Shown piece after piece: positions 1 to 64,000 of a stretch of DNA of 64,000 bases. The notes below the pieces were generated by a model. It saw only the letters and a list, made by a program, of their open reading frames with translations, did not search any database and was not told the DNA's origin. A program made the translations under genes and the position numbers. Source of the DNA: a bacterium (lineage in GTDB: Bacteria > SZUA-79 > Acidulodesulfobacterales > Acidulodesulfobacteraceae); contig JAJZVN010000002.1 of the NCBI GenBank assembly GCA_021845685.1, positions 1-64,000 on the forward strand, in the 5' to 3' direction. Numbering within the stretch: the first letter of the stretch is position 1; the number at the start of each line of letters is the position of its first letter.

Positions 1-110
1 AAAACAAAAAAATAAAAATAAATTAAAATAAAAAATAAGTAATAAATATAATGAAGATAAAAAAATAAGCCTAATAAAAAGAAAAATATAATATTTAAAA
101 TATAAAATAT

Positions 111-415
111 AAAATAAAATTCTAATAAATATAAATATATAATAAAATATAAGCATAAAAATTATTAAATATAAAATATAAAATATAAAATATAAAATAA
201 AACTCTAATATAAATATATAATAAAATATAAGCATAAGAACTATTAAATATTAAATATGAAATATTAAATATTAAATATAAAATAAAACTCTAATATAAA
301 TATAAATATATAATAAAATATAAACTTAAGAATTATTAATTATTAATTATTAAATATTAAATAAAACTCTAATATAAATATATAATATATATAATAAAAT
401 ATAAGCATAAAAATT
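111..415. repeat. Four imperfect tandem copies of an ~80-bp AT repeat
   Basis: The 450 bases before cbiF contain almost no G or C. A segment reading roughly AAATAAAACTCTAATATAAA followed by TATATAATAAAATATAAGCATAA recurs at about 111, 195, 281 and 359, giving periods of about 78-86 bases. The copies differ by short indels of TAAATAT units. No coding potential and no convincing cobalamin riboswitch elements were seen. Confidence 0.7.
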
Positions 416-450
416 ATTAAATATTAATTACTAATTATTAAATATTAAAT

Positions 451-1242
451 ATGAAATATATTGAAAAAAATAAAATTTATTTTGTCGGCTCTGGTCCGGG
501 AGACCCTGAATTATTAACCATTAGAGCTTATAATATTTTAAAGGAATCTGATTGCGTTATTTACGCCGGTTCTTTAATTAATAAAGAATTATTGCAAATA
601 CTAAAATGCGACTGCATATTGTATGATATGAGCGGTATGTGCTTTGAAGAAATTGCCGAAAAAATTGAAGAAATGTACAAAACAGGTAATTTAACGTCAG
701 TTCTTCATGCAGGCGATTCATCGCTTTATTCTTCAATAAGCGAACAAATTGCATCTCTTGAAGAAAAATGTATAAGTTATGAAATTATTCCCGGAGTTAC
801 CGCCGCTTTTGCCGCTTGCGCATCAAATAAATCCACATTGACATTGCCTGATATTTCTCAGGCGGTAATTTTTTGCAGGGCAGAGGGCAGAACCGGAAAA
901 TTTCCTGAAGGACAGGATATAAAAAGTCTTGCTTCGCATAAAGCAACTATGGCTATATATTTAAGTTTTGGATTGATAGATTCAGTAGTTCAGGATCTTT
1001 TGGAAAGCTATAATGAAAATACTTATTGTTTAATTGCAAAAGACGTATCTTTAAAATCGGAAATTCTTATAGAATGTAAATTAAAAGACGTCATAAGCAT
1101 TGTAAAAGCCAAGTCTATTAAAAATATGGCTGTTTTAATAGTGGGAGATGCACTGGCGGGCAAATATTTAAAAGAACATAAATCTAAATTATATGACGAG
1201 AATTTTTTTCACTCATTCAGGAAAGCAAAGGAAAGCCGATAA
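451..1242 (+). CDS. cbiF: Cobalt-precorrin-4 C11-methyltransferase
   Basis: A 263-aa SAM-dependent tetrapyrrole methyltransferase that methylates C11 of (cobalt-)precorrin-4 in corrin ring synthesis. The N-terminal motif YFVGSGPGDPELLTIRA and the following VIYAGSLINKELL are characteristic of CbiF/CobM; GDSSLYSS and EIIPGVTAAFAA are the further SAM-binding and substrate segments. Length is normal for the family. The ATG at 451 has no clear Shine-Dalgarno sequence in its AT-only leader. The 3' end overlaps cbiG by 50 bases, so the two are probably translationally coupled. Presence of cbiG next door argues for the anaerobic (cobalt-early) pathway, hence cbiF rather than cobM. Confidence 0.93.
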   Translation: MKYIEKNKIYFVGSGPGDPELLTIRAYNILKESDCVIYAGSLINKELLQILKCDCILYDMSGMCFEEIAEKIEEMYKTGNLTSVLHAGDSSLYSSISEQIASLEEKCISYEIIPGVTAAFAACASNKSTLTLPDISQAVIFCRAEGRTGKFPEGQDIKSLASHKATMAIYLSFGLIDSVVQDLLESYNENTYCLIAKDVSLKSEILIECKLKDVISIVKAKSIKNMAVLIVGDALAGKYLKEHKSKLYDENFFHSFRKAKESR

Positions 1243-2944
1243 CTTTGGCAATTATATAAATAAAGCGGCTATATTTGCGTTTACCGAAAACGGTATAAGA
1301 TTAGCATTAAAGATATCCTGCGAACTGAATAGTTATTATAACGGTGATTATAAAAGTGATTATAAAAGTGGTTATAAAAGTAACTGCAATAATAATTATG
1401 AGAAACATTATGAAAGCAATGAAAGCGGTTGCAAAAGCTTTTATGCAGGCGGCTTTGAATTTTTTAACTACAATAATATTAATTATCGTGAAAATATAGA
1501 ATATGCTTTTAATGAATATGATTTTTTGATTTTATTTCTTTCGTTAGGGGCAGTTATAAGACTTATATCTCCATTTATAAAAAGCAAGTTATCCGATCCG
1601 GGGGTAATAGTTATTGATGAAAAAGCCAATTTTGCTATAAGCGCGCTTTCTGGACACATAGGAGGAGCTAACGAACTGACCGCCGGAATAGCCGAAATTA
1701 TAGGCGCAACCCCTGTAATAACGACTGCCACAGATGTTTCAAATAAGTTTTCGCTTGATTTATTTGCAAAAAAATTTAATTTAAATATTGAAAATAAAAA
1801 TTGTATCAAATATATTAACAAATCGTCTTTAAATAATGAAAAAATTATAATTTTTATTCCTGAATCAGACAATATTTTAAGTAAAAACAAAGAATTTAAA
1901 AATGAAATTAAAAAATATTTTGCAGGTTTTGATTTAGACATACAGTTGGTATATACTGAAAACGGAATAAAAGAAATATTAAAAAATTATTATAAAGAAG
2001 ATAAAGAAAGCAAAGATAAAGAAAATATTGAAAATAAATTTAAAAACATAAATAATGATAGCCAATATAATAGCCGGCATAATAAACAATATAGTAATCA
2101 GTGCAATAGACAAGACAATAATCAATTTAAAATGATAAATAATTTAAATATTATTGTAATTTCTTATAAAACCAATGTTTTGGATTTAACAGGTTTTTCA
2201 TTTAATAATTTACGCGTTGAAAAAAAATACAAAAATGAAGTTATTAAAGGCGTAAATATAAAAGATAAAAATAATTCAGATTTAGATATAAATATTAATC
2301 CCGATAATACAGCAGATAAAGAAAATATTCCAAATATAAATATATGCAGGCTGTTTCCGCGAAATTTAAGCATAGGGATAGGATGTAACAAGAATACGTC
2401 TTTTGAAGAAATTGAAAATTTTATTGAAGAAATATTTAATGAAAATAATCTATCTATGCTCGCCATTAAAAATATAGGAACGATAGACATTAAATCTGAA
2501 GAAAAAGGAATTTTAGAATTTGCTAAAAAATATGCAAAATATATCGACTTTTTTTCTAAAGATGAAATTAATAATTTTATTAATGATTTATCTAATAAAT
2601 CATTAATAGATAAATTTACAATGCATGCAGATGCCGACAAGCATATCAATTGTGATATAATCAGAAATATAAATTTAAATTCAAGTTTTGATACAGCCAA
2701 AAATATAAGTCTAAATTATAGCATAAGTTCTGCTCTGAACAAAAATTCAAATTCTGATAAAAATTTAAATAAAAAATCTGATTATGCTTTAAATATAAAT
2801 ATGATTACTGAATCTGCGTGTTTTCGCTACACAGGCGCATACTCGGTCTGTGAGCCGTGCGCGCTTTTATCCTCTAACACAAATAAGGAGTTATTGATAT
2901 GCAAGAAGAAAAAAGGAAATACAACAATAGCGGCGGCAATATAG
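1193..2944 (+). CDS. cbiG: Cobalt-precorrin 5A hydrolase CbiG with low-complexity insertions
   Basis: CbiG opens the delta-lactone of cobalt-precorrin-5A. The N-terminal and central domains are visible as FLSLGAVIRLISPFI, then DPGVIVIDE and ALSGHIGGANELT, typical CbiG signatures around residues 110-170. The C-terminal CbiG/CobE domain shows LSIGIGCNKNTSFEEIE, then after an insertion the ending TESACFRYTGAYSVCEPCAL. At 583 aa it is far longer than the usual ~350. The excess consists of Asn/Lys/Tyr-rich tracts near residues 50-90, 270-330, 350-380 and 490-545, each lying between recognisable blocks. The first one is underlain by an imperfect TATAAAAGTGAT-like DNA repeat near 1347-1382. No in-frame alternative start after 1193 is apparent, so the 50-base overlap with cbiF is real. 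It overlaps cbiH by 46 bases. Confidence 0.88.
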   Translation: MTRIFFTHSGKQRKADNFGNYINKAAIFAFTENGIRLALKISCELNSYYNGDYKSDYKSGYKSNCNNNYEKHYESNESGCKSFYAGGFEFFNYNNINYRENIEYAFNEYDFLILFLSLGAVIRLISPFIKSKLSDPGVIVIDEKANFAISALSGHIGGANELTAGIAEIIGATPVITTATDVSNKFSLDLFAKKFNLNIENKNCIKYINKSSLNNEKIIIFIPESDNILSKNKEFKNEIKKYFAGFDLDIQLVYTENGIKEILKNYYKEDKESKDKENIENKFKNINNDSQYNSRHNKQYSNQCNRQDNNQFKMINNLNIIVISYKTNVLDLTGFSFNNLRVEKKYKNEVIKGVNIKDKNNSDLDININPDNTADKENIPNINICRLFPRNLSIGIGCNKNTSFEEIENFIEEIFNENNLSMLAIKNIGTIDIKSEEKGILEFAKKYAKYIDFFSKDEINNFINDLSNKSLIDKFTMHADADKHINCDIIRNINLNSSFDTAKNISLNYSISSALNKNSNSDKNLNKKSDYALNINMITESACFRYTGAYSVCEPCALLSSNTNKELLICKKKKGNTTIAAAI

Positions 2945-3972
2945 CTGCAAGTGTAAACAATAATAATAGTAATAGTATAAATGATAGCGTTAATAGTAAT
3001 AATATAAATAATAACAGCAGTAATAGTGATAATAGCTTAAAACCGTCAAAAAGAAATGAACTAGAAATTACTAATATAAATAATAACAGCAGTAATATTG
3101 ATAATAGCGGCGTCAATCATAATATAAATAAAATAGCTGCCGACGATAATTTGCCGTCTGAAAAACGTAATAACGATAACGGCAGCAGTAATCTTAATAT
3201 AAAATACGGCAAAATTACTTTAATCGGAACAGGACCTGGGGATATTAAACATTTAACAAAAACCGCGGTTGAAGCAATAGAAGAGTGCAGCGTTATTATA
3301 GGATATTCTACTTATCTTAAACAAATTAGTAATTTATTGAGAGAAGAACAGAAAAAACTGCATTTTAATATGAAAGATGAAATTACAAGATGCGAAGCGG
3401 CAATAAGCAAATCTATGGAAGGCGAAAACGTTGCAGTTGTTTCCGGAGGCGATGCAGGTATTTACGGTATGAGCGGACTTCTCTTAGAATTATTAGACAA
3501 AAAATCGTTAATAGGTAAAATTCCTTTAGATTTTATACCTGGCGTTCCTGCTTTTTGCGCTGCAGCATGTTCTATAGGCGCCCCGATAATGAATGATTTT
3601 TGCGTTATTTCATTGTCAAACCTGCTCACTCCATGGAAAGACATAGAAAAAAGACTAGATTTTGCTTCAAAAGGTGATTTTGTCATAATTATTTATAATC
3701 CTAAGAGTGCTAAAAGAAAAGATGAATTGACTAATGCTAAAGAAATTTTATTAAAAAATATTGATAAAAATAGACCTTCCGCAATTGTGAAAGCAGCTTC
3801 AAGACCAGATGAAGAAATAGTTATTACAACCCTCGAACATATAGACAAATTTGATTTAATCAGTATGAATACGACTATTATCATTGGCAACAGTACAACA
3901 TTCGTAAAAGATTTCTACATGATTACAAAAAGAGGATACGGCAATAAATATAATTCCTTAAATCACCGTTAG
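2899..3972 (+). CDS. cbiH: (Cobalt-)precorrin-3B C17-methyltransferase with Asn/Ser-rich N-terminal extension
   Basis: CbiH/CobJ contracts the ring and methylates C17 of the precorrin-3 intermediate. The catalytic domain starts only at about residue 105 with KITLIGTGPGDIKHLTKTA, followed by VIIGYSTYLKQI, VVSGGDAGIYGMSG and DFIPGVPAFCAAA, all diagnostic. The first ~100 residues are an Asn/Ser/Asp low-complexity extension built from AAT/AGT/AAC codons, absent from the usual ~240-aa family member. The domain ends normally with DFYMITKRGYGNKY. The last few residues and the stop codon TAG (3970-3972) lie inside the terminal inverted repeat of the adjacent palindromic element, so that insertion supplies the stop. 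An internal start near residue 100 cannot be excluded but would still lie in this frame. Confidence 0.9.
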   Translation: MQEEKRKYNNSGGNIAASVNNNNSNSINDSVNSNNINNNSSNSDNSLKPSKRNELEITNINNNSSNIDNSGVNHNINKIAADDNLPSEKRNNDNGSSNLNIKYGKITLIGTGPGDIKHLTKTAVEAIEECSVIIGYSTYLKQISNLLREEQKKLHFNMKDEITRCEAAISKSMEGENVAVVSGGDAGIYGMSGLLLELLDKKSLIGKIPLDFIPGVPAFCAAACSIGAPIMNDFCVISLSNLLTPWKDIEKRLDFASKGDFVIIIYNPKSAKRKDELTNAKEILLKNIDKNRPSAIVKAASRPDEEIVITTLEHIDKFDLISMNTTIIIGNSTTFVKDFYMITKRGYGNKYNSLNHR

Positions 3973-4119
3973 AAATTTCTTTTTATGGATTCCTGTGCTG
4001 GCAGGAATGACTTTGCGAAGGTTTAAATTTTAACCTATTTGATGTCATTACTGCGAAAGCGGGAATCCAGTATTTATCATATATTGAATCAGTTTTAATA
4101 ATTTCTAACGGTGATTTAA
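3958..4119. mobile_element. MITE-like palindromic element, type A copy 1
   Basis: A 162-bp non-coding element bounded by a 20-bp perfect inverted repeat, TTAAATCACCGTTAGAAATT (3958-3977) and its complement (4100-4119). Inside are the family core blocks GGATTCCTG...GGCAGGAATGAC and GTCATTACTGC...GGGAATCCAG. The near-identical sibling is at 10112-10273 and an inverted copy lies at 61843-62008. Confidence 0.85.
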
Positions 4120-4140
4120 ATTAATTTATAAAAACAATTT

Positions 4141-4213
4141 TATAATCTATAATCTATAATCTATAACTTATAATCTATAATCTATAATTTATAATTTATA
4201 ATTTATAATTTAT
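4141..4213. repeat. Heptanucleotide repeat (TATAATC/TATAATT)
   Basis: About ten tandem 7-bp units, TATAATC drifting to TATAATT, sit directly upstream of the decarboxylase gene. Many units resemble a -10 hexamer, so they could blur promoter position. Confidence 0.8.
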
Positions 4214-4237
4214 GTAATTATCGGAGAATTAAATATT

Positions 4238-5170
4238 ATGAAAATTTTGATTACCGGCGGAGCAGGTTTTATCGGATCTAATTTATGCGAACGACTTTTG
4301 GGCGAGGGCAATGAAATTTTATGTATGGATAATTTTTTTACGGGGTCTAAGGAAAATATCGCAGAATTTAAAGATAATTCTAATTTTGAGACAATAAGAC
4401 ATGATATATCGGAATCTTTTAATATTGAAGCCGATTTCATTATTAATCTTGCCTGTCCCGCTTCTGTTCCATTCTACCAGAAAGACCCTCTTAAAACAAT
4501 GAAAGATAATGTTTTCGGTATTTTTAACGTTATGGAAAACGCAAGGAGATTAAGGATTTCCGTATTGCACACTTCTACATCGGAAGTTTACGGTTCTCCT
4601 TCTGTTCATCCCCAGCCCGAGACTTATAACGGAAATGTTAATCCTGCTTCAATAAGGTCTTGTTACGATGAAGGGAAAAGAGCTGCAGAGACAATTATGT
4701 TTGATTATTATAGAACTTACGGTACAGATATTAAAATAGCTCGGGTTTTTAATACATATGGTCCAAAGATGCTTGAAAATGACGGAAGAGTGGTTTCAAA
4801 TTTTATAGTTCAGGCATTAAAAGGGACTGACTTGACAGTTTATGGAGACGGGAAACAAAATCGTTCTTTTTGCTATATTTCCGATTTAGTTGACGGGATT
4901 ATGCTTTTGAAAAACTCAAAAAAATTTACTGGTCCTGTTAATCTTGGAAATACTTATGAGTTTACTATAATAGAATTTGCAAAATTAGTATTATCTTTAA
5001 CTAATTCTAAATCAAAGATAGTATTTAAAGACCTGCCTAAAGATGACCCTGTTCAGAGACGTCCTGATTTAACTTTAGCAAAAGAAAAATTGGGTTATAA
5101 TCCAAAAATAGATATAGAAACCGGTTTAAAATTAACTATTGAATATTTTAAGAAAAAATTAAGAGTTTGA
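4238..5170 (+). CDS. UDP-glucuronate decarboxylase (UDP-xylose synthase), SDR family
   Basis: A 310-aa extended short-chain dehydrogenase that would convert UDP-glucuronate to UDP-xylose, a precursor for cell-surface glycans. The NAD-binding motif GGAGFIGSNL is at residues 7-16, followed by MDNFFTGSKENI, typical of UXS enzymes. The catalytic Tyr-Lys pair is in SCYDEGKRAAE, and the substrate-binding RVFNTYGPKM and NRSFCYISDLVDG segments are present. The start has a usable GGAG (about 4223-4226) upstream of the ATG. The gene stands alone, between the cobalamin genes and convergent pilC. A related 4,6-dehydratase or epimerase is less likely given the YDEGKR context. Confidence 0.85.
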   Translation: MKILITGGAGFIGSNLCERLLGEGNEILCMDNFFTGSKENIAEFKDNSNFETIRHDISESFNIEADFIINLACPASVPFYQKDPLKTMKDNVFGIFNVMENARRLRISVLHTSTSEVYGSPSVHPQPETYNGNVNPASIRSCYDEGKRAAETIMFDYYRTYGTDIKIARVFNTYGPKMLENDGRVVSNFIVQALKGTDLTVYGDGKQNRSFCYISDLVDGIMLLKNSKKFTGPVNLGNTYEFTIIEFAKLVLSLTNSKSKIVFKDLPKDDPVQRRPDLTLAKEKLGYNPKIDIETGLKLTIEYFKKKLRV

Positions 5171-5211
5171 ATTTAATTTCAAAATTATCACGGTTAACCG
5201 TATTTATTTTA

Positions 5212-5249
5212 CCTTAAATAACCCATTAGAAATTTTATTTTAAGGTTTT
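5212..5249 (+). terminator. Possible terminator between convergent genes
   Basis: CCTTAAATAA (5212-5221) can pair with TTATTTTAAGG ending at 5245, and TTTT follows. The left arm with ACCCATTAGAAATT also resembles a decayed type A element end. A perfect 12-bp palindrome, ACGGTTAACCGT, lies at 5190-5201. Confidence 0.4.
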
Positions 5250-5258
5250 GTTATGTTT

Positions 5259-6470
5259 TTATTTTTTAACAAAATTTATAACGTCTATTATAGGAAGATA
5301 AATAGCAAGCGCTAAAAATAAAACCATTCCGAATATAATAGTTAGGAGAATAGGTTCTATCGAAGCCTGCAATATGCTTAGCTGATGATCTAAATCTTCA
5401 TCAAAATAATCGGCTACTTTGTTAAGCATCTCGTCTATATGCCCTGTTTCTTCGCCAATGCTTATCATTTGGATTACTATAGGAGAAAATATTTTTGAAT
5501 CTATAAAACTCTGGGTAATAGAATTGCCTTTTGCAATTTCTTCCTGCAATTCATCTATTTTTTTTGTAAAATATTTATTTTCCACGGCATTTCTTATAAG
5601 TTCAAATGCCCGGTTAACGGGTATGCCGCTTTGAAATAAAAGACCAAAAATTCTTGTAAATTGACCCATCATGGATTTATAAAAAATACTTCCGAATATA
5701 GGTATTTTTAATTTATATTCATCCCACCATAATCTTCCTTTGGCTGAGTTTAAATAAAGTTTAACAGAAATAATTAATGCTGCAAAAATTGCTAACATAA
5801 TATACCAATAATTAACAAAAAAATTGGAAATGACAACTAAAATTCTGGTTTCAAGGGGAAGCGGCACATTAAAACTGCTGTAAAGCATTGCAAATTTAGG
5901 AATAACAAATCCGATTAATATTGCCGTTGCAATAATTATTGCCGAAATAACCAATTTTGGATAAAATGTAGCGCTTTTAACTTTTGATTTAATCGTCATT
6001 TCTTTTTCCATAAGCAAAGCAATTCTGACTAAAACATCATATAAAAGACCTGTTGACTCTCCTACTTCTACCATATTAACATATATTTCAGAAAATATTT
6101 TTGGATGGTTGCCGAGACTTTTTGCTAATGTTTGACCGCTTTCAATATCATCTTTAACTTCTTGAAGAATAATTTTTAATTTTTTATTTCTAGTGAATTC
6201 TATCAAAGAAGTTAAGCTTTTGCTGATAGGAACGCCGGATTGATATAAAGTAGCAAGCTGGCGGGAAAAAATAATTATATCTTTTTTTGATACAGATTGA
6301 AAAGAAGGTATAAGTTCGCTCATTGAAATACTTGATTTTTCTTCAACCGATAATGGAATCAGTTTAAGATTTTCAATGTTTTTTTCTGCAGCAATCAGAG
6401 AAGCGGCGTCAATTTGACCTACAACCAATTTTCCGTATCTGTCTCTTGCCCTGTAAATATAAATTGACAT
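5259..6470 (-). CDS. pilC: Type IV pilus / type II secretion inner-membrane protein PilC (GspF family)
   Basis: A 403-aa polytopic platform protein of the type IV pilus or T2SS assembly machine, made of two repeated T2SF domains. The N-terminus YIYRARDRYGKLVVGQIDA and the phrases FSRQLATLYQSGVPI, FPKIF-like HPKIFSEIYVNMVEVGESTG and the second-repeat ISIGEETGHIDEML are family signatures. Three hydrophobic segments are visible near residues 170-195, 220-240 and 375-398. Length is normal. It lies downstream of pilB on the same strand, separated by 315 bases that hold a palindromic element. No pilin or prepilin peptidase gene lies in this window. Confidence 0.92.
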   Translation of the reverse strand: MSIYIYRARDRYGKLVVGQIDAASLIAAEKNIENLKLIPLSVEEKSSISMSELIPSFQSVSKKDIIIFSRQLATLYQSGVPISKSLTSLIEFTRNKKLKIILQEVKDDIESGQTLAKSLGNHPKIFSEIYVNMVEVGESTGLLYDVLVRIALLMEKEMTIKSKVKSATFYPKLVISAIIIATAILIGFVIPKFAMLYSSFNVPLPLETRILVVISNFFVNYWYIMLAIFAALIISVKLYLNSAKGRLWWDEYKLKIPIFGSIFYKSMMGQFTRIFGLLFQSGIPVNRAFELIRNAVENKYFTKKIDELQEEIAKGNSITQSFIDSKIFSPIVIQMISIGEETGHIDEMLNKVADYFDEDLDHQLSILQASIEPILLTIIFGMVLFLALAIYLPIIDVINFVKK

Positions 6471-6606
6471 TTTTAATTATGTTAGTTTTTAAATTAATAA
6501 TATTATTATTCTAATTATTATTATGAAGTTATTATGAAGCTTATCGGCATTATATTATATTATTATACTATATTATTATATTAATATAATAATATCCCTT
6601 TTTCTA

Positions 6607-6767
6607 AAAATTGCCTATAGAAATTATTAAATATACTGCAATGCATTAATAACGTTAGATTATTGCTTTTGCAAGAATGACACCTAACGGGTGAACTTAT
6701 AAAATCCCTCAAAGTCATTCCAGCTTTAGCGGGAATCCAGAAAATAAAATTCCTAACGGTGATTTAA
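6607..6767. mobile_element. MITE-like palindromic element with hybrid ends
   Basis: The core blocks (GCAAGAATGACACC and AAAGTCATTCCAGC...GGGAATCCAG) match the family. The left end (AAAATTGCCTATAGAAATT) is type B and the right end (AATTCCTAACGGTGATTTAA) is type A, so the ends pair poorly. It sits between pilB and pilC and fills most of the 315-base gap. Confidence 0.7.
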
Positions 6768-6785
6768 GTATATAATATTATTTAT

Positions 6786-8537
6786 TTAAATATCCAGCGT
6801 TGCCTGAAGAACTTCTTCAATAGTAGTAAGCCCCTCTATTACTTTTAATATGCCATGTTGTCTTAATGTCATAAAACCATTTTTAACTGCAGTATCTCTC
6901 ATAACAGAAACATCTGCTTTTTCTAAAATTAGTTTTTGTAAATTTTTGTCCGGGATTAATAATTCATATATAGGAATTCTTCCATTAAATCCAGTATCTC
7001 TGCATGCGGGACAGCCTTTTTCTTTATAAAAATAAACCGTTTTATCTTCAGGCAAACCTAATTCTTTTAATAATTCGACATCGGGGCTATACGATTCTTT
7101 GCATTTATCGCAAAGTTTTTTTAGCAGTCTTTGTCCTATAATGCCGATAATAGAAGAAGCTATTAAAAATGGTTCTATTTCCATATCTATCAATCTTGAT
7201 ATTGTGCTTGAAGCATCTTGCGTATGCAGCGTTGAAATAACAAAATGACCTGTCAGGGAAGCTTGTATTGCTATTTTTGCAGTTTCTAAATCTCTTATTT
7301 CTCCAACAAGTATAATGTCGGGGTCCTGTCTTAAAACGGATCTTAAAATATTAGCAAAATTCATTCCTCCTTTAAGGTTTGATTCAACCTGATTGATATA
7401 TTTTATTTTATATTCAACAGGATTTTCAACCGTAACTAAATTTTTGTTTATTTTATTTAATTCTGTTAAAATGGAATAAGCGGTTGTTGTTTTGCCTGAG
7501 CCCGTGGGTCCGGTTATCAGAAATAAACCGTATTTTTTATTTACGAGTTTTAATATTTTGTCTTTTGTTTTATTATCTATATCGTCGGATTCCGAGATTT
7601 TGTGTATCTTAGATGATTTGTCCAATATTCTAAGAACCGCTTTTTCTCCGTTTATAGTGGGAAGAACGGAAACTCTTATGTCAAGTTCTTTTCCCGAAAG
7701 CGTAATATTAAATCTTGAATCCTGAGCATTTCTTTTTTCAGCAATATCCATATTAGACATTATTTTAATTCTTGCAATCAAAGGATTAATAAATTGTTTC
7801 GGGATTTTTTTAGTTTCAAAAAGTTCGCCGTCTATCCTTTCTCTAATTAAAATTTCGTCTTCTAATGGTTCTACGTGGATATCCGAAGCTCTGTTCTTGG
7901 ATGCCGAAACTATTATATCGTTAACTAATTTAATTATATTTATATCTTCAGATTCCATAATTTCTTTATTTATTTCGGGATTGACGGATGATGATGTATC
8001 AAAGACTGAATATGCCCCGATATCTTTCTGCGGCTCTTTGTTTAAATTGAGATTTATATGCTCATTTTTATCGGCTTTTATTATATCTTTCGCAGAATAA
8101 ACAAAATCAATAGCCCTGAGTATTTCATGCTCTCTCGCAACTGCAATTTCTATATCATAGCTGACTGTTTTTTTTAAAGCATCTACCGCAAAAACATTTA
8201 AAGGGTCCGACAGCACTACCGTTAGAGTATTTCCATAAAGATTAATTCCAACCATTTTGAACTGTCTTGAAAGAGTTTCTGGCAAAATTTTACCGACCGC
8301 AGGATCAATAGCTATTTTTGATAATTCTATTTTTTTAATGTTTAACTGCTGCGATAAAGCATTAATTATATTGTCTTCCGATAGAATATTAAGAGTAACT
8401 AAAGCAGCGCCGAGCCTCATATTTCTTTTTTTAGCCTCGGTAAGAGCATATTCTAATTGTGTCGCATTAAGAAGCTTGGAATCAACTAAAATTTCCCCAA
8501 GTTTTTTTGATTTCAACAAATTGTTTAAAATTGCCAT
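6786..8537 (-). CDS. pilB: Type IV pilus / T2SS assembly ATPase PilB (GspE family)
   Basis: A 583-aa hexameric ATPase that powers pilus or pseudopilus extension. The N-terminal ~150 residues are an MshEN-type domain (LGEILVDSKLLNATQLEYAL), which in relatives can bind c-di-GMP. The ATPase core has Walker A GPTGSGKTTTAYSIL, the Asp box region RASDIHVEP, Walker B-type DPDIILVGEIRDLETA and the His box TGHFVISTLHTQDA. A four-cysteine zinc site is visible as CDKC and CPAC near residues 485-530. Length is normal. It precedes pilC in the same orientation and follows aroD. A GspE assignment remains possible because no pilin context is available. Confidence 0.93.
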   Translation of the reverse strand: MAILNNLLKSKKLGEILVDSKLLNATQLEYALTEAKKRNMRLGAALVTLNILSEDNIINALSQQLNIKKIELSKIAIDPAVGKILPETLSRQFKMVGINLYGNTLTVVLSDPLNVFAVDALKKTVSYDIEIAVAREHEILRAIDFVYSAKDIIKADKNEHINLNLNKEPQKDIGAYSVFDTSSSVNPEINKEIMESEDINIIKLVNDIIVSASKNRASDIHVEPLEDEILIRERIDGELFETKKIPKQFINPLIARIKIMSNMDIAEKRNAQDSRFNITLSGKELDIRVSVLPTINGEKAVLRILDKSSKIHKISESDDIDNKTKDKILKLVNKKYGLFLITGPTGSGKTTTAYSILTELNKINKNLVTVENPVEYKIKYINQVESNLKGGMNFANILRSVLRQDPDIILVGEIRDLETAKIAIQASLTGHFVISTLHTQDASSTISRLIDMEIEPFLIASSIIGIIGQRLLKKLCDKCKESYSPDVELLKELGLPEDKTVYFYKEKGCPACRDTGFNGRIPIYELLIPDKNLQKLILEKADVSVMRDTAVKNGFMTLRQHGILKVIEGLTTIEEVLQATLDI

Positions 8538-8742
8538 ATTATATTATTTTATTAATAAAACGCTAAAAGTGAAATTTAAAAACAAACTTTATTATATGTT
8601 ATATAGTTGATATGTTATATATTTACAAAAAAAATAAAAAAAATAAGAATTAATTTAATAATTTATTAATTTAATAATTAAAAATAAGAATTAAAATTAA
8701 TGATTTAAAAAATAAAAATAAATAATGAAGAAATTAAAATAA

Positions 8743-9525
8743 TTAAAATATAAGATTGCAAGAATTATAAACTTTATTAAATAAATCAATATTTAGCTGA
8801 CCGGGAGCGGTTGATGATCCGTTGTCTACAGAACAATAAGCCAAAAAAGAACCATAATTTAATGAAAGAACCCGCGTTAATTTCCCTTTATCTCCCATGC
8901 CGAAAATTATAAATTCAGGATAATTTTCAATATCCGAATTTCTAATTTCATTTATTTTATCACAAATGGACAATATATCTAAAGCTTCCTGTTTTGATGT
9001 AATTATTGCCGCCATTTTAAAAAAATCTGCTTTTAGACAGCTTGCTTCAATATAAAATTGCATTGCTTTTTCTAAATCAATAAAAGAGTTAAAATCATGT
9101 ACCGATAAAATAACCTCGGAGTTTTTGCTATGAGCAAATTCTATAAAATCGGCAATTAAATATTTGTCTGTTGTATCTTGTTCAATATCAACGGTTTTTA
9201 TTCCGTTATTTATCAATTTTTTTAAAAAAGATAATTTATCTATTATTATATCGGATTTATTTTCAATAATATTAGCATCTTTATAAATATTTCTTTTAGT
9301 TGCTATTATAGGGAAATTGAATTTTTTGCTATAAAAAATTATTTCTTGAAGATATTTATTAAATAACAATTCTTCATTAAAATCATTTAAAAGATCAAAT
9401 CTGATTTCAACGCATGAGTAGTTATTATTTATAGCATATTCAACGGCAGAAATAACTTTTGAGGTTTCTATGCTTCCGATTGATGCGCAAATGCATGGTT
9501 TTTTATTAATTTTGGATAATATCAT
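8743..9525 (-). CDS. aroD: 3-dehydroquinate dehydratase, type I
   Basis: A 260-aa class I dehydroquinase of the shikimate pathway, forming 3-dehydroshikimate through a Schiff-base lysine. Recognisable segments are CASIGSIE near the start, VEIRFDLL (substrate-binding Glu-x-Arg), VILSVHDFN with the catalytic His, and ADFFKMAAI with the Schiff-base Lys. The C-terminal end is GSSTAPGQL, matching the family. Length is typical. It is upstream of pilB on the same strand with about 200 AT-rich bases between them, so co-transcription is possible but not evident. The ATG at 9525 has only a weak purine-rich leader. Confidence 0.9.
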   Translation of the reverse strand: MILSKINKKPCICASIGSIETSKVISAVEYAINNNYSCVEIRFDLLNDFNEELLFNKYLQEIIFYSKKFNFPIIATKRNIYKDANIIENKSDIIIDKLSFLKKLINNGIKTVDIEQDTTDKYLIADFIEFAHSKNSEVILSVHDFNSFIDLEKAMQFYIEASCLKADFFKMAAIITSKQEALDILSICDKINEIRNSDIENYPEFIIFGMGDKGKLTRVLSLNYGSFLAYCSVDNGSSTAPGQLNIDLFNKVYNSCNLIF

Positions 9526-9597
9526 TTTATTTTTTATTTTTTTTATTTTTATATTAATGATTATTTAATATAAAAATTTATATTTTATGATTATTTT

Positions 9598-9646
9598 ATT
9601 TATTATTTATTATTTATTATTTATTATTTATTATTTATTATTTATA
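9598..9646. repeat. Heptanucleotide repeat (TATTTAT)
   Basis: About seven tandem copies of TATTTAT in the divergent spacer between aroD and the tautomerase gene. No genes are in this stretch. Confidence 0.8.
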
Positions 9647-9746
9647 TTTATAATTTTTATTAACTATTTTTTAATACAATCATAATATAAATTTTTAATT
9701 TAAATATATTATATTATGGAAGTTTATTATAATTTTATAATTTGTT

Positions 9747-9941
9747 TTATTTTTTAATTTTTTCTGACGCAAGGATTCCTCCTAATCCCCATTCGTCTTT
9801 TGGGAAATCTTCTACGACAACCCAAACATGCGATATATCTAAATCTAAAGAATCGGCAACAGATTTTGAAACAGATTTTATTAATTTTTCTTTTTGTTCT
9901 TTTGTTCTTCCTTCCAGCATTTTAATAGATATAAAAGGCAT
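9747..9941 (-). CDS. 4-oxalocrotonate tautomerase family protein
   Basis: A 64-aa protein matching the small tautomerase subfamily (4-OT/DmpI). These form hexamers that use the amino-terminal proline, exposed after Met removal, as general base. The sequence begins MPFISIKMLEGRTKEQKE, placing Pro at position 1 of the mature chain, and continues with SVSKSVADSLDLD and VWVVVEDFPKDEWGLGG, typical of the family. A strong Shine-Dalgarno (GGAGG) precedes the start on the minus strand. Its substrate cannot be told from context: neighbours are aroD and a non-coding stretch. Confidence 0.88.
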   Translation of the reverse strand: MPFISIKMLEGRTKEQKEKLIKSVSKSVADSLDLDISHVWVVVEDFPKDEWGLGGILASEKIKK

Positions 9942-10111
9942 AATATTTTCCTCCTTAAGAATTAAATATAGTATTAAGAGTTAAAAACGTAAATTAAAGA
10001 ATAGCGAATACTAATATTAATGGTTACCGATAATTAATAACAATCGCTTTTTTATTGTTTAGATTAAAGTTATATTGTTTATATAATATCTTTTTATATA
10101 ATTATAATACC

Positions 10112-10273
10112 TTAAATCACCGTTAGAAATTTCTTTTTATGGATTTCTGCGTTGGCAGGAATGACTTTGCGAAGGTTTAAATTTTAACCTATTTGGTGTC
10201 ATTACCGCGAAAGCGGGAATCTAGTATTTATCGTATATTGAATCAGTTTTAATAATTTCTAACGGTGATTTAA
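10112..10273. mobile_element. MITE-like palindromic element, type A copy 2
   Basis: A 162-bp element with the same 20-bp terminal inverted repeat as the copy at 3958-4119 and only a handful of internal substitutions. The similarity suggests recent mobility. It lies in a gene-free region. Confidence 0.88.
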
Positions 10274-10372
10274 AGTAATATTAATATTTATGCCATTTAT
10301 ATAATATCTTATTTATATATAATATTTATGTCAATTAAAAATTTCTATTAAGAAGATTTAGCTAAATATATT

Positions 10373-10402
10373 TTGACATTTATATAAATTATATATTACA
10401 AT
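10373..10402 (+). promoter_or_regulatory. Sigma-70-like promoter for a small RNA
   Basis: A perfect -35 TTGACA at 10373-10378 and a -10 TACAAT at 10397-10402 are separated by 18 bases. A transcript would start near 10409 and run into the terminator at 10509-10546. No protein gene follows before that terminator. Confidence 0.6.
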
Positions 10403-10408
10403 AATATC

Positions 10409-10546
10409 AATGAGGGAATATAAATATATTGAATATTTATATTTAATATATTTAAGGTTTTCATCTTTTTATTAATTATTAAATTCCTCATTATTTAATG
10501 TCCTCCTGCCCGCCGAATCATTTAAACTATTTTTTGGCGGGTTTTT
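10409..10546 (+). ncRNA. Candidate structured small RNA (~135 nt)
   Basis: Bounded by a good promoter and a strong intrinsic terminator, with no convincing ORF; only a 21-codon ATG frame starts at 10410. TGAGGGAAT (10411-10419) can pair with ATTCCTCA (10483-10490), enclosing a perfect 10-bp hairpin, TAAATATATT (10421-10430) with AATATATTTA (10445-10454). An unpaired TCCTCCT (10501-10507), complementary to Shine-Dalgarno sequences, precedes the terminator. The closing stem and size could fit a 6S-like RNA or an SD-targeting sRNA, but I do not recognise a known family. Confidence 0.5.
10509..10546 (+). terminator. Rho-independent terminator
   Basis: CCCGCC (10509-10514) pairs with GGCGGG (10536-10541) and is followed by TTTTTATTT. 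It is one of the few GC-rich stems in the region. Confidence 0.8.
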
Positions 10547-10594
10547 ATTTGTCATAGACATTTTAATAATTGATGACCAAAGATAAAAAAATTA

Positions 10595-10623
10595 TTGACA
10601 TGATAATCTTTTTTAACTATACT
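10595..10623 (+). promoter_or_regulatory. Sigma-70-like promoter upstream of tRNA-Asn
   Basis: TTGACA (10595-10600) and TATACT (10618-10623) are spaced by 17 bases, about 155 bases before the tRNA. A second TTGACA at 10694-10699 has a poorer -10. Confidence 0.45.
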
Positions 10624-10779
10624 TATTTTATTTATATATATTTTAGATATAATTAATTGAGATTTATTAGTTTATAAATAGTTTATAAATTACTTGACAT
10701 TTTTTAACTTAATATTTTATTAACTTATTAACTTAACGCAATTTTGTAATATATATAATTGTCTATTTTATTCATTTAT

Positions 10780-10855
10780 TCCCCGATAGCTCAGCTGGCA
10801 GAGCAAGTGGCTGTTAACCACTGGGTCGGCGGTTCGAATCCGTCTCGGGGAGCCA
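10780..10855 (+). tRNA. tRNA-Asn(GTT)
   Basis: A 76-base cloverleaf with acceptor stem TCCCCGA/TCGGGGA, D arm GCTCAGCTGGCAGAGC, anticodon stem-loop GTGG-CTGTTAA-CCAC giving anticodon GTT, T arm with GGTTCGAATCC, and encoded CCA. Confidence 0.96.
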
Positions 10856-10968
10856 TTAAAAACCGCAGTAAATAAGCCATTTATAATTATAGCATACCGT
10901 AAAAATAACTTTTATAGCTTTTTTGTGATATAATTACTTATAAATTATATAAAAAAAAGAGGAACGGT

Positions 10969-11118
10969 ATGTATAATTACGATATGACAATCCGTTACGA
11001 TAAAAAAGAAAATATACTCATAGCGAAAGTTCCATTTTTACATGGTTATATAGCAGACGGCAAAACTTACGAAAAAGCTGCAAGAAAATGTCCAAATTAT
11101 TGTACCCTAATAAATTAA
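10969..11118 (+). pseudogene. Truncated HicB-like antitoxin remnant
   Basis: A 49-codon frame preceded by GAGGAACGGT. Its product begins MYNYDMTIRYDKKENILIAK and contains VPFLHGYIADGKTYEKAARK. This follows the HicB N-terminal pattern (beta strands, then P-x-L-x-G-x-x-A-x-G-x-T-x-E-x-A). HicB normally continues for at least 20-60 more residues, often with a DNA-binding domain, and is paired with HicA. Here the frame ends early and no hicA is present. It is probably a decayed toxin-antitoxin unit next to tRNA-Asn. Confidence 0.55.
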
Positions 11119-11301
11119 AACTGCAAAAGAGCTTATTATTATTACTTATTATTATTAAAATAGATAAATACCGTATCTTACTAATAAAGTAATAAATTAC
11201 GCATAAAAATATAAAAAATGATTAAAATTAATTTTTTAGTTTTTTTTGAAAAAAAATAAGATAATACATAATACAATAAATATTTGGAGGTATCAATACT
11301 A

Positions 11302-12084
11302 ATGAATATAAATTTAAAAGGTAAAAGGGCTTTGATTACAGGCTCAAGTTCAGGACTTGGCGAAGTTATCGCTAAAGAATTTGCGGCTGCAGGAGCAAAT
11401 ATAGGTCTTAACTATCATTCCCATCCTGATGCAGCGGAAAAAATAGCCGAAGAAATAAAAAAAATAGGGGTAGATGTTCTTACTTTGCAGGCAGATGTTT
11501 CCGACAGCATGTCAGTCAAAGGAATGGTAAATGCAGTTGTAAAAGCATGGGGCGGAGTAGATATTCTTGTGAACAATGCAGGAATTGACGGAACTCATTC
11601 TCTTACATGGGAAACAGATATAACAGAGTGGGAAAAGGTAGTTAAAATTAACCTTTTCGGTCCGTTTTACTGCGCCCGTGAAGTTTTAAAATATATGATA
11701 ACCAAAAAAAGTGGAGTAATATTAAATATTACTTCTGTCCATGAAAATATTCCATGGAGCGGTTATAGCGGATATGCTGCTGCGAAAGCTGGATTGTCTA
11801 TGTTAACAAAAACCATAGCTCAGGAAGTCGGGTCTTCTGGAATCAGAGTATTATCTTTAGCTCCCGGCGCAATTCAGACGCCTATTAATAAAAGCGTTTG
11901 GAGCAATTCTGCAAATCTTAATGATCTTCTTAAGAAAATTCCGCTCGGAAGGTTAGGTTCAACTGAGGAAGTTGCCCGCGTTGCCGCTTTTTTAGTTTCC
12001 GACGCCGCTTCTTACATGACTGGAAGTACTGTATTTGTAGATGGAGCTATGATAGACTATTCAAATTTTACACATGGCGGTTAA
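11302..12084 (+). CDS. SDR-family oxidoreductase, glucose 1-dehydrogenase-like
   Basis: A 260-aa classical short-chain dehydrogenase. The cofactor motif ITGSSSGLGEVIA is at about residues 10-22, NNAGIDG follows, and the catalytic tetrad includes Ser in ITSVHE and Tyr-Lys in YAAAKAG. The C-terminus SDAASYMTGSTVFVDGAM is typical. The pattern AGANIGLNYHSHPDAAEK, implying NADP use, resembles glucose 1-dehydrogenases, and the next gene encodes a glucoamylase that would release glucose. The start is the ATG at 11302, placed by GGAGG at 11286-11290; the longer TTG frame from 11284 overlaps that ribosome-binding site. FabG-type 3-oxoacyl-ACP reductase is the main alternative. Confidence 0.8.
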   Translation: MNINLKGKRALITGSSSGLGEVIAKEFAAAGANIGLNYHSHPDAAEKIAEEIKKIGVDVLTLQADVSDSMSVKGMVNAVVKAWGGVDILVNNAGIDGTHSLTWETDITEWEKVVKINLFGPFYCAREVLKYMITKKSGVILNITSVHENIPWSGYSGYAAAKAGLSMLTKTIAQEVGSSGIRVLSLAPGAIQTPINKSVWSNSANLNDLLKKIPLGRLGSTEEVARVAAFLVSDAASYMTGSTVFVDGAMIDYSNFTHGG

Positions 12085-12164
12085 TTTATTGAATTATTGA
12101 AGTACTTCAATCGCAAAAGTTATTTAATTTAATATATTAATTCTTAATCATGTAATTGGATTTT

Positions 12165-12325
12165 ATATTTATGGATTCCTGTATTTGAATGAATGACAAT
12201 GAATGACCTTGAAAAATTTTAAAAGATTTTATCTTTTTACCCGTTAAGCGTCATTCCCCTATATGCTGGATCCCATAGTTCTTAAAATATTGCTTTGTAT
12301 TTAATAGTTTCTATTGCAGGACTAA
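12165..12325. repeat. Degenerate MITE-like element
   Basis: Fragments of the family core are recognisable: ATGGATTCCTGTATTTGAAT followed by GAATGAC, and GCGTCATTCCCC...GCTGGATCCC. The ends no longer match each other. It occupies the 356-base spacer between the SDR and glucoamylase genes, which has no ORF. Confidence 0.4.
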
Positions 12326-12440
12326 TGATAATATATAATATATAAAAATATAAAATGATGCAGTGTTATATTTAAGTTAAGTAAGGCAGTTTATTATATA
12401 TATAAAAATTAAAAAAAATTAAAAAAAGGAGAGACTGAAA

Positions 12441-14801
12441 ATGGCGGAAGAAATTTATGCTCCTGGATGGCCGGGAATTCCGGGGCGATGGACAAGCGCA
12501 AATAAAAGCGGGGTTGGAACAGCTTTAAAAGGAAGTGCTGTCTGGTTTACTATTTCACACGGCATCTTAAATGAAGTCTATTCTCCTATAATAGATGAGG
12601 CAGCTATCCGTGATCTTGGGTTTATTGTTACTTCCGATGATGGATTTTTTTCCGAAGATAAGCGTCATGCCGTTCATACTACAACATTTCTTTACCCCGG
12701 GGCACCTGCTTATCATATTGAAAGTAACTGTACTGAGGGACGTTATCGTATAGAAAAGGACATAATAACCGACCCTAATAGAACCGTAGTTCTTTTAAGA
12801 GTACGATTTACTCCGTTAAAACCTGGTAATTACAGGCTTTATGTAATTGCCGCCTCGCATCTTGACAATCACGGTGCAGGCAATACGGCATGGGTAGATG
12901 AATATAAAGGAGAGACCGGGCTTTTTGCTTCACGTAAGGCAAATAGCATTTGCCTTATGAGTAATAAGGGTTTTAAAACTTGTTCGGTAGGTTTTGCCGG
13001 ATATTCCGACGGATGGCAGGATTTAATTGACCACGGCAGCCTCACTTCGGTTTATAAAAGAGCTGAAAACGGCAATGTAGCGCTCACAGGCGAGATAGAC
13101 TTAAAAAATAATACTTTTGAGTTAGCCCTTGGATTTAGCCATTATCCCGTTGAAGCTGCACTTATATCACGAGCGTCTCTCAGTGAAGGATTCGAAACTC
13201 TTCTTCATAATTATGCCGAACCGTGGCAGCTCTGGCAAAAATCAATTTTATATACTAAAGAACGTAAACTTTTTTCAACAAGCGCTATGGTTATTCGCGT
13301 TCATCAATCCAAAAATATTACAGGAGCTATTTTAGCCAGTCTTGCAATTCCATGGGGATTTTCCAAAGGCGACGGAGACCTTGGCGGTTACCATTTAGTA
13401 TGGCCGCGCGATATGGTAGAATCTGCAGGCGGACTTATTGCCGCAGGCATTAAAACGGAAGTGCGCGAATCGCTTATATATCTTGAAGCTACACAGGAAT
13501 ATGACGGACATTGGCCTCAAAATATGTGGATTGACGGTTTATCTTACTGGAGCGGCGTGCAGATGGACGAAACCGCTTTACCTATTCTGCTTTATGACCT
13601 TGCCCGCAGAGAGAATGCGCTTTTAGACGATGACATTCGTCACTTTTGGCCTATGATAAAAAAAGCACTCAGGTATATAGCTAAAAACGGACCTGTTACG
13701 CAGCAGGACCGTTGGGAAGAAGACGGCGGATATACCCCTTTTACTCTTGCAGCCGAAATTGCCGCTCTAATTACAGGTGCGGAACTTGCCGAATTAGCCG
13801 GCGACGGCAGTATCGCCGCTTATTTGCGCGAAACGGCAGACGCATGGTATTCAAATATTGACCGCTGGCTTTATGCTAAAGACAATGAACTTTCAAGTAA
13901 AATGAAAGTGGAGGGTTATTATGTGAGAGTTACGGCTCCGGATTTTGAAGAAGGCGATGATTTTATACCTATTAAAAACCGACCTCCCGCTTCCGCTCAT
14001 ATGCCTGCTTCTGCCGTAGTATGCACCGATATCACGGCTTTAGTCCGTTTTGGATTACGCAGGGCAGATGATCCGCGAATATTAAATACATTAAAGGTTA
14101 TAGATGCTTTGCTTAAAGTAGAAACTCCCGCTGGTCCCTGCTGGCATCGCTATAACGATGACGGTTACGGTGAACATGAAGACGGCAGTCCTTTTGACGG
14201 TTCAGGCATAGGGCGGCTCTGGCCTTTGCTCACGGGAGAGCGCGCACACTATAATGTAGCTCTTGGAAATTTTAAAGAAGCATTGCGCTTACTTGAAACT
14301 ATGGAAGGTTTAGCAAGTGACGGCGGTCTATTGCCTGAACAGGTATGGGACAGCCCCGACATTCCGAAGCACGGTCTTTTTTTTGGTCATCCTACAGGTT
14401 CGGCAATGCCTTTAGTATGGGCGCATGCAGAATACCTAAAATTAGTTCGTTCACTTGCGGAAAAAAAGGTATTTGATATGCCTCCCCAGACGGTTATACG
14501 TTACCTTAAAAATAATATAACATCCAATCTAATGCAATGGCGTTTTAATCATAAACTGCGCAACATGCCGCACGGCAAAATGCTGCGTATTGAAACCCTA
14601 ACTCCTGCATTGATTCATTGGAGCAATGACAGTTGGCGCACAATTAAAGACTCCAAAACTCTAGATTCAGGTCTTGGTGTTTATTATGCCGACCTGCCTA
14701 CTGCGGATATACCTGCAGGCGGCAAGATAATTTTTACATTCCATTGGATAGAGGCTGATAGATGGGAAGAAAAGGATTTTAGCGTAAATATAACAGCTTA
14801 A
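12441..14801 (+). CDS. Glycoside hydrolase family 15 (glucoamylase / glucodextranase-like)
   Basis: A 786-aa inverting exo-acting alpha-glucosidase expected to release beta-glucose from starch, glycogen or related glucans. The N-terminal ~270 residues form the beta-sandwich domain of bacterial glucoamylases (APGWPGIPGRW, GILNEVYSPI). The (alpha/alpha)6 catalytic domain shows YHLVWPRDMVESA, SYWSGVQMDETALP, the general-acid segment WEEDGGYTP (Glu near residue 425) and the general-base segment LLPEQVWD (Glu near residue 631). No signal peptide is present, so it is cytoplasmic. AAAAAGGAGAGA precedes the ATG. Codon use differs sharply from neighbours: many CGC/CGT arginines and GCC/GGC codons instead of AGA. 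This suggests acquisition by transfer. Confidence 0.92.
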   Translation: MAEEIYAPGWPGIPGRWTSANKSGVGTALKGSAVWFTISHGILNEVYSPIIDEAAIRDLGFIVTSDDGFFSEDKRHAVHTTTFLYPGAPAYHIESNCTEGRYRIEKDIITDPNRTVVLLRVRFTPLKPGNYRLYVIAASHLDNHGAGNTAWVDEYKGETGLFASRKANSICLMSNKGFKTCSVGFAGYSDGWQDLIDHGSLTSVYKRAENGNVALTGEIDLKNNTFELALGFSHYPVEAALISRASLSEGFETLLHNYAEPWQLWQKSILYTKERKLFSTSAMVIRVHQSKNITGAILASLAIPWGFSKGDGDLGGYHLVWPRDMVESAGGLIAAGIKTEVRESLIYLEATQEYDGHWPQNMWIDGLSYWSGVQMDETALPILLYDLARRENALLDDDIRHFWPMIKKALRYIAKNGPVTQQDRWEEDGGYTPFTLAAEIAALITGAELAELAGDGSIAAYLRETADAWYSNIDRWLYAKDNELSSKMKVEGYYVRVTAPDFEEGDDFIPIKNRPPASAHMPASAVVCTDITALVRFGLRRADDPRILNTLKVIDALLKVETPAGPCWHRYNDDGYGEHEDGSPFDGSGIGRLWPLLTGERAHYNVALGNFKEALRLLETMEGLASDGGLLPEQVWDSPDIPKHGLFFGHPTGSAMPLVWAHAEYLKLVRSLAEKKVFDMPPQTVIRYLKNNITSNLMQWRFNHKLRNMPHGKMLRIETLTPALIHWSNDSWRTIKDSKTLDSGLGVYYADLPTADIPAGGKIIFTFHWIEADRWEEKDFSVNITA

Positions 14802-14816
14802 ATGTAAATATTTATG

Positions 14817-15608
14817 CTATAGCCATTTGTTTGAGCGTTTTTCTTTAATCTTAAATACTTTATAAGGGTCATGCTCAAAATGATAAACTTTAGCTACTTC
14901 TATTTCTAACCAAGGCGCCCATTTGGCTTGCATGACAACGGCAATAAAAGCACCGAAGATTGGACCTATCCAATAAACCCACCATCCGTTCCATGCTCCT
15001 GCCACTAATGAAGGTCCTAAGCTTCGTGCAGGATTAGTGCTTGTCCCTGAAATAGGAGCTTCAAAATAAACCATAATAGCGTATAAAAATGGAAACAAGA
15101 CTGGAGTAAAGTGTTTTAGCCGTTTATTACCCAGAAAGAAAAAAAGCCCTGCAATAAGACAAAATGTTGTTATAGATTCTCCGAGAACAGCGGCAAACGC
15201 TCCTTCTTTTCCGGGTGTCGTCGATCCGAAAGCCACGCTTGCCCCGATATGTCCCCATAAAAGAAGAGCGAATGCGCCTGTAATGCCTCCGAGAAGTTGA
15301 GCTATAACATAACCTATCGCCACATGACCTTTGATTTTACCTTTCATCCAAAATGAAAAAGTAACTGCGGGATTAATGTGAGCACCGCTCCACTTACCTA
15401 CAGGAGAAAAAGTGATTAACATTCCCGTGCTTCCAAACAAAAATCCCGTAAGCGCCCGTCTGATTCCATAACTTGGAATCATAGCAGTTACAGGGCTTCC
15501 TTTACCAAAATCTAAAATAACAAAAGCAACTCCAACGCCTATAAGTAAGGCAGTTCCTATAAACTCAGAAAGATATAGCCGCCAAATTTTTATAAAATTA
15601 TCTTTCAT
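14817..15608 (-). CDS. MIP-family channel (aquaporin / glycerol facilitator)
   Basis: A 263-aa six-helix membrane channel. The two NPA boxes are intact: SGAHINPAVTF near residue 75 and GTSTNPARSLGPSLV near residue 190, with the conserved Arg following the second. Its first helix carries the family-typical YLSEFIGTALLIGVGVAFV. The soluble ~30-residue C-terminal tail is basic. It converges on the glucoamylase gene with a 15-base gap. Narrow filter residues cannot be assigned confidently, so water versus small neutral solute specificity is open. Confidence 0.9.
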   Translation of the reverse strand: MKDNFIKIWRLYLSEFIGTALLIGVGVAFVILDFGKGSPVTAMIPSYGIRRALTGFLFGSTGMLITFSPVGKWSGAHINPAVTFSFWMKGKIKGHVAIGYVIAQLLGGITGAFALLLWGHIGASVAFGSTTPGKEGAFAAVLGESITTFCLIAGLFFFLGNKRLKHFTPVLFPFLYAIMVYFEAPISGTSTNPARSLGPSLVAGAWNGWWVYWIGPIFGAFIAVVMQAKWAPWLEIEVAKVYHFEHDPYKVFKIKEKRSNKWL

Positions 15609-15839
15609 ATTTTGGTCTGCAAATACTCTTGATTAATTTATTTTTAGTTATATTTATATTGCAATTTTAACATAAATTACACATTTGCAAACAACCTTAA
15701 TTCTGCGATAAAAATCCTTATTAACTGACCTACCGCTTACTTAATAGAAGTGATTATTTCCTATTGAAGTCCTTTTGTCCTTTTAAGATTTATTAAATTT
15801 AATTAATTTTACCATGCTTAATTAAAAATTAATTTTTAT

Positions 15840-15947
15840 AATTCATTAATACGTGAGGGGTTAATGCAGGGGGACACCCCCTTTTACCCCCCCCCGAAAG
15901 CAATATATATAATTAAATTATATAATAATTCTTCGTAGGAGGATTAA
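15840..15947. repeat. Inverted-repeat pair, copy A (with C10-like run)
   Basis: This ~108-bp segment runs from TTCATTAATACGTGAGG, through GGGGGACACCCCC and a run of about ten C residues, to AATTCTTCGTAGGAGGATTAA. It is present in reverse complement at 30032-30149. It has no ORF and no clear terminal repeats of its own. The surrounding 766-base gap between the aquaporin and the RND adaptor contains otherwise only the element fragment and the promoter listed separately. Confidence 0.85.
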
Positions 15948-16001
15948 AGAATAATCTTTTATAGCATATCATAAAAAATAATTTGTATAAATTTTATTAT
16001 A

Positions 16002-16040
16002 AGGAATCCAGAAAAATAACTTTCTATCGGAAATTTTCAG
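16002..16040. mobile_element. Fragment of a MITE-like element (right end only)
   Basis: GGAATCCAGAAAA followed by TTTCTATCGGAAATTTT matches the right side of the type B elements (compare 55779-55809). The left half is missing. Confidence 0.5.
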
Positions 16041-16091
16041 CAGCTTATCATGAAAATTTACATTTACTAACAAATGTATCTATAATTTACC

Positions 16092-16120
16092 TTGACATTT
16101 TTTAAAACATAAATTAAATT
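16092..16120 (+). promoter_or_regulatory. Possible promoter for the RND operon
   Basis: TTGACA at 16092-16097 is followed after 17 bases by TAAATT (16115-16120). It lies about 255 bases before the adaptor gene. Confidence 0.35.
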
Positions 16121-16374
16121 ATATATATATTTATATTTATATATATATTAATTTTATCGCTATATAAACATTATATTTATGATATATTGATACATATATT
16201 ATTGATTTTTATGTATTTACCTTATATATTTTAAATAGAAGGCAGTTTTTATATATAGTTATTATATTTATTTATGAAGAATTATATAACAATTATATAA
16301 CAATTATATAATATATATAACATTGTTGAAGGTTTAATTTTTTTTAATATTATTAAGTTATTGAGGTAAAAACT

Positions 16375-17463
16375 ATGGCAGAAATAAAAAATATGAAAAT
16401 TTCCGAAAAAAAATTTAATTCAAAATCCTTATTCTTTTCTTTAATTTTACTTTTAATGCTGCCTTTAATTTTTTCAGGATGCGCCAAAAAACCGAAGTCT
16501 CTACAAAAAGCCAAACATATACTTAAAGTTTCGGCTATAAAAACAAAATATGCTATAATTAATAGATATCTAAAATCCCCTGGTAATATATATTCTTTAA
16601 ACACTAGTGTGATATCCGCGCGCATAATGGGCTATATTGTTTACAACCCGCTTCATTCAGGCGAATTGGTCCGCAGAGGCGAACTGCTTCTTAAAATCAG
16701 CGCTCCTGCTATCGGATCTAAATATTATGCGGCAAAAGCAGGTTATTTAAATGCAAAAACTACTTTTAAAAGAATGGAAAAGCTGTACAAAGAAAATTCA
16801 ATTTCAAAACAGTCGTTTGATAATGCCCGAATGAGCTATATGGTGGCAAAAGCTAATTTAAATGAAGCTTTAAGTTATCTTAATTATAAAAATATTTATT
16901 CGCCTATTACAGGAGTGATTACACAAAAAAATGTTTCCATCGGAAATCTTGTGTCTCCAGGGCAAATGCTTTTAACGATTCAAACAGTAAACTCAATAAT
17001 ATTTAAATCTAATGTAAATGTTAATTATTATCAAATTTTATTAAAAAATAGAAATGTAAATTTAAAAATTAATTCTATTAATAAAAAATTAAAAGGGAAA
17101 ATTGTTTCAATAGTAAAATCCGCAAACCCGTATTCGCATACTGTATTGGTCAGAATTAAAATTTTAAGTTCTTCTTCAAAAAATATATTGCCGGGAATGT
17201 ATGGAATAGCTTATTTTAAAATAGGTCAAAAAAAAGCTATGATTATCCCCGCATCGGCTGTATTTAGAAAACTTGGAATATCAGGTGTTTATATAGCAGA
17301 TAAACAAGGTAAGATAACGTTTCAGCCGATTAAAAAAGGGCAGGTTTATAAGAAAAAATACATAATTATTTTAAACGGATTACAGCCAGGCTTAACTGTT
17401 ATAACATCAAAAATAAATAAATTAGCGGTCGGAAATTATGTTTCCGCAACATTTAAAAATTAA
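16375..17463 (+). CDS. RND efflux periplasmic adaptor (HlyD/MFP family) lipoprotein
   Basis: A 362-aa membrane fusion protein linking an inner-membrane RND pump to an outer-membrane channel. The N-terminus has a hydrophobic segment and lipobox IFSGC, with Cys36 as the probable lipidation site. The hairpin and lipoyl halves are visible as VISARIMGYIVYNPLHSG, then RMEKLYKENSISKQSFDNA and NIYSPITGVITQKNVSIG. The beta-barrel segment GMYGIAYFKIG and the membrane-proximal VFRKLGISGVYIAD follow. GAGG lies just upstream of the ATG. The RND pump gene is 229 bases downstream. No TolC-like gene accompanies it. Confidence 0.9.
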   Translation: MAEIKNMKISEKKFNSKSLFFSLILLLMLPLIFSGCAKKPKSLQKAKHILKVSAIKTKYAIINRYLKSPGNIYSLNTSVISARIMGYIVYNPLHSGELVRRGELLLKISAPAIGSKYYAAKAGYLNAKTTFKRMEKLYKENSISKQSFDNARMSYMVAKANLNEALSYLNYKNIYSPITGVITQKNVSIGNLVSPGQMLLTIQTVNSIIFKSNVNVNYYQILLKNRNVNLKINSINKKLKGKIVSIVKSANPYSHTVLVRIKILSSSSKNILPGMYGIAYFKIGQKKAMIIPASAVFRKLGISGVYIADKQGKITFQPIKKGQVYKKKYIIILNGLQPGLTVITSKINKLAVGNYVSATFKN

Positions 17464-17692
17464 ATTTGATAAATTTTGCAATTTTTATATATTATTTATT
17501 TAATTTATGTATAAAAATTGATTAAATAAATAAAAAATTTATTGATTAAAGGTATATCGCAGATAAAAAAAAAATACAAACATTAAGCGGTAAGGTAAAA
17601 TTATTTTTATTAAAGCGATACCTGCAATATTTAATATTTAATTTTAATATTTAATATATAAATTATATTTACATTTCGGAGTTTCTTTTAAT

Positions 17693-20600
17693 ATGGAAAA
17701 AAATTTTAGCGCTAAGATAACCGAATATTTCATAGAAAATAAAATAACGCTTTTATTAATATTATTTATTATCGCTTTCGGTATAATTGCAATTTTATTG
17801 ACCCCAAGACAATATAATCCTCAGATAATTGTTCCTGCGGCAAATATTATCGTAAGATTTCCCGGCGCAACCGCCAATGAAGTTCAAAATTTAGTCAGCG
17901 ATCCGCTTGAAAGAAAGATGTGGCAGATTCCCGGAGTTAAACATGTCTATTCAATTTCCATGAACTCGGAATCCGTAGTAACTGTCCAATTCCATGTAAA
18001 CGCAGATAGAAATAAAAGTTTAGTAGATGTATATAATAAAGTTTTTTCAAATCTTAATGAAATGCCGAAAGGCGTTATGCGTCCTTTAATTAAGCCTATA
18101 GATGTAAATCATGTTCCTATTCTTAATATAACGCTATGGAGCAAACGTTTTTCAAACGGCAAATTAACAACTATTGCCGACAGAATATTAGATAAATTAG
18201 ACGCTGTTCATGGAACCGGAGTAACATTGCTAAACGGAGCAAGGCATAAACAGCTTAATATTTATTTAAATCCGAATAAAATGGCCGCATATAATATTTC
18301 TCCGCTTATGGTGGCTGAAGAACTAAAAGGTACAAATATCACTATTCCCATAGGTTTTTTACAAAACAATAATAAAAAAGAGTTTTTAACTGCAGGCGGC
18401 TATTTTCATCATGTAAGTTCTGTTAAAAATTTTATTGTTTCGGTGCATAACGGTCATCCTGTATATTTAAAAAATATTGCAAAAATTAAATATTCATATA
18501 AATCGTTAAATTTTTTATCTGAAATAGGATTTGGGAAAAATTATTCAGAATTAAATCCGCACGATAAAATTATACAAAAACAAAAATTAAAGGGTTTATA
18601 CCCGGCGGTAACCATTGCTATCGCTAAAAGACGCGGTAAAAATGCCGTTGCCGTAGTCAATAATGTATTAAAGAAATTTAATCACATTGCAAAAACTCAG
18701 ATGCCTGCCGGCGTCCATTATGTCATTACAAGAAACGACGGCAAAAAAGCAAATAATGCCGTCAACAATTTATTGTTCGAATTAATTTTAAGTATTGTTA
18801 TCGTCATAATATTGCTTCTTTTAATATTAGGCTGGAGAGAGGCTTTGGTGGTTGCTTTTACTATCCCGCTAATGCTTCTTTTAACATTGGGTATAGCTTT
18901 TATATTTCATCAAACGCTGAATAGAATAACATTATTTGCTTTAATATTAGCGTTAGGACTATTGGTAGATAATGCAATAGTCGTAGTTGATAATATTGAA
19001 AGAGTTTTCTCGCGGGAAAGAAATATATTGCCTACTTACGCTATAGATGCCGTTAACGAAATAGGAAACCCTAATTTTTTTGCAACCCTTGCCGTAATAG
19101 CTTCTTTTATACCTATGCTATTTGTTACCGGAATGATGGGACCTTATATGAGACCTATTCCGTTTAACGTACCTATCGCGATGATAGTGTCTTTATTTGT
19201 AGCTTTATCTATTGTTCCATGGTTTTATTTGAAATTAATGTCTACAAACAAAGGTTTTGCGCTTCTTAAAAAAAAGGAAAAAAAAGCTGAAAGTAAAAAC
19301 GGTAAAAATAATTTATATGCTAAAATTATTACACCTTTACTTTTAAGCAAGAAAAAAAGATTTGTTTTTATCGGCGTCATAATAATTCTTTTTTTCGCCT
19401 CTATTTCTCTGCCTATTATTAAATTGGTAAAATTTAAAATGCTGCCTGTTGCCAATACTAATACTTTCTTGATAACTATCAATACAAAACCGGGGTCTTC
19501 ATTTGAAAAAACTAATTTAATTACGATGAAGGTGATTAATTATTTAAAGAAAATAAAAGAAATTAAAAATTATACCGTAGATGTCGGAACTCCATCCGTT
19601 ATCAATTTTTCAGGACTATTAAGAGGTTCTGATTTTAGAAACGCAAGCTGGTTTTCTGAAATAAGCGTTAATTTAATAAATGAAAATAAACGGAGCATTT
19701 CTTCGCATCAGCTTGTTTTAAATACTTTACCGATAGTCCATAAAATCGGGAAAAAATACAATGCTACAATTAAAGTTTTAGAAAGCCCTCCCGGACCGCC
19801 TGTCAAATCCACTATTGTTGCGGAAATTTATGGAAATAATTATAAAAAGCAGGAAAAATTTTCCTCTGAAGTTGAAAAACAGATGAAAATAACAAGAGGC
19901 GTAACCGATGTCAATTCATCATATAAGAAACCTATAAGAAAAATTGAAATTATTATAAGAAGAAGAAAAGCCGCTTTGCTTGGAATAAATACCGAGATGG
20001 TGGCAAAAACTCTGTATTTGCTAAACTATGGAATGCAGGCAGGTACTTTACATATTAAAAATAATTTAAATCAGGTAAATATCTTTTTGAGAATGTCCGC
20101 AAATTATAGGAAAAGCATCGGCTTTCTGTCAAATATATGGATTTATGCGCCTGCCGCAAATAAACTGATACCGTTGGATACGGTTGTAAGAGTTAAATAT
20201 GCGTATTTGACAAATATGATTTATCATAGAGATTTAGAACCCGTAGTGTATGTTTACGGAAAAGTTGTAAAAAGAAGTCCTATGTATGCCAATCTGAGTT
20301 TAATATTGCATTTTTTAAAACATCCTTTGCCTAAGGGATATCGTATAAGATGGGGAGGAGAATGGCATTTAACATTGAAAGTGTTTGCTCAATTAGGCGC
20401 TGCTATGCTTATAGCTATCTTGCTTATATATGTTCTTTTGGTCGGCTATACGGGTTCATTTATGATGCCCGTTATTTTAATGGGAGCGATTCCTCTTGAA
20501 ATGATAGGTATAATGCCGGGTTTTGCTTTTATAAATGTATATTTTACTGCTACATCAATGATTGGAACAATTGCGCTTTCAGGAATAGTTATAAGAAACT

Positions 20601-20890
20601 CTCTTTTACTGTTGGAATTTATAACTAACAAGAAAAAAGAGGGCTATGATATAATAGATGCATTGGTTGAAGCAGGTTCAATGAGATTTAGACCGATATT
20701 AATTACGGCTCTTGCCGTTATATTCGGTTCGGCAATACTTGTAACGGATCCTGTATGGAACGGATTAGCATGGGCATTGATTTTCGGAATGTTTGCATCT
20801 ACTATTTTAACTTTAATCGTTATCCCTGTTATTTATTATATGATTGAAAAAAAATCATGGCATAAAGAAGAAATTCATGAAAATTTATAA
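17693..20890 (+). CDS. RND-family efflux transporter (AcrB/HAE1-like)
   Basis: A 1065-aa proton-driven RND permease with the usual 12-helix duplicated layout: helix 1 near residues 17-33, two large periplasmic loops, and helix clusters near 350-510 and 895-1050. The TM4 proton-relay region reads ALGLLVDNAIVVVDNIERV, with one Asp where AcrB has two, a common variant. The N-terminus ENKITLLLILFIIAFG and motif FPGATANEVQNLVSDPLE are characteristic. The second half keeps IGTIALSGIVIRNSLLLLEF and RFRPILITALAVIFGSAIL. Substrate is unknown. It forms an operon with the upstream adaptor and the crotonase gene 15 bases downstream. Confidence 0.92.
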   Translation: MEKNFSAKITEYFIENKITLLLILFIIAFGIIAILLTPRQYNPQIIVPAANIIVRFPGATANEVQNLVSDPLERKMWQIPGVKHVYSISMNSESVVTVQFHVNADRNKSLVDVYNKVFSNLNEMPKGVMRPLIKPIDVNHVPILNITLWSKRFSNGKLTTIADRILDKLDAVHGTGVTLLNGARHKQLNIYLNPNKMAAYNISPLMVAEELKGTNITIPIGFLQNNNKKEFLTAGGYFHHVSSVKNFIVSVHNGHPVYLKNIAKIKYSYKSLNFLSEIGFGKNYSELNPHDKIIQKQKLKGLYPAVTIAIAKRRGKNAVAVVNNVLKKFNHIAKTQMPAGVHYVITRNDGKKANNAVNNLLFELILSIVIVIILLLLILGWREALVVAFTIPLMLLLTLGIAFIFHQTLNRITLFALILALGLLVDNAIVVVDNIERVFSRERNILPTYAIDAVNEIGNPNFFATLAVIASFIPMLFVTGMMGPYMRPIPFNVPIAMIVSLFVALSIVPWFYLKLMSTNKGFALLKKKEKKAESKNGKNNLYAKIITPLLLSKKKRFVFIGVIIILFFASISLPIIKLVKFKMLPVANTNTFLITINTKPGSSFEKTNLITMKVINYLKKIKEIKNYTVDVGTPSVINFSGLLRGSDFRNASWFSEISVNLINENKRSISSHQLVLNTLPIVHKIGKKYNATIKVLESPPGPPVKSTIVAEIYGNNYKKQEKFSSEVEKQMKITRGVTDVNSSYKKPIRKIEIIIRRRKAALLGINTEMVAKTLYLLNYGMQAGTLHIKNNLNQVNIFLRMSANYRKSIGFLSNIWIYAPAANKLIPLDTVVRVKYAYLTNMIYHRDLEPVVYVYGKVVKRSPMYANLSLILHFLKHPLPKGYRIRWGGEWHLTLKVFAQLGAAMLIAILLIYVLLVGYTGSFMMPVILMGAIPLEMIGIMPGFAFINVYFTATSMIGTIALSGIVIRNSLLLLEFITNKKKEGYDIIDALVEAGSMRFRPILITALAVIFGSAILVTDPVWNGLAWALIFGMFASTILTLIVIPVIYYMIEKKSWHKEEIHENL

Positions 20891-20905
20891 TAGAGGAGTA
20901 AAACT

Positions 20906-21667
20906 ATGGCGGTTAATTTTGAAGTTAACAAAAATAATATCGGCGTTATAGATTTAAATTTTGGAGATAAAAACGAGTTATATATTCAAGAAATAAATGA
21001 AATAATTAAGGTTATCATAGAACAAGTTTCAAAACAATATAACATTAGAGCCATATTGATAAAAAGTTCCAATCCGCAATATTTTGCAGTGGGTCCCGCT
21101 ATAAAAAAAATTAAAGATTTAGATAAAAATGACGCACGATATTTTGCTACAGTTTTAAATAAAATGATTAATCATATTGAAAATATAGAAATACCGGTTA
21201 TTGCCAAAATAGAAGGAGCTGTTTCAGGCATAGGTTTTGATATTGCCGCCGCCTGTGATTTTAAATTTGCAGCGTTAGATGCTACATTTGCCGATTATTC
21301 AGTCAGATGCGGTATTGTTTCTCCTTCTGCATTAATAAGTAAGCTTATTTTTTTGATAGGGGCTCAAAAAGCCAAAGAGATTGCATTATCGGGCAAAAAA
21401 TTTTCGGCAGAAGAGATGTATTCCTTTAATTTTTTAACTAAGGTTTTAAAAAAAGAAGATATAGATAATTATGTTGATAAGTTTTTAAATGATTTTAATG
21501 AATTATCTATTCAATCATTAAAAATAACTAAAAAATTTTTTAACGCGATGATGCAAAATCAAATAAATAATTCTCCATTTTCTATAGTTGATATATTTTC
21601 AGAACTTTTCCATTCAGATCAATCCCTTAAATCTCATTTTGAATCAATTATTAATTTGAATTTATAA
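20906..21667 (+). CDS. Enoyl-CoA hydratase/isomerase (crotonase) fold protein
   Basis: A 253-aa crotonase-superfamily protein. Oxyanion-hole segments are recognisable as YFAVGPAIKKI and IEGAVSGIGFDIAAACDF. By alignment to rat mitochondrial hydratase, the first catalytic Glu (in GGGCELA) is Asp here (GIGFDIA). The second (in GQPE) is Ser (FADYSVRCG). Classical hydratase activity is therefore doubtful; isomerase, hydrolase or another acyl-CoA reaction is possible. GAGGAG precedes the start. The 15-base gap after the RND pump implies co-transcription, but no functional link to efflux is obvious. Confidence 0.78.
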   Translation: MAVNFEVNKNNIGVIDLNFGDKNELYIQEINEIIKVIIEQVSKQYNIRAILIKSSNPQYFAVGPAIKKIKDLDKNDARYFATVLNKMINHIENIEIPVIAKIEGAVSGIGFDIAAACDFKFAALDATFADYSVRCGIVSPSALISKLIFLIGAQKAKEIALSGKKFSAEEMYSFNFLTKVLKKEDIDNYVDKFLNDFNELSIQSLKITKKFFNAMMQNQINNSPFSIVDIFSELFHSDQSLKSHFESIINLNL

Positions 21668-21712
21668 ATTTTTTATTTTTGTTTTGCAAATATAAAATAT
21701 AATAGAATTAAA

Positions 21713-21870
21713 TTAACTCAACTTCATCGTTTTTATTATTATAAAATTATAACTTATTGATATTGTTGCATTTTATTTTTTATTTTGTAGTCCCCCATAG
21801 ACATTTTTATTGTCCCAATAAATATAGTAATATCAATATGCTGCTGTTAATTATGATGAAGTCGGGTTAA
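21713..21870. repeat. Palindromic element with TTAACYCRACTTCATC ends
   Basis: TTAACTCAACTTCATC (21713-21728) is matched by GATGAAGTCGGGTTAA (21855-21870), pairing at 14 of 16 positions. A nested pair, ATTGATATT and AATATCAAT, and the short run GTCCCCCATAGACATTTTTA lie inside. It is unlike the main palindromic family. It fills part of the 557-base gap before the ArsR gene and has no ORF. Confidence 0.65.
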
Positions 21871-21913
21871 ATAAAATAAAATAGAGAACTGACATATAAC
21901 ATTTTATAATATT

Positions 21914-21949
21914 CTACATGTAGTTGTTTATAATTCTATATAGAATTAT
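21914..21949. promoter_or_regulatory. Upstream ArsR-type operator palindromes
   Basis: CTACATGTAG (21914-21923, perfect 10-bp palindrome) and ATAATTCTATATAGAATTAT (21930-21949, perfect 20-bp palindrome) share the TTCTA/TAGAA theme with the site over the promoter at 22099-22118. They are candidate binding sites for the regulator encoded downstream. Confidence 0.5.
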
Positions 21950-22080
21950 ATTAATCAATACTCATTTTTAATCATTATTAACTAATAACTATTAATTAAT
22001 AATAATCCTGCAAAAACAACAACTTACTGTGACTTGCCGTTATTTATAAATTCAAAAATAAAATATTTTTTATTTTTTGC

Positions 22081-22118
22081 TTGACAAACATATTTAGTAT
22101 ATTCTATATTTAGAATAT
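22081..22118 (+). promoter_or_regulatory. Promoter with overlapping operator for arsR-sHdr operon
   Basis: TTGACA (22081-22086) and TATATT (22105-22110) are spaced by 18 bases. The inverted repeat ATATTCTA-TATT-TAGAATAT (22099-22118) covers the -10, the classic placement for repression by an ArsR/SmtB family protein. A transcript would have a leader of about 110 bases. Confidence 0.7.
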
Positions 22119-22224
22119 ACGGATATTAAAAATTATAATTAATAATTAATAATTAATTAATTTAATATTTATTTCTTATTTATAATTTATAATTATAAAA
22201 TTTTATAAAATAAGGTTTTGAAAA

Positions 22225-22581
22225 GTGGATAAACATTATTGTTTTGAAGAAAATAATTTAAATGTTAAATGCAAAGAATTATCTAAAATATTTAAACTAT
22301 TATCAAATCCTACGAGACTCGGTATTCTTTGTATAATTTGCGATGAAGAAGTCAGTGTAAGCGATATATGTTCGGTATTAGGGAAATCTCAATCAAATAT
22401 ATCTCAGCATTTATCAGTTTTAAGAAATACAAATATGGTAGATTTTAAACGGGAAGATAATAAACTGCGGTATTATCTAAAAAATACCAATATAAGCAAA
22501 CTTATTAAAGATATTAAAGATATTAAAAATGCTAGCGATTTAAAAGAATTAAAATTATCTAACGATAATTTTCACGATTAG
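22225..22581 (+). CDS. ArsR-family transcriptional regulator (sHdrR-like)
   Basis: A 118-aa winged-helix repressor. The family helix-turn-helix is visible as LLSNPTRLGILCIICDEEVS then CSVLGKSQSNISQHLSVLRN, followed by the wing FKREDNKLRYYLKN. The protein carries five cysteines (6, 16, 36, 39, 49), which could sense persulfides or metals. The canonical arsenic box CVCDL is not present; VSDIC occupies that area. Start is GTG with a weak leader. Only 40 bases separate it from sHdrC1, and sHdr clusters are known to carry ArsR-type repressors that respond to sulfur compounds, so it most likely controls this locus and itself. Confidence 0.85.
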   Translation: MDKHYCFEENNLNVKCKELSKIFKLLSNPTRLGILCIICDEEVSVSDICSVLGKSQSNISQHLSVLRNTNMVDFKREDNKLRYYLKNTNISKLIKDIKDIKNASDLKELKLSNDNFHD

Positions 22582-22621
22582 AATATAAATATTAAAGATT
22601 ATCAAAGGAGGATATTTTAAA

Positions 22622-23356
22622 ATGAGTGAAGAAGTAAAAAATCCGATTACGGAAAAGATTGAAAGCACCAAAGGCGGACATTTTTATAAAGAAATCATGA
22701 AAGATTTCCGTATTAAAGAATCTCTGCACGGTTGTCTAAATTGCGGTACCTGCGTTGCCAATTGCCCTGCCGCCGCTTTTTATGATTACTCTCCCCGCGA
22801 AGTATGTCAGATGATGATTGAAGGCGATGAAGAAACTATTGAAGAATACATGAACGGCAAAATATGGAACTGCGCTCAATGTTTCAGCTGTAAATACAGA
22901 TGCCCTAAAGAAAATTCGGCAGCCGATATAGTTATGACTATGAGAGAAATTGCCGTAAGAGAGGGAATGGCTGGAGAAGCCCTTGCAGGATATACAAGAA
23001 TAGCCAAGCTAGTTTTAACTCGCGGAAATCAGCTTGCGCCCGATATGTTATCCCCCGACGCTTTTCCTGACTGGGGTCCAAGAATGATTGAGTTATCCGA
23101 AAAAAAAATGGAGATGAGAGAAGAACTTTTTAAAGGTTTTCCAGGAATGAATGTTGTTGACAGAGCATGGGCGGCCGAAGATTTTACGATTTATGAAATG
23201 CAAAAAATTTGGCAAGAAAGCGGAGCATTAGAAAAAGTAGGAATCGTATTTCCTTTTTTAGTAGATATAGTTCAAGATGATATGGAAGATAAAGCCGATG
23301 AAATGGAAGCAAAAATTGCTGAAAAGAAAGCTAAATTAGCTGCATCAAATAAATAA
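22622..23356 (+). CDS. sHdrC1: heterodisulfide reductase-like iron-sulfur subunit C1
   Basis: A 244-aa HdrC-type ferredoxin subunit of the sulfur-oxidation sHdr complex, relaying electrons between the FAD subunit and the HdrB-type subunit. Two 4Fe-4S motifs of the CX2CX2CX3CP type are present: CLNCGTCVANCP (near residue 39) and CAQCFSCKYRCP (near residue 85). The remainder is helical and acidic, ending in a Lys/Ala-rich tail. AAGGAGG precedes the ATG. It is the first structural gene after the ArsR regulator and is separated from sHdrB1 by 252 bases that contain a hexamer repeat. Confidence 0.92.
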   Translation: MSEEVKNPITEKIESTKGGHFYKEIMKDFRIKESLHGCLNCGTCVANCPAAAFYDYSPREVCQMMIEGDEETIEEYMNGKIWNCAQCFSCKYRCPKENSAADIVMTMREIAVREGMAGEALAGYTRIAKLVLTRGNQLAPDMLSPDAFPDWGPRMIELSEKKMEMREELFKGFPGMNVVDRAWAAEDFTIYEMQKIWQESGALEKVGIVFPFLVDIVQDDMEDKADEMEAKIAEKKAKLAASNK

Positions 23357-23430
23357 TAAATTTGCTGCTTATTAAATCAATATTATTTTTAATTATTGAT
23401 ATAATTAAGATAAATTTAAGATAAAGATTA

Positions 23431-23484
23431 AGATAAAGATAAAGATAAAGATAAAGATAAAGATAAAGATAAAGATAAAGATAA
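23431..23484. repeat. Hexanucleotide microsatellite (AAAGAT)n
   Basis: Nine uninterrupted copies of a 6-bp unit (AGATAA register), with decayed copies before it, lie between sHdrC1 and sHdrB1 inside the operon. Copy number changes would alter spacing in mRNA, not a reading frame. Confidence 0.85.
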
Positions 23485-23608
23485 AAACGTTAAAAAATAG
23501 TTCTACATTATTATAATTATAATAATAAATAATCATTTAAATTAAAAAGAAGTTATATTAAATTATCTATATAAATAAATAAATAAATTGATAGGGAGGG
23601 CATTATTC

Positions 23609-24700
23609 ATGTCTTACGAAATAAATGATGTTAAAACCGCAATTAATCATGGAAAAGGAATGAATTATCATGTTCATGATATAAGAGCGGAAATGAAAAA
23701 ATTAGAAGAAGAAGGAGAAATAAAAATTGCACATATTATAGGACCGTACAAAGAAGAAGAAGTAATGTACGGAATAAAAAAAAGAGTTCCTTTAGATATG
23801 CATTATCAGCACAAGAGCTGCGGGCAGTGCGCTAATCTTCCCGGCGTTCCGAGATCTAATTTTTATTATAGAGATAAACTTGGAATAAAGTACTATAACG
23901 ATATGCAGCAAACATCCTGTACCGCATGGAATTATCATGCATCAGGACTCGGCAACTTAGTTCAGTTGGGTGCCGTTGCAGCAAGAAATTGGCACAGAGC
24001 TTATGAAGAAGGCTATAATTTTACAATCCATTGCGTAACAAGCTTTGGCAATTATCTTGAAATGAGACATTTGCTTGTCGGAAATAAAGAACTCAGGGAT
24101 GAAGTAAAAAAAATAATGGCAAAATTAGGCAGAGAGCTTGTAATTCCTGAAGAAATTGTTCATGACAGCGAGATTGCTTATGCTTTAAGAGATAAAATTC
24201 TTGCAAATGCCGATCCAAAACGGCTTGCGGCTATTAAAGGTTTGAAAGCCGTAGAACATTACGGATGTCATTTCTTTAAACAAGTTTCAGATGATATAAT
24301 AGGCGGTAAAAGACCTATAGTAGTCGGTGGATTAGCTTCACATTTAGGTGTTCAGATGGAAGAATATTCTAAATGGTTTATGTGCTGCGGATTTGGATTC
24401 AGACATATTCTTGTTAACAGAGAATTTACAAGATCTGCCCAAAATATTAAGTTAAAAGCTATCAAAGAAGAGGTTGATCCTGATATGATATTAGTTAATT
24501 GTACGGGATGCGGAACTACTTTTGATAAAACTCAATGGATACAAAAAGCCGTTGGAGAAGATTATCATTATCCTGTTGTATTTTATTCTCAGCTTGCGGC
24601 ATTGGCATTAGGAGCGCATCCGTTTAAAGAAGCAGGATTGAATTTTCATGTTACCCCTGTAGAACCGCTTCTTGATAAAATGGGAATTTCATATAGTTAA
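23609..24700 (+). CDS. sHdrB1: heterodisulfide reductase-like subunit B1
   Basis: A 363-aa HdrB-type subunit with cysteine-rich segments that bind non-cubane iron-sulfur clusters at the sulfur-converting site. Cysteine motifs are SCGQCANLPGVP near residue 72, TSCTAW near 109, HYGCHF near 220, MCCGFGFRH near 262, and NCTGCGTTF near 298. The start is set at the ATG 23609 with GGGAGGG at 23594-23600; an in-frame TTG at 23588 lies before that site and is unlikely. It is longer than methanogen HdrB (~300 aa), as is usual for sHdrB1. It follows sHdrC1 in the canonical C1-B1-A order. Confidence 0.9.
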   Translation: MSYEINDVKTAINHGKGMNYHVHDIRAEMKKLEEEGEIKIAHIIGPYKEEEVMYGIKKRVPLDMHYQHKSCGQCANLPGVPRSNFYYRDKLGIKYYNDMQQTSCTAWNYHASGLGNLVQLGAVAARNWHRAYEEGYNFTIHCVTSFGNYLEMRHLLVGNKELRDEVKKIMAKLGRELVIPEEIVHDSEIAYALRDKILANADPKRLAAIKGLKAVEHYGCHFFKQVSDDIIGGKRPIVVGGLASHLGVQMEEYSKWFMCCGFGFRHILVNREFTRSAQNIKLKAIKEEVDPDMILVNCTGCGTTFDKTQWIQKAVGEDYHYPVVFYSQLAALALGAHPFKEAGLNFHVTPVEPLLDKMGISYS

Positions 24701-25056
24701 TTTATATTAAATTATATATATAATTGCTTCCGCAAAATATTTAGATATTTAGATATTTTTAAGATATATTATATAATCTAAAAAAAATTAAATATTAACA
24801 AATAATACATAAATTAATTTTATATAATTTTATAAAGAATAGCGTATTTTCTTGGAATAGGCAGATTAAATTTTATTAAGCAGGTAGTTGTTGTTGTCCT
24901 AATTTATGCCTTTAGGAATAAGGAAGTACATATTATGATGTAAAAAATATACATCAGAATATCTATATATCTATAAATTCCTGTTTTAAGGTATAAGGAA
25001 TATGTCAAAAAAACTTATTTAAATATATTATTTTATTAACAAGGAGGTATTTTAAG
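24701..25056. other. Gene-free spacer inside the sHdr locus
   Basis: These 356 AT-rich bases between sHdrB1 and sHdrA hold no ORF. One small hairpin, TGATGTA...TACATCA (about 24937-24958), lacks a following T run. A ribosome-binding site GGAGG (25043-25047) at the right end belongs to sHdrA. Confidence 0.6.
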
Positions 25057-26103
25057 GTGAAAACAGTTTTAGTCATAGGCGGCGGAGTTACAGGTCTTAA
25101 GGCATCATATGAATTAGCAGAAATGGGGTATAACGTTTCATTAGTAGAAAAAGAAGATTATCTCGGCGGACAAGTTGCAAAGCACAAGTATTATAAACTA
25201 GCTCCGGATATGCGTTTGGCAGGAGAAGTTATAGACCCTGTTATTAAAAGCGTAGAAAATAATTCTAATATTAAAGTTCATAAGCATTCAACTATCACAT
25301 CATTATCAGGTGATGCGCCTGAATTTAAAGTTAAAATTAAAAATTCTAAAGGCGAATCGGAAGAAACTTTTGGAGCAATTGTTGTTGCAACAGGTTTTGA
25401 GCATTTTGATCCTACCGTTAAGCAGGAATATGGTTATAGCAGATTCAAAGATGTTGTTACAAATGCCGAAATAGAAGAAATGCTTAACCCAAACGGTCCT
25501 ACAAAAGGGGAACTTAAAAGACCTTCGGACGGAAAAACTCCTAAAAAAGTTGCAATATTTCAATGCGTAGGTTCAAGAGATAAACAGGTTGGGAATCCGT
25601 ATTGCTGCAGAGTAGGCTGTGTCGTTTCAACAAAACAGGCTATTGAAATTAAAGAAAAATATCCTGACACCGAAGTTTATGTATATTATATGGATATGAG
25701 AATGTTCGGCAGAGGATGGGAAGAACTATACGGAAAAGCAATGGAAGAATATGAAGTTATTTTTACAAGAGGCAGAGGCGCAGAAGTTACATTAAAGAAT
25801 CAGCAGCTGTCGTTAAGAGCTGAGGAAACTATTATGGATAGACCTATACAGCATTCTGTAGATATGATTATTCTTGCGGCAGGACAGGCACCCGGCGAAG
25901 GAACTATCGAAGCAGCTAAAATACTTGGAATTAAACAAAATGAATATGGATATTTAGCGCCAAAAGATGATTTTTTGAGCCCGAATGAATCTTCCAGAAA
26001 AGGAATATTTATCGCAGGCGCAGACAAAGGTCCATTGGATATTGAAAATTGTATAGTGGAAGGTGCCGCCGTAGCAGCAAAAGTTGCATCATCTTTAAAA
26101 TAA
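25057..26103 (+). CDS. sHdrA: heterodisulfide reductase-like FAD subunit A
   Basis: A 348-aa FAD-binding electron-transfer subunit of the sHdr complex. The Rossmann motif VIGGGVTGLKASYELAEMGY starts at residue 5, followed by VEKEDYLGGQ. A cysteine cluster motif CVGSRDKQVGNPYCCRVGCV near residues 168-187 is typical of HdrA-type proteins. The C-terminal FAD segment is GIFIAGADKGPLDIENCIVEGA. It lacks the extra N- and C-terminal ferredoxin domains of methanogen HdrA, matching the short sHdrA form. Start is GTG with GGAGG 9 bases upstream. Next is sHdrC2 after 58 bases, without the hyp gene often found there. Confidence 0.92.
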   Translation: MKTVLVIGGGVTGLKASYELAEMGYNVSLVEKEDYLGGQVAKHKYYKLAPDMRLAGEVIDPVIKSVENNSNIKVHKHSTITSLSGDAPEFKVKIKNSKGESEETFGAIVVATGFEHFDPTVKQEYGYSRFKDVVTNAEIEEMLNPNGPTKGELKRPSDGKTPKKVAIFQCVGSRDKQVGNPYCCRVGCVVSTKQAIEIKEKYPDTEVYVYYMDMRMFGRGWEELYGKAMEEYEVIFTRGRGAEVTLKNQQLSLRAEETIMDRPIQHSVDMIILAAGQAPGEGTIEAAKILGIKQNEYGYLAPKDDFLSPNESSRKGIFIAGADKGPLDIENCIVEGAAVAAKVASSLK

Positions 26104-26161
26104 TCTTAAAGAATATTGAGAATATTAAAAATTTTAATATAGAAATAAATAAGGAGTTAAC

Positions 26162-26806
26162 ATGGCGGAAAATACTGATAAAATGGTTATCGACGGCGTA
26201 GAACTTGTAGGCATTTGGAAAGAGTTTATGCCGTCAAGAATATTATATGAAGATGTTACTACGGAATTTCTTAATGAAGTTAAAAAACTGCCCGGCGGAG
26301 AAACTATCGCAAAATGCTATCAATGCGGTACTTGCACGGGAGGATGTACGCTTCCTGAATTTGTTGATAAATTTAATCCTAGAGGTTTTATTAATTTAGT
26401 AAGAAGAGGACATTATGATCTGTTAGTATCTGATTATAAAGAATTAGTATGGAAATGCGTTTCATGCAACAGATGCACGCATAGGTGTCCGAAAGGAGTT
26501 AATACTCAGGAAGTAGTGAGAGCTATAGCGAAATTTCTTGAAGACAGAAAAGTATTTGGAAAACTTACAAACGATGAAGCATTTGATGAAGTTTTTATGG
26601 ATGAAGTTATCAATGACGGAAGAATTGACGAAGTTAAAATTGTAAAAGATTTTTATGCTAAAACAGGCAGGCTTAAAGAAATGATGAGCGGAGACCAATT
26701 ATCCTTAGGCTTTAAAATGTTTACAAGCGGAAGAATCAAACTATTCGGAGGCAAAATTAAAGATTGGAAAAAAGTGTCTCAGAGGTTAAAGGAGGAATTA
26801 CAATGA
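26162..26806 (+). CDS. sHdrC2: heterodisulfide reductase-like iron-sulfur subunit C2
   Basis: A 214-aa second HdrC-type subunit. Two CX2CX2CX3C clusters are visible: CYQCGTCTGGC (near residue 56) and CVSCNRCTHRCPKG (near residue 100). The rest is helical. AAGGAG precedes the ATG. The stop overlaps the sHdrB2 start (ATGA), so the two subunits are translationally coupled and likely form a C2-B2 subcomplex that is the counterpart of C1-B1. Confidence 0.92.
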   Translation: MAENTDKMVIDGVELVGIWKEFMPSRILYEDVTTEFLNEVKKLPGGETIAKCYQCGTCTGGCTLPEFVDKFNPRGFINLVRRGHYDLLVSDYKELVWKCVSCNRCTHRCPKGVNTQEVVRAIAKFLEDRKVFGKLTNDEAFDEVFMDEVINDGRIDEVKIVKDFYAKTGRLKEMMSGDQLSLGFKMFTSGRIKLFGGKIKDWKKVSQRLKEELQ

Positions 26807-27708
26807 AATTAGGTTATTTTCCAGGCTGTTCATTAAAAGGAATGGCAAGAGCATATGATGAATCTACAAAAATAGTTGCCGAAGGTTTTGGCATTGAATT
26901 GATGGAAGTTGATGATTTTAACTGCTGCGGAGCTCTTGAAGCTAAAGGGTCTAATGAAAAACTTTCATATATGCTTCCTGCAAGAGTTATGGATTCTGCT
27001 AAAGGCAGATTTCATGTCGATGCCGTTGTTACCCCTTGCAACGGATGTTATCATAGCTTACTTAGAGCTAACGCTGCTATGAATGAAGACTCTGCTGCTA
27101 AAAGCGATGTTATAAGTTTTTTGAAAGATGTCGGTTACGGCACTTATGAAGGCGATATAGACGTAAGACATTTTCTTGAATTGTTTTATAACGAGGTTGG
27201 TCCTGAAAAAGTAAAAAATGCCGTAAAAAAATCGCTTAAAGGTTTGAAAGTTGCTTCTTATTACGGTTGTTTATATGAAAGACCTAAAACAATCACAAAA
27301 ACAGGTTATAAAAGCAAAAGAGACGATTCTGAAAATCCATATTTTCAAGATGAGCTTTTAGCGGCTACGGGAGCTGAAGTTGTTAAATTTGAAGCTGCCG
27401 CATCATGTTGCGGAGGAGCTCATGCTCTTCAAGACGAATCATTGGCAGCAACACTATCCGCTGCGGTATTGTCAGCTGCTAAAAAAGCGGGAGCTGATAT
27501 TTTGGCTCTGCCATGTCCATTATGCGGCGCCGCATTAGATATTAAACAGCCTGAAATAGTTAAGGCTCACGGAAATGATGCAAAGATTCCCGTTGTTTAT
27601 TTTACCCAATTAATAGGACTTGCTATGGGAAAATCTGCTAAAGACTTAAAATTAACCGATCCTATTTCTAATCCTATGGAGATACTAAAATCTAAAGGAT
27701 TGGTTTAA
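26803..27708 (+). CDS. sHdrB2: heterodisulfide reductase-like subunit B2
   Basis: A 301-aa HdrB-type protein with two CCG domains. The first has YFPGCSLKG, FNCCGALEA and TPCNGCYHS; the second has YYGCLYERP, ASCCGGAHA and LPCPLCGAALD. All cysteines needed for two non-cubane clusters appear intact. The start is the ATG at 26803, which overlaps the sHdrC2 stop and has GGAGG at 26791-26795; a longer TTG frame from 26764 is not credible. It closes the sHdr block, and a terminator follows 70 bases on. Confidence 0.92.
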   Translation: MKLGYFPGCSLKGMARAYDESTKIVAEGFGIELMEVDDFNCCGALEAKGSNEKLSYMLPARVMDSAKGRFHVDAVVTPCNGCYHSLLRANAAMNEDSAAKSDVISFLKDVGYGTYEGDIDVRHFLELFYNEVGPEKVKNAVKKSLKGLKVASYYGCLYERPKTITKTGYKSKRDDSENPYFQDELLAATGAEVVKFEAAASCCGGAHALQDESLAATLSAAVLSAAKKAGADILALPCPLCGAALDIKQPEIVKAHGNDAKIPVVYFTQLIGLAMGKSAKDLKLTDPISNPMEILKSKGLV

Positions 27709-27777
27709 CTTCTAACTTATAAGATTATAATTTATAATTAATTTTCTTATATAATAAAATATGCTTAATATGTTAAT

Positions 27778-27835
27778 ATGCCTATTTTTTAATTAGTAAT
27801 GTAATTATTATTAATTAGATTATAGGCATTTTTTT
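27778..27835 (+). terminator. Terminator after sHdrB2
   Basis: ATGCCTAT (27778-27785) pairs with ATAGGCAT (about 27822-27829), with further AT pairing between, followed by a run of seven T residues. It separates the sHdr genes from the lipoate genes, although read-through is possible. Confidence 0.55.
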
Positions 27836-27851
27836 AAATTAAATTTAAAAA

Positions 27852-27894
<43 letters not shown>

Positions 27895-27992
27895 TTGTCA
27901 AATAAATAAAAATATAGTATTATAAGTTTTAATAAAACTTATAAGTAATTTCAAATTTAATAAAAAACATATTTCAAGGAGGAAAGAAACTT

Positions 27993-28430
27993 ATGGCTAA
28001 AATGAACGGGTGTGATATTCCCGAAGATCTTTATTACAATATTGAAAAGCACGTCTGGGGCAAAATTGAATCCGACGGCACTGTTTTAATGGGCATGACT
28101 AGCGTTGCCGCAAGTCTTGCAGGCAAACTTCTTTATATTACTCCTAAAAAAGTCGGGCAAAAAGTTATTCAATTAAAATCAGTGGCTACGGTTGAAAGCG
28201 GAAAATATGTCGGGCCGGTTCCTGCACCTTTCGGCGGTGAAATTTTAGAAATAAATGAAGATTTGAAAGCGGACGTTTCTTCCATTAACAGCGATCCTTA
28301 CGGTAAGGGATGGGTATGCAAAATTAAACCTGCCGATATTGAAGCCGATAAAAAAAATTTACTTACAGGGAAAGAAGCTGTAGAAGCATATAAGAAAAAG
28401 ATTGAAGCAGACGGTATTAAATGCGAATAA
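27993..28430 (+). CDS. lbpA: LbpA1: lipoate-binding protein (GcvH-like) of the sHdr system
   Basis: A 145-aa lipoyl-carrier protein related to glycine cleavage H protein. The lipoylation lysine is in ATVESGKYVGPVPAPFGG, near residue 70, followed by the hairpin EILEIN. The C-terminal half DPYGKGWVCKIKP matches GcvH/LbpA. No glycine cleavage genes (gcvT, gcvP) are present. The location directly after sHdr and before lipS1 fits the LbpA carriers known to be required for sHdr-dependent sulfur oxidation. A strong AAGGAGG precedes the start. A second copy follows 32 bases downstream. Confidence 0.92.
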   Translation: MAKMNGCDIPEDLYYNIEKHVWGKIESDGTVLMGMTSVAASLAGKLLYITPKKVGQKVIQLKSVATVESGKYVGPVPAPFGGEILEINEDLKADVSSINSDPYGKGWVCKIKPADIEADKKNLLTGKEAVEAYKKKIEADGIKCE

Positions 28431-28462
28431 GTTAAAATTTTTTAACGGGAGGATATTTAATA

Positions 28463-28909
28463 ATGGCAATTTTAAATGAATGCAATATTCCCGAAGATCT
28501 TTACTATGATATTGAAAATCAGGTTTGGGGAAAAAAAAACGACGATGGAACATTTACTTTCGGAATGACCGATCCTGCTCAATCACTTGCCGGAAAAATA
28601 TTATATGCCGATGTTAAAGCTGTCGGTAAAATTATAAAAAAAGGGAAAAGTGCCGCTACTATTGAAAGCGGAAAATATGTCGGTCCGTTTCCTATGCCGT
28701 TTGCAGGAGAAATAGTTGAAGTCAATACTGAATTAGAACAAGATTCGCATATTATTAATTTAGATCCGTACGGAAAGGGTTGGTTAGTTAAATTAAAACC
28801 TCTTCCGGAAGCAGTATCTGATATTAACTTATTACCGACCGGAGAAACTGCCGTTAATGCTTATAGAAAAAAATTAGAAGAAGAAGATATCGTTTGTAAA
28901 AAGAGATAA
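28463..28909 (+). CDS. lbpA: LbpA2: second lipoate-binding protein
   Basis: A 148-aa paralog of the preceding protein, sharing the opening NIPEDLYYDIENQVWGK and the lipoyl site ATIESGKYVGPFPMPFAG. It ends DPYGKGWLVKLKP plus a tail. The two copies clearly arose by duplication but differ at many surface positions, so they may serve different partners. GGGAGG precedes the ATG. It is followed by lipS1 after 75 bases, making lbpA1-lbpA2-lipS1 a likely transcription unit. Confidence 0.92.
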   Translation: MAILNECNIPEDLYYDIENQVWGKKNDDGTFTFGMTDPAQSLAGKILYADVKAVGKIIKKGKSAATIESGKYVGPFPMPFAGEIVEVNTELEQDSHIINLDPYGKGWLVKLKPLPEAVSDINLLPTGETAVNAYRKKLEEEDIVCKKR

Positions 28910-28984
28910 TAAATAAAATAAGTAGAGGTAAAATCAGACAAGATAATAAATAATATAATAATATAAAGAGAAAAAAATGCTAAT

Positions 28985-29986
28985 ATGAGTTATTATGAAT
29001 TTAACAAAGATATAACTTCTAAATATATAAATGGTTTTAATATAAGGAAAAATAATTTCGATAATGCGATTCATTTTTACGCACCAAGCATTAAAGCTTA
29101 TGAGACTGAAGATTTTAAAAATGAAAAATCAGATTCTTTCCCTCCTTTATCTATAACCGGTAATTCGTGTTCTTTAAAATGCGATCACTGCAATGCCGAA
29201 ATATTAAAGTCTATGGATTCGGTTATTATACCCGATGATTTATATCATAGGGCAAGCCAAATATTTAAATCGAAAGGGAAAGGTTTCTTACTAAGCGGAG
29301 GATCTAATGCTAAAGGTATTGTTGAAATTTTACCGTATATTGACACGATAAAAAAAATCAAGGCTGATTTTAAACTTAAAGTTATAGTGCATTGCGGTAT
29401 AATTACCGAAGAAATAGCCGATGGTCTGCTTGATGCGGGCGTTGATTCGGCTATGCTAGATATAATCGGCGACGAAGATACTATTCGCACCGTTTATCAT
29501 TTAAAAGCCTCAGTTGATGATTATGATAATTCATTAAAATATTTATCGGAAAGAAACATCCCCTGTTCTCCTCATGTGGTAATAGGATTAAAACACGGTG
29601 AAATTGCAGGTGAATTTAATGCAGTTGATATTATATCAAAACATAACATTTCATCGTTAGTGCTTGTAGGATTTATGCCTATGGGAAATACAAAAATGGA
29701 AAATATTGCTCCTCCTGAACCTGAAGAAATCGGAGATGTTTTTATATACGCTCGAGAAAAATTTACCCGGACGCCCGTCCTGCTGGGGTGTGAAAGACCT
29801 TACGGAATGAATAAATTTAAAATTGAAGAACTTGCTGTTAAAGCCGGATTAAACGGAATTGCCTATCCTTCGGAAGGCATTATTCCTTTTAGTAAAGAGC
29901 TTAAGTTAAAGCCGTTATATTCAGATGTATGCTGTTCTTTGATTTTTGCCGAAGAAGCATTATCTGCTATCCATATCGGCGGTTAA
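28985..29986 (+). CDS. lipS1: LipS1: radical SAM lipoate synthase subunit 1
   Basis: A 333-aa radical SAM protein. The cluster motif CSLKCDHC (CX3CX2C) is near residue 60, in the context SITGNSC; GFLLSGGSN follows as the SAM-binding GGE-like segment. Extra cysteines occur in GCERPYG and DVCCS near the C-terminus. LipS1 and LipS2 together insert two sulfur atoms into the octanoyl chain, replacing LipA. Assignment rests on both the sequence pattern and its place between lbpA and the lipoate ligase, the order known from sHdr clusters. Confidence 0.85.
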   Translation: MSYYEFNKDITSKYINGFNIRKNNFDNAIHFYAPSIKAYETEDFKNEKSDSFPPLSITGNSCSLKCDHCNAEILKSMDSVIIPDDLYHRASQIFKSKGKGFLLSGGSNAKGIVEILPYIDTIKKIKADFKLKVIVHCGIITEEIADGLLDAGVDSAMLDIIGDEDTIRTVYHLKASVDDYDNSLKYLSERNIPCSPHVVIGLKHGEIAGEFNAVDIISKHNISSLVLVGFMPMGNTKMENIAPPEPEEIGDVFIYAREKFTRTPVLLGCERPYGMNKFKIEELAVKAGLNGIAYPSEGIIPFSKELKLKPLYSDVCCSLIFAEEALSAIHIGG

Positions 29987-30031
29987 AATTTTATTATTAT
30001 TTTTTCAATAATATAGAAATAATATAATACT

Positions 30032-30149
30032 TTAATCCTCCTACGAAGAATTATTATATAATTTAATTATATATATTGTTTTCGGGGGTCAAAAAAAAAG
30101 GGGGGGGGGGGTATCTCCCTGCATTAACGCCTCACGTATTAATGAATTA
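30032..30149. repeat. Inverted-repeat pair, copy B (with long G run)
   Basis: Reverse complement of the segment at 15840-15947: TTAATCCTCCTACGAAGAAT on the left, then TTTTCGGGGGTC, nine A, about eleven G, and GCATTAACGCCTCACGTATTA on the right. The ends are well conserved and differences concentrate in the homopolymer runs. It lies in the 211-base gap between lipS1 and the ligase gene. Confidence 0.85.
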
Positions 30150-30197
30150 ATAAAATTAATAATAAAATTAATAATAAAATGTTTAGAGTTTAATAAA

Positions 30198-31742
30198 ATG
30201 TTTAGAGTTATAGATACGGGCATTAAAGATTTTTCTTATAATATTGCTATGGATAAAGCTATGCTTGATCTAAGAAAAGATAATATAATTCCCGACTCCC
30301 TGCGTTTTTTGACATTTAACCCTTGCACTTTAGCAGGCTTTCATCAATCGGTGTCTAATGAAATCAGAATTGATTACTGTAAAGATAAAAATATTGATAT
30401 AGGCCGCCGCATAACAGGCGGCGGTGCCATATATTTTGATGAAATGCAATTAGGATGGGAGTTAGTTTTTTCCTCAAAAACTCTTAAAGCCGCAAATTTT
30501 CAAAATTTAACTGAAAATATATGTAATGCATTTGTATCAGGCATTAATAGATTAGGCATTAATGCAAAATTTAGACCTAGAAATGATATTGAGGTTGAAG
30601 GAAAAAAAATATCCGGTACAGGCGGAACATATGATTCGTCTATATTTTTTTTTCAAGGCACTTTGCTTTTAGATTTTAATCCTGAATTTATGGTAAAATC
30701 ATTAAAAATTCCGGTAGAAAAGTTAACTTCCAAAAATTTTGATTCTATATCGGCAAGAATTACTTCTATAAAAAAAATACTCGGGTATATTCCTGATATT
30801 GAAATTATAAAGTCTGCAATTATAGAAGGATTTTCTGAATATTTCAATATCCCGTTTAATTTCGGAATGCTGACGGAAGAAGAAAATAATTATATCAGAC
30901 AAAATAAAAAATATTATAAATCTGATGAATGGGTATATTCATTAGATAATGAGCTGTTAGAAACTAAGACGATTCACGATACATACAGATGCGGCGGAGG
31001 CATATTTAAAACTTTTGCAAAAATAGATTATAAAAGAAATATATTAAAGTATATTTATTTTACCGGCGATTATTTTGTCGTTCCGGAAAGAGCGATTGCC
31101 GACCTTGAAAGTTTTTTAAAAGATTGCGGTATTGATGAGTTAGTTTTTAAAATTGACGAGTTTTTTGAAAAAAATAAACCTGAATTTCAAAATGTTTCAA
31201 AAGAAGATTTTTTTAATATAATAAATAATATATCGGATAAAATAACTTTTCTTAAAAATGTAGGAATTAAAGAAGATGAACTTTCCCGTTTTATGCTTGT
31301 CAATGGAATGCAATTAAGCGATATAAAATCTGTAAAAGCTATTCTGCTGCCTTATTGCGCTAAAAAAAAGGATTGCGAATTTAGAAATGCCGATTACTGT
31401 TCAATATGCGGAGATTGCGAAACGGGTATTGCTTATAAATTTGCAAAAGATTTTAAATTATTGCCTATTACTATAATTAATTATGAAAATCTCGTAGAAA
31501 CATTAAATAAATTAAAAGATGCAAATATAAGTTCATATATCGGTTTTTGCTGTAAAGAATTTTATATAAAACGCAATAAAGCATTCAAAGATTCAGGCAT
31601 TAAAGCTTTGCTTATAGATATTTCTTCTCCGTTATGCTACAATTATAAAAAAGAAGAAGATGCATATAAAGGTGTATTTGACGGCGAAACTTTGCTAAAT
31701 GCAAATATCTTAAACGATTTATCTAAAATTATAAATAAATAG
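30198..31742 (+). CDS. Lipoate-protein ligase fused to a DUF116-like cysteine-rich domain
   Basis: A 514-aa two-part protein. Residues ~1-240 are a lipoate/octanoate-protein ligase catalytic domain with GRRITGGGAIYFDEMQLGWE and the lysine-containing KKISGTGGTY. Residues ~245-345 resemble the LplA accessory domain (TYRCGGGIFKTFAKIDY). The C-terminal ~145 residues carry LPYCAKKKDC, YCSICGDCETG and YIGFCCKEFY, the pattern of DUF116 proteins, which are Cys-rich and metal or cluster binding. The ligase part would charge LbpA for LipS1/LipS2. The start at 30198 has only a weak ribosome site; MFRVIDTG is a natural N-terminus. Flanking lipS1 and lipS2 support the role. Confidence 0.85.
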   Translation: MFRVIDTGIKDFSYNIAMDKAMLDLRKDNIIPDSLRFLTFNPCTLAGFHQSVSNEIRIDYCKDKNIDIGRRITGGGAIYFDEMQLGWELVFSSKTLKAANFQNLTENICNAFVSGINRLGINAKFRPRNDIEVEGKKISGTGGTYDSSIFFFQGTLLLDFNPEFMVKSLKIPVEKLTSKNFDSISARITSIKKILGYIPDIEIIKSAIIEGFSEYFNIPFNFGMLTEEENNYIRQNKKYYKSDEWVYSLDNELLETKTIHDTYRCGGGIFKTFAKIDYKRNILKYIYFTGDYFVVPERAIADLESFLKDCGIDELVFKIDEFFEKNKPEFQNVSKEDFFNIINNISDKITFLKNVGIKEDELSRFMLVNGMQLSDIKSVKAILLPYCAKKKDCEFRNADYCSICGDCETGIAYKFAKDFKLLPITIINYENLVETLNKLKDANISSYIGFCCKEFYIKRNKAFKDSGIKALLIDISSPLCYNYKKEEDAYKGVFDGETLLNANILNDLSKIINK

Positions 31743-31843
31743 ATAGTAAATCAAGATGCCGATAAGGATTGTCAATTTATAAAAATGATAAATAATATAC
31801 AGTATACAGATAATAAATAATGAATATAATGGAGAATATTTAT

Positions 31844-32977
31844 ATGAATTATCAAGAAACGGCTATTCAAGAAACTTCTTTTGGAGAAACTGCTGAAAAT
31901 ACTGCCTTTAAAGAAACTTTTATAGATGAAAATTTAAATAATCATGCAGCCGAAAATTCGCCTGAATATCTCAAGGTCAGTCTTGCAGCAGCGATGACGC
32001 TTGGAATGGTACCCGGATTATTTCATAGAAATGCTTGCCTTCATTGCGTTAATGTTCTTTTGACTTATGATGACGGATGCAGAGCAAATTGCGCCTATTG
32101 CGGTTTACAAAAATCCCGCGAAGGAAATTACAGCGATAAAAGTTTTATAAGGGTAGACTGGCCGGCATTTAAAACTAAAGATATCATTAAACGCACGCTT
32201 GACAAAAAAGACGTTATTCATAGAATATGTATATCTATGATTACTCATGAAAAGGCTAAAGAAGACACTTTTGCGATATTACGGAATTTTAGTAAAAATC
32301 TTCATTGCCCAACTTCTATATTGTTAACCCCTACTGTTCTAAAACATTCCGATATAGATAAATTTAAAGAATACGGCGCAGATATGGTTACGGTAGCACT
32401 TGACTGCGCAACCCCCGAATTATTTGATGAATACAGAGGGACAGGCGTTAAAGGTCCGCATAAATGGGATAAATATAATGATACTTTAGACTATTCCGTT
32501 TCTGTTTTCGGAAAAAATAAAGTGGGATGTCATCTTGTAGTCGGTCTTGGAGAAACAGAAAAAGAAATGATTTTTAGAATTCAGAATATTAGAAATAAAG
32601 GAGCGCGTTCCCATTTATTTTCATTTTATCAAGAAAAAGGGTCAAAATTAGACGCTCATCCTCAGTGTCCGGCGGGTCAATTCAGAAGGGTTCAGGTAGC
32701 TCGGCATATTATTGATTACGATATGGGTCATGCGGAAGATATGGAATTTGACAATAGCGGCAAAGTAATTGATTTTGGAATTCCTTTTAAAAATGTAGCT
32801 GAAATAGTTGAAACGGGGACTGCATTTAGAACTACCGGGTGTCCCGGCAAATCGGAAATTTCTGCCTGCAACAGACCTTTTGGCGATTCTTCACCGAGAA
32901 ACATAAGAAGTTTTCCGTTTGAATTAAATGCTTCCGATATCGCGAGAGTCAGGAAAGAACTTTTAGAATATGAATAA
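31844..32977 (+). CDS. lipS2: LipS2: radical SAM lipoate synthase subunit 2
   Basis: A 377-aa radical SAM protein. The cluster motif CRANCAYC (CX3CX2C) lies near residue 84, preceded by CVNVLLTYDDG, and the SAM barrel includes HRICISMITH and VTVALDCATP. C-terminal cysteines in HPQCPAGQFR and GCPGKSEISACNRPFGD may hold an auxiliary cluster, the expected sulfur donor in a lipoate-forming enzyme. I place the start at 31844 because GGAG (31831-31834) sits 9 bases ahead; an upstream ATG at 31820 in the same frame is possible. It follows the ligase gene by about 100 bases. Confidence 0.85.
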   Translation: MNYQETAIQETSFGETAENTAFKETFIDENLNNHAAENSPEYLKVSLAAAMTLGMVPGLFHRNACLHCVNVLLTYDDGCRANCAYCGLQKSREGNYSDKSFIRVDWPAFKTKDIIKRTLDKKDVIHRICISMITHEKAKEDTFAILRNFSKNLHCPTSILLTPTVLKHSDIDKFKEYGADMVTVALDCATPELFDEYRGTGVKGPHKWDKYNDTLDYSVSVFGKNKVGCHLVVGLGETEKEMIFRIQNIRNKGARSHLFSFYQEKGSKLDAHPQCPAGQFRRVQVARHIIDYDMGHAEDMEFDNSGKVIDFGIPFKNVAEIVETGTAFRTTGCPGKSEISACNRPFGDSSPRNIRSFPFELNASDIARVRKELLEYE

Positions 32978-33046
32978 ATAAAATTAAAATACAAATATGC
33001 AGTAAAAATTATTTTAGCTATTCCTTGAAGGACTTAACTTAATCAT

Positions 33047-33172
33047 ACGGCCGGAATGGTCGGAATTAACGCCTGCGGAGTATGCTCCGGCGGGTATCCA
33101 GAGTACCGGATATATCCGTCGTCATACGTCGAAACAGGAAGAAGCCTATTGATTTATTGATAGGTAGTTCAC
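33047..33172 (+). pseudogene. TnpB C-terminal relic with IS200/IS605 right end (omegaRNA-like scaffold)
   Basis: Reading from 33047 gives TAGMVGINACGVCSGGYPEY then YVETGRSLLI, ending in a stop near 33153. This matches the C-terminus of IS605-family TnpB proteins (T/RAG-x-x-x-x-NACG ... ExG). The DNA can fold as CGGAG-TATG-CTCCG. It ends in a CCTAT...ATAGG hairpin and GTAGTTCAC, as in transposon right ends where the guide-RNA scaffold lies. No upstream tnpB or tnpA is present. It is conspicuously GC-rich against its surroundings. Confidence 0.7.
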
Positions 33173-33239
33173 ATATAATATGAGTAATATGAGTAAATAG
33201 AAAAGATTATAAAAAAATAAATTTGCAACGGAGAATAAT

Positions 33240-33707
33240 ATGGCGGAAGGAGATAGAGTAGCAGTAAAAATTAAACATTTGAATAATCTTCAAAATCAGA
33301 TAATAACAGATAAACATACGATAATTACAGATGAGCCGACGTGTTCCGGAGGGGACAACCTTGCTATAAATCCTGTGGAGCTTGCTATGGGAGCGGAAGG
33401 AGCATGTACAATTTCGGTTATTATGATGTTTGCAAAAAGAATGAAATATGACTTAAGAAATGTGGAAATAGATGCAGTTCATGAAAGAGTGAGAGTTGAA
33501 GACCTTAAAAATGCGGGCGCAAATATTGATGCCGAACGCGGATATGTTCATAAAATTATAAAAAAAATTAAATTTATAGGCAATCTTGATGAGGATCAAA
33601 TTGAAGAATTACAGCGGGTTTCAAAAAGATGCCCTGTTCATACTATGATAGAAAATAGGTCTTATTACGATACATCGTTTGAATATGAAGAAATAAACAA
33701 ACAATAA
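33240..33707 (+). CDS. OsmC-family protein
   Basis: A 155-aa OsmC/YhfA-like protein. These reduce organic peroxides or act on persulfide-like thiols through two cysteines. The family pattern is clear: INPVELAMGAEGACTISVIMM holds the first conserved Cys (residue 59), with RMKYDLRNVEIDA following, and RVSKRCPVHTMIE holds the second (near residue 132). A GGAG precedes the ATG. It is encoded just downstream of the lipoylation genes and 33 bases before a methyltransferase. A role in handling sulfur or peroxide stress alongside sHdr is plausible but unproven. Confidence 0.88.
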   Translation: MAEGDRVAVKIKHLNNLQNQIITDKHTIITDEPTCSGGDNLAINPVELAMGAEGACTISVIMMFAKRMKYDLRNVEIDAVHERVRVEDLKNAGANIDAERGYVHKIIKKIKFIGNLDEDQIEELQRVSKRCPVHTMIENRSYYDTSFEYEEINKQ

Positions 33708-33740
33708 ACTAACTTACTAATGGAGAATATAATACTATAA

Positions 33741-34370
33741 ATGCATAAATTTAATCCTGCAAATCATAAAAGATTAACTTCTGAAGAAAGATATCAATTA
33801 ATGCCTCCCCATCTTGCAATAGATGAAATTAAAAAAATTGTCGATATTTTACATAATAACGGCGAAAAAAAAGTAAATATTGCAGATATCGGATGCGGGA
33901 GCGGATTTTTTACCATTCCTTTATTAAAAACAATTACCGATATTAAAGGTATTAATACAAAAATATATGCCTTAGATATTAGCGAAGAAATGCTTTCTTG
34001 TATAAAAGAAAATATTGACGGCACAGATTTTAACGAAACTCAAAAAGATTGTGTAATTTTAACAAAGTGCGGAGAATCAAGAATTGCATTAAATGACAAC
34101 TTAATTGATGTAGTTTTAATATCTAATGTTTTTCATGAGATAGAACAAAGATTAAATTATCTTCACGAAATTAAAAGAGTGCTGAAATCCGGCGGCTATT
34201 TATTTCTTATTGATTGGGATAAAGAAGATAAAGTATTGAAAATGGGACCGCCTGCAGAAGAAAGACTCTCTGTCAATGAAACTATAGAATTGTTGAATGC
34301 CGCAGGTTTTACTGATATAAATATCATTCCTCTTTACAGTTCTGTATTTACTATTAGATGCAAAAAATGA
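33741..34370 (+). CDS. Class I SAM-dependent methyltransferase
   Basis: A 209-aa methyltransferase. Motif I, VNIADIGCGSGFFTIPLL, is near residues 43-60, motif II has IYALDISEEML, and motif IV is VVLISNVFHEIEQ, followed by EIKRVLKSGGYLFLIDWDKE (post I). The acceptor is unknown: these features belong to the UbiE/Methyltransf_11 group. It is transcribed with the OsmC gene. TGGAGAAT precedes the start. Confidence 0.85.
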   Translation: MHKFNPANHKRLTSEERYQLMPPHLAIDEIKKIVDILHNNGEKKVNIADIGCGSGFFTIPLLKTITDIKGINTKIYALDISEEMLSCIKENIDGTDFNETQKDCVILTKCGESRIALNDNLIDVVLISNVFHEIEQRLNYLHEIKRVLKSGGYLFLIDWDKEDKVLKMGPPAEERLSVNETIELLNAAGFTDINIIPLYSSVFTIRCKK

Positions 34371-34426
34371 AAAATATATAAATATATGATACGCAAATAG
34401 CTCTAAATTATAAATAATATTTACTC

Positions 34427-34586
34427 TAAAATTGCCGATAGAGATTATTAAATATACTGCAATGCATTAATAACGCTGGATTCTTGCTTTGCAGGAATGG
34501 CATTCAACGGATGAACTTTTAAAATCTCTCAAAGTCATTTCCGCGTTGGCGATAATACAAAACTATAAATATCTATCAGTAATTTA
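34427..34586. mobile_element. MITE-like palindromic element, type B
   Basis: The left end TAAAATTGCCGATAGAGATT and right end AAATATCTATCAGTAATTTA are imperfectly complementary and match the type B ends at 55647-55809. The core GCTTTGCAGGAATGGCA and AAAGTCATTTCCGCG is conserved. It fills half of the 316-base gap before tilS, which otherwise holds nothing recognisable. Confidence 0.65.
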
Positions 34587-34686
34587 TAGCATTCAAAGAT
34601 AAATAAATATTAATATTTTTATGCCATAATATCAATAAGTTATATTAATATTATTAAAGTTTTATTTAATATATTGTTTCTAATAA

Positions 34687-36270
34687 ATGCTGTCTTATAA
34701 TAAAAGAACTTCAATATTTCTTAAAAAATTTATCAGCACTATTGAAGAATTTAAACTTATTGAATGGGGAGAATCTGTTCTTATTGCAGTAAGCGGCGGC
34801 GTTGACTCTGTTTCTTTATTATATTCGCTTTATTTTTTAAGACATCTATTAGGTATTAAAATTTCCTGCGCAGTATTCGACCATGGAATAAGAGAATCGT
34901 CATATAAAGAAGTTGAATATTTAGAAAATTTGTGCAATATTTTATCCGTCCCGTTTTACACAGATAAAGCCAATATTGTTGCCGAGTCAAAAATTAATAA
35001 AAAAAGTATTGAAGAAACAGCCAGAAATTTTAGATATAAATTCCTTTACAAAACGGCAAATGAAATAAATGCCGATAAAATAGCGGCAGCTCATCATTTA
35101 GATGATTTTGCCGAAAATTTTTTAATGAGAACAATTACAGGCGGCGGAAGCGGGTCAATAGCGGGAATAAAAGTTAAAAACGGTATGATTATCCGTCCTT
35201 TTATTAAATTTTCTAAAAAAGAAATTATTGATTTTGCAAAATTAAATTCAATAAAATTTTTTGAAGACTATACAAATTATCAAGAAGATATTTTCAGGAA
35301 TAATATAAGATTAAATATTATTCCTGTATTTAAAAAAATAAACCCTTCTTTTTTAAATACTATATACAGAACTTCCGAAGTTCTCAGACAAGATGATGAA
35401 TTTATTGAAAATTGCGCTCGAGAAATTTTCAAAAATAATGTTTCAGATACCGAATATAAAAATTCAGGAATATTAACTTTTAATATTCCTGAATTGCTAA
35501 AGATGCCAGAAACTGTTCTTTATAGATTTTTTAAGCTTGCCTTATATGAAATTATAATTAACAAAAATGATAATGATAATAAAGATAATAATAACGGCAT
35601 AGAAAATTTTATTTCGTACGGCAATTTTAAAAATTTTTTAAATATTCTAAAAAGCAGTAAACCTAACATCTTATTTAATCTTAATAAAAGTATCAGAATA
35701 ATTAAAACTTACGAAAAAATAATTTTTGAAAAAATTGAAAACGACATATATATCGGGAAAATAAAAAATACTTACCATCATTTTCCTTTAGATTTTAAAC
35801 ATTATGAATATTTAATTAATCACGACGATATTGTTGAAAATAATTCAGTAAATATAAATACAATTAATAAATTTATTATTCATATAAAAGAATTAGATTT
35901 CAACTTAATAATCGGAAAATATAACAATATTAAAACAAAAACTGTTATAGATAAATTGATAAAAAAAAATTTTAAAAACCGATTAAACAATACAATATTA
36001 TTTGATTTTGATAAACTGTCATTCCCTATAAAAATTAGAAATTTTATGAACGGCGACAAATTTACTCCGCTCGGCATGCAAAATGAAAAAAAAGTTAAAA
36101 AATTTTTTATAGATAAAAAAATACCTGTATTACTAAGACATAACGTGCCTATTATTTTGTCCGATAATAAAATTGTATGGGTCGGATTTATTATTATGAG
36201 CGATATGATAAAAATAACAGATTCAACAAAAAGCATAGGATATATGAAATTGTTAAATAATAATAAATAA
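34687..36270 (+). CDS. tilS: tRNA(Ile)-lysidine synthetase
   Basis: A 527-aa enzyme that converts C34 of tRNA-Ile(CAU) to lysidine. The PP-loop ATP motif VLIAVSGGVDSVSLLYSL is at about residues 31-48. HHLDDFAENFLMRTITGGG and the RPF segment GMIIRPFIKFSKKEI follow. The C-terminal substrate-binding domain ends with RNFMNGDKFTPLGMQNEKKVKKFFIDKKIP, diagnostic of TilS. It is somewhat long; Asn/Lys-rich stretches near residues 295-310 and in the 340-440 region account for the excess. It begins the conserved tilS-ftsH-folP block. Its last codons run into a heptamer repeat. Confidence 0.92.
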   Translation: MLSYNKRTSIFLKKFISTIEEFKLIEWGESVLIAVSGGVDSVSLLYSLYFLRHLLGIKISCAVFDHGIRESSYKEVEYLENLCNILSVPFYTDKANIVAESKINKKSIEETARNFRYKFLYKTANEINADKIAAAHHLDDFAENFLMRTITGGGSGSIAGIKVKNGMIIRPFIKFSKKEIIDFAKLNSIKFFEDYTNYQEDIFRNNIRLNIIPVFKKINPSFLNTIYRTSEVLRQDDEFIENCAREIFKNNVSDTEYKNSGILTFNIPELLKMPETVLYRFFKLALYEIIINKNDNDNKDNNNGIENFISYGNFKNFLNILKSSKPNILFNLNKSIRIIKTYEKIIFEKIENDIYIGKIKNTYHHFPLDFKHYEYLINHDDIVENNSVNINTINKFIIHIKELDFNLIIGKYNNIKTKTVIDKLIKKNFKNRLNNTILFDFDKLSFPIKIRNFMNGDKFTPLGMQNEKKVKKFFIDKKIPVLLRHNVPIILSDNKIVWVGFIIMSDMIKITDSTKSIGYMKLLNNNK

Positions 36271-36309
36271 TAAATAATAAATAATAAATAATAAATAATA
36301 AATAATAAA
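36256..36309. repeat. Heptanucleotide repeat (AATAAAT) overlapping the tilS stop
   Basis: About seven copies of AATAAAT, beginning inside the final Asn-Asn-Asn-Lys codons of tilS and continuing beyond its stop. Because the unit is 7 bp, copy-number change before the stop would shift the reading frame of the last residues. Confidence 0.8.
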
Positions 36310-36666
36310 ACAAGGCTTTAAGTAATATATTGTAAATTATTAATTTAAAACTATTATTATAACTATTTGCAGGAATCATGAAATTAATAAAAATAATAAA
36401 TAAATAAATAATTATAATAACTAACTATAAAAATAATAATTAACTATAATAATAAAAAATAATAAAATAAAAATACAATATAAAAACAATATATTTATTC
36501 TTGCCGACAATTTAAATTTTAAAATTATTTATATTTGTTTTTAATAATTTTATTGAAAAAAAAATTTAAATATGCCATATTTGATTATATAAATAATTAT
36601 TTAATATTTATTTTTTTGCTATTTATCAATTTTTTTAATTTATTTTTTAGGAGCAAACTGCGAAAT

Positions 36667-36699
36667 TCTCTCCTTATTTAAAGGAGAGATATATTTTTA
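36667..36699 (+). terminator. Hairpin, probable tilS terminator or ftsH leader element
   Basis: TCTCTCCTT (36667-36675) pairs perfectly with AAGGAGAGA (36681-36689) around an ATTTA loop, followed by TATATTTTT. The remainder of the 533-base tilS-ftsH spacer is AT-rich with no ORF. Confidence 0.5.
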
Positions 36700-36803
36700 A
36701 ATAACGCACATCGCATTAAGCGTATTAAGATATAATTAATTAATATACAATAAAATAAAAATAAACAGTTCAAACTTTTAAGTTTTAAGGAGGTTATTCT
36801 AAC

Positions 36804-38651
36804 TTGAATCCCAAATTTAAAAATATTTTATTATGGGTCTTTATAATTTTTTTAATGATATTTATATTTACAATGTTTAATCACCATAAGCCAAAAACAC
36901 AGAAAATAATATTTTCATCATTATTAAGTTATATAAAAGAAGGTAAAATAAAAAGCATTACGATTGAATCCCATAATATAATCGGAGTATTCAAAACAGG
37001 TAAAAAATTTAAATCATATGCTCCTGCGCACCCAGGTTTAGTCAAATTATTAGAAAAACACAATGTTCCGATAACTGCCAAACCCGTACCGAGTTCTCCT
37101 TGGTATATGTCATTTTTATTATCCTGGCTGCCTATGATTCTTATCTTGTTTGCGTTCTGGTATTTCTTCTGGAGACAAATGCAGGGAGGGGCAGGGAAAG
37201 CAATGTCTTTTGGCAAATCTAAAGCCAAATTAATGGACGAATCCGCTAAAAAGATAACTTTTGCAGATGTTGCAGGCATCGATGAATCTAAACAAGAACT
37301 TGAGGAAATTGTTGATTTTTTAAAAGATCCAAAAAAATTTACAAAATTAGGCGGCAGAATACCTCATGGAGTATTGCTTGTCGGACCTCCTGGCACAGGT
37401 AAAACGTTACTTGCAAAAGCAATAGCAGGAGAGGCGGGCGTACCTTTTTTCAGCATTAGCGGATCAGATTTTGTTGAAATGTTTGTCGGGGTAGGCGCAT
37501 CTCGAGTTAGAGATCTTTTTGCTCAGGGCAAGAAAAATGCTCCCTGTATAATATTTATAGATGAAATTGACGCAGTCGGAAGACATAGAGGCGCAGGTTT
37601 AGGAGGCGGACATGATGAAAGAGAGCAAACATTAAATCAGCTGCTTGTTGAAATGGATGGATTTGCGCCTAACGACGGTGTAATTTTAATTGCGGCAACT
37701 AACAGACCTGATGTTTTAGATCCTGCTCTTTTAAGACCCGGCAGATTTGACAGGCAGGTGATTGTTCCGAAACCAGATATAAAAGGAAGAGAAGGCATAT
37801 TGAAAGTTCATACAAAAAATATTCCTTTAGATAGCGATGTTGATTTGGGAATTATTGCAAGAGGGACACCCGGTTTTTCCGGCGCCGATTTAGCTAATAT
37901 GGTAAATGAAGCTGCTTTACTGGCTGCGAGAAATAACGGGTCAACGGTTAAAATGGAAAATCTTGAAGAAGCTAAAGATAAAGTTATGATGGGAACCGAA
38001 AGACGAAGTATGGTTATTAGCGATAAAGAGAAAAAAATAACCGCGTTTCACGAAGCAGGACATACTATTGTTGCAAAAATGCTTCCTGGAAGCGATCCTA
38101 TTCACAAAGTTACGATTATTCCTCGAGGTATGGCAATGGGATTGACTATGCAGCTTCCTATAGATGAAAAGCATAATTACGATGAAGAGTATCTTCTTAA
38201 CGAAGTAGCCATTTTACTTGGTGGCAGAAGCGCTGAAGAGCTGATATTTAATTCAATGACTACAGGAGCATCCAATGACATTGAAAGAGCTACCGATATT
38301 GCAAGAAAAATGGTTTGCGAATGGGGAATGAGCAAAAAATTAGGACCGCTTACATTTGGGAAAAAAGACGAACAGATTTTTCTCGGGAGAGAATTTGCCC
38401 AGCACAAAGATTATTCTGAATCGACTGCCGTTGCTATTGATGGGGAAGTAAGGGATATAGTTTCGTCTAATCACGAAAAAGCAATAAAAATTTTAACCGA
38501 CAATATGGAAATATTGAAGGATCTTGCAAATACGCTGATTGACAAAGAGACTGTCAACGGTAAAGAAATAGACGCTATAATTTTAGCGCATAAACCTGAT
38601 TATAAAAATAGCGATTCAAAAGATATTCCTGCTGAAACTATAGCGGAATAA
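36804..38651 (+). CDS. ftsH: ATP-dependent zinc metalloprotease FtsH
   Basis: A 615-aa membrane-anchored AAA+ protease that degrades misassembled membrane and short-lived regulatory proteins. Two N-terminal membrane helices (residues ~8-25 and ~104-123) flank a periplasmic domain. The AAA module has Walker A GPPGTGKT (residues 194-201), Walker [12 protein letters not shown] and the second region of homology [20 protein letters not shown]. The zinc site HEAGH is at residues 416-420. The start is TTG with AAGGAGG 10 bases upstream; MNPKFKN is the expected N-terminus, so the unusual start codon is well supported. Confidence 0.97.
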
Positions 38652-38656
38652 AAATT

Positions 38657-39901
38657 ATGCATGCTTATCTTGTTGATGTTTTTAATTCTAAATTAGCTAT
38701 AAGCGAATTAGATAAAATAGGCGTTTCAAAATCAGGGAACCTTATTATGTCTGATAAGCTTATATTTATCGTTATTAAGTTAAAAAATATTAATCCTACT
38801 GCATTAAACATATTAAAGCAGGAGGCATTAAGCATAGGAGCCGAATTAGCAAACCATAGAGATGTTATAACAGGGAAAATTCATATATCTGACGGTATTT
38901 TGTTCGGAACTTTAGTTCAGCTGCGTATCGTCGTAAAAAAGATAAAAAATCAACAATTTGGACTCAAATCACTTTCTTCGGATATTGAGAATATATTAGA
39001 TGTCGTCAACATTAATATTAAACATATTGATCCAAATAATTCCGATTTAAAATTTAAGATATTAAAAACAAATAAAAAGGACTTAATATTAGGAAAATAT
39101 CCATTAATAATGGGGATTCTTAATATTACTTCGGATTCGTTTTCAGACGGCGGACAGTATCTCAATTTTAACGCCGCCGTTAATAGAGGAATTGAAATTG
39201 AAAAAGAAGGGGCTGATATAATAGATATAGGCGGAGAGTCTACAAGACCAGGAGCTGATTTTATTGATGAACAGACAGAAATAGACAGGGTATGTCCCGT
39301 AATTAAAAAATTATCCGAAAGTGTAGATATTCCTATATCAATAGACACCAGAAAGCCTAAAGTCGCAAAAGAAGCAGTTATAGCGGGAGCTTCTATAATA
39401 AACGACGTTTCAGGTTTAACTTATGAAACTGACAGTATGGCGGATGTCTTATTGTCTTACGATATTCCTTATATTTTAATGCATTCTAGAAATAAAAATC
39501 CACAAAATATGCAGACCAATATTGAACCGTACGAGGATGCCGCGTTTGATATTATTTTATATTTTAATGAGAAAATATCATATTTAAAAACTAAAGGATA
39601 TGATATTGATAAAATAATTTTAGACCCTGGTTTCGGTTTTGCGAAATCGGCGGAAGACAATTATAATATTTTAAATTATATATTATCTTTTAAATCATTA
39701 AATTTGCCTGTTTTAGCAGGTATTTCCAGAAAATCTTTTATTAATAATATTACAGGAAAGCAAAAAGAAAATATGCTTATAGGCAATATTGCTTTGGCTT
39801 CTTATCTGTTTTTGAAAAATATTGATATAATTAGAGTTCATGATGTTGAACAAACTAAAACAGCTTTAAATATTATTACAAAATTAAAAGAAAACTTGTA
39901 A
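38657..39901 (+). CDS. folP: Dihydropteroate synthase with N-terminal extension
   Basis: A 414-aa protein whose C-terminal ~270 residues are DHPS of folate synthesis, condensing pABA with hydroxymethyl-dihydropterin diphosphate. Motifs are LIMGILNITSDSFSDGGQY (near residue 150), DIIDIGGESTRPGA, ISIDTRKPKVA and IILDPGFGFAKS. The first ~145 residues form a separate domain found in some bacterial FolP proteins, function unclear. It starts 5 bases after ftsH and precedes cdaA, so it is in the same operon. Confidence 0.93.
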   Translation: MHAYLVDVFNSKLAISELDKIGVSKSGNLIMSDKLIFIVIKLKNINPTALNILKQEALSIGAELANHRDVITGKIHISDGILFGTLVQLRIVVKKIKNQQFGLKSLSSDIENILDVVNINIKHIDPNNSDLKFKILKTNKKDLILGKYPLIMGILNITSDSFSDGGQYLNFNAAVNRGIEIEKEGADIIDIGGESTRPGADFIDEQTEIDRVCPVIKKLSESVDIPISIDTRKPKVAKEAVIAGASIINDVSGLTYETDSMADVLLSYDIPYILMHSRNKNPQNMQTNIEPYEDAAFDIILYFNEKISYLKTKGYDIDKIILDPGFGFAKSAEDNYNILNYILSFKSLNLPVLAGISRKSFINNITGKQKENMLIGNIALASYLFLKNIDIIRVHDVEQTKTALNIITKLKENL

Positions 39902-39938
39902 AATTTCATATCTTAGTTTAATTTAACATATAATTTTT

Positions 39939-40775
39939 ATGCTTTCCTTATTGCTTCAAAATTTTAGGTGGCAAGACATTGTAGATATATTATTTGTAAC
40001 TTTTATAATATATCGCATATTAATGCTTATAAAAGGCACTGGCGCATTTCAGGTATTAATAGGACTTATTGTTATTTTTTTAATTTTTTTAATAGCTGTA
40101 GCTTTAAAACTTTATGCTACGGAATTTATTTTTGGAGATTTTTTAAGTTCAATAATTATTGTTATAGTCGTACTTTTCAGAAATGAAATAAGAAAAGCTT
40201 TAATTGACGTGGGGAAAAATCCATTTGCTATCGCACAGAATAAACTTGAGAAAGTAAGTATTATAGAAGAAACATCGCATGCGGTAATAGAATTGGCAAA
40301 TAAGCAAACAGGGGCAATAATCGTTTTTGAAAGAAATGTGTTTCTTGGAGATTATTTAAAAATAGGTATTAAATTAGACTCTTTAATTTCACAAGAATTA
40401 TTAATAAGTATTTTTACGCCGCCTTCTCCGCTTCATGACGGTGCAGTTATTATTCAAAAAGGCAGAATTACCGCAGCTTCCTGCTATCTGCCTCTGTCAA
40501 CCGAAGAAAATATAGATCAAAATTTTGGCACAAGACACAGGTCTGCCATAGGGCTTTCCGAATTAACCGATGCACTTTCTATCGTTATTTCCGAAGAAAC
40601 AGGACATATTTCAGTAGTAATGCCTAAAAAAATTATTAAAATTTCAAATATAGAAGAGTTGAAAACCGTTTTATTTAAAAATACTTCTGAACAAACTAAC
40701 GAAAATAAGCTCTTATTAAAATCTGTTTACGAATTAATTTTTGGTACAAATAAAAACGATAATAATAATGAATAA
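39939..40775 (+). CDS. cdaA: Diadenylate cyclase CdaA
   Basis: A 278-aa membrane enzyme making cyclic di-AMP from two ATP. Three N-terminal hydrophobic helices (residues ~5-80) precede the DAC domain, which carries the catalytic PLHDGAVII (DGA) and FGTRHRSAIGLSE (RHR) motifs. The start ATG at 39939 lacks a strong ribosome site. Its gene overlaps cdaR, and glmM follows, reproducing the conserved cdaA-cdaR-glmM module that ties c-di-AMP to cell-wall precursor synthesis. Confidence 0.95.
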   Translation: MLSLLLQNFRWQDIVDILFVTFIIYRILMLIKGTGAFQVLIGLIVIFLIFLIAVALKLYATEFIFGDFLSSIIIVIVVLFRNEIRKALIDVGKNPFAIAQNKLEKVSIIEETSHAVIELANKQTGAIIVFERNVFLGDYLKIGIKLDSLISQELLISIFTPPSPLHDGAVIIQKGRITAASCYLPLSTEENIDQNFGTRHRSAIGLSELTDALSIVISEETGHISVVMPKKIIKISNIEELKTVLFKNTSEQTNENKLLLKSVYELIFGTNKNDNNNE

Positions 40776-41442
40776 AAATTTAAAAAATATAAAAAATATA
40801 GTAAAAGGCAATTCCTGGCTTAAAATAATTTCTTTATTTATCGCTATTTTTATATGGATATACGTGATAGGCGGAAAAAAATACGATATTAATTTGCATG
40901 CCGGTCTTAAGATATACGCTTTACCTAAAGGGCTTGCTATCAGCAATACTCTGCCAAAAAAAATCATAATAAAATTAAGGGGTTCAAAAGTTTCATTTAT
41001 GAAATTAAATAAAAAAATATATTTTAGAATTAACGGAAGCTCGCTTTTGAGTAAAAAAAACACATTGATTTTAAGTCAGTCATATTTAAATTTACCTTCA
41101 GGCATAAGAGTTGTAAGAATTTATCCTAAAATTATTCCTGTGATAATAAGCAGAGTCGTTGTAAAATATATAAAAGTTCTCCCTTTGTTTAAAGGTAAAT
41201 TGAAAACGGGCTACTATCTAAAAAATATTTCTTTTTTCCCTCAATATATTAAAGTTAAAGGACCGAAAGATATTGTTGATAATCTTTCGGTTATTACTAC
41301 GAAAAAAATAAATATTAATAATATTAAAAAAAATATATTAGTCAGGATAAGTTTAGTTAACCCTACAAAATTTCTTAAGATTTTATACAATAAAAAAATT
41401 AATATTAATTTAGTTATCGGCAGGATTAAAAAAAATGCGTAA
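40768..41442 (+). CDS. CdaR-like YbbR-domain protein
   Basis: A 224-aa membrane-anchored protein with a single N-terminal helix (SWLKIISLFIAIFIWIYVIG) and an extracytoplasmic portion with YbbR-type repeats (SGIRVVRIYPKIIPVII, LPLFKGKLKTGYYLKNISFF). CdaR proteins regulate CdaA. The ATG at 40768 is the natural start, overlapping the cdaA stop by 8 bases; the longer TTG frame from 40741 is not needed. It overlaps glmM by 8 bases. The sequence is unusually rich in Ile and Lys. Identification rests mostly on position. Confidence 0.8.
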   Translation: MNKNLKNIKNIVKGNSWLKIISLFIAIFIWIYVIGGKKYDINLHAGLKIYALPKGLAISNTLPKKIIIKLRGSKVSFMKLNKKIYFRINGSSLLSKKNTLILSQSYLNLPSGIRVVRIYPKIIPVIISRVVVKYIKVLPLFKGKLKTGYYLKNISFFPQYIKVKGPKDIVDNLSVITTKKININNIKKNILVRISLVNPTKFLKILYNKKININLVIGRIKKNA

Positions 41443-42793
41443 ATTGTTTGGAACAGACGGGATTCGCGGTATTGCAAACAAAGATCCGCTTACCCCGGAA
41501 AATGCTTTAAGGCTCGGAATGGCATTAATTTATGTTTTAAATTTAAAATCTCCGGGCAAAAAATTAAAAATTGTTATAGGAAAAGATACAAGAATTTCAG
41601 GCTATATGTTAGAAACGGCTCTTTCTTCGGGTATTTGTTCTATGGGTTCCGATGTATATCTAATAGGTCCTATGCCTACTCCTGGCGTTGCTTTTATAAC
41701 TTCAAGCATGAGGGCAGACGCAGGGGTTGTAATTTCTGCTTCGCATAACCCATATTACGATAACGGCATAAAGTTCTTTGACTGTAAAGGATTTAAATTT
41801 CCCGAAGAACTTGAATATAAAATTGAGGATGTATTTTTTTCATCTATACTTGATTCAAGCGAATTAAGACCTGTAAATGCCGATATAGGCAAAGCCCACA
41901 GAATTGACGATGCAACAGGAAGATATATAATTTTTACAAAATTAACATTTCCAAAATGTCTTACGTTAAACGGACTTAAAATTGTGATTGACTGTGCAAA
42001 CGGGGCAGGCTATAAAGCAGCTCCTGAAGTATTTAGCGAGTTAGGCGCGGAAGTTACTATCACGGCATCAAGACCCGACGGCTTAAATATAAATGAAAAA
42101 TGCGGTTCTATGTATCCTGAATTTATCAGCTCGGAAGTTTTAAAAAATAAAGCAGATATTGGTATTGCATTTGACGGAGACGGCGATAGAGTAATTTTTT
42201 GCGATGAAAACGGTAAGATTTTGTACGGCGATGAATTTCTTGCTATTTGCGCTTTATATATGAAAGATATCGGAGAATTAAAAAATAATGGAATTGTGAC
42301 GACGTCTATGTCAAACATTGCTCTTGAAATATTAATGAAAAAAAACGGCATTAATATAAGTTATGCTGATGTTGGCGATAGATATATAATGGAACAAATG
42401 ATTAAAAAAGGATTTAATCTTGGCGGAGAGCAATCGGGTCATATAATTTTTTTAGATGATGCAAACACTGGGGACGCGACAATATCCGCTTTAAAACTTT
42501 TAACTATTATGATAAAATTAAATAAATCGTTGTCGGAGTTAAGAAAAATTATAACACCGTATCCGCAAGTTTTAATAAATATTGATGTTCCTTATAAAAA
42601 GAATTTAGATGAATTGCCTGAATTCAATAAAAAAATTGTTCATTATAATAAAATATTGGAAAACAAAGGAAGAATTTTTATAAGATATTCAGGCACGCAG
42701 AATTATTTGAGAATTCTTGTGGAAGGCGAAGATAATGAAGAAATAAATAAAATCGGATTAGACTTAAAAGAAGAAATATTGAAAAATTTTTAA
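41435..42793 (+). CDS. glmM: Phosphoglucosamine mutase
   Basis: A 452-aa enzyme interconverting glucosamine-6-P and glucosamine-1-P for peptidoglycan and LPS precursors. Signature segments are LFGTDGIRGIAN at the start, the phosphoserine loop VVISASHNPYYDNGIK (near residue 100), the metal-binding DGDGDRV (near 246), GGEQSGHII, and the phosphate-binding RYSGTQNYLRILVEG. Length is typical. It closes the ftsH-folP-cdaA-cdaR-glmM run. Confidence 0.96.
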   Translation: MRKLFGTDGIRGIANKDPLTPENALRLGMALIYVLNLKSPGKKLKIVIGKDTRISGYMLETALSSGICSMGSDVYLIGPMPTPGVAFITSSMRADAGVVISASHNPYYDNGIKFFDCKGFKFPEELEYKIEDVFFSSILDSSELRPVNADIGKAHRIDDATGRYIIFTKLTFPKCLTLNGLKIVIDCANGAGYKAAPEVFSELGAEVTITASRPDGLNINEKCGSMYPEFISSEVLKNKADIGIAFDGDGDRVIFCDENGKILYGDEFLAICALYMKDIGELKNNGIVTTSMSNIALEILMKKNGINISYADVGDRYIMEQMIKKGFNLGGEQSGHIIFLDDANTGDATISALKLLTIMIKLNKSLSELRKIITPYPQVLINIDVPYKKNLDELPEFNKKIVHYNKILENKGRIFIRYSGTQNYLRILVEGEDNEEINKIGLDLKEEILKNF

Positions 42794-42819
42794 CAAAATT
42801 TATAATATGAAAAAAACTG

Positions 42820-42866
42820 CCTGATAAATAGATAAATAAATAGATAGATAGATAAATAGATAAATT
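42820..42866. repeat. Tetranucleotide repeat (GATA/AATA)n
   Basis: Interspersed ATAAATAGATAG units in the glmM-pdxJ spacer; about eleven 4-bp units. Confidence 0.7.
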
Positions 42867-43003
42867 ATATTATAAAACTACCGGTTACGGAAATGAGTTT
42901 AGTATTCGAATTATATTATAAACTTATAGGAGCGTTTAAGTTTAGATTTATAAATATCTAATAAGTATTTAAGTATTTATAAATTTAAAATGACGGGTAA
43001 ACA

Positions 43004-43747
43004 ATGAAATTAGGAGTTAATATTGATCATATTGCAACTTTGAGAAATGCGCGCGGGGGCGAATTTCCATCCCCTCTGCACGCGGCTTTTACGGTTTTAG
43101 AAGCAGGAGCTTTTAATGTAACCTGTCATTTAAGAGAAGACAGGAGGCATATAAAGGACAATGACATAAGATTAATTTCGGAACAGACAAAAAGATTAAA
43201 TTTTGAAATGGCTGCAAATGATCAAATAATCTCTTTAGCTCTTGAAGTAATTCCAAGGTCAATTACTTTAGTTCCGGAAAAAAGGCAGGAACTTACCACC
43301 GAAGGCGGTTTAAATGTAGTTTTTGATATTGAGAAATATAAAAAAATAAATGATAAATTCAGGTCTAAAGGCATAAATGTATCGGCTTTTATTGAACCAG
43401 AAGAACTTCAAATTGAAGCGGCAAAAAAAGCTGAATTTAATTTTATTGAAATTCACACAGGAAAATATGCTCAATATCTTGATCCTTTAAAAAGATATGA
43501 AGAATTAGCCAGAATTAAAAAAGCAGCCGAATTTGCTTTAAACATCGGACTACAAGTAAATGCGGGTCATGGATTAAATTATGAAAATACCCGCGATATA
43601 GCAGAGATAGAAGGAATTTATGAACTTAATATAGGTTATTCAATCGTAGCGCATGCTGTATTTACAGGTCTTGATAATGCCGTTAAAGAAATGCTTGATA
43701 TTATTAAAACAGCCGGATTAATAAATAATTGCGGGAAATTAAAATAG
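43004..43747 (+). CDS. pdxJ: Pyridoxine 5'-phosphate synthase
   Basis: A 247-aa TIM-barrel enzyme condensing 1-deoxyxylulose-5-P with amino-acetone-3-P to make pyridoxine phosphate. The opening MKLGVNIDHIATLRNARGG is highly diagnostic, and CHLREDRRHIKDND, FIEIHTGKYA, NAGHGLNYEN and IGYSIVAHAVFTGL complete the active site. Length is normal. It follows glmM after about 210 bases and precedes acpS, as in related genomes. Confidence 0.96.
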   Translation: MKLGVNIDHIATLRNARGGEFPSPLHAAFTVLEAGAFNVTCHLREDRRHIKDNDIRLISEQTKRLNFEMAANDQIISLALEVIPRSITLVPEKRQELTTEGGLNVVFDIEKYKKINDKFRSKGINVSAFIEPEELQIEAAKKAEFNFIEIHTGKYAQYLDPLKRYEELARIKKAAEFALNIGLQVNAGHGLNYENTRDIAEIEGIYELNIGYSIVAHAVFTGLDNAVKEMLDIIKTAGLINNCGKLK

Positions 43748-43979
43748 TTAATTTTATAAAATTAACTATTTTAATTTAGTTTATTCTAATTATATATAAT
43801 TTATATCTGAATATTTATAAACTATTTATTATTTTATTATTATAATAATAATAAACTTAAGCAAAATAATAAATAAAAATTATAATATAAAATAATTATT
43901 TATAAAAATAAAAAGGTATAATAAATTAAAATGCAAATTACAATAATATTTAAAATAATAATACTTAAAGGTTTTATAA

Positions 43980-44372
43980 GTGATTAGCGGCATAGGGCTT
44001 GATATCGTCAGCATAGACAGGATTAAATCGCTAAAAGAAAACTATGGCGACAGATTTTTAAACAGGATTTTTTCGGCGGATGAATTAAATAATATTAATA
44101 AAATTGAACATAAAAAAAAAATTGAACAAAAAATAGCAGGGTTTTTTGCTGCAAAAGAAGCTTTTTTAAAGTCTTTACGTATCGGTCTTTTTTCTATTCC
44201 GTTTAATTCTATAAATGTGTTTAATGAGCAAAACGGAGCGCCTTTTTTATTTATAGATGATGAAATTAGAAAATTTATTGTAAATAAATACAACGCTAAA
44301 ATAAATAAAATTAGTTTATCTATTTCTCATGACAATGGTTTTGCCGCAGCAATTGTTATATTAGAGAATTAA
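43980..44372 (+). CDS. acpS: Holo-[acyl-carrier-protein] synthase
   Basis: A 130-aa phosphopantetheinyl transferase activating acyl carrier protein. The motifs GIGLDIVSIDRI (Mg-binding Asp) and FFAAKEAFLKSL are diagnostic, with SLSISHDNGFAAA at the end. The start is GTG at 43980 with a weak AAAGG upstream. The next gene begins 9 bases downstream, so the two are co-transcribed. Confidence 0.94.
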   Translation: MISGIGLDIVSIDRIKSLKENYGDRFLNRIFSADELNNINKIEHKKKIEQKIAGFFAAKEAFLKSLRIGLFSIPFNSINVFNEQNGAPFLFIDDEIRKFIVNKYNAKINKISLSISHDNGFAAAIVILEN

Positions 44373-44381
44373 AAACATAAA

Positions 44382-45995
44382 ATGAAATTATATTATTCGG
44401 AAAATTTAAAACAAATAGATTCTAAAACATATTCAGATTTTGGATATTCTGAAGCTATTTTAATGGAAAATGCCGGTTCCGCCTGCTTTAGAGAATTTGT
44501 TAAAATTTATAATGATGATTTAAAGTGCGATAGCATTATTTCTGTTATTTGCGGTAAAGGAAACAATGGAGGGGACGGTTTTGTATTCTCAAGATATTTA
44601 TTTAATGCCGGTTATAACGTAAAAACGGTTATAATTACCGATGCCGATAACTATGAGGGTATTGCTAAATTAAATCTTGAAATATTAATTAAATTAAATG
44701 CTGAAATAATTCCGGTTATAAAAGAAGACGATATAGGTATTTTATCAAATTTATTAGATAAAACCGATATTCTTGCAGATGCTGTTTTCGGTATCGGTAT
44801 TAACCGGGAAATTACGGGCTTTTATAAAAATGTAATTGAAACTATTGAAAGCAAAAACAATTATGACGTGCTATGTATAGATAATCCCAGCGGTTTTAAC
44901 ACCGATAGCGGTTTCTATATGGGAGCGGGCATAAAGAATAATATTAAAAAAATATTTACATTTGGCGGTTTAAAAGTCGGATTTTATTTAAATGAAGGAG
45001 AAAAGTTAAATTTACATGATAAAACAATATTAATAGATATAAACCATCCGCGGTATTTATTAGAAAAATATTATTCAAATATTGAAACTTTGGATGAAAA
45101 AAAAATAGCTGCTTATTTGCCGGAAAGGTTACCTTTTAACACAAAATTTGATTACGGTCATGTATTAATTATAGCAGGGAGTCCCGGAAAAACCGGAGCA
45201 GCATATATGTCGTCTTTATCTGCGCTTAAGGCTGGAGCCGGGCTTGTAACTTTGGCAGTGCCTAACGAACTGAATCAAATTTTAGAAATTAAAACATCGG
45301 AAGTAATGACTTACCCTGTAATTAACGACGGTTCGGGCTATTTTAATATTAACGGGGTTGACGATATCGCAAAAAATTTATTAAAAAACAAAACAGCAGT
45401 TGTTATTGGTCCTGGACTAGGATTAAAAAAGCAGACTGCCGATTTTTTATATAATATTCTTGAAATAATTGAAGCCCCTATTATCATAGATGCCGACGGA
45501 TTAAATTTAATTTCGGAAGATATGAATTTTTTTAAAAAATTAACCGCAAAAAAGAAAAATATTATATTAACACCTCATTATAAAGAAATGGAAAGACTTA
45601 CTAAAATTGACAGAAAAATAATAGAAAAAGACCCTGTAAAAATCGGCAGCGAGTTTGTTGAAGAATACGGCGTCTATTTGCTGCTAAAAGATTCCAGCAT
45701 GTTTGTTTTTAGCAGCAACGCTAAAGATAAAGCAATTCAATATAAACATAGTTCATTGCTTTCAAGCGGCGGAAGCGGGGATGTTTTAAGCGGCTTAACG
45801 GGTTCATTTGCGGCTCAGGGTATAGATTTATTTAAATCAATGTGTTTATCTTCATATTTATTAGTATATTCCGCAAATAACCTTAGATACAAATTCGGCG
45901 AATCAGGCGCCGGAGCTGTTGAAATAGCATTAAATATACCTAATTCTATAAATTTGTTAAAAAATCCCGTAATCCTAAATAATATAGAACAATAA
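44382..45995 (+). CDS. nnr: Bifunctional NAD(P)H-hydrate epimerase / ADP-dependent dehydratase
   Basis: A 537-aa metabolite-repair enzyme. The N-terminal YjeF epimerase domain (residues ~1-210) shows AILMENAGSACFREF, ICGKGNNGGDGFVFSRYL and DNPSGFNTDSG. The C-terminal ribokinase-like dehydratase has VLIIAGSPGKTGAAYMSSL, VVIGPGLGL, PIIIDADGLNLI and the nucleotide-site SGGSGDVLSGLTGS. Both active sites look intact. It lies directly behind acpS, a common arrangement. Confidence 0.95.
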   Translation: MKLYYSENLKQIDSKTYSDFGYSEAILMENAGSACFREFVKIYNDDLKCDSIISVICGKGNNGGDGFVFSRYLFNAGYNVKTVIITDADNYEGIAKLNLEILIKLNAEIIPVIKEDDIGILSNLLDKTDILADAVFGIGINREITGFYKNVIETIESKNNYDVLCIDNPSGFNTDSGFYMGAGIKNNIKKIFTFGGLKVGFYLNEGEKLNLHDKTILIDINHPRYLLEKYYSNIETLDEKKIAAYLPERLPFNTKFDYGHVLIIAGSPGKTGAAYMSSLSALKAGAGLVTLAVPNELNQILEIKTSEVMTYPVINDGSGYFNINGVDDIAKNLLKNKTAVVIGPGLGLKKQTADFLYNILEIIEAPIIIDADGLNLISEDMNFFKKLTAKKKNIILTPHYKEMERLTKIDRKIIEKDPVKIGSEFVEEYGVYLLLKDSSMFVFSSNAKDKAIQYKHSSLLSSGGSGDVLSGLTGSFAAQGIDLFKSMCLSSYLLVYSANNLRYKFGESGAGAVEIALNIPNSINLLKNPVILNNIEQ

Positions 45996-46137
45996 GCAGA
46001 AATAAGTAAGCAGAACGGAATAATAATTATAGAGTGATAGTTAATAAATAATAACTGCATATTATAACTACAAACATAGAATAATAAATAAATTAATATA
46101 ATAATATAATAAATAAATCAGGAGCAGGAGCTTATAT

Positions 46138-46602
46138 ATGATAAAAGCAAAAGATATAATGAGTACAGATTTGATAACTGTAAATCAAGACACCGATATT
46201 AAAACCTTATCTAAAATATTTATTGATAAAAAAATTAATTCAGTACCCGTAGTTGACGATGAGGGTAAACTAATGGGCATAGTGTCTGAGACCGATATTG
46301 TTTATCAGGATGCAAGTCTTCATATACCTACTGTTTTTACTATATTTGACAGTATTTTCTACCTTCAAAGTTCAAAACATTTTAAAGATGATTTAAAAAA
46401 GATAACGGGTTCTAAAGTTAAAGATATTATGACCGATAAAGTTGTTTCAGTTAAAGAAGATGATTCTATATATGATATTGCCACTATAATTACTGAAAAA
46501 AAATTTTATTCTATCCCTGTAGTCGACGATAATAATAAATTACAAGGAATAGTTTCAAGATTTGATATAATAAAATCTATGATGAGTGGAAATCAAAAGT
46601 GA
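46138..46602 (+). CDS. CBS-domain pair protein
   Basis: A 154-aa protein consisting of two CBS domains (residues ~1-65 and ~90-150), recognised by KDIMSTDLITVNQDTDI then SVPVVDDEGKLMGIVSETDI, and KDIMTDKVVSVKEDDSI then SIPVVDDNNKLQGIVSRFDI. Such stand-alone pairs bind adenine nucleotides and act as energy sensors; the partner is not known here. GGAGCAGGAG precedes the start. Its stop overlaps the tsaE start by 4 bases. Confidence 0.9.
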   Translation: MIKAKDIMSTDLITVNQDTDIKTLSKIFIDKKINSVPVVDDEGKLMGIVSETDIVYQDASLHIPTVFTIFDSIFYLQSSKHFKDDLKKITGSKVKDIMTDKVVSVKEDDSIYDIATIITEKKFYSIPVVDDNNKLQGIVSRFDIIKSMMSGNQK

Positions 46603-47150
46603 ATTTGCCGTTTAAATATTTATCAAAATTTCCTTCCGAAACGGAACAAATATCAAAAGAATTTGCAAGCATCTTGTTTCCGGGAGATTTCATTCTTTTA
46701 AAAGGAAGATTAGGCGCCGGAAAAACAAAATTTGTTTCAGGATTAGCTAAATACTTTTATCGCAATGCAGATAATAATATTGTAACAAGTCCGACTTTCA
46801 GCTTAATGAATAGATATTTTTGCGATGAAAATATAGTAATTGATCACTTTGATTTTTATAGACTAAAAAATTTATACGATCTTGAAAATTCGGGTTTTTT
46901 TGATTCTTTAGCTTCCGATTCTATTACAATAGCGGAATGGGGAGATAAAATTGATTTTGATTACATAAATATTTTTAAGAATTATTATTTTGAAGTTAAT
47001 ATAATTGTAAATGAAGATGACAGTAAATGTATAGATAATAAAAACACGGAGAACATAGCTTTGAGCATAAAAAATAATGCAGAAAATTTGCCTGAAAATT
47101 TGCCGAAAAATTTATATAGAGAAATTATTATTAATAAAAATTATTTATAA
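46599..47150 (+). CDS. tsaE: tRNA threonylcarbamoyladenosine biosynthesis ATPase TsaE
   Basis: A 183-aa P-loop ATPase of the t6A37 tRNA modification complex (TsaB-TsaD-TsaE). Walker A is LKGRLGAGKTKFVSGLA (residues ~32-48), followed by the diagnostic TSPTFSLMNRYF, DHFDFYRL and IAEWGDKI. The start is GTG overlapping the CBS gene stop (GTGA). It is about 30 residues longer than usual, with an Asn-rich tail after residue 145. Confidence 0.93.
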   Translation: MNLPFKYLSKFPSETEQISKEFASILFPGDFILLKGRLGAGKTKFVSGLAKYFYRNADNNIVTSPTFSLMNRYFCDENIVIDHFDFYRLKNLYDLENSGFFDSLASDSITIAEWGDKIDFDYINIFKNYYFEVNIIVNEDDSKCIDNKNTENIALSIKNNAENLPENLPKNLYREIIINKNYL

Positions 47151-47370
47151 TATATATATGTATATTTTATTTAAATTAAAAAAATTTGATATAAAAAGTT
47201 ATAACTGCAAACCAGTTTTCAATAATTTCAATAAATAGATAAGTTTTAAATTAATTAATAAAAGAATAAAATATAAAATAAGATAAATTAAAAATTAAAA
47301 TAAAGAAAAATTATAAATTGAAAAGTTTAAATTAATTAATTAATAAATAAATAAATAAAAGGAAACTGTT

Positions 47371-48801
47371 ATGGAAAATTTTGATATCTGCGTGATAGGC
47401 GGGGGTCCTGCAGGTTATGTTGCGGCATTAAAATCAGCGCTTAACGGTATGAAAATTGCTATAATTGAAAAGGATAAATTAGGCGGGACTTGCTTAAATA
47501 GGGGATGTATACCTACTAAAGTATTATACTCAAAAGCTAAATTTTTAAATAGTTTAAAATCAGGAGTAAGCGGTTTTCACATAGATAAATATAATTATAG
47601 CTATGAAGATATAATAAACTATAAAGATGAGGTTGTTTCAACATTGGTAGGCGGCGTAAGTAAATTACTAAAAGCAAGGAATGTCAGTATTTTTAACGGC
47701 GCAGCTTTTATTGTATCTGCTCCCGATAAAAAAAATAATATTTCCGGAGTTATTAAAATTCAAGAAAATAATAATAATGGCGAATTAGAAATATCCGCCT
47801 CCAATGTTATAATTGCGACGGGTTCCTCTCCTGCTATGATTCCTGCATTCCATATAGACCATAGTAATATTATTACTTCTGACGAAATATTAAATATAAA
47901 ATCAATACCGAAAGATATTGCTATTATCGGAGCCGGGGTTATCGGATGCGAATTTGCGAATATTTTTAACGAATTTGGTTCTAAAGTTACGATGCTTGAA
48001 CTTTTGCCGTCTATATTAAGCACGGAAGATAAAGAAATTTCTAAATTTACCAATAAAATACTGGCATCAAAAGATATTGAAATAAAAACTTCTATTGAAG
48101 TTGATAATATATCGGCTGAGGACAAAGGCGCAATTGTTTTGCTAAAAACGGGGGAAAAGATTAATGCGGAAAAAGTATTAGTGTCTATCGGCAGAATTCT
48201 TAATACGAATAATTTAGGTTTAAAGGAAATAGGAGTAGAATTGGATTCTAAAGGAAAAATAAAAACGGATGTTCATAATGAGACAAATATTGCAGGGATA
48301 TATGCTTGCGGCGACATAATAGACGGTCCTATGCTTGCTCATAAAGCATCTTATGACGGCATTATTGCTTCTGAAAATATTGCAGGCAGGAAAAGAGAAA
48401 AAAACTATTCCGTCTTACCATGGTCTATTTATGTTAATCCGCCTATCGGAACCGTCGGTATGAAAGAAGGCGATAAAGAATTAGAAAATATAAAATATAG
48501 AGTAGGCCGTTTTTCTTACGGGGCAAACGGCATGGCTCTTGCCATGGAAGAAAAAGAAGGATTCTTGAAAGTTATAACGGAAGAAGAAACAGGTAAAATT
48601 ATCGGTGCGACGGGCATCGGTGCAGATATGCCCGAACTGATAGCCGAAATTACTGCTATTATGCATTTTAACGGAACTATAAAAGATGCCGAATTTACTA
48701 TCCATTCTCATCCTACATTATCGGAGATAGTTCCGGAAGCTGTTCTGGACTCAATAGGAGAGGCTATTCATAAATATAATCCGAGAATGTTTAAAAAATA
48801 A
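47371..48801 (+). CDS. lpd: Dihydrolipoamide dehydrogenase
   Basis: A 476-aa flavoprotein oxidising protein-bound dihydrolipoamide with NAD+. The FAD motif IGGGPAGYVAALKSA, the redox-active disulfide GGTCLNRGCIPTK, the NAD motif AIIGAGVIGCEFANIF and the active-site IHSHPTLSEIVPEAV are all intact. AGGAAAC precedes the start. It may serve a 2-oxoacid dehydrogenase encoded elsewhere; since LbpA-type carriers in sHdr systems need reoxidation, it could also act on them. The locus is 18 kb from lbpA, so the link is inference. Confidence 0.93.
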   Translation: MENFDICVIGGGPAGYVAALKSALNGMKIAIIEKDKLGGTCLNRGCIPTKVLYSKAKFLNSLKSGVSGFHIDKYNYSYEDIINYKDEVVSTLVGGVSKLLKARNVSIFNGAAFIVSAPDKKNNISGVIKIQENNNNGELEISASNVIIATGSSPAMIPAFHIDHSNIITSDEILNIKSIPKDIAIIGAGVIGCEFANIFNEFGSKVTMLELLPSILSTEDKEISKFTNKILASKDIEIKTSIEVDNISAEDKGAIVLLKTGEKINAEKVLVSIGRILNTNNLGLKEIGVELDSKGKIKTDVHNETNIAGIYACGDIIDGPMLAHKASYDGIIASENIAGRKREKNYSVLPWSIYVNPPIGTVGMKEGDKELENIKYRVGRFSYGANGMALAMEEKEGFLKVITEEETGKIIGATGIGADMPELIAEITAIMHFNGTIKDAEFTIHSHPTLSEIVPEAVLDSIGEAIHKYNPRMFKK

Positions 48802-48837
48802 TTATATAAAAATTAAAAATAAGCAAGAGGTCTCTTT

Positions 48838-50085
48838 ATGCCCCTTATAGTGCAGAAGTTCGGCGGAACTTCAATGGGAAATATAGAAAGAATAAAACAT
48901 GCGGCAATGCGTGTAATCGGCGAAAAAATTAAGAATAATGAAATTGTCGTTGTAGTTAGCGCAATGAGCGGGGAAACAAACAGACTTTTAGATCTTGCTC
49001 TCCAAATTGGCGGAAGCCATAACAACTTAGCAACCGATATGATAATTTCTACAGGGGAGCAGGTCAGCGCAGGTTTGCTTTCAATAGCTTTAAATAATAA
49101 AGGGTATGAAGCCGTGCCTATGCTTGCTCATCAAGTTAAAATTAAAACCGACGGATCATATGGAAACGCGAGAATTTTTTCTATTGATATTGAAAATATA
49201 AAAAAAGAATTAGATAAAAATAAAATAGTCGTAGTTGCAGGTTTTCAAGGTATTGATGATTCAGGATATATAACAACATTAGGCAGAGGCGGTTCTGATA
49301 CTACCGCAGTAGCGATCGCCGCCGCTTTAAATGCGGACAGATGCGATATTTTTACCGATGTGGAAGGGGTTTATACATCGGATCCTTCTATTGTTCCTGA
49401 AGCTCGAAGATTAGACAAAGTTTATTTTGATGAAATGATTGAAATGTCAAGCTTAGGTGCTAAAGTTTTGCAAATTCGTTCTGTTGAATTTGCAATGAAA
49501 TATAAAGTTAATTTATTTGTAAAATCAACTTTTGTTGATGGACCCGGAACTCAAATTAAATTTTCAAGTAAAGAGGACAATATGGAAGAATTGCAAGTTT
49601 CAAGCGTTGCTTGCGATAAAGACGAAGCAAAATTATCTATAAGAGGTATTCCCGATAAACCGGGAATAGCGGCGGCTATATTTTCAAGCATAGCAGATGC
49701 GGGGTTAGTTGTTGACATGATAATTCAAAACATCTCCGTTGAAGGTTTTACCGATTTAACATTTACGGTTACCAAAAAAGACCTTAAAAAGGCTTTAGAA
49801 ATTGCTCAGAATATCGGTAAACAACTTAATGCAAAAGAAGTGTTATCCGATGATAAAATTGCTAAAATATCGGCTATAGGTGTCGGAATGAGAAATCATT
49901 TCGGAACGGCATCTACTATGTTTTCGGCTCTTTCTAAAGAAAATATCAATATAATAATGATTTCTACTTCAGAAATTAAAATTTCATGCATAGTTGAATT
50001 AAAATATGCGGAGCTTGCAACAAGAATATTACATGAAGCTTTTAATCTCGGATTGAAAAATAATGGTAATTGTAATAATAAATAA
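48838..50085 (+). CDS. lysC: Aspartate kinase
   Basis: A 415-aa aspartokinase, first step in synthesis of Lys, Met, Thr and diaminopimelate. The kinase domain shows VQKFGGTSMGNIERI at the N-terminus, VSAMSGETNRLL, and GRGGSDTTAVAIAAAL, followed by TDVEGVYTSDP. Two ACT domains (residues ~265-415) would mediate feedback inhibition. AAGAGG precedes the ATG. It is followed by cimA across a palindromic element. Confidence 0.96.
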   Translation: MPLIVQKFGGTSMGNIERIKHAAMRVIGEKIKNNEIVVVVSAMSGETNRLLDLALQIGGSHNNLATDMIISTGEQVSAGLLSIALNNKGYEAVPMLAHQVKIKTDGSYGNARIFSIDIENIKKELDKNKIVVVAGFQGIDDSGYITTLGRGGSDTTAVAIAAALNADRCDIFTDVEGVYTSDPSIVPEARRLDKVYFDEMIEMSSLGAKVLQIRSVEFAMKYKVNLFVKSTFVDGPGTQIKFSSKEDNMEELQVSSVACDKDEAKLSIRGIPDKPGIAAAIFSSIADAGLVVDMIIQNISVEGFTDLTFTVTKKDLKKALEIAQNIGKQLNAKEVLSDDKIAKISAIGVGMRNHFGTASTMFSALSKENINIIMISTSEIKISCIVELKYAELATRILHEAFNLGLKNNGNCNNK

Positions 50086-50120
50086 TAACAATAAAAATTC
50101 ATAATAATGATAACAAAAAC

Positions 50121-50305
50121 AACCCAAATCCCGATTTATAATTTTATAATCTGGTTTCCTGCTTTTGCAGGAATGACTTTTTGAGGTTTTATCGTTTTAC
50201 CTTTTGGGTGTCATTAACTTGTCGGTTGTCATTCATGCTTTTGCAAGAATCCAGAGTCATTTAGCATTAGAACTTATAAATAGTTTATAAATCGGGATTT
50301 GGGTT
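50121..50305. mobile_element. MITE-like palindromic element, type C
   Basis: A 185-bp element with perfectly matched ends, AACCCAAATCCCGATTTATA (50121-50140) and its complement ending at 50305. The core is the common family core (TTCCTGCTTTTGCAGGAATGAC, in two parts, and GCTTTTGCAAGAATCCAG). The ends are unlike types A, B and D. It lies between lysC and cimA. Confidence 0.85.
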
Positions 50306-50353
50306 ATAAGTAATTTAATATTAATAGCAGCAATAAATAATATATAATTAATA

Positions 50354-52018
50354 ATGAAAACCGAAACAGTTTTGAAAAATAAAGATTTCAATAGAAAAAT
50401 TGAAATATACGATAGTACGTTGAGAGACGGAACGCAAGGCGAAGGTTTTTCTCTTTCTTTAGACGATAAATTGATTATAGCCGATATTCTTGATGAGCTT
50501 GGAGTGCATTTTATTGAAGGCGGCTATCCTTTATCAAATCCGAAAGATAATAAATTTTTTGAATTGTCGTCAAAGAAAAAATATATAAATTCTAAAATAA
50601 CAGCTTTTGGCAGCACTAAAAAGAAAAATTCTAAGGCATCTTCCGATGCAGGTCTTTTAACTTTATCTGATTTAGACGTGAAATATGTAACTATTTTTGG
50701 AAAATCATGGGATTTACATGTGAAAGAGATTTTAAAAGTATCATATGAAGAAAATTTAGAATTAATTGCCGATTCTATAGAATTCTTAAAACAAAACGGC
50801 AAAATTGTTTTTTTTGATGCAGAACATTTTTTTGACGGTTTTAAAAATAACGAAGAATATTCCGTTAAAACTATTAAATCAGCATTATCTTCCGGAGCCG
50901 AAAAAGCCGTGCTTTGCGATACTAACGGCGGGACATTACCTCATGAAATTTCAAATATAATCAATAAATTATCCGATTATTATAATATTGACCCTGATAA
51001 ATTAGGCATTCATGCGCATAATGATACCGATTGCGCGGTTGCGAATACTATTTCTGCCGTTTTAAGCGGTATTAACCATGTTCAAGGCACAATAAACGGT
51101 TATGGAGAAAGGACCGGAAATGCAAATTTATCGTCTATAATACCTGATCTTGAATTAAAATTAGGATTTCATTGTATTTCAAAAAATAAATTAAAAAATT
51201 TAACTAAAGTATCGCTTCTTATAGATGAAATATCTAATAATATTCCTGTAAAAAACAAAGCTTATGTAGGGGAAAGCGCATTTGCCCATAAGGCAGGAAT
51301 GCATGCAAATGCCGTTCTTAAAAATCCTTCATCTTACGAGCACATTGATCCTTTATTGGTCGGTAATGCCCGCAGATTTTTAATATCGGATCTTTCAGGA
51401 AAAGGAAATATTGAAGCTAAAGCAAAAGAACTCGGTTTTGATTTAAGCAGCATAAATGAAGAGCAGGAAAAAGAATTGCTTAATAAAATTAAGGAAATGG
51501 AAAATCATGGGTTTAATTTTGAAAGCGCGGACGGTTCATTTAAGATGCTTCTTAATAAATATTCGTCTAAAAAATATAATAATTATTTTAAATTGATTTC
51601 CTTCAGGGTTGTAATTGAAAAAAATGCGCTTAATGCGCTTCAAAATAATATTGAATACAACGAAAATAATTATAATATTTTAAGCGAAGCGGTTGTTATG
51701 CTTGATATTAACGGTAATATTGAACATACGGTAGCGCTTGGTGACGGTCCTGTTAACGCTCTCGATAATGCCTTAAGAAAATCTTTATTAAAGTTCTATC
51801 CTATATTAAATGAAATGAAATTATCTGATTTTAAAGTTAGGGTCATAAATAACAGTAATATGAAATCCGGCACAGGGTCTTTTGTAAGAGTTTTAATAGA
51901 ATCTTCTGATAAAACTTCTAAATGGACGACTATCGGCGTATCCGAAAATATTATAGAAGCCAGTTATCAGGCTTTGGTCGACAGTATTAATTATAAATTA
52001 ATAAAAGAAAATATATAA
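50354..52018 (+). CDS. cimA: (R)-citramalate synthase
   Basis: A 554-aa enzyme condensing pyruvate and acetyl-CoA to citramalate, the threonine-independent entry to isoleucine. The HMGL-like barrel has IYDSTLRDGTQGEGFSLS at the N-terminus, FIEGGYPLSNPKD, LCDTNGGTLPHEI and GIHAHNDTDCAVANT. The C-terminal LeuA-type allosteric domain (residues ~420-550) follows. Substrate distinction from 2-isopropylmalate synthase rests on the LRDGTQGEG motif and length, both typical of CimA. The start at 50354 follows an AT-rich leader with no strong ribosome site. Confidence 0.92.
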   Translation: MKTETVLKNKDFNRKIEIYDSTLRDGTQGEGFSLSLDDKLIIADILDELGVHFIEGGYPLSNPKDNKFFELSSKKKYINSKITAFGSTKKKNSKASSDAGLLTLSDLDVKYVTIFGKSWDLHVKEILKVSYEENLELIADSIEFLKQNGKIVFFDAEHFFDGFKNNEEYSVKTIKSALSSGAEKAVLCDTNGGTLPHEISNIINKLSDYYNIDPDKLGIHAHNDTDCAVANTISAVLSGINHVQGTINGYGERTGNANLSSIIPDLELKLGFHCISKNKLKNLTKVSLLIDEISNNIPVKNKAYVGESAFAHKAGMHANAVLKNPSSYEHIDPLLVGNARRFLISDLSGKGNIEAKAKELGFDLSSINEEQEKELLNKIKEMENHGFNFESADGSFKMLLNKYSSKKYNNYFKLISFRVVIEKNALNALQNNIEYNENNYNILSEAVVMLDINGNIEHTVALGDGPVNALDNALRKSLLKFYPILNEMKLSDFKVRVINNSNMKSGTGSFVRVLIESSDKTSKWTTIGVSENIIEASYQALVDSINYKLIKENI

Positions 52019-52211
52019 ATTAGTTTATTATTATATTTTATATATAATGTATATATAATATTTATTAAATATTATTTTTAAATTAAATTTGATATATATT
52101 TAATGTTAATAAATTATTTTATTTATTATTACATTGCGCCGAAAGTTTTACAATTACCTTAATAAATATAAGAATCTAGATAAAACATAAGATAAAATTA
52201 AGGAAAAATTT

Positions 52212-52844
52212 ATGATAGATTTTGATAATATTAAAGAAAAAGGGTTTTTTAAAGCATTTGTTTTAACCTGGAAGAAATCTCTTTTTTCTCCTGAAATTTT
52301 TTTTGGGGAAATAACATCCGACAACAATGTATTGCATCCTTATTTTTATGCCGTTATTTTTGGCTACGTAAATCTTGTATTTTCTTTTTTTTGGGAAATA
52401 TTTTTCTTCAAAATAGGTTTTTATTCAAATTATTCATTTTTGCCAAAGATTCCATTATTGTTTGCGCATAAAGATACTATTACTTTATTTATAATTTTCG
52501 GGATATTAATATTATTAATCTTCTTTGGAATTTTGTACAGCTTATTTTTATTGCTATTAAGCACTATTTTACATGGTTTTATTCGTTTATTCGGAGGCAA
52601 AAAACATTTTAGATATACATTCAGGATAATTTGCTATACGGCAGGGGTTAATCTTTTTTCTATAATGCCTATATTTGGCTATAATATAATTTTAGCATGG
52701 TTTTTTGCTCTGACGGCAATAGGAATTAAAAAGACGGAGGGTATTTCTACCGCAAAGTCAATTATTATAGTTTTGCTGCCTTATATTTTTATATCTCTGA
52801 TTATAATAACATTTATAATTAAAATAATTACGACGAGGAGTTAA
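52212..52844 (+). CDS. Yip1-domain integral membrane protein
   Basis: A 210-aa protein with about five hydrophobic helices (residues ~52-75, ~95-125, ~145-165, ~180-205). The cytoplasmic N-terminus KAFVLTWKKSLFSPEIFF and the segment HGFIRLFGGKKHFRYTFRII are typical of bacterial Yip1/YIP1 domain proteins, whose function is not settled. AAGGA precedes the ATG. The 3' end overlaps the convergent hldE-type gene by 17 bases. Confidence 0.78.
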   Translation: MIDFDNIKEKGFFKAFVLTWKKSLFSPEIFFGEITSDNNVLHPYFYAVIFGYVNLVFSFFWEIFFFKIGFYSNYSFLPKIPLLFAHKDTITLFIIFGILILLIFFGILYSLFLLLLSTILHGFIRLFGGKKHFRYTFRIICYTAGVNLFSIMPIFGYNIILAWFFALTAIGIKKTEGISTAKSIIIVLLPYIFISLIIITFIIKIITTRS

Positions 52845-53313
52845 TTTTTTTAATCTTATTAATTATATTAGTTGTTGATTTTTCATTAACATAATCTATA
52901 AAAATTACTTGACCGCCGTATGATTTAACTATATCGGATCCCGCTACTTCTTTATTTTTGTAGTCTGAACCTTTGACTAAGTAATCTGGCTTAATTTCAT
53001 TTATTAAATTATAAGGCGTATTATCGTTAAATATAACAACAAAATCTACAGGTTTTAAATTTGAAATTATATAAGCTCTGTCATCTTCAATAATGATCGG
53101 TCTATCGTTTCCTTTTAGTTTCTTAACAGACGAGTCGCTATTGAGACCTACAATTAAAATATCGCCTAATTTTTTTGCTTTATTAAGGTATATGACATGT
53201 CCTGCATGAATAATATCAAAACATCCGTTAGTAAAAACTATTTTTTTTGATTTATTTTTAAGTTTGGCGACTATTGTATTTAAGTCTTTAGTATTACTAA
53301 TAATTCTATTCAT
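52828..53313 (-). CDS. rfaE2: D-glycero-beta-D-manno-heptose 1-phosphate adenylyltransferase
   Basis: A 161-aa nucleotidyltransferase activating heptose-1-phosphate with ATP for lipopolysaccharide core. The cytidylyltransferase-fold motif VFTNGCFDIIHAGHVIYL (HxGH) is near residue 30, followed by LIVGLNSDSSVKKLKG and the DYLVKGSDYKNKEVAG segment typical of RfaE domain II. The separate kinase domain (RfaE1) is not adjacent, so this is the split form. Its presence supports an LPS-bearing, Gram-negative envelope. Confidence 0.92.
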   Translation of the reverse strand: MNRIISNTKDLNTIVAKLKNKSKKIVFTNGCFDIIHAGHVIYLNKAKKLGDILIVGLNSDSSVKKLKGNDRPIIIEDDRAYIISNLKPVDFVVIFNDNTPYNLINEIKPDYLVKGSDYKNKEVAGSDIVKSYGGQVIFIDYVNEKSTTNIINKIKKINSSS

Positions 53314-53436
53314 TTCTAAAATTTATTGCCGCTAAAAACTGAAAAAAATAATTAATTATAAAATAAATTTACAGGGATTCTCAATTTATTTATTTTTTTA
53401 TTAAATTTTATTATTACTATCTCTAAAAATAAACCA

Positions 53437-53486
53437 AAAATAAACCCGCACTATTATTAATTAATTATAATAAATAATAGTGCGGG
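53437..53486 (-). terminator. Strong terminator on the minus strand
   Basis: CCCGCACTATTATT (53445-53458) pairs with AATAATAGTGCGGG (53473-53486), a 14-bp perfect stem. A T-rich run follows on the minus strand only. It lies upstream of rfaE2 and would stop transcription arriving from the right. Confidence 0.6.
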
Positions 53487-53558
53487 AAAAATGGAGAAAA
53501 GAAATACATATATATTTATTATATAATAAATATAAAAATATTGTCAATACAAATCTTT

Positions 53559-53788
53559 AATCCTTTCATAGAAACTATCACTATAAATAATATTTCAATA
53601 ATAAGCAATACTGGATGACCGCTTCGCTCTCGGTTTGTAGTCTCGTGAACAGAAACGGCATGCGGTTTCTATCTTCGGAACTTTCCTGCTTCCGCAGGAA
53701 TGACATCTGACGGATAACACAATAACTCCTCTAAAAGTCATTCTTGCGGAAGCAGGAATCCAGAAAATAAATTTTTATGAAAGAAGGA
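53559..53788. mobile_element. MITE-like palindromic element, type D (long form)
   Basis: Ends are AATCCTTTCATAGAAA (53559 onward) and AAATTTTTATGAAAGAAGGA (to 53788), imperfectly complementary. The family core TTCCTGCTTCCGCAGGAATG and AAAGTCATTCTTGCGG...CAGGAATCCAG is present. An extra ~60-base GC-richer insert (53617-53685) makes it longer than other copies. It lies in the 653-base gap before tRNA-Ser; besides this and the terminator nothing else is seen there. Confidence 0.7.
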
Positions 53789-53966
53789 CTAAGCGTTATA
53801 TTGGAATATCTTAAAAAATACACTTGAAATTTATAAACAATAAATGTTAATCTATAAAGATTATATTATAAATATTAAAAAGTAAATAAAGATTGATTAT
53901 AGTTTAGATTATATTCAATAAATATAATCTAAAAATTATAAGCAGTTTAAAAATAAACAATTTTAA

Positions 53967-54056
53967 GGAGAGGTGTCCGAGAGGCCGAAGGAGCATGACT
54001 GGAAATCATGTATAGATGTGAGTCTATCGAGGGTTCGAATCCCTCCCTCTCCGCCA
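53967..54056 (+). tRNA. tRNA-Ser(GGA)
   Basis: A 90-base class II tRNA with acceptor stem GGAGAGG/CCTCTCC, anticodon loop CTGGAAA (anticodon GGA), a long variable arm, T arm GGGTTCGAATCCC, discriminator G and encoded CCA. Confidence 0.96.
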
Positions 54057-54189
54057 GATTCCAAACAGCAGGTTTTTTTAATAATTAAACTAATTATTAA
54101 AAATCATTTAATGACAATTTAAATAATTTAAATGATAAAAAATTTATTAATTAACTAATAAAAATATATAACTATAGTGATAGCGATGA

Positions 54190-54233
54190 AATTTATTTTG
54201 CAATAACGGGATTTTTTGATTGCAAAATAAATT
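54190..54233. repeat. Perfect 15-bp hairpin upstream of tatA
   Basis: AATTTATTTTGCAAT and ATTGCAAAATAAATT are exact complements around a 14-base loop containing CGGGATTTTTT. No ORF lies in the 302-base gap between tRNA-Ser and tatA. It could be a regulatory RNA hairpin or a decayed palindromic element. Confidence 0.6.
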
Positions 54234-54358
54234 ATTATTTATATTTATTGTATTTGTATTGCGGTATTATTATTTTTTGATATACAAAAAATAATATAAT
54301 AAAATATTTATATGTTTAATGATTAATATTATAATGTTGCCATTATGGAGGTATAAAA

Positions 54359-54631
54359 ATGTTCGGTTTTTCTCCTATAATTATTTTTGTATTATTACTA
54401 ATAGTAGTTTTAATATTTGGAGTAGGTAAATTGCCTGAGCTGGGAAGCGGCATAGGAAAAGCGATTAAAAATTTCAAAAGAAGCGCATCGGGGAAAGATG
54501 AAATAGACGTAACTCCTGAACCAGCTAAACAACAAACTAAAAAAATATCGTCAGTCCCTAAAAGATCAACTAAAAAAACAGCTTCAAAAAAAAATTCGGC
54601 TAAACGAAACGTAAAAGTAAAAAAAGCTTAA
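54359..54631 (+). CDS. tatA: Twin-arginine translocase subunit TatA
   Basis: A 90-aa pore-forming subunit of the Tat exporter for folded proteins. It has one N-terminal membrane helix ([20 protein letters not shown]), the hinge [19 protein letters not shown] forming the amphipathic helix, and a Lys/Ser-rich basic tail. GGAGG lies 8 bases before the ATG. No tatC is adjacent. TatB is possible, but the short length and [10 protein letters not shown] pattern favour TatA. Confidence 0.9.
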
Positions 54632-54789
54632 CAATAAAAAACAATTATGGATTATTAATCTGTTATTATTAAATCGGTAGTTTTATATTTCAATATGTAA
54701 GTGTTTTATGCTTTCTTATCCGACTAATTAACATATTGCGGCTTATATTTAACAGGAAAAAGAATACAGAATACAAAAAATGCAGGTTT

Positions 54790-55473
54790 TTACTTTTTCT
54801 TGATCACATAAAAATGACTGACATTCACTGAAAAATTTTTAGTACCTGTAGGCACATTAAGAAAAACAACCATAAATTTTATAGGGTGTTGAGGTAATAT
54901 CTCTAAATCTGACATATTATTTCCGTTTTTATTTTGCAATGCCTGATTTATTGAGACGTTAGACATTGTCTTTAGTTTATTTATATTTATGAAATTTCCT
55001 GCATAAACATACTTTGTCGCTAAAATTATATTTTTTGAACTATACAGATTGGACTTTAATTTTGCGAACCCGATTGGAAATTTATTGTTATTTAATAAAA
55101 ATCCTGTTATTAATAAATTATTTTCAGGCAATGTTTTAGATCTATAAAGTTTAGTCTTTAAATTAAAAATTTTTATGTGTATATTGTTGTTCGGATAAAA
55201 TGTTTTAAAGATATAATATATAGAAATAATCGCCGCTATAGATAAAAAAATATAAAAAATTTTCTTGCCTATAGTGTTATATCTTATTTCCCTATTTTGG
55301 TTATTTTTTTTTTGAAATTTATTGTTTTCGGAAGTTTCCGATAGTTTTTTTCTTACATTTTGCACGTTTATATTTTCGCTAAAATCATCTAACGTAAAAT
55401 CAATATTTTTATTTTTATCTTTACTTTCCTGACCTTCCTGAAGATTATCGTTTCCCAAAGTCCAGCGTTCCAT
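54790..55473 (-). CDS. Single-pass membrane protein with DUF3426-like domain
   Basis: A 227-aa protein with a polar, Asn/Lys-rich cytoplasmic N-terminus (~70 residues), one helix (IFYIFLSIAAIISIYYIF) and an extracytoplasmic beta-rich region. The latter follows the DUF3426 pattern: NLLITGFLLNNNKFPIGFAK, VYAGNFININKLKTMS, and ILPQHPIKFMVVFLNVP. Related proteins in Desulfobacterota usually start with a zinc ribbon (MJ0042 type), which is not visible here. Function is unknown. It converges toward tatA. Confidence 0.65.
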   Translation of the reverse strand: MERWTLGNDNLQEGQESKDKNKNIDFTLDDFSENINVQNVRKKLSETSENNKFQKKNNQNREIRYNTIGKKIFYIFLSIAAIISIYYIFKTFYPNNNIHIKIFNLKTKLYRSKTLPENNLLITGFLLNNNKFPIGFAKLKSNLYSSKNIILATKYVYAGNFININKLKTMSNVSINQALQNKNGNNMSDLEILPQHPIKFMVVFLNVPTGTKNFSVNVSHFYVIKKK

Positions 55474-55646
55474 ATCTTTGTATTTGTAATAATTCTAATT
55501 AATTTTTATTATTATATTATTTCATTATTTCATTATATCATATATTATATCATATTTTTATTTGGTTTTAATTAAATTTTTGATATTAATTAGTTAATTA
55601 ATTATCATACTATAATATAAAAAGTTAATCTAATATTTAGATTATC

Positions 55647-55809
55647 CCAAAATTGCTGATAGAAATTATTGAGAATACCGCAATATTTCAACAATAATGG
55701 ATGCCTGCCTTCACAGGAATGACACCCAACAGGTGAATTTTTAAAATCCATCAAAATAATTTCCGCGTGGGCGGAAATCCGGTCTATAAATTTCTATCGG
55801 CAATTTTGG
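55647..55809. mobile_element. MITE-like palindromic element, type B
   Basis: A 163-bp element with ends CCAAAATTGCTGATAGAAAT (55647 on) and TTTCTATCGGCAATTTTGG (to 55809), one mismatch apart. The core TGCCTTCACAGGAATGACAC and TTTCCGCGTGGGCGGAAATC is present. It occupies part of the 705-base gap before the GGDEF-EAL gene; the rest of that gap shows nothing recognisable. Confidence 0.85.
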
Positions 55810-56178
55810 TATTATAGTTTAGATTATATATATAATAATAAATTAATGTAATATTAAATAGTTATAAATGCCTATATTTACAATAGTACAATAAAAATTC
55901 CTAACATCAATTTGGCAACCGCTATGTTTAAAACAAACAATATAATAATTTTTTAAAAAATAGTTTAAAATAAAAAAAGTTAATTTTAATATTAATTATT
56001 AATATTTGTATTTTTATGTTTGCATGATATTATTTAATTATAAAATAAAATGCTATCTATGTATGTGTATGTGGTATGTGTATGTGCCCAGTATCTAAAA
56101 ATATTCTAAAATATCCAGGCGGTTTTACAATGTAGATTAGATTAAATTATAGTTATACTATAGGTAAAAAATAAAATA

Positions 56179-58317
56179 TTGAATAAGTTTTGTAAGTTGC
56201 TTTTATTTTTAACAGACGAACAAAAATTCAAATCTTTTTTCTATAATCTGCCCCTTCCTTCTTTTATTGTTGATATTGAAAGCGGTTGTTTTATGGATGT
56301 CAACAATTCTGCCGTAAAATTTTACGGTTATTCAAAAGAAGAATTATTAAACATGAGCGTGGCGCAAATAAACATTTCTAACACCCCTCAAGAACTTAAA
56401 ATTTTCAGAAAAACAGCGGCGGTAGAGGGTAGCGGGGTCACTACTTTTGAACATAGACTTAAAAACGGTGAAATAAAAATAGTCCAGCCTCATGCGGCCG
56501 CAATTACATTAAATAATAAACAGTGCTTACTCGTAATAATTTTAGACATTACCGAAAACATAGCAAATGAAAAATGGATGCATACTCTTTACATGGCAAT
56601 AGAAAATAGCCCCGATTGGATGATGGTGACCGATAATCTTGGAAATATTGAATATGTTAATGACGGCGTGAAAAATATAAGCGGATATAAAAAAGAAGAG
56701 TTACTAGGAAAAAATCCGAGGGTTTTCAAATCCGGATTGCTTAGCGCCGGATTTTATAAAAATTTCTGGGATATAATAAATTCAGAAAAAGTTTTTAACG
56801 GTATTTTTATAAACAGAAGGAAAAACGGCGAATTATTTAGTTTAGTAACAACGATTGTTCCTGTAAAAAATAAAAAAGATTTTAAAGTTATAAATTTTGT
56901 GTCAATAGGTAAAGATATAACGCAGGAAAAGGCATTGGAAGAAGAATTAAGATATATCTCGATTTATGACAATTTAACCGGACTTCCGAATAGGAATCTC
57001 TTTATCCTTACCATTAATATCTACTTTAACAGTAGAGAATACAGAGAGAAAAAATTGAGTGCTTATCTTATAATAATTGATGTTTATAAATTATCCTATA
57101 TTAACAATACCTATGGATATGATATCGGGGATAAAATTCTGCAAAGATTTTCAAAAAGATTAAATAAAATTATAGGGGTTGGTGATATAGTTGCAAGGAT
57201 AGGCGGAAACGAGTTTGGAATATTATTTGTTGATTTACAAAATAAAGAAGATATTTTACAGATAATTGATAAAATAAAAGAAGAATTTAAAAATCCTTTA
57301 TATGTTAGTAAACTTTCCGCTCTCAATTCGGAGACAAAAGACTGCAGCGTTGTCAATGCAAATGAAGATAATACAATAATACCCGAGTCATTTAATATTT
57401 CTTACACTATGGGGATATCTATCTTTCCTGATGACGGAAAAAATGCGGATGATATTTTAAAATCAGCCTATATTGCCCTTTTAAAAGCAAAGACTCAGGG
57501 GGAAGGGGGATTAGAATTTTTTAAAGCATCAATGAACATAGAAGTATCCGAGTTTTTACTGATAAAAGATAATATAATAAACGCATTTAAAAATAGAGAA
57601 TTTTTAATCTATTATCAACCATATTTTGACATAAAAACAGGCAAAATAAGCGGCATGGAGGCTTTGGCAAGATGGAACAACGGGGATAAGGGAATTATGC
57701 CCCCTGTTAAGTTTATTCCTCCCCTTGAAAGAACAGGGCTTATACGGCATTTTGAAGAATATTTAATAGATACTATTTGCAGGAACTTAAAAGAGTGGAA
57801 AGAAAAAGGTCATAATATTGTGCCTGTTTCCATAAATATATCACCTGTCAGTTTTAGAAAATCAGGTTTAATAGACATGATAGCTTCCGCATTAGACAGA
57901 TACGAAATAGCGCCGTCATTGATTGATATTGAAATAACGGAAGGCGTGTTTATACAAAATCTTGGCGATACTCTTAAAACATTAAATGCTTTTAAAGAAA
58001 AAGGAATTAAAATTTCCATAGATGATTTCGGCACCGGTTATTCTTCTTTATCTTATATAAAAAATATACCCGCAGATTTTATTAAAATAGATATTTCATT
58101 CATAAGAGGTATGATGAAAAGTTCTAAAGATCTGGCAATAGTTAATACAGTTGTAGTTCTTGCTTCTAAATTGGGCATGAAAACTATCGCCGAAGGAGTG
58201 GAAACCGAAGAACAGTTAAAAATATTAAAATCTTTCGGATGCGACATTGTTCAAGGATATTTATTTTCAAAACCCGTACCTGAAGATAAAATTTTATATT
58301 TTTTAAAACAGCCGTAA
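56179..58317 (+). CDS. PAS-PAS-GGDEF-EAL c-di-GMP signalling protein
   Basis: A 712-aa protein with two PAS sensor domains (residues ~15-125, LPSFIVDIESGCFMDVNNSA; ~130-255, GNIEYVNDGVKNISGYKKEE), a GGDEF domain (~265-450) and an EAL domain (~460-710). The cyclase motif is GGNEF rather than GGDEF/GGEEF, and no RxxD inhibitory site is visible, so cyclase activity is doubtful. The phosphodiesterase side looks active: GMEALARW, IDDFGTGYSS, KIDISFI and AEGVETEEQ. No membrane helix is seen. The TTG start at 56179 is the first possible after a stop at 56161 and is uncertain, but the first PAS domain needs a start near here. Confidence 0.88.
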   Translation: MNKFCKLLLFLTDEQKFKSFFYNLPLPSFIVDIESGCFMDVNNSAVKFYGYSKEELLNMSVAQINISNTPQELKIFRKTAAVEGSGVTTFEHRLKNGEIKIVQPHAAAITLNNKQCLLVIILDITENIANEKWMHTLYMAIENSPDWMMVTDNLGNIEYVNDGVKNISGYKKEELLGKNPRVFKSGLLSAGFYKNFWDIINSEKVFNGIFINRRKNGELFSLVTTIVPVKNKKDFKVINFVSIGKDITQEKALEEELRYISIYDNLTGLPNRNLFILTINIYFNSREYREKKLSAYLIIIDVYKLSYINNTYGYDIGDKILQRFSKRLNKIIGVGDIVARIGGNEFGILFVDLQNKEDILQIIDKIKEEFKNPLYVSKLSALNSETKDCSVVNANEDNTIIPESFNISYTMGISIFPDDGKNADDILKSAYIALLKAKTQGEGGLEFFKASMNIEVSEFLLIKDNIINAFKNREFLIYYQPYFDIKTGKISGMEALARWNNGDKGIMPPVKFIPPLERTGLIRHFEEYLIDTICRNLKEWKEKGHNIVPVSINISPVSFRKSGLIDMIASALDRYEIAPSLIDIEITEGVFIQNLGDTLKTLNAFKEKGIKISIDDFGTGYSSLSYIKNIPADFIKIDISFIRGMMKSSKDLAIVNTVVVLASKLGMKTIAEGVETEEQLKILKSFGCDIVQGYLFSKPVPEDKILYFLKQP

Positions 58318-58502
58318 AATTATAAATCTAAAATAATACATTCGGTAATTTTAGGATTGATACGCTTTATTTGACTTTTGCGTTAATTGTGATATATTTA
58401 AAATATATTTATATAATAACTAATATTTATTAAAACTTAATTATTAGTTATTGTTAAATGTAAAAATTGCATTATTATAATAATAATAAATATTATTAAT
58501 TA

Positions 58503-59177
58503 TTGATTGTAAATCAGGAGGAAAATAAAATTTTTAAAACTTTGTATTTATCTTTAAAGAAAAGTCTTTTATTTTATTCATCTATTTTTTTTATACTATT
58601 TTGTTTTGTGTTGTTTAACAATAATAGCAATAGCTTAAAAAAAGCTTACGCTGGTGGATTTATGTTTAGTATAAACACGCCAAATATAAATTTCAGCATA
58701 GGAAGCGGGGTTAATGCATTTTTTTCTCCGTCATATGAAAATTATATTTATAGTGCTAACGGTATGTATTATATGTGGGCATCAAATAATTGGTACTACG
58801 GATTATATTCCGAAGGACCATGGTATCCGTTATCGCTTTCTTATGCTTATATGCTGCCGGGACCTTTAGCTTACGGACCGCCTATGCTTCCGCCGGGACA
58901 GCCCGGACCGCCGCCGCCTCCGCCTCCAGGACCAGGACCGCAGCCTTTTGGACCTCAGGGACCACCTCCTCCTCCTCCTCCAGGACCTGGACCGCAGCCT
59001 TTTGGACCTCCAGGACCGCCGCCTCCGCCTCCAGGACCAGGACCACAGCCTTTTGGACCAGGTGGACCTATGGGACCGCAGCAAGGACCGCCGCCTCCTC
59101 CAGGACCGCAGCCTTTTGGACCTCAGGGACCGCCGCCGCCTCCGCCATCGGGTGGACCGGGACATCCTGGACCATGA
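58503..59177 (+). CDS. Secreted Pro/Gly-rich repeat protein
   Basis: A ~220-aa protein of unknown function. A basic N-terminus and hydrophobic stretch (SLLFYSSIFFILFCFVLF) end in LKKAYAGG, a probable signal peptide cleaved after AYA. A Tyr/Trp-rich middle (MYYMWASNNWYYGLYSEGPW) precedes ~95 residues of Pro/Gly repeats with recurrent GPQPFGPQG flanked by poly-Pro. The start is unclear: the TTG at 58503 has no ribosome site, while AGGAGG (58516-58521) is ideally placed 8 bases before an in-frame ATT (58530), suggesting a rare ATT start. The repeat part is strikingly GC-rich for this genome. Confidence 0.7.
   Translation: MIVNQEENKIFKTLYLSLKKSLLFYSSIFFILFCFVLFNNNSNSLKKAYAGGFMFSINTPNINFSIGSGVNAFFSPSYENYIYSANGMYYMWASNNWYYGLYSEGPWYPLSLSYAYMLPGPLAYGPPMLPPGQPGPPPPPPPGPGPQPFGPQGPPPPPPPGPGPQPFGPPGPPPPPPGPGPQPFGPGGPMGPQQGPPPPPGPQPFGPQGPPPPPPSGGPGHPGP
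58900..59170. repeat. GC-rich minisatellite encoding poly-Pro/Gly
   Basis: The sequence ACCGCAGCCTTTTGGACC, or a one-base variant, recurs at about 58937, 58991, 59042 and 59105, spaced 54, 51 and 63 bases. All spacings are multiples of three, so length changes keep the frame. Confidence 0.85.
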
Positions 59178-59264
59178 TATAGGGGACGATACTATGGACA
59201 TATATTTATAAATAGAAAGGTAATGCGATGCGATGTGAGGTAAAAAATTTGGCAAATAATATTA

Positions 59265-59360
59265 GGAAGCGGATAGTGGGCTGGTGCTCCTCGTTGACTT
59301 CAAATCAATTGGCGCCCCCAATAAGGGTGAGGTGGGTTCGATTCCCATACGCTTCCGCCA
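59265..59360 (+). tRNA. selC: tRNA-Sec(TCA), selC
   Basis: A 96-base tRNA with an extended acceptor stem beginning GGAAGCGG and ending CGCTTCC-G-CCA. The anticodon loop lies in TTGACTTCAAATCAA (anticodon TCA). It has a very long variable arm (GGCGCCCCCAATAAGGGTG) and a T arm with GGTTCGATTCC. The layout matches bacterial selenocysteine tRNA and implies that the organism makes selenoproteins. It is not a UGA suppressor Trp or Ser tRNA, given the eight-base acceptor stem and arm length. Confidence 0.93.
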
Positions 59361-59418
59361 GTAAATATCATTTTATTAAATTATTAAAATAAATTGATTA
59401 ACTTAATGGAGGTAAAAT

Positions 59419-60342
59419 ATGCCTTTGGTATCCGCTAAGGAAATACTTGATGATGCAAATAAGAAAAATTACGCCGTAGGAGCTTTTAATATTAACGACA
59501 TGGAATTCTTGAAAGCTATTTTTTCGGCTGCTGAATCTGAAAAAGCGCCTATCATCATCGCTGCAAGTGAAGGAGCTATAAAATATGCAGGAGCGGAAAT
59601 GCTTTATGCTATGACAAAAACAATGGCGGATAAGTCTAAAATACCCGTCGCTCTTCATTTAGACCATGGTTCAAATCTTAATTCAGTTTTAATTGCTATT
59701 AAAGCAGGTTTTACATCAGTTATGATTGATGCTTCGCACTATCTTTTTGAAGAAAACCTAAAAATTACGAAACAAGTCGTCAATATTTGCAAACCGTTGG
59801 GAATTTCGGTAGAGGCAGAACTCGGAAGACTAAAAGGTATTGAAGACAATGTTTCTGTTGCCGACAGAGATGCGGTTTTGATTAATCCTGCTGAAGCTAA
59901 AGATTTTGTCGAATCTTCAGGAATTGACTTTCTAGCTCCGGCAATCGGTACATCGCACGGAGCATTTAAATTTAAAGGCGAAGCCAAGTTAGATTTTGAA
60001 AGATTAAAAAAAGTAAAAGAACTTACACATATCCCTCTTGTTTTACACGGCGCTTCATCCGTTCCTGAAAGAGCTTCTAAAAAATTTGAGGAATTTGGCG
60101 GAGATTTAAAAGGAGCAAAGGGCGTTCCTTTTGATGTTTTAAAAGAAGCAATAAAATATGGCATAAATAAAGTAAATACCGACACTGATTTAAGAATTGC
60201 TTTTCTTGCAAAGGTAAGAGAAAGCTTTGCCACGGATAAGTCTCAAATAGACCCGAGAAAAATTTTCGGTCCTGCAATGGAATATGTTACAGATGTAATA
60301 AAAGAAAGAATGAAAATTCTCGGATGTTCAGGTAAAGCTTGA
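59419..60342 (+). CDS. fba: Class II fructose-bisphosphate aldolase
   Basis: A 307-aa zinc-dependent aldolase of glycolysis and gluconeogenesis. Zinc and active-site segments are visible: VALHLDHGSNLNSVLIAI with His ligands and the catalytic Asp, VMIDASHYLFEEN, VEAELGRLKGIEDN, FLAPAIGTSHGAFKF, VLHGASSVPE and KVNTDTDLRIAF. Length is normal. GGAGG is 7 bases before the ATG. It starts 58 bases after tRNA-Sec. Confidence 0.95.
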   Translation: MPLVSAKEILDDANKKNYAVGAFNINDMEFLKAIFSAAESEKAPIIIAASEGAIKYAGAEMLYAMTKTMADKSKIPVALHLDHGSNLNSVLIAIKAGFTSVMIDASHYLFEENLKITKQVVNICKPLGISVEAELGRLKGIEDNVSVADRDAVLINPAEAKDFVESSGIDFLAPAIGTSHGAFKFKGEAKLDFERLKKVKELTHIPLVLHGASSVPERASKKFEEFGGDLKGAKGVPFDVLKEAIKYGINKVNTDTDLRIAFLAKVRESFATDKSQIDPRKIFGPAMEYVTDVIKERMKILGCSGKA

Positions 60343-60543
60343 CCGTCTATATATAAATAAATTATTAAATTAAGATGATATTAGTATTTTTGTAGTTTTG
60401 TTTTTACATGTGTTGTTTAAATTTTAGCATAGTAAATAGTAATATGATATTAAAGGTTAGTCGTTTGGTCTTTTATATATAAATAAATAATAACTTAAAA
60501 AACTCATACTCTGATCTCTATCTCTTATTTTTTATTTTAAAAT

Positions 60544-60726
60544 ACCGCGGGGCATGCGGAAATTTAAGCCTGTAGAATATTCTAAAACCCTTGGGGGTCA
60601 GGAATGAAGCGGAACGGACGAAAATTAGTTGCCGGCAGCAGGAACTATTGGGAAACCGTGAGGGATTATCTGTCCTTATATCTTATATAATGACTCCTCT
60701 TGCTTTAGCAAGGAGGGGGATGTCAA
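60544..60726 (+). pseudogene. Decayed TnpB C-terminal relic and IS605-type right end
   Basis: From 60544 the frame reads TAGHAEI-stop-ACRIF-stop-NPWGSG, then later NYWETVRDYL. The T-A-G...A-C and E-T pattern repeats that of the better preserved relic at 33047-33172. It ends in the hairpin CTCCTCTTGCTTTAGCAAGG (60694-60713, continuing AGG) and GATGTCAAG, resembling a transposon right end. The two in-frame stops show decay. It lies in the 584-base gap after fba, which otherwise holds nothing recognisable. Confidence 0.5.
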
Positions 60727-60926
60727 GTGTGAACTTACTTGAAAATAATATAAGCATTGTTCTTTCATAAAAAATTATTTAACATTAATTATTTAAATTA
60801 TTTAAAGATTTAAAAAAAGAATAATACTTATATTATTTATTATATTTATTTTTTTATATGTTTACTATTCATTTAATATTTATGGCATTTTTTTTAGCTT
60901 AAATTATATTGCTTGCTTTATTGTAT

Positions 60927-61346
60927 TTATTGTTTTTCAGGGACAGCACAAGAGTGTCCTGCCATAAGTTCCATAAATACCGTATCGCAATAAACCGCAA
61001 TCTCATCCAATTTTTTTTCAACCTTTTTTTCAGAAAAATAGGGTATTAATTGGTTTAATAAAATTGATAATTTTGGTTCTAAATCTTCTTTAGAAATTTT
61101 CTCAAGATTAAAATTAGATAAATTTGATTTTTTTATTGAGTTTGATATTTCATCTAAAATCATCCCCGTAAAAGAAATAATACTTGATGCCGCATCTCTT
61201 TTATTTTCATTTAACCCGCAATCTTTTACATAATCTATATAAGATTTTATTTCACTAAAAATTTTATCTATTTTATCTTTATCGTTATCAAAATTATTTT
61301 TGTTATTATTCTTGCTATTGCTACTGTTGTTTGTTAAATTTTCCAT
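60927..61346 (-). CDS. Hypothetical protein with Asn-rich N-terminus
   Basis: A 139-aa soluble protein that I do not recognise. The first ~25 residues are Asn/Ser/Lys low complexity; the rest is predicted mostly helical (KIFSEIKSYIDYVKDCGLNE, KKVEKKLDEIAVYCDTVFME) and ends MAGHSCAVPEKQ with two of its three cysteines near the C-terminus. Its start overlaps the end of the upstream small gene by 26 bases, so the pair is an operon on the minus strand, divergent from the type IV secretion genes. Confidence 0.6.
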   Translation of the reverse strand: MENLTNNSSNSKNNNKNNFDNDKDKIDKIFSEIKSYIDYVKDCGLNENKRDAASSIISFTGMILDEISNSIKKSNLSNFNLEKISKEDLEPKLSILLNQLIPYFSEKKVEKKLDEIAVYCDTVFMELMAGHSCAVPEKQ

Positions 61347-61545
61347 TATATTTTTCTAATGCCTCCGCATTATTTTTTCTGATTCTTAGTTCTTCAAGCA
61401 CATCGCTTGCTTTAAATATTATAACACGTTTGTATAATTCTTCAATTTCTTTTTTTTCACGCAATTTATTATTTATTTCATCAATAAATTGCTGATAGCT
61501 CTTACGCTGTCCTTTTTTTAATTTTCTTTTTTTAATTTTTTTCAT
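61321..61545 (-). CDS. Hypothetical small basic protein
   Basis: A 74-aa protein, Lys/Arg-rich at its N-terminus (MKKIKKRKLKKGQRKSYQQF) and probably a helical coiled coil thereafter (INNKLREKKEIEELYKRV, VLEELRIRKNNAEALEKY). AAAGGAG precedes the start on the minus strand. It overlaps and leads the 139-aa gene. No family was recognised; nucleic-acid binding or a conjugation accessory role is possible from charge and context only. Confidence 0.6.
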   Translation of the reverse strand: MKKIKKRKLKKGQRKSYQQFIDEINNKLREKKEIEELYKRVIIFKASDVLEELRIRKNNAEALEKYNGKFNKQQ

Positions 61546-61842
61546 GGCTGCTCCTTTTATTTAATAAATATTTTTAAGAATTAAATAATATCATTTTAAT
61601 GTTACATTTTTATGACATTTTTAAATAAAAAATAAAATAAATAGAAATAAAATTTACGGCAAATATTGCAAATTTATTAATAATATTAAATATATATATA
61701 GCTATTTAAACAAAACTTTAATATTTAAATAATAAATTTGAAATAAAACTGACATAATATTGTAATGTTTAAATGATATAAATTTATATTATGAAATAAA
61801 AAATAAAATAGAATTAAATTTATTCAAATTAAATATATAAAT

Positions 61843-62008
61843 TTAAATCACCGTTAGAAATTATTAAAACTGATTTAACAAACATATGATAAATACTGGA
61901 TTCCCGCTTTCGCGGGAATGACGCCAAATAGGTTAAAATTTAAACCTTCGCAAAGTCATTACTGCGTTGGCAGGAATCCAGAAAAAGAAATTTCTAACGG
62001 TGATTTAA
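61843..62008. mobile_element. MITE-like palindromic element, type A copy 3 (inverted)
   Basis: A 166-bp element with the same TTAAATCACCGTTAGAAATT ends as copies 1 and 2, but with the interior in the opposite orientation (GGATTCCCGCTTTCGCGGGA first). It sits in the 541-base spacer between the divergent hypothetical genes and the virB2-like gene; no other feature is seen there. Confidence 0.88.
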
Positions 62009-62086
62009 GGTATAAATACAGTCTTTTAAATATAATTAATTATAAATTAAATTAATATAAAGGAAATTTAAACGGGAGGGCAAAAA

Positions 62087-62770
62087 ATGAAGATAATTGA
62101 TTTTTATGACAAGGCTGCAATTCAATTAGAATCAGGAATTATTTCAGGGCTATTTGAAGAACAATTATTTAACAAATTAAACCGTTATACTTATTTTATA
62201 TTTTTTTCAAAAAAATATATTTTTAATAATATTAATTTTATTAAAAAAAATAATAGAAATAATATTAAAAATTATAAGCATATTAACAATATTAACAATA
62301 TTAACAATAGTAACAATAGTAACAACATATTTTATCAAATATTTCAAACTAAACAAAAAAATATTTTTTTTAATTACCGTAATAAATTTAAAAAAATATA
62401 TTTGCCGTTATTTTTATTTTCACTTTCAATTTTGTCAATTGCTTCTCCAGCTTATTCTTATATAAATTTAAATCAAGGCTCGCTCGGTATAGGTGCTTCA
62501 GGAATATTAAACGAAGCTACAACATGGATTTGCTACAGGTTAGCTCCTGCAACATTAACATTAGGATTAATTAAAGGGTTTTATGATATAAAGCAGCATA
62601 AACCTGATGCAGCAAGAAAAGCTTTTATAACTGCAGCTGCGGGAACCGGCGTTATGCTTGCTCCGACAATTACAGGCGCAGTTTTAGGCATTGTTCAAAA
62701 TGCCGGAGGCGCAGCTAACAGCGTAACTATAGGTTCGGGAAACGGTTCAACGACTGTAGGACAGCCTTAG
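62087..62770 (+). CDS. VirB2/TrbC-like conjugal pilin precursor with Asn-rich pro-region
   Basis: A 227-aa protein. Residues ~105-125 form a signal-peptide-like segment (KIYLPLFLFSLSILSIASPA). After it come a short mature region with two hydrophobic helices (AATTWICYRLAP-type helix near 140-165 and KAFITAAAGTGVMLAPTITG then AVLGIV near 180-205) and a Gly/Ser/Thr tail. That is the layout of VirB2/TrbC pilins. The first ~100 residues are an unusual Asn/Ile/Lys-rich stretch with tandem NN-containing units. GGGAGG precedes the ATG, but a later start near the signal peptide would be more normal for a pilin. The following virB3- and virB4-like genes support the assignment. Confidence 0.65.
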   Translation: MKIIDFYDKAAIQLESGIISGLFEEQLFNKLNRYTYFIFFSKKYIFNNINFIKKNNRNNIKNYKHINNINNINNSNNSNNIFYQIFQTKQKNIFFNYRNKFKKIYLPLFLFSLSILSIASPAYSYINLNQGSLGIGASGILNEATTWICYRLAPATLTLGLIKGFYDIKQHKPDAARKAFITAAAGTGVMLAPTITGAVLGIVQNAGGAANSVTIGSGNGSTTVGQP

Positions 62771-63042
62771 TCTTAATAAATTAGGTTGAAATATAAATAT
62801 ATTATTTTTCGCTCTTTGTATAATCTTTTAATTGCCATGATTTAAATTATAAATTTAAAATATAAAAAAATAGAGTAAATATTCTAAAACTATATTAATT
62901 TTATTAAAACATTAAAATATATACAAAATTAGTTTAATTATATAAATCATAAAAAAATATACATAATAAGTATCATAAGTATCCTAAAAAATAAAATTAA
63001 TAATGTATAAAAATGATTAATTAAAATAAATAATAAAATAAA

Positions 63043-63357
63043 ATGGGTTTTACTAATTTTAAAATACACAGAGGGATTCATGAAAAAGTAACAAAATTAG
63101 GTTTAGAACTTTATGATTGGGGTTTATACATTTTTCTAACGATGTTCATAATATTATTATTAAAAAAAGAAATTCTGATAACTATTTTATTAGATCTTTT
63201 AATTTTTATTTTTCTAAAAAAGTATAAAAAAGGGAAACCTGATTTTTATACAACTACACTAATTAATTACTTTTTTATAACAAAAAAACTTTTTGTTTTA
63301 GAGCCGCACCGTGATATTGCAGAGGCAAAAAATATTATTGAAATCTATTATGAATAA
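63043..63357 (+). CDS. VirB3/TrbD-like type IV secretion membrane protein
   Basis: A 104-aa protein with a short cytoplasmic N-terminus (FTNFKIHRGIHEKVTKLGLE), a hydrophobic hairpin (YIFLTMFIILLLKKEILITI and LLDLLIFIFLK) and a basic C-terminal portion with KPDFYTTTLINYF. VirB3/TraL/TrbD proteins have this size and topology and are encoded just before VirB4, as here. No ribosome-binding site is obvious. Identification is largely positional. Confidence 0.6.
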   Translation: MGFTNFKIHRGIHEKVTKLGLELYDWGLYIFLTMFIILLLKKEILITILLDLLIFIFLKKYKKGKPDFYTTTLINYFFITKKLFVLEPHRDIAEAKNIIEIYYE

Positions 63358-63423
63358 AATAAAATTAATAAATAAATCGCTCTGACTATAACCTTAAAAT
63401 TAACTATCTTATAACTATCTTAT

Positions 63424-64000
63424 ATGTTTGCAAATACTGTTTTAAAAAAACAAAATCAATATGAATCTTTAAATAATTATATAAATCTATTAAGTATATT
63501 TAAAGATATTATTATAGGTATAGACGGGTCGCTGACTATAGGATTCGCGGTACGGGGATTTGATTATTTTATGGCAAACGACGAAATAATTAACGATACC
63601 GCTTATATTAACGATGTTTTGTTAAATTTATTAAATGAAGACATTTCGCTTCAATGGGTATACAAAATATCAGGTTCCGATAAAGATTTTATATCAAATT
63701 ATACAAAAAGTTCAAATCCTCCTGAAAAATATTTATATATAAAAGAAAAAAAGATTAAATCTTTAAATGCCGATTTAATTAAAAAAATAGATATATTTCT
63801 TTTTTGCACAATGTCAGGCTTTAGACCATGGAAAATTAATAATATAAATTTATTTTCAAAATTATCTCAATTTGTCTCTAATCTGCTAACAATTAAACCA
63901 AAGGACGCACTTAATAAAAATTCAAGAGAGAAAGCAAAAAAAGAGTTTGACTATATGCTGAAAAAAATTGAAAACATTGAAAATAATTTAAGCTTTTTTT
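63424..64000 (+). CDS. VirB4/TraC-like conjugation ATPase, N-terminal part (runs off the window)
   Basis: An open frame of 192 codons continuing past the window end. The region IFKDIIIGIDGSLTIGFAVR followed by GFDYFMANDEIIND matches the N-terminal domain of VirB4/TraC ATPases (a 'd-G-s-l-g-f-a-v-r-G' type segment). The Walker motifs would lie beyond the edge. Position directly after the VirB2- and VirB3-like genes supports this. The start ATG at 63424 has no strong ribosome site. Confidence 0.65.
   Translation, partial: MFANTVLKKQNQYESLNNYINLLSIFKDIIIGIDGSLTIGFAVRGFDYFMANDEIINDTAYINDVLLNLLNEDISLQWVYKISGSDKDFISNYTKSSNPPEKYLYIKEKKIKSLNADLIKKIDIFLFCTMSGFRPWKINNINLFSKLSQFVSNLLTIKPKDALNKNSREKAKKEFDYMLKKIENIENNLSFF

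What the first reader, a model, noticed from the sequence alone, without database searches (positions are those of the whole stretch)
3958..62008. MITE-like family whose two ends co-vary from copy to copy
At least nine elements (3958, 6607, 10112, 12165, 34427, 50121, 53559, 55647, 61843) share the core GGATTCC-GC...GC-GGAATGAC and AAAGTCATT...GGGAATCCAG, but carry at least four different terminal sequences. In most copies the left and right ends are complementary to each other even though they differ between copies (CACCGTTAG, TTGCCGATAG, CCCAAATCCCG, CCTTTCATAG types). Ordinary MITEs keep their ends and lose the middle; this family does the reverse. It may indicate selection for folded RNA or DNA, or ends copied from targets.
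Basis: partly seen in the sequence, partly recalled or inferred. Interest (0 to 1): 0.7.

Follow-up and report, generated by a model that had tools for sequence, protein, structure and literature searches.

The report
Shared DNA core with swappable ends
These are about a hundred tiny jumping-DNA passengers, apparently moved by at least four different helper enzymes (IS1380 transposases) that each have their own pair of ends; what is unusual is that one hairpin-rich middle piece has been reused on all of these end pairs.

Summary
The nine elements belong to one family of about 165-bp mobile elements: about 100 core matches in this 3.04-Mb genome, many more in related genomes, and few, weak matches outside the taxonomic family. 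End types match left to right in 108 of 117 typed copies (shuffled mean 34.6). The cause is ordinary: each main type (T1-T4) inserts with a 5-bp target duplication (60/108 against 2.9 expected). Autonomous IS1380-family elements here or in relatives carry the same end types. In a close relative one window copy has an exact empty site and three more are absent. Within a type and genome, left and right ends do not co-vary copy by copy (14 shared variants against 11.9 shuffled; 87/1000).

What remains unusual is the core: two dRS3-like hairpins and a linker, shared by end frames whose transposases are only 27-40% identical. Across genomes the core is about as similar between types (0.775) as within them (0.789). 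One genome holds T2-ended and T4-ended copies with 98.8% identical cores. Best reading: MITEs mobilised in trans by IS1380 transposases, with a core that moves between end frames, probably by recombination. New variant of a known kind.

The parts
3956..4121 (-). T1/T1 element, 166 bp; TSD TAATT at 3951-3955 and 4122-4126; its TIR supplies the stop codon of the gene 2899-3972
   Evidence: exact empty site in G002:C10; alignment
6604..6768 (+). Hybrid element: T2-like left end, T1 right end; no TSD; present in G002 too
10110..10275 (-). T1/T1 element; TSD TAATA; absent in G002 (AT-rich repeats at the site)
12143..12323 (-). Decayed T3-like element, present in G002 too; limits approximate
34425..34580 (+). 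T2 element with decayed right end; site in G002 partial (part of the left end only); right limit approximate
50123..50303 (-). T4/T4 element with a duplication in the core; absent in G002, no clean TSD
53555..53793 (+). T3b element with a roughly 64-nt insert in a hairpin; site rearranged in G002
55646..55810 (+). T2/T2 element; apparent TSD ATTAT; a T2 element in the opposite orientation lies at the same place in G002
61841..62010 (+). T1/T1 element; TSD TATAA; absent in G002
61896..61981 (+). Example of the 86-nt core: hairpin A, 32-nt linker, hairpin B
   Evidence: covariance model R2 match, 98.6 bits; local hairpin co-variation

Best explanation
These are MITEs, short elements with no gene of their own. 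Their ends and 5-bp target duplications are those expected of IS1380-family transposases acting in trans on the terminal inverted repeats. There are at least four transposase lineages in this bacterial family (T1, T2, T3/T3b, T4), and each is flanked by its own pair of ends; so the two ends of a copy must match, while end types differ between copies. Between the ends sits a common core: two dRS3-like hairpins joined by a 32-nt linker, not found at the ends of the autonomous elements inspected. The core has been passed between end frames, most likely by homologous recombination or conversion between copies of different types. Shown: end types, TSDs, transposases with the same ends, one exact empty site and further absences in a relative, and nearly identical cores on different ends. 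Inferred: that these transposases move the elements, how cores are exchanged, and what the hairpins do.
For: Concordant ends 108/117 against 34.6. 5-bp TSD 60/108 against 2.9; T1 21/37, T2 19/41, T3 10/12, T4 10/17. IS1380-family transposases (NF033539: 280, 225, 228 and 204 bits, cut-off 180) flanked by T1 (L112, L113, L118), T2 (L119-L121), T3b (L122) and T4 (L111, L117, L143) ends. Transposase tree follows end type. Empty site at 3958 in G002; 10112, 50121 and 61843 absent there. Core exchange: L218 (T4) and L217 (T2) cores 98.8% identical, ends 77%; core identity across genomes 0.775 between and 0.789 within types; single clade rejected for T4 (p 0.005) and T3 (p 0.039) cores; the same insert at the same hairpin junction with T1, T2, T3 and T3b ends. 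Hybrids, mostly without TSD.
Against: Only two IS1380 lineages were found in this genome: T1 (both copies broken by TGA) and T4; no T2 or T3 transposase was found here, and no element with main-form T3 (GCGATAG) ends was found anywhere. Cores are short (86 nt), the tree is poorly resolved, and T1 and T2 monophyly are not rejected (p 0.22, 0.10). Type labels cluster on the tree far above chance, so exchange is not frequent. The shared insert could be repeated site-specific insertion.
Confidence: 0.85

Rival explanations
1. Vertical co-divergence: one ancient MITE split into subfamilies alongside its transposases. Ends followed the enzymes, while the core stayed similar because it is under selection as structured RNA or DNA. 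No core was exchanged.
For: Type labels cluster on the core tree (14 changes against 36.7 shuffled); T1 and T2 monophyly not rejected; end prefixes track the transposase tree.
Against: L217/L218 share 98.8% of the core with different ends, while transposases of those types are 37-40% identical; core identity across genomes hardly depends on end type; T4 and T3 clades rejected.
Confidence: 0.12
2. The ends pair because the folded RNA or DNA stem itself is selected, or because one arm is corrected from the other (palindrome-templated repair).
For: Strong folding of whole elements (z -9.7 and -11.6); local hairpins co-vary.
Against: No copy-by-copy co-variation of ends within genome and type (14 against 11.9); T1 left and right ends keep different outer bases; autonomous elements carry the same end types.
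Confidence: 0.04
3. Cores are exchanged by a site-specific process that acts at the dRS3-like hairpins (for example an enzyme that uses them as target), not by general recombination.
For: Hairpin A fits ATTCCC(N8)GGGAAT, a phage integration target in Neisseria (PMC3898611); an insert recurs at one position of a hairpin arm.
Against: No such enzyme was looked for or found; ordinary recombination between copies suffices, and hybrids without TSD fit it.
Confidence: 0.12
4. Ends are copied from the target site at each insertion.
For: None found.
Against: Only 5 bp of target are duplicated, outside the TIR; the empty site at 3958 holds no TIR sequence.
Confidence: 0.01

Closest known systems
IS1380-family insertion sequences (NF033539, PF13701; e.g. 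ISEcp1)
   Same: TIRs of the same types; 5-bp duplication as reported for ISEcp1 (PMC2887853); autonomous members with the same ends in the same and related genomes
   Different: The MITEs carry no gene, and their hairpin core was not seen in the terminal regions of the autonomous elements
MITEs of bacteria, such as Correia elements (CREE) of Neisseria
   Same: Short, intergenic, TIRs, TSDs, many copies, mobilised in trans
   Different: One core on at least four end types; CREE are reported with mainly TA and some 3-5 bp duplications (PMC9330008)
[quoted passage not shown]
   Same: Non-autonomous, and known to build mosaic structures (PMC4133298)
   Different: Tn3 ends; not one core shared among different end sets
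dRS3 / neisserial intergenic mosaic elements (NIMEs)
   Same: 20-bp palindromes ATTCCC(N8)GGGAAT combined with 30-160 bp repeats; hairpin A fits the pattern (PMC3898611)
   Different: Here two hairpins lie inside a unit with its own TIRs and TSD

Membership tests
MITE mobilised by IS1380 transposases | Short, no transposase gene, terminal inverted repeats | tested here: met
   About 165 bp, matching TIRs in 108/117
MITE mobilised by IS1380 transposases | TIRs shared with an autonomous element of the family | tested here: met
   T1, T2, T3b and T4 ends on IS1380 elements; main-form T3 only through T3b
MITE mobilised by IS1380 transposases | 5-bp target duplication | tested here: met
   60/108 against 2.9; empty site
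MITE mobilised by IS1380 transposases | Movement by that transposase | not testable with these tools
   Needs a transposition assay
Structured RNA family | Match to a described RNA family | tested here: not met
   Only tRNAs found in the window at gathering scores
Structured RNA family | Compensatory changes in stems | tested here: inconclusive
   Core hairpins: 25 double-change cells against 8.6 shuffled, but related copies are not independent; end stem: none within type
NIME (Neisseria) | dRS3 pattern ATTCCC(N8)GGGAAT | tested here: met
   Hairpin A consensus ATTCCCGCTTTCGCGGGAAT; hairpin B is usually a variant
NIME (Neisseria) | RS repeats and dRS3 grouped in intergenic arrays of 200-2700 bp | tested here: not met
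   Single TIR-bounded units with TSDs in the window

The most novel reading that the evidence does not exclude
The hairpin core is itself the selected, travelling unit: it passes between end frames by a process acting at the dRS3-like hairpins, so that it rides on whichever IS1380 transposase is active in the host. A MITE core would thereby outlive the transposase families that carry it.
Probability: 0.2. Interest if true: 0.7.

Novelty: new variant of a known kind. Interest (0 to 1): 0.45.

Why it matters
MITEs are usually thought to die out with the transposase that moves them. A core shared by the end frames of deeply diverged transposase lineages suggests a way round this: change ends, keep the core. 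With several frames, many copies, a close relative with an empty site and natural hybrids in one bacterial family, the question of how MITEs change helpers becomes directly testable. The dRS3-like hairpins also tie such palindromes to a defined transposon.

Tried and rejected
Model R1 was built with a mis-set structure and not used. A literature search by sequence words gave unrelated papers; a search on a suspected lineage name gave nothing useful. The opposed state of hairpins A and B (one C-G, the other T-A at one stem pair: 77 opposed against 31 alike among unique cores) was considered as a sign of selection against a perfect long palindrome; it is left open because related copies are not independent and 26 of 171 cores have all 16 long-range pairs. 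Correction of one end from the other was rejected. The opposite orientation of 55647 in G002 was not settled: inversion through the TIRs or a separate insertion. The host was not identified: the only named relatives are 'MAG: bacterium isolate YF1.bin133' and 'clean584', so no lineage is claimed.

Full report
1. Observation. The window lies in a 3.04-Mb, 199-contig genome. All nine elements are present and align from end to end as one family: TIR, a left subterminal stretch of about 30 nt, hairpin A (CTGGATTCCCGC..GCGGGAATGAC), a 32-nt linker, hairpin B (GTCATTCCTGC..GCAGGAATCCAG), a short right stretch, TIR. An end pattern common to T1-T3 has 131 genome-wide matches against 6 for the reversed pattern. 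In all 178 core matches were collected, 105 of them from this genome. All nine window copies lie between genes, bar a 17-nt overlap at 3958 (coding fraction 0.79; 9/9 by chance about 3e-8).

2. Ends. Of 117 copies with both ends typed, 108 have matching types (41 T2, 37 T1, 17 T4, 12 T3, 1 T3b); shuffling gives 34.6, maximum 49. Concordance is the same in this genome (54/59) and in relatives (54/58). Types T1 to T4 have a 5-bp target duplication directly outside the end: 60/108 against 2.9 expected.

3. Helpers. The genome and its relatives hold IS1380-family elements of about 1.6 kb. Their ends are T1 (own C21 and C192, both genes with a TGA; G013, G022), T2 (G017, G025, G026), T3b (G002) and T4 (own C161, intact; G022; two named MAGs, one of which appears by its contig length to be G022). 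The four proteins tested score 204-280 bits against the NCBI IS1380 model, cut-off 180. Between types they are 27-40% identical, and end prefixes agree with their tree: CCTTAA/CTTTAA for T1 and T3b, CCCAAA for T2 and T4, the deeper forks being only moderately supported. ISEcp1, an IS1380 member, also duplicates 5 bp (PMC2887853). The core was not seen in the terminal 170 nt of the three own-genome autonomous elements.

4. Recent movement. G002, a same-genus relative about 91-98% identical in most aligned blocks and colinear over the window, lacks the element at 3958: the window reads TAATT-[element]-TAATT where G002 has a single ATAATTTATAAAAACAATTTT. Read directly from the two sequences, the insertion changed the end of the upstream gene from KYNL-stop to KYNSLNHR-stop, the stop being the TAG of the TIR. 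10112, 50121 and 61843 are also absent there; 6607 and 12165 are shared; 34427 and 53559 are partial or rearranged; 55647 has a T2 element in the opposite orientation.

5. Is the pairing of ends itself selected? Within genome and type, shared left/right variants number 14 against 11.9 in shuffles, reached in 87 of 1000. Shuffling across genomes gives 3.4, so subfamilies exist, but copy-by-copy co-variation is not seen. T1 left and right ends keep different outer bases. End complementarity is therefore explained by the need for two ends of one type.

6. The core does not stay with its ends. (a) In G027, L218 (T4 ends, TSD CGACA) and L217 (T2 ends, in an A-run giving an apparent TSD AAAAA) share 98.8% of the 86-nt core, while the ends share 77% and the left subterminal 60%; L217 and L219, both T2, share 100% of the ends but 80% of the core. 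(b) Across genomes, core identity is 0.775 between types and 0.789 within types, whereas TIR identity is 0.66-0.71 and 0.87-0.90. Within a single genome types do differ more in the core (0.73 between, 0.85 within), so exchange is not rampant. (c) The core tree needs 12-14 type changes (minimum 3); one clade is rejected for T4 (p=0.005) and T3 (p=0.039), not for T1 (0.22) or T2 (0.10). (d) About 64 extra nt sit at the same position of a hairpin arm in copies with T1, T2, T3 and T3b ends. (e) Hybrids with two end types occur; most lack a TSD, as expected of recombination between copies, while one T3/T3b hybrid has a TSD (TTTTA) and so may have moved with mixed ends; L009, scored as T1/T2, has a TSD and is better read as a mutated T1.

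7. Interpretation. IS1380 transposases acting in trans on MITEs, with the core exchanged between frames, accounts for these results. Recombination between copies is the simplest route; a hairpin-directed route is not excluded. The hairpins co-vary locally, and hairpin A fits the dRS3 pattern of Neisseria (PMC3898611), but no function was shown. Whole elements fold strongly (z -9.7 and -11.6), as any fold-back element would.

8. Limits. The assembly is fragmented, relatives were sampled by best core match, the core is short, host taxonomy is unnamed, and no experiment here shows mobility by a given enzyme.

Noticed in passing
53665-53681 and about 20 further places in the genome (L269-L280): A roughly 64-nt insert (AGTTCCGAAGATAGAAACGCATGCCGTTTCTGTTCACGAGGC..GAGCGAAGCGGTCA) sits at one fixed position in a hairpin arm, in copies with several end types; it may be a core variant or a site-specific small element.
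   Followed up: partly
L048 390-581, L101 3672-3864: A second insert of about 35 nt (TACGGTTTAAAGCCGCCGGTATTTAGGCGGCTC) lies in hairpin B of T1 copies.
   Followed up: no
2899-3972: The insertion at 3956 changed the C-terminus of this gene and supplies its stop codon.
   Followed up: yes
55646-55810: G002 has a T2 element at the same place in the opposite orientation: inversion through the TIRs or a separate insertion.
   Followed up: partly
G000:C61:21394 (L097) and G000:C82:14085 (L099): Very short T1 and T2 elements of about 60-70 bp without the core: end frames exist without it.
   Followed up: no
G009: At least 73 core matches but no PF13701 match: MITEs apparently without a resident IS1380 transposase.
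   Followed up: no
58866-59177: Imperfect GC-rich tandem repeats encoding a proline/glycine-rich stretch in an otherwise 30% GC window, next to a tRNA-Sec gene at 59265-59356.
   Followed up: no
L260: In G005 the end of the gene homologous to 2899-3972 is repeated several times in tandem.
   Followed up: no

Follow-up and report, generated by a model that had tools for sequence, protein, structure and literature searches.

Between lipS1 and lipS2, the genes for the two radical SAM subunits of a lipoyl synthase, the window (the whole stretch of 64,000 nucleotides analysed here, from an Acidulodesulfobacterales-type bacterium) carries a lipoate ligase gene whose product continues past the ligase domains into a cysteine-rich C-terminal domain. 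What does this domain do, and does it belong to lipoate assembly? A first-pass annotation had likened it to DUF116 and suggested that DUF116 acts in lipoate assembly, for example as a sulfur or cluster donor to LipS1/LipS2. Here we describe the domain, termed DUF116L, its distribution and its genomic company. We propose that the protein is a bifunctional ligase whose C-terminal part is an Fe-S relay dedicated to one LipS1/LipS2 clade, a reading to which we assign a probability of about 0.6.

The locus and its ligase

The genes given here with coordinates lie on the forward strand. The run begins with an ArsR-family regulator (22225-22581; Pfam HTH_5), followed by sHdr-like genes (22622-27708) recognised by Pfam Fer4, CCG and Pyr_redox_2 and by TIGR03288. 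They encode HdrC-like (22622-23356), HdrB-like (23588-24700) and HdrA-like (25057-26103) proteins, a second HdrC-like protein (26162-26806), named by its position and two CxxCxxC motifs, and a second HdrB-like protein (26764-27708). Two GcvH-like lipoate-binding proteins, the likely substrates, are encoded by lbpA1 (27993-28430; Pfam GCV_H, E 1.1e-34) and lbpA2 (28463-28909; E 2.4e-34). Next come lipS1 (28985-29986), the fused ligase gene, with boundaries at exactly 30198-31742 (514 aa, ATG start), and lipS2 (31820-32977). Downstream are a conserved neighbour for an OsmC-like protein (33240-33707; Pfam OsmC, E 4e-11, and synteny), a methyltransferase gene and then tilS, the last named from sequence. 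With lipS1 and lipS2 beside ligase and lipoate-binding genes, the locus is a LipS1/LipS2 lipoate assembly cluster, and its layout is that of an sHdr sulfur-oxidation operon with lipoate assembly genes (compare PMC6067878 and PMC10332631). The order lbpA1-lbpA2-lipS1-ligase:DUF116-lipS2 was preserved in the fetched assemblies of the same family wherever contigs reached.

The NCBIfam models NF053742 and NF053743 were the best matches of LipS1 and LipS2, yet the scores were below their cut-offs (224.8 bits against 230 and 208 bits against 270, respectively). Such scores fit a distinct clade, here called type B, to which the LipS2 tree also assigns the window, and because of them automated annotation may miss this clade.

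The lipoate:protein ligase part comprises residues 1-345. TIGR00545 spans residues 3-342, and the closest solved structures are lipoate ligases whose matches end at about residue 345. The LplA catalytic domain occupies residues 12-212 (30231-30833; Pfam LplA-B_cat, E 4.9e-42), and a motif table showed its motifs to be complete: RRITGGG (70-76), NDIE (129-132) and GKKISG, the last with the predicted catalytic Lys137 (codon 30606-30608). An LplB-like accessory domain follows at residues ~268-342 (30999-31223), as indicated by the structure match 3r07_C (268-341) and by the LplB model NF053749 (275-342), although the latter scored 31 bits (E 2e-7) and was under its 65-bit cut-off. The protein thus has the hallmarks of sLpl(AB), namely RRxTGGG, NDxE, the Lys in GxKISG and an LplB accessory part fused on the C-terminal side. 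With its intact motifs, it is predicted to load octanoate (or lipoate) onto LbpA. From the ends of the TIGR00545 and LplB matches at residue 342, the extra domain begins at about residue 350.

A divergent, soluble DUF116 domain

DUF116L covers residues ~352-505 (31251-31712), as supported by a PF01976 (DUF116) match, cysteine conservation and AlphaFold2. The likeness to DUF116 was borne out by PF01976, which matched residues 352-482 of the window protein (E 2.2e-6, 27.6 bits; gathering cut-off 25), gave 30.6 bits with the domain alone and matched 21 of the 21 members of the domain alignment (best E 6.9e-15). The motifs YCAKKKDC, CSICGDC and CC had been read correctly in the first-pass annotation, which did not list an eighth cysteine. 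The eight cysteines lie at residues 387, 393, 401, 404, 407, 451, 452 and 480 (codons at 31356, 31374, 31398, 31407, 31416, 31548, 31551 and 31635), in the motifs PYC387AKKKDC393, C401SIC404GDC407, C451C452 and C480Y; that is, five fall in a PYC...C...CxxCGxC region and three in CC...CY. Each of the 56 distinct homologues compared has all eight, and PY-C-x-K, E430, G449, K458 and CY were likewise invariant. Weak, sub-threshold Fer4 matches occurred in 5-6 of the 21 alignment members.

For the domain alone, AlphaFold2 gave a confident model of an alternating alpha/beta domain (pLDDT 84.9, pTM 0.83), and the full-length fusion reached a pTM of 0.58 with no fixed interdomain packing. Searched against solved structures, the domain had no convincing match (best E 0.036 by Foldseek and 0.67 by profile search). 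The maximal 19-residue hydropathy was 1.1 for the fusion and 1.0 for the DUF116L of Sporomusa, against 2.9-3.5 in two canonical DUF116 members.

Canonical DUF116 sequences (PF01976 / COG1852 / arCOG02078) were inspected against the 56 DUF116L sequences. Both groups share the cysteines of PxC, C, CxxCGxC, (A)C and a final C. In contrast to the canonical proteins, DUF116L has no transmembrane helices, reads LPYCAKK for LPHCLQ, lacks the motifs ATGGTLAR and ACERDLxSGI...GPC, has one additional cysteine (the CC pair), and is fused to a lipoate ligase or adjoins one. Judged by its sequence, DUF116L is a divergent soluble DUF116 subfamily, since it lacks the transmembrane segments, which are not part of the Pfam domain. 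The passage of PMC5898192 that deals with the family predicts, from other contexts, that PF01976 is metal-binding, flavodoxin-like and electron-transferring, and describes archaeal members with two N-terminal transmembrane segments. That passage is silent on lipoate, and none of the papers searched for DUF116 connected it to lipoate; the domain architecture may already be listed in protein databases.

The fusion is the sole DUF116 protein in the window's genome (G000), and most of its relatives additionally encode a canonical membrane DUF116 about 250 aa long. This canonical protein was present in all six congeners searched and was not found in G000, by loss or because of an assembly gap.

Recurrence of the fusion

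About 20 other assemblies of the window's family have the fusion in a syntenic position; among the named relatives, Candidatus Acididesulfobacter diazotrophicus showed 95% identity over the DUF116L domain. The fusion recurs in several unrelated lineages outside the window's family, and Candidatus Formimonas warabiya has it on a complete chromosome (NZ_CP017634.1). It is therefore no assembly artefact, the outcome that the first-pass annotation had named as fatal to its reading. When 84,980 species genomes were scanned, at least 31 loci were found, comprising 29 ligase fusions and two free-standing domains; the scan used short peptide patterns derived from the domain alignment, which miss variants such as IPYCAKD, so that 31 is a lower bound. 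The two free-standing domains are those of Sporomusa sp. KB1 and S. ovata (in S. ovata DSM 2662 the gene at L084:7977-8543, with an adjacent H-protein gene) and lie directly after lipS1 in an lpl-lipT-lipS2-lipS1 cluster; non-fused relatives, on which the first-pass annotation had left a question, therefore encode DUF116L separately in the same cluster as the ligase.

In one Bacillota genome, ligase, DUF116L and LipA form a triple fusion of 836 aa (L082:2559-5069, +) beside lipT, lipS2 and lipS1. This cluster holds a canonical LipA and LipS1/LipS2 lipoyl synthases together. Another genome (G390) has two ligase-DUF116L/lipT/lipS2/lipS1 clusters (L079 and L128). One candidate was discarded: a 566-aa frame in G288 matched DUF116, and its locus had no DUF116L or ligase match and only a distant LipT-like protein. 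A plasmid search returned nothing that covered 80% of the query, and its best matches were only ordinary ligases.

Association with type-B LipS1/LipS2

In a LipS2 tree of 64 sequences, types A and B were separated with 100/100 support. All DUF116L carriers on the tree fell in type B, where the domain is missing at several scattered points, a pattern requiring at least eight changes. We examined the association in 201 genomes of the Negativicutes, the class of Sporomusa, and in 300 genomes of the Formimonas phylum; the two samples may overlap slightly. G793, whose contig ends inside the ligase, was excluded from the contingency counts. In the Negativicutes, type-A LipS1 scored at least 267 bits and type-B LipS1 208-228 bits, the latter in 11 genomes. 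DUF116L was present in 10 of these 11 genomes and in none of the 190 others, 30 of which had only type-A LipS1 (Fisher p = 4.7e-16, or 9.8e-9 for LipS1-bearing genomes only, shared ancestry being ignored in both). A weak match in G414 of this sample was a canonical DUF116. In the Formimonas phylum, LipS1 accompanied DUF116L in 12 of 12 carriers and occurred in 66 of the 288 other genomes (Fisher p = 4.9e-8, ancestry again ignored). Outside the window's family, LipS1 was present in all ten DUF116L genomes searched; the sole exception to this company is G060, a fragmented genome in which the fusion and LipT were present and LipS1 was not found. S. ovata G395 (L084 and L126) and G393 (L082 and L127) possess both a type-A and a type-B system, and DUF116L and LipT stand beside type B only.

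This association does not extend to DUF116 at large. With the window's family set aside, LipS1 and PF01976 shared four genomes where 3.3 were expected (Fisher p = 0.75), so that DUF116 in general was rejected as a lipoate protein and the claim of the first-pass annotation for the whole family was too wide. Nor is DUF116L a universal requirement of LipS1/LipS2: it is missing from type-A systems and from 11 type-B genomes, which are named in the LipT comparison below.

Selection on DUF116L was indicated by its survival of ligase decay. In the Negativicutes sample, seven genomes encode an intact, unfused type-B ligase and a second ligase-like protein bearing DUF116L; these pseudo-ligases (L149, L151, L152, L153, L154, L155 and L156) lie next to or apart from the intact ligase. 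In six second fusions that were compared at the motif positions, NDE was replaced by SAA, AAE, STE, SGH, GER or GGY; TGGG has lost its third glycine in five of the six, and Lys137 is missing from four. The decayed fusions retain all eight cysteines of DUF116L, and three Sporomusa-type genomes have no second ligase half at all and keep DUF116L by itself. Because the cysteines stay invariant while the ligase half decays or disappears, DUF116L is under selection for a function of its own. For the soluble subfamily, then, the proposed link to lipoate assembly stood: given its tie to type B in several phyla and its survival of ligase decay, DUF116L very probably has a role in LipS1/LipS2-dependent lipoate assembly.

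Pairing with LipT and the proposed function

LipT is an FAD protein of the GGR type that nearly always shows a QCAE signature, and it has been proposed as the reductant or electron source for LipS1/LipS2 (PMC10332631). Outside the window's family, it was encoded by all 29 of 29 DUF116L carriers, two Sumerlaeota and the fragmentary G060 among them. Among the 11 type-B genomes without DUF116L, nine had no LipT anywhere in the genome (G663, G880, G700, G847, G619, G699, G070, G347 and G215) and two had it (G479, L158; G635, L207). The coupling gives a Fisher p of 2e-7 and is partly phylogenetic. Read on the LipS2 tree, these data correspond to about four independent joint absences of LipT and DUF116L; DUF116L by itself is missing twice, and LipT by itself never. 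Within the window's family, LipT is not linked to the operon and was found in 27 of 30 genomes, including 19 of the 19 good ones; the copy in the window's genome (G000:C18:43133-44092) is cut by a contig end. The operon has no lipT of its own, which raised the idea of DUF116L as a LipT substitute; this was rejected given the LipT elsewhere in G000 and in the family. The co-occurrence and the joint absences favour an electron-transfer role for DUF116L.

We propose the following division of labour. The N-terminal two-thirds of the protein would attach octanoate (or lipoate) to LbpA. The C-terminal DUF116L would be a soluble iron-sulfur protein serving one LipS1/LipS2 clade and working as a functional partner of the flavoprotein LipT. 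Its most likely task would be to relay electrons between LipT and the radical SAM enzymes that insert the two sulfurs, in a direction that the data do not tell, and the fusion would hold the relay beside freshly octanoylated LbpA. The parts of this scheme differ in strength. From its conserved cysteines, which are the presumed cluster ligands, DUF116L is probably an Fe-S protein, and eight of them could be enough for two [4Fe-4S] clusters. We regard it as rather likely that the LipS1/LipS2 system has in DUF116L a fifth, hitherto unrecognised component, an Fe-S partner that either supplies electrons together with LipT or renews clusters. That it acts specifically as an electron relay with LipT has somewhat better than even odds.

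The main alternative is the role suggested by the first-pass annotation, in which DUF116L, as a dedicated donor of sulfur or carrier of [4Fe-4S] clusters, would renew the auxiliary clusters of LipS1/LipS2 in the manner of NfuA. The purified Thermococcus enzymes sacrifice their auxiliary [Fe4S4] clusters and, when driven by a physiological reductant, complete only about 1-1.5 turnovers (PMC9585515), so that a regenerating factor is expected; the eight invariant cysteines with their CC pair and the ligase-DUF116L-LipA fusion adjoining lipT-lipS2-lipS1 would suit such a factor. However, the coupling to LipT is better accounted for by redox chemistry, for which reason the electron relay is preferred. 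The general Fe-S scaffold SmsB2C2 loads LipS1/LipS2 of Thermococcus in vitro (PMC12442378), so that a dedicated donor is not required in principle, and DUF116L is missing from type-A and several type-B systems. We therefore consider a donor role unlikely. A DUF116L-type domain could meet both the electron and the cluster needs of LipS1/LipS2.

It is still less probable that DUF116L is a structural or metal-binding module, for example for zinc, that tethers the ligase, LbpA and LipS1/LipS2 with no redox or cluster role. Docking would agree with the fact that most lineages have it fused to the ligase and that the Negativicutes keep the fusion with degenerate ligase domains, but Sporomusa keeps DUF116L alone and unfused, the full-length AlphaFold2 model shows no fixed packing between the domains, and the cysteine pattern is that of a family independently predicted to transfer electrons in the relevant passage of PMC5898192. 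A meaningless accident or assembly artefact, to which only the DUF116 score barely over the Pfam cut-off lends colour, is refuted for practical purposes by recurrence across many independent assemblies and phyla, conservation of the eight cysteines and survival after ligase decay.

Relation to known lipoate assembly systems

The closest known counterpart is the sLpl(AB)-LipS1/LipS2(-LipT) pathway of sHdr-dependent sulfur oxidisers (Cao 2018, PMC6067878; Tanabe 2023, PMC10332631). The window shares with it the sHdr genes, lbpA, lipS1, the ligase and lipS2, a ligase built of LplA and LplB parts whose motifs are intact, and a LipT encoded in the genome. It differs in that its LipT is unlinked and its ligase adds the C-terminal DUF116L, which is not named in either paper. 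The Thioalkalivibrio and Hyphomicrobium systems of PMC10332631 are lipS1-slpl(AB)-lipT-lipS2 clusters, described with no mention of a DUF116L-like domain, and heterologous expression of lipS1-slpl(AB)-lipT-lipS2 yielded a one-sulfur product. A second counterpart is LplA_LipA_fuse (NF053790), in which a ligase is likewise joined to the sulfur-inserting side; the window protein scores 122.9 bits with NF053790, whose cut-off is 800, and has DUF116L in the position of LipA, and in L082 ligase, DUF116L and LipA are chained together. Human FDX1 (PMC10470009) and NfuA are comparable as Fe-S proteins needed for lipoylation, by analogy only, as no sequence relation was found.

By its tight co-occurrence with one LipS1/LipS2 clade and with LipT, DUF116L is a direct candidate for the missing factor that would deliver electrons to LipS1/LipS2 or rebuild their clusters in vivo. 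If the proposal is correct, DUF116, a family for which electron transfer has until now been only a prediction, would be placed in a concrete pathway for the first time.

The two lipoyl synthase subunits are themselves fused in some genomes. In two Sumerlaeota, LipS2 and LipS1 form one chain of about 665 aa with LipS2 first (L124:284-2290, -; L125:4957-6945, +), and a ligase-DUF116L fusion is encoded in the same genomes; this lends support to the idea that LipS1 and LipS2 work together in a single complex. Fusions with LipS1 first were found in clusters without DUF116L (L217:7513-9420, -; L218:8305-10449, +), and the opposite order indicates that the fusion of LipS1 and LipS2 arose more than once.
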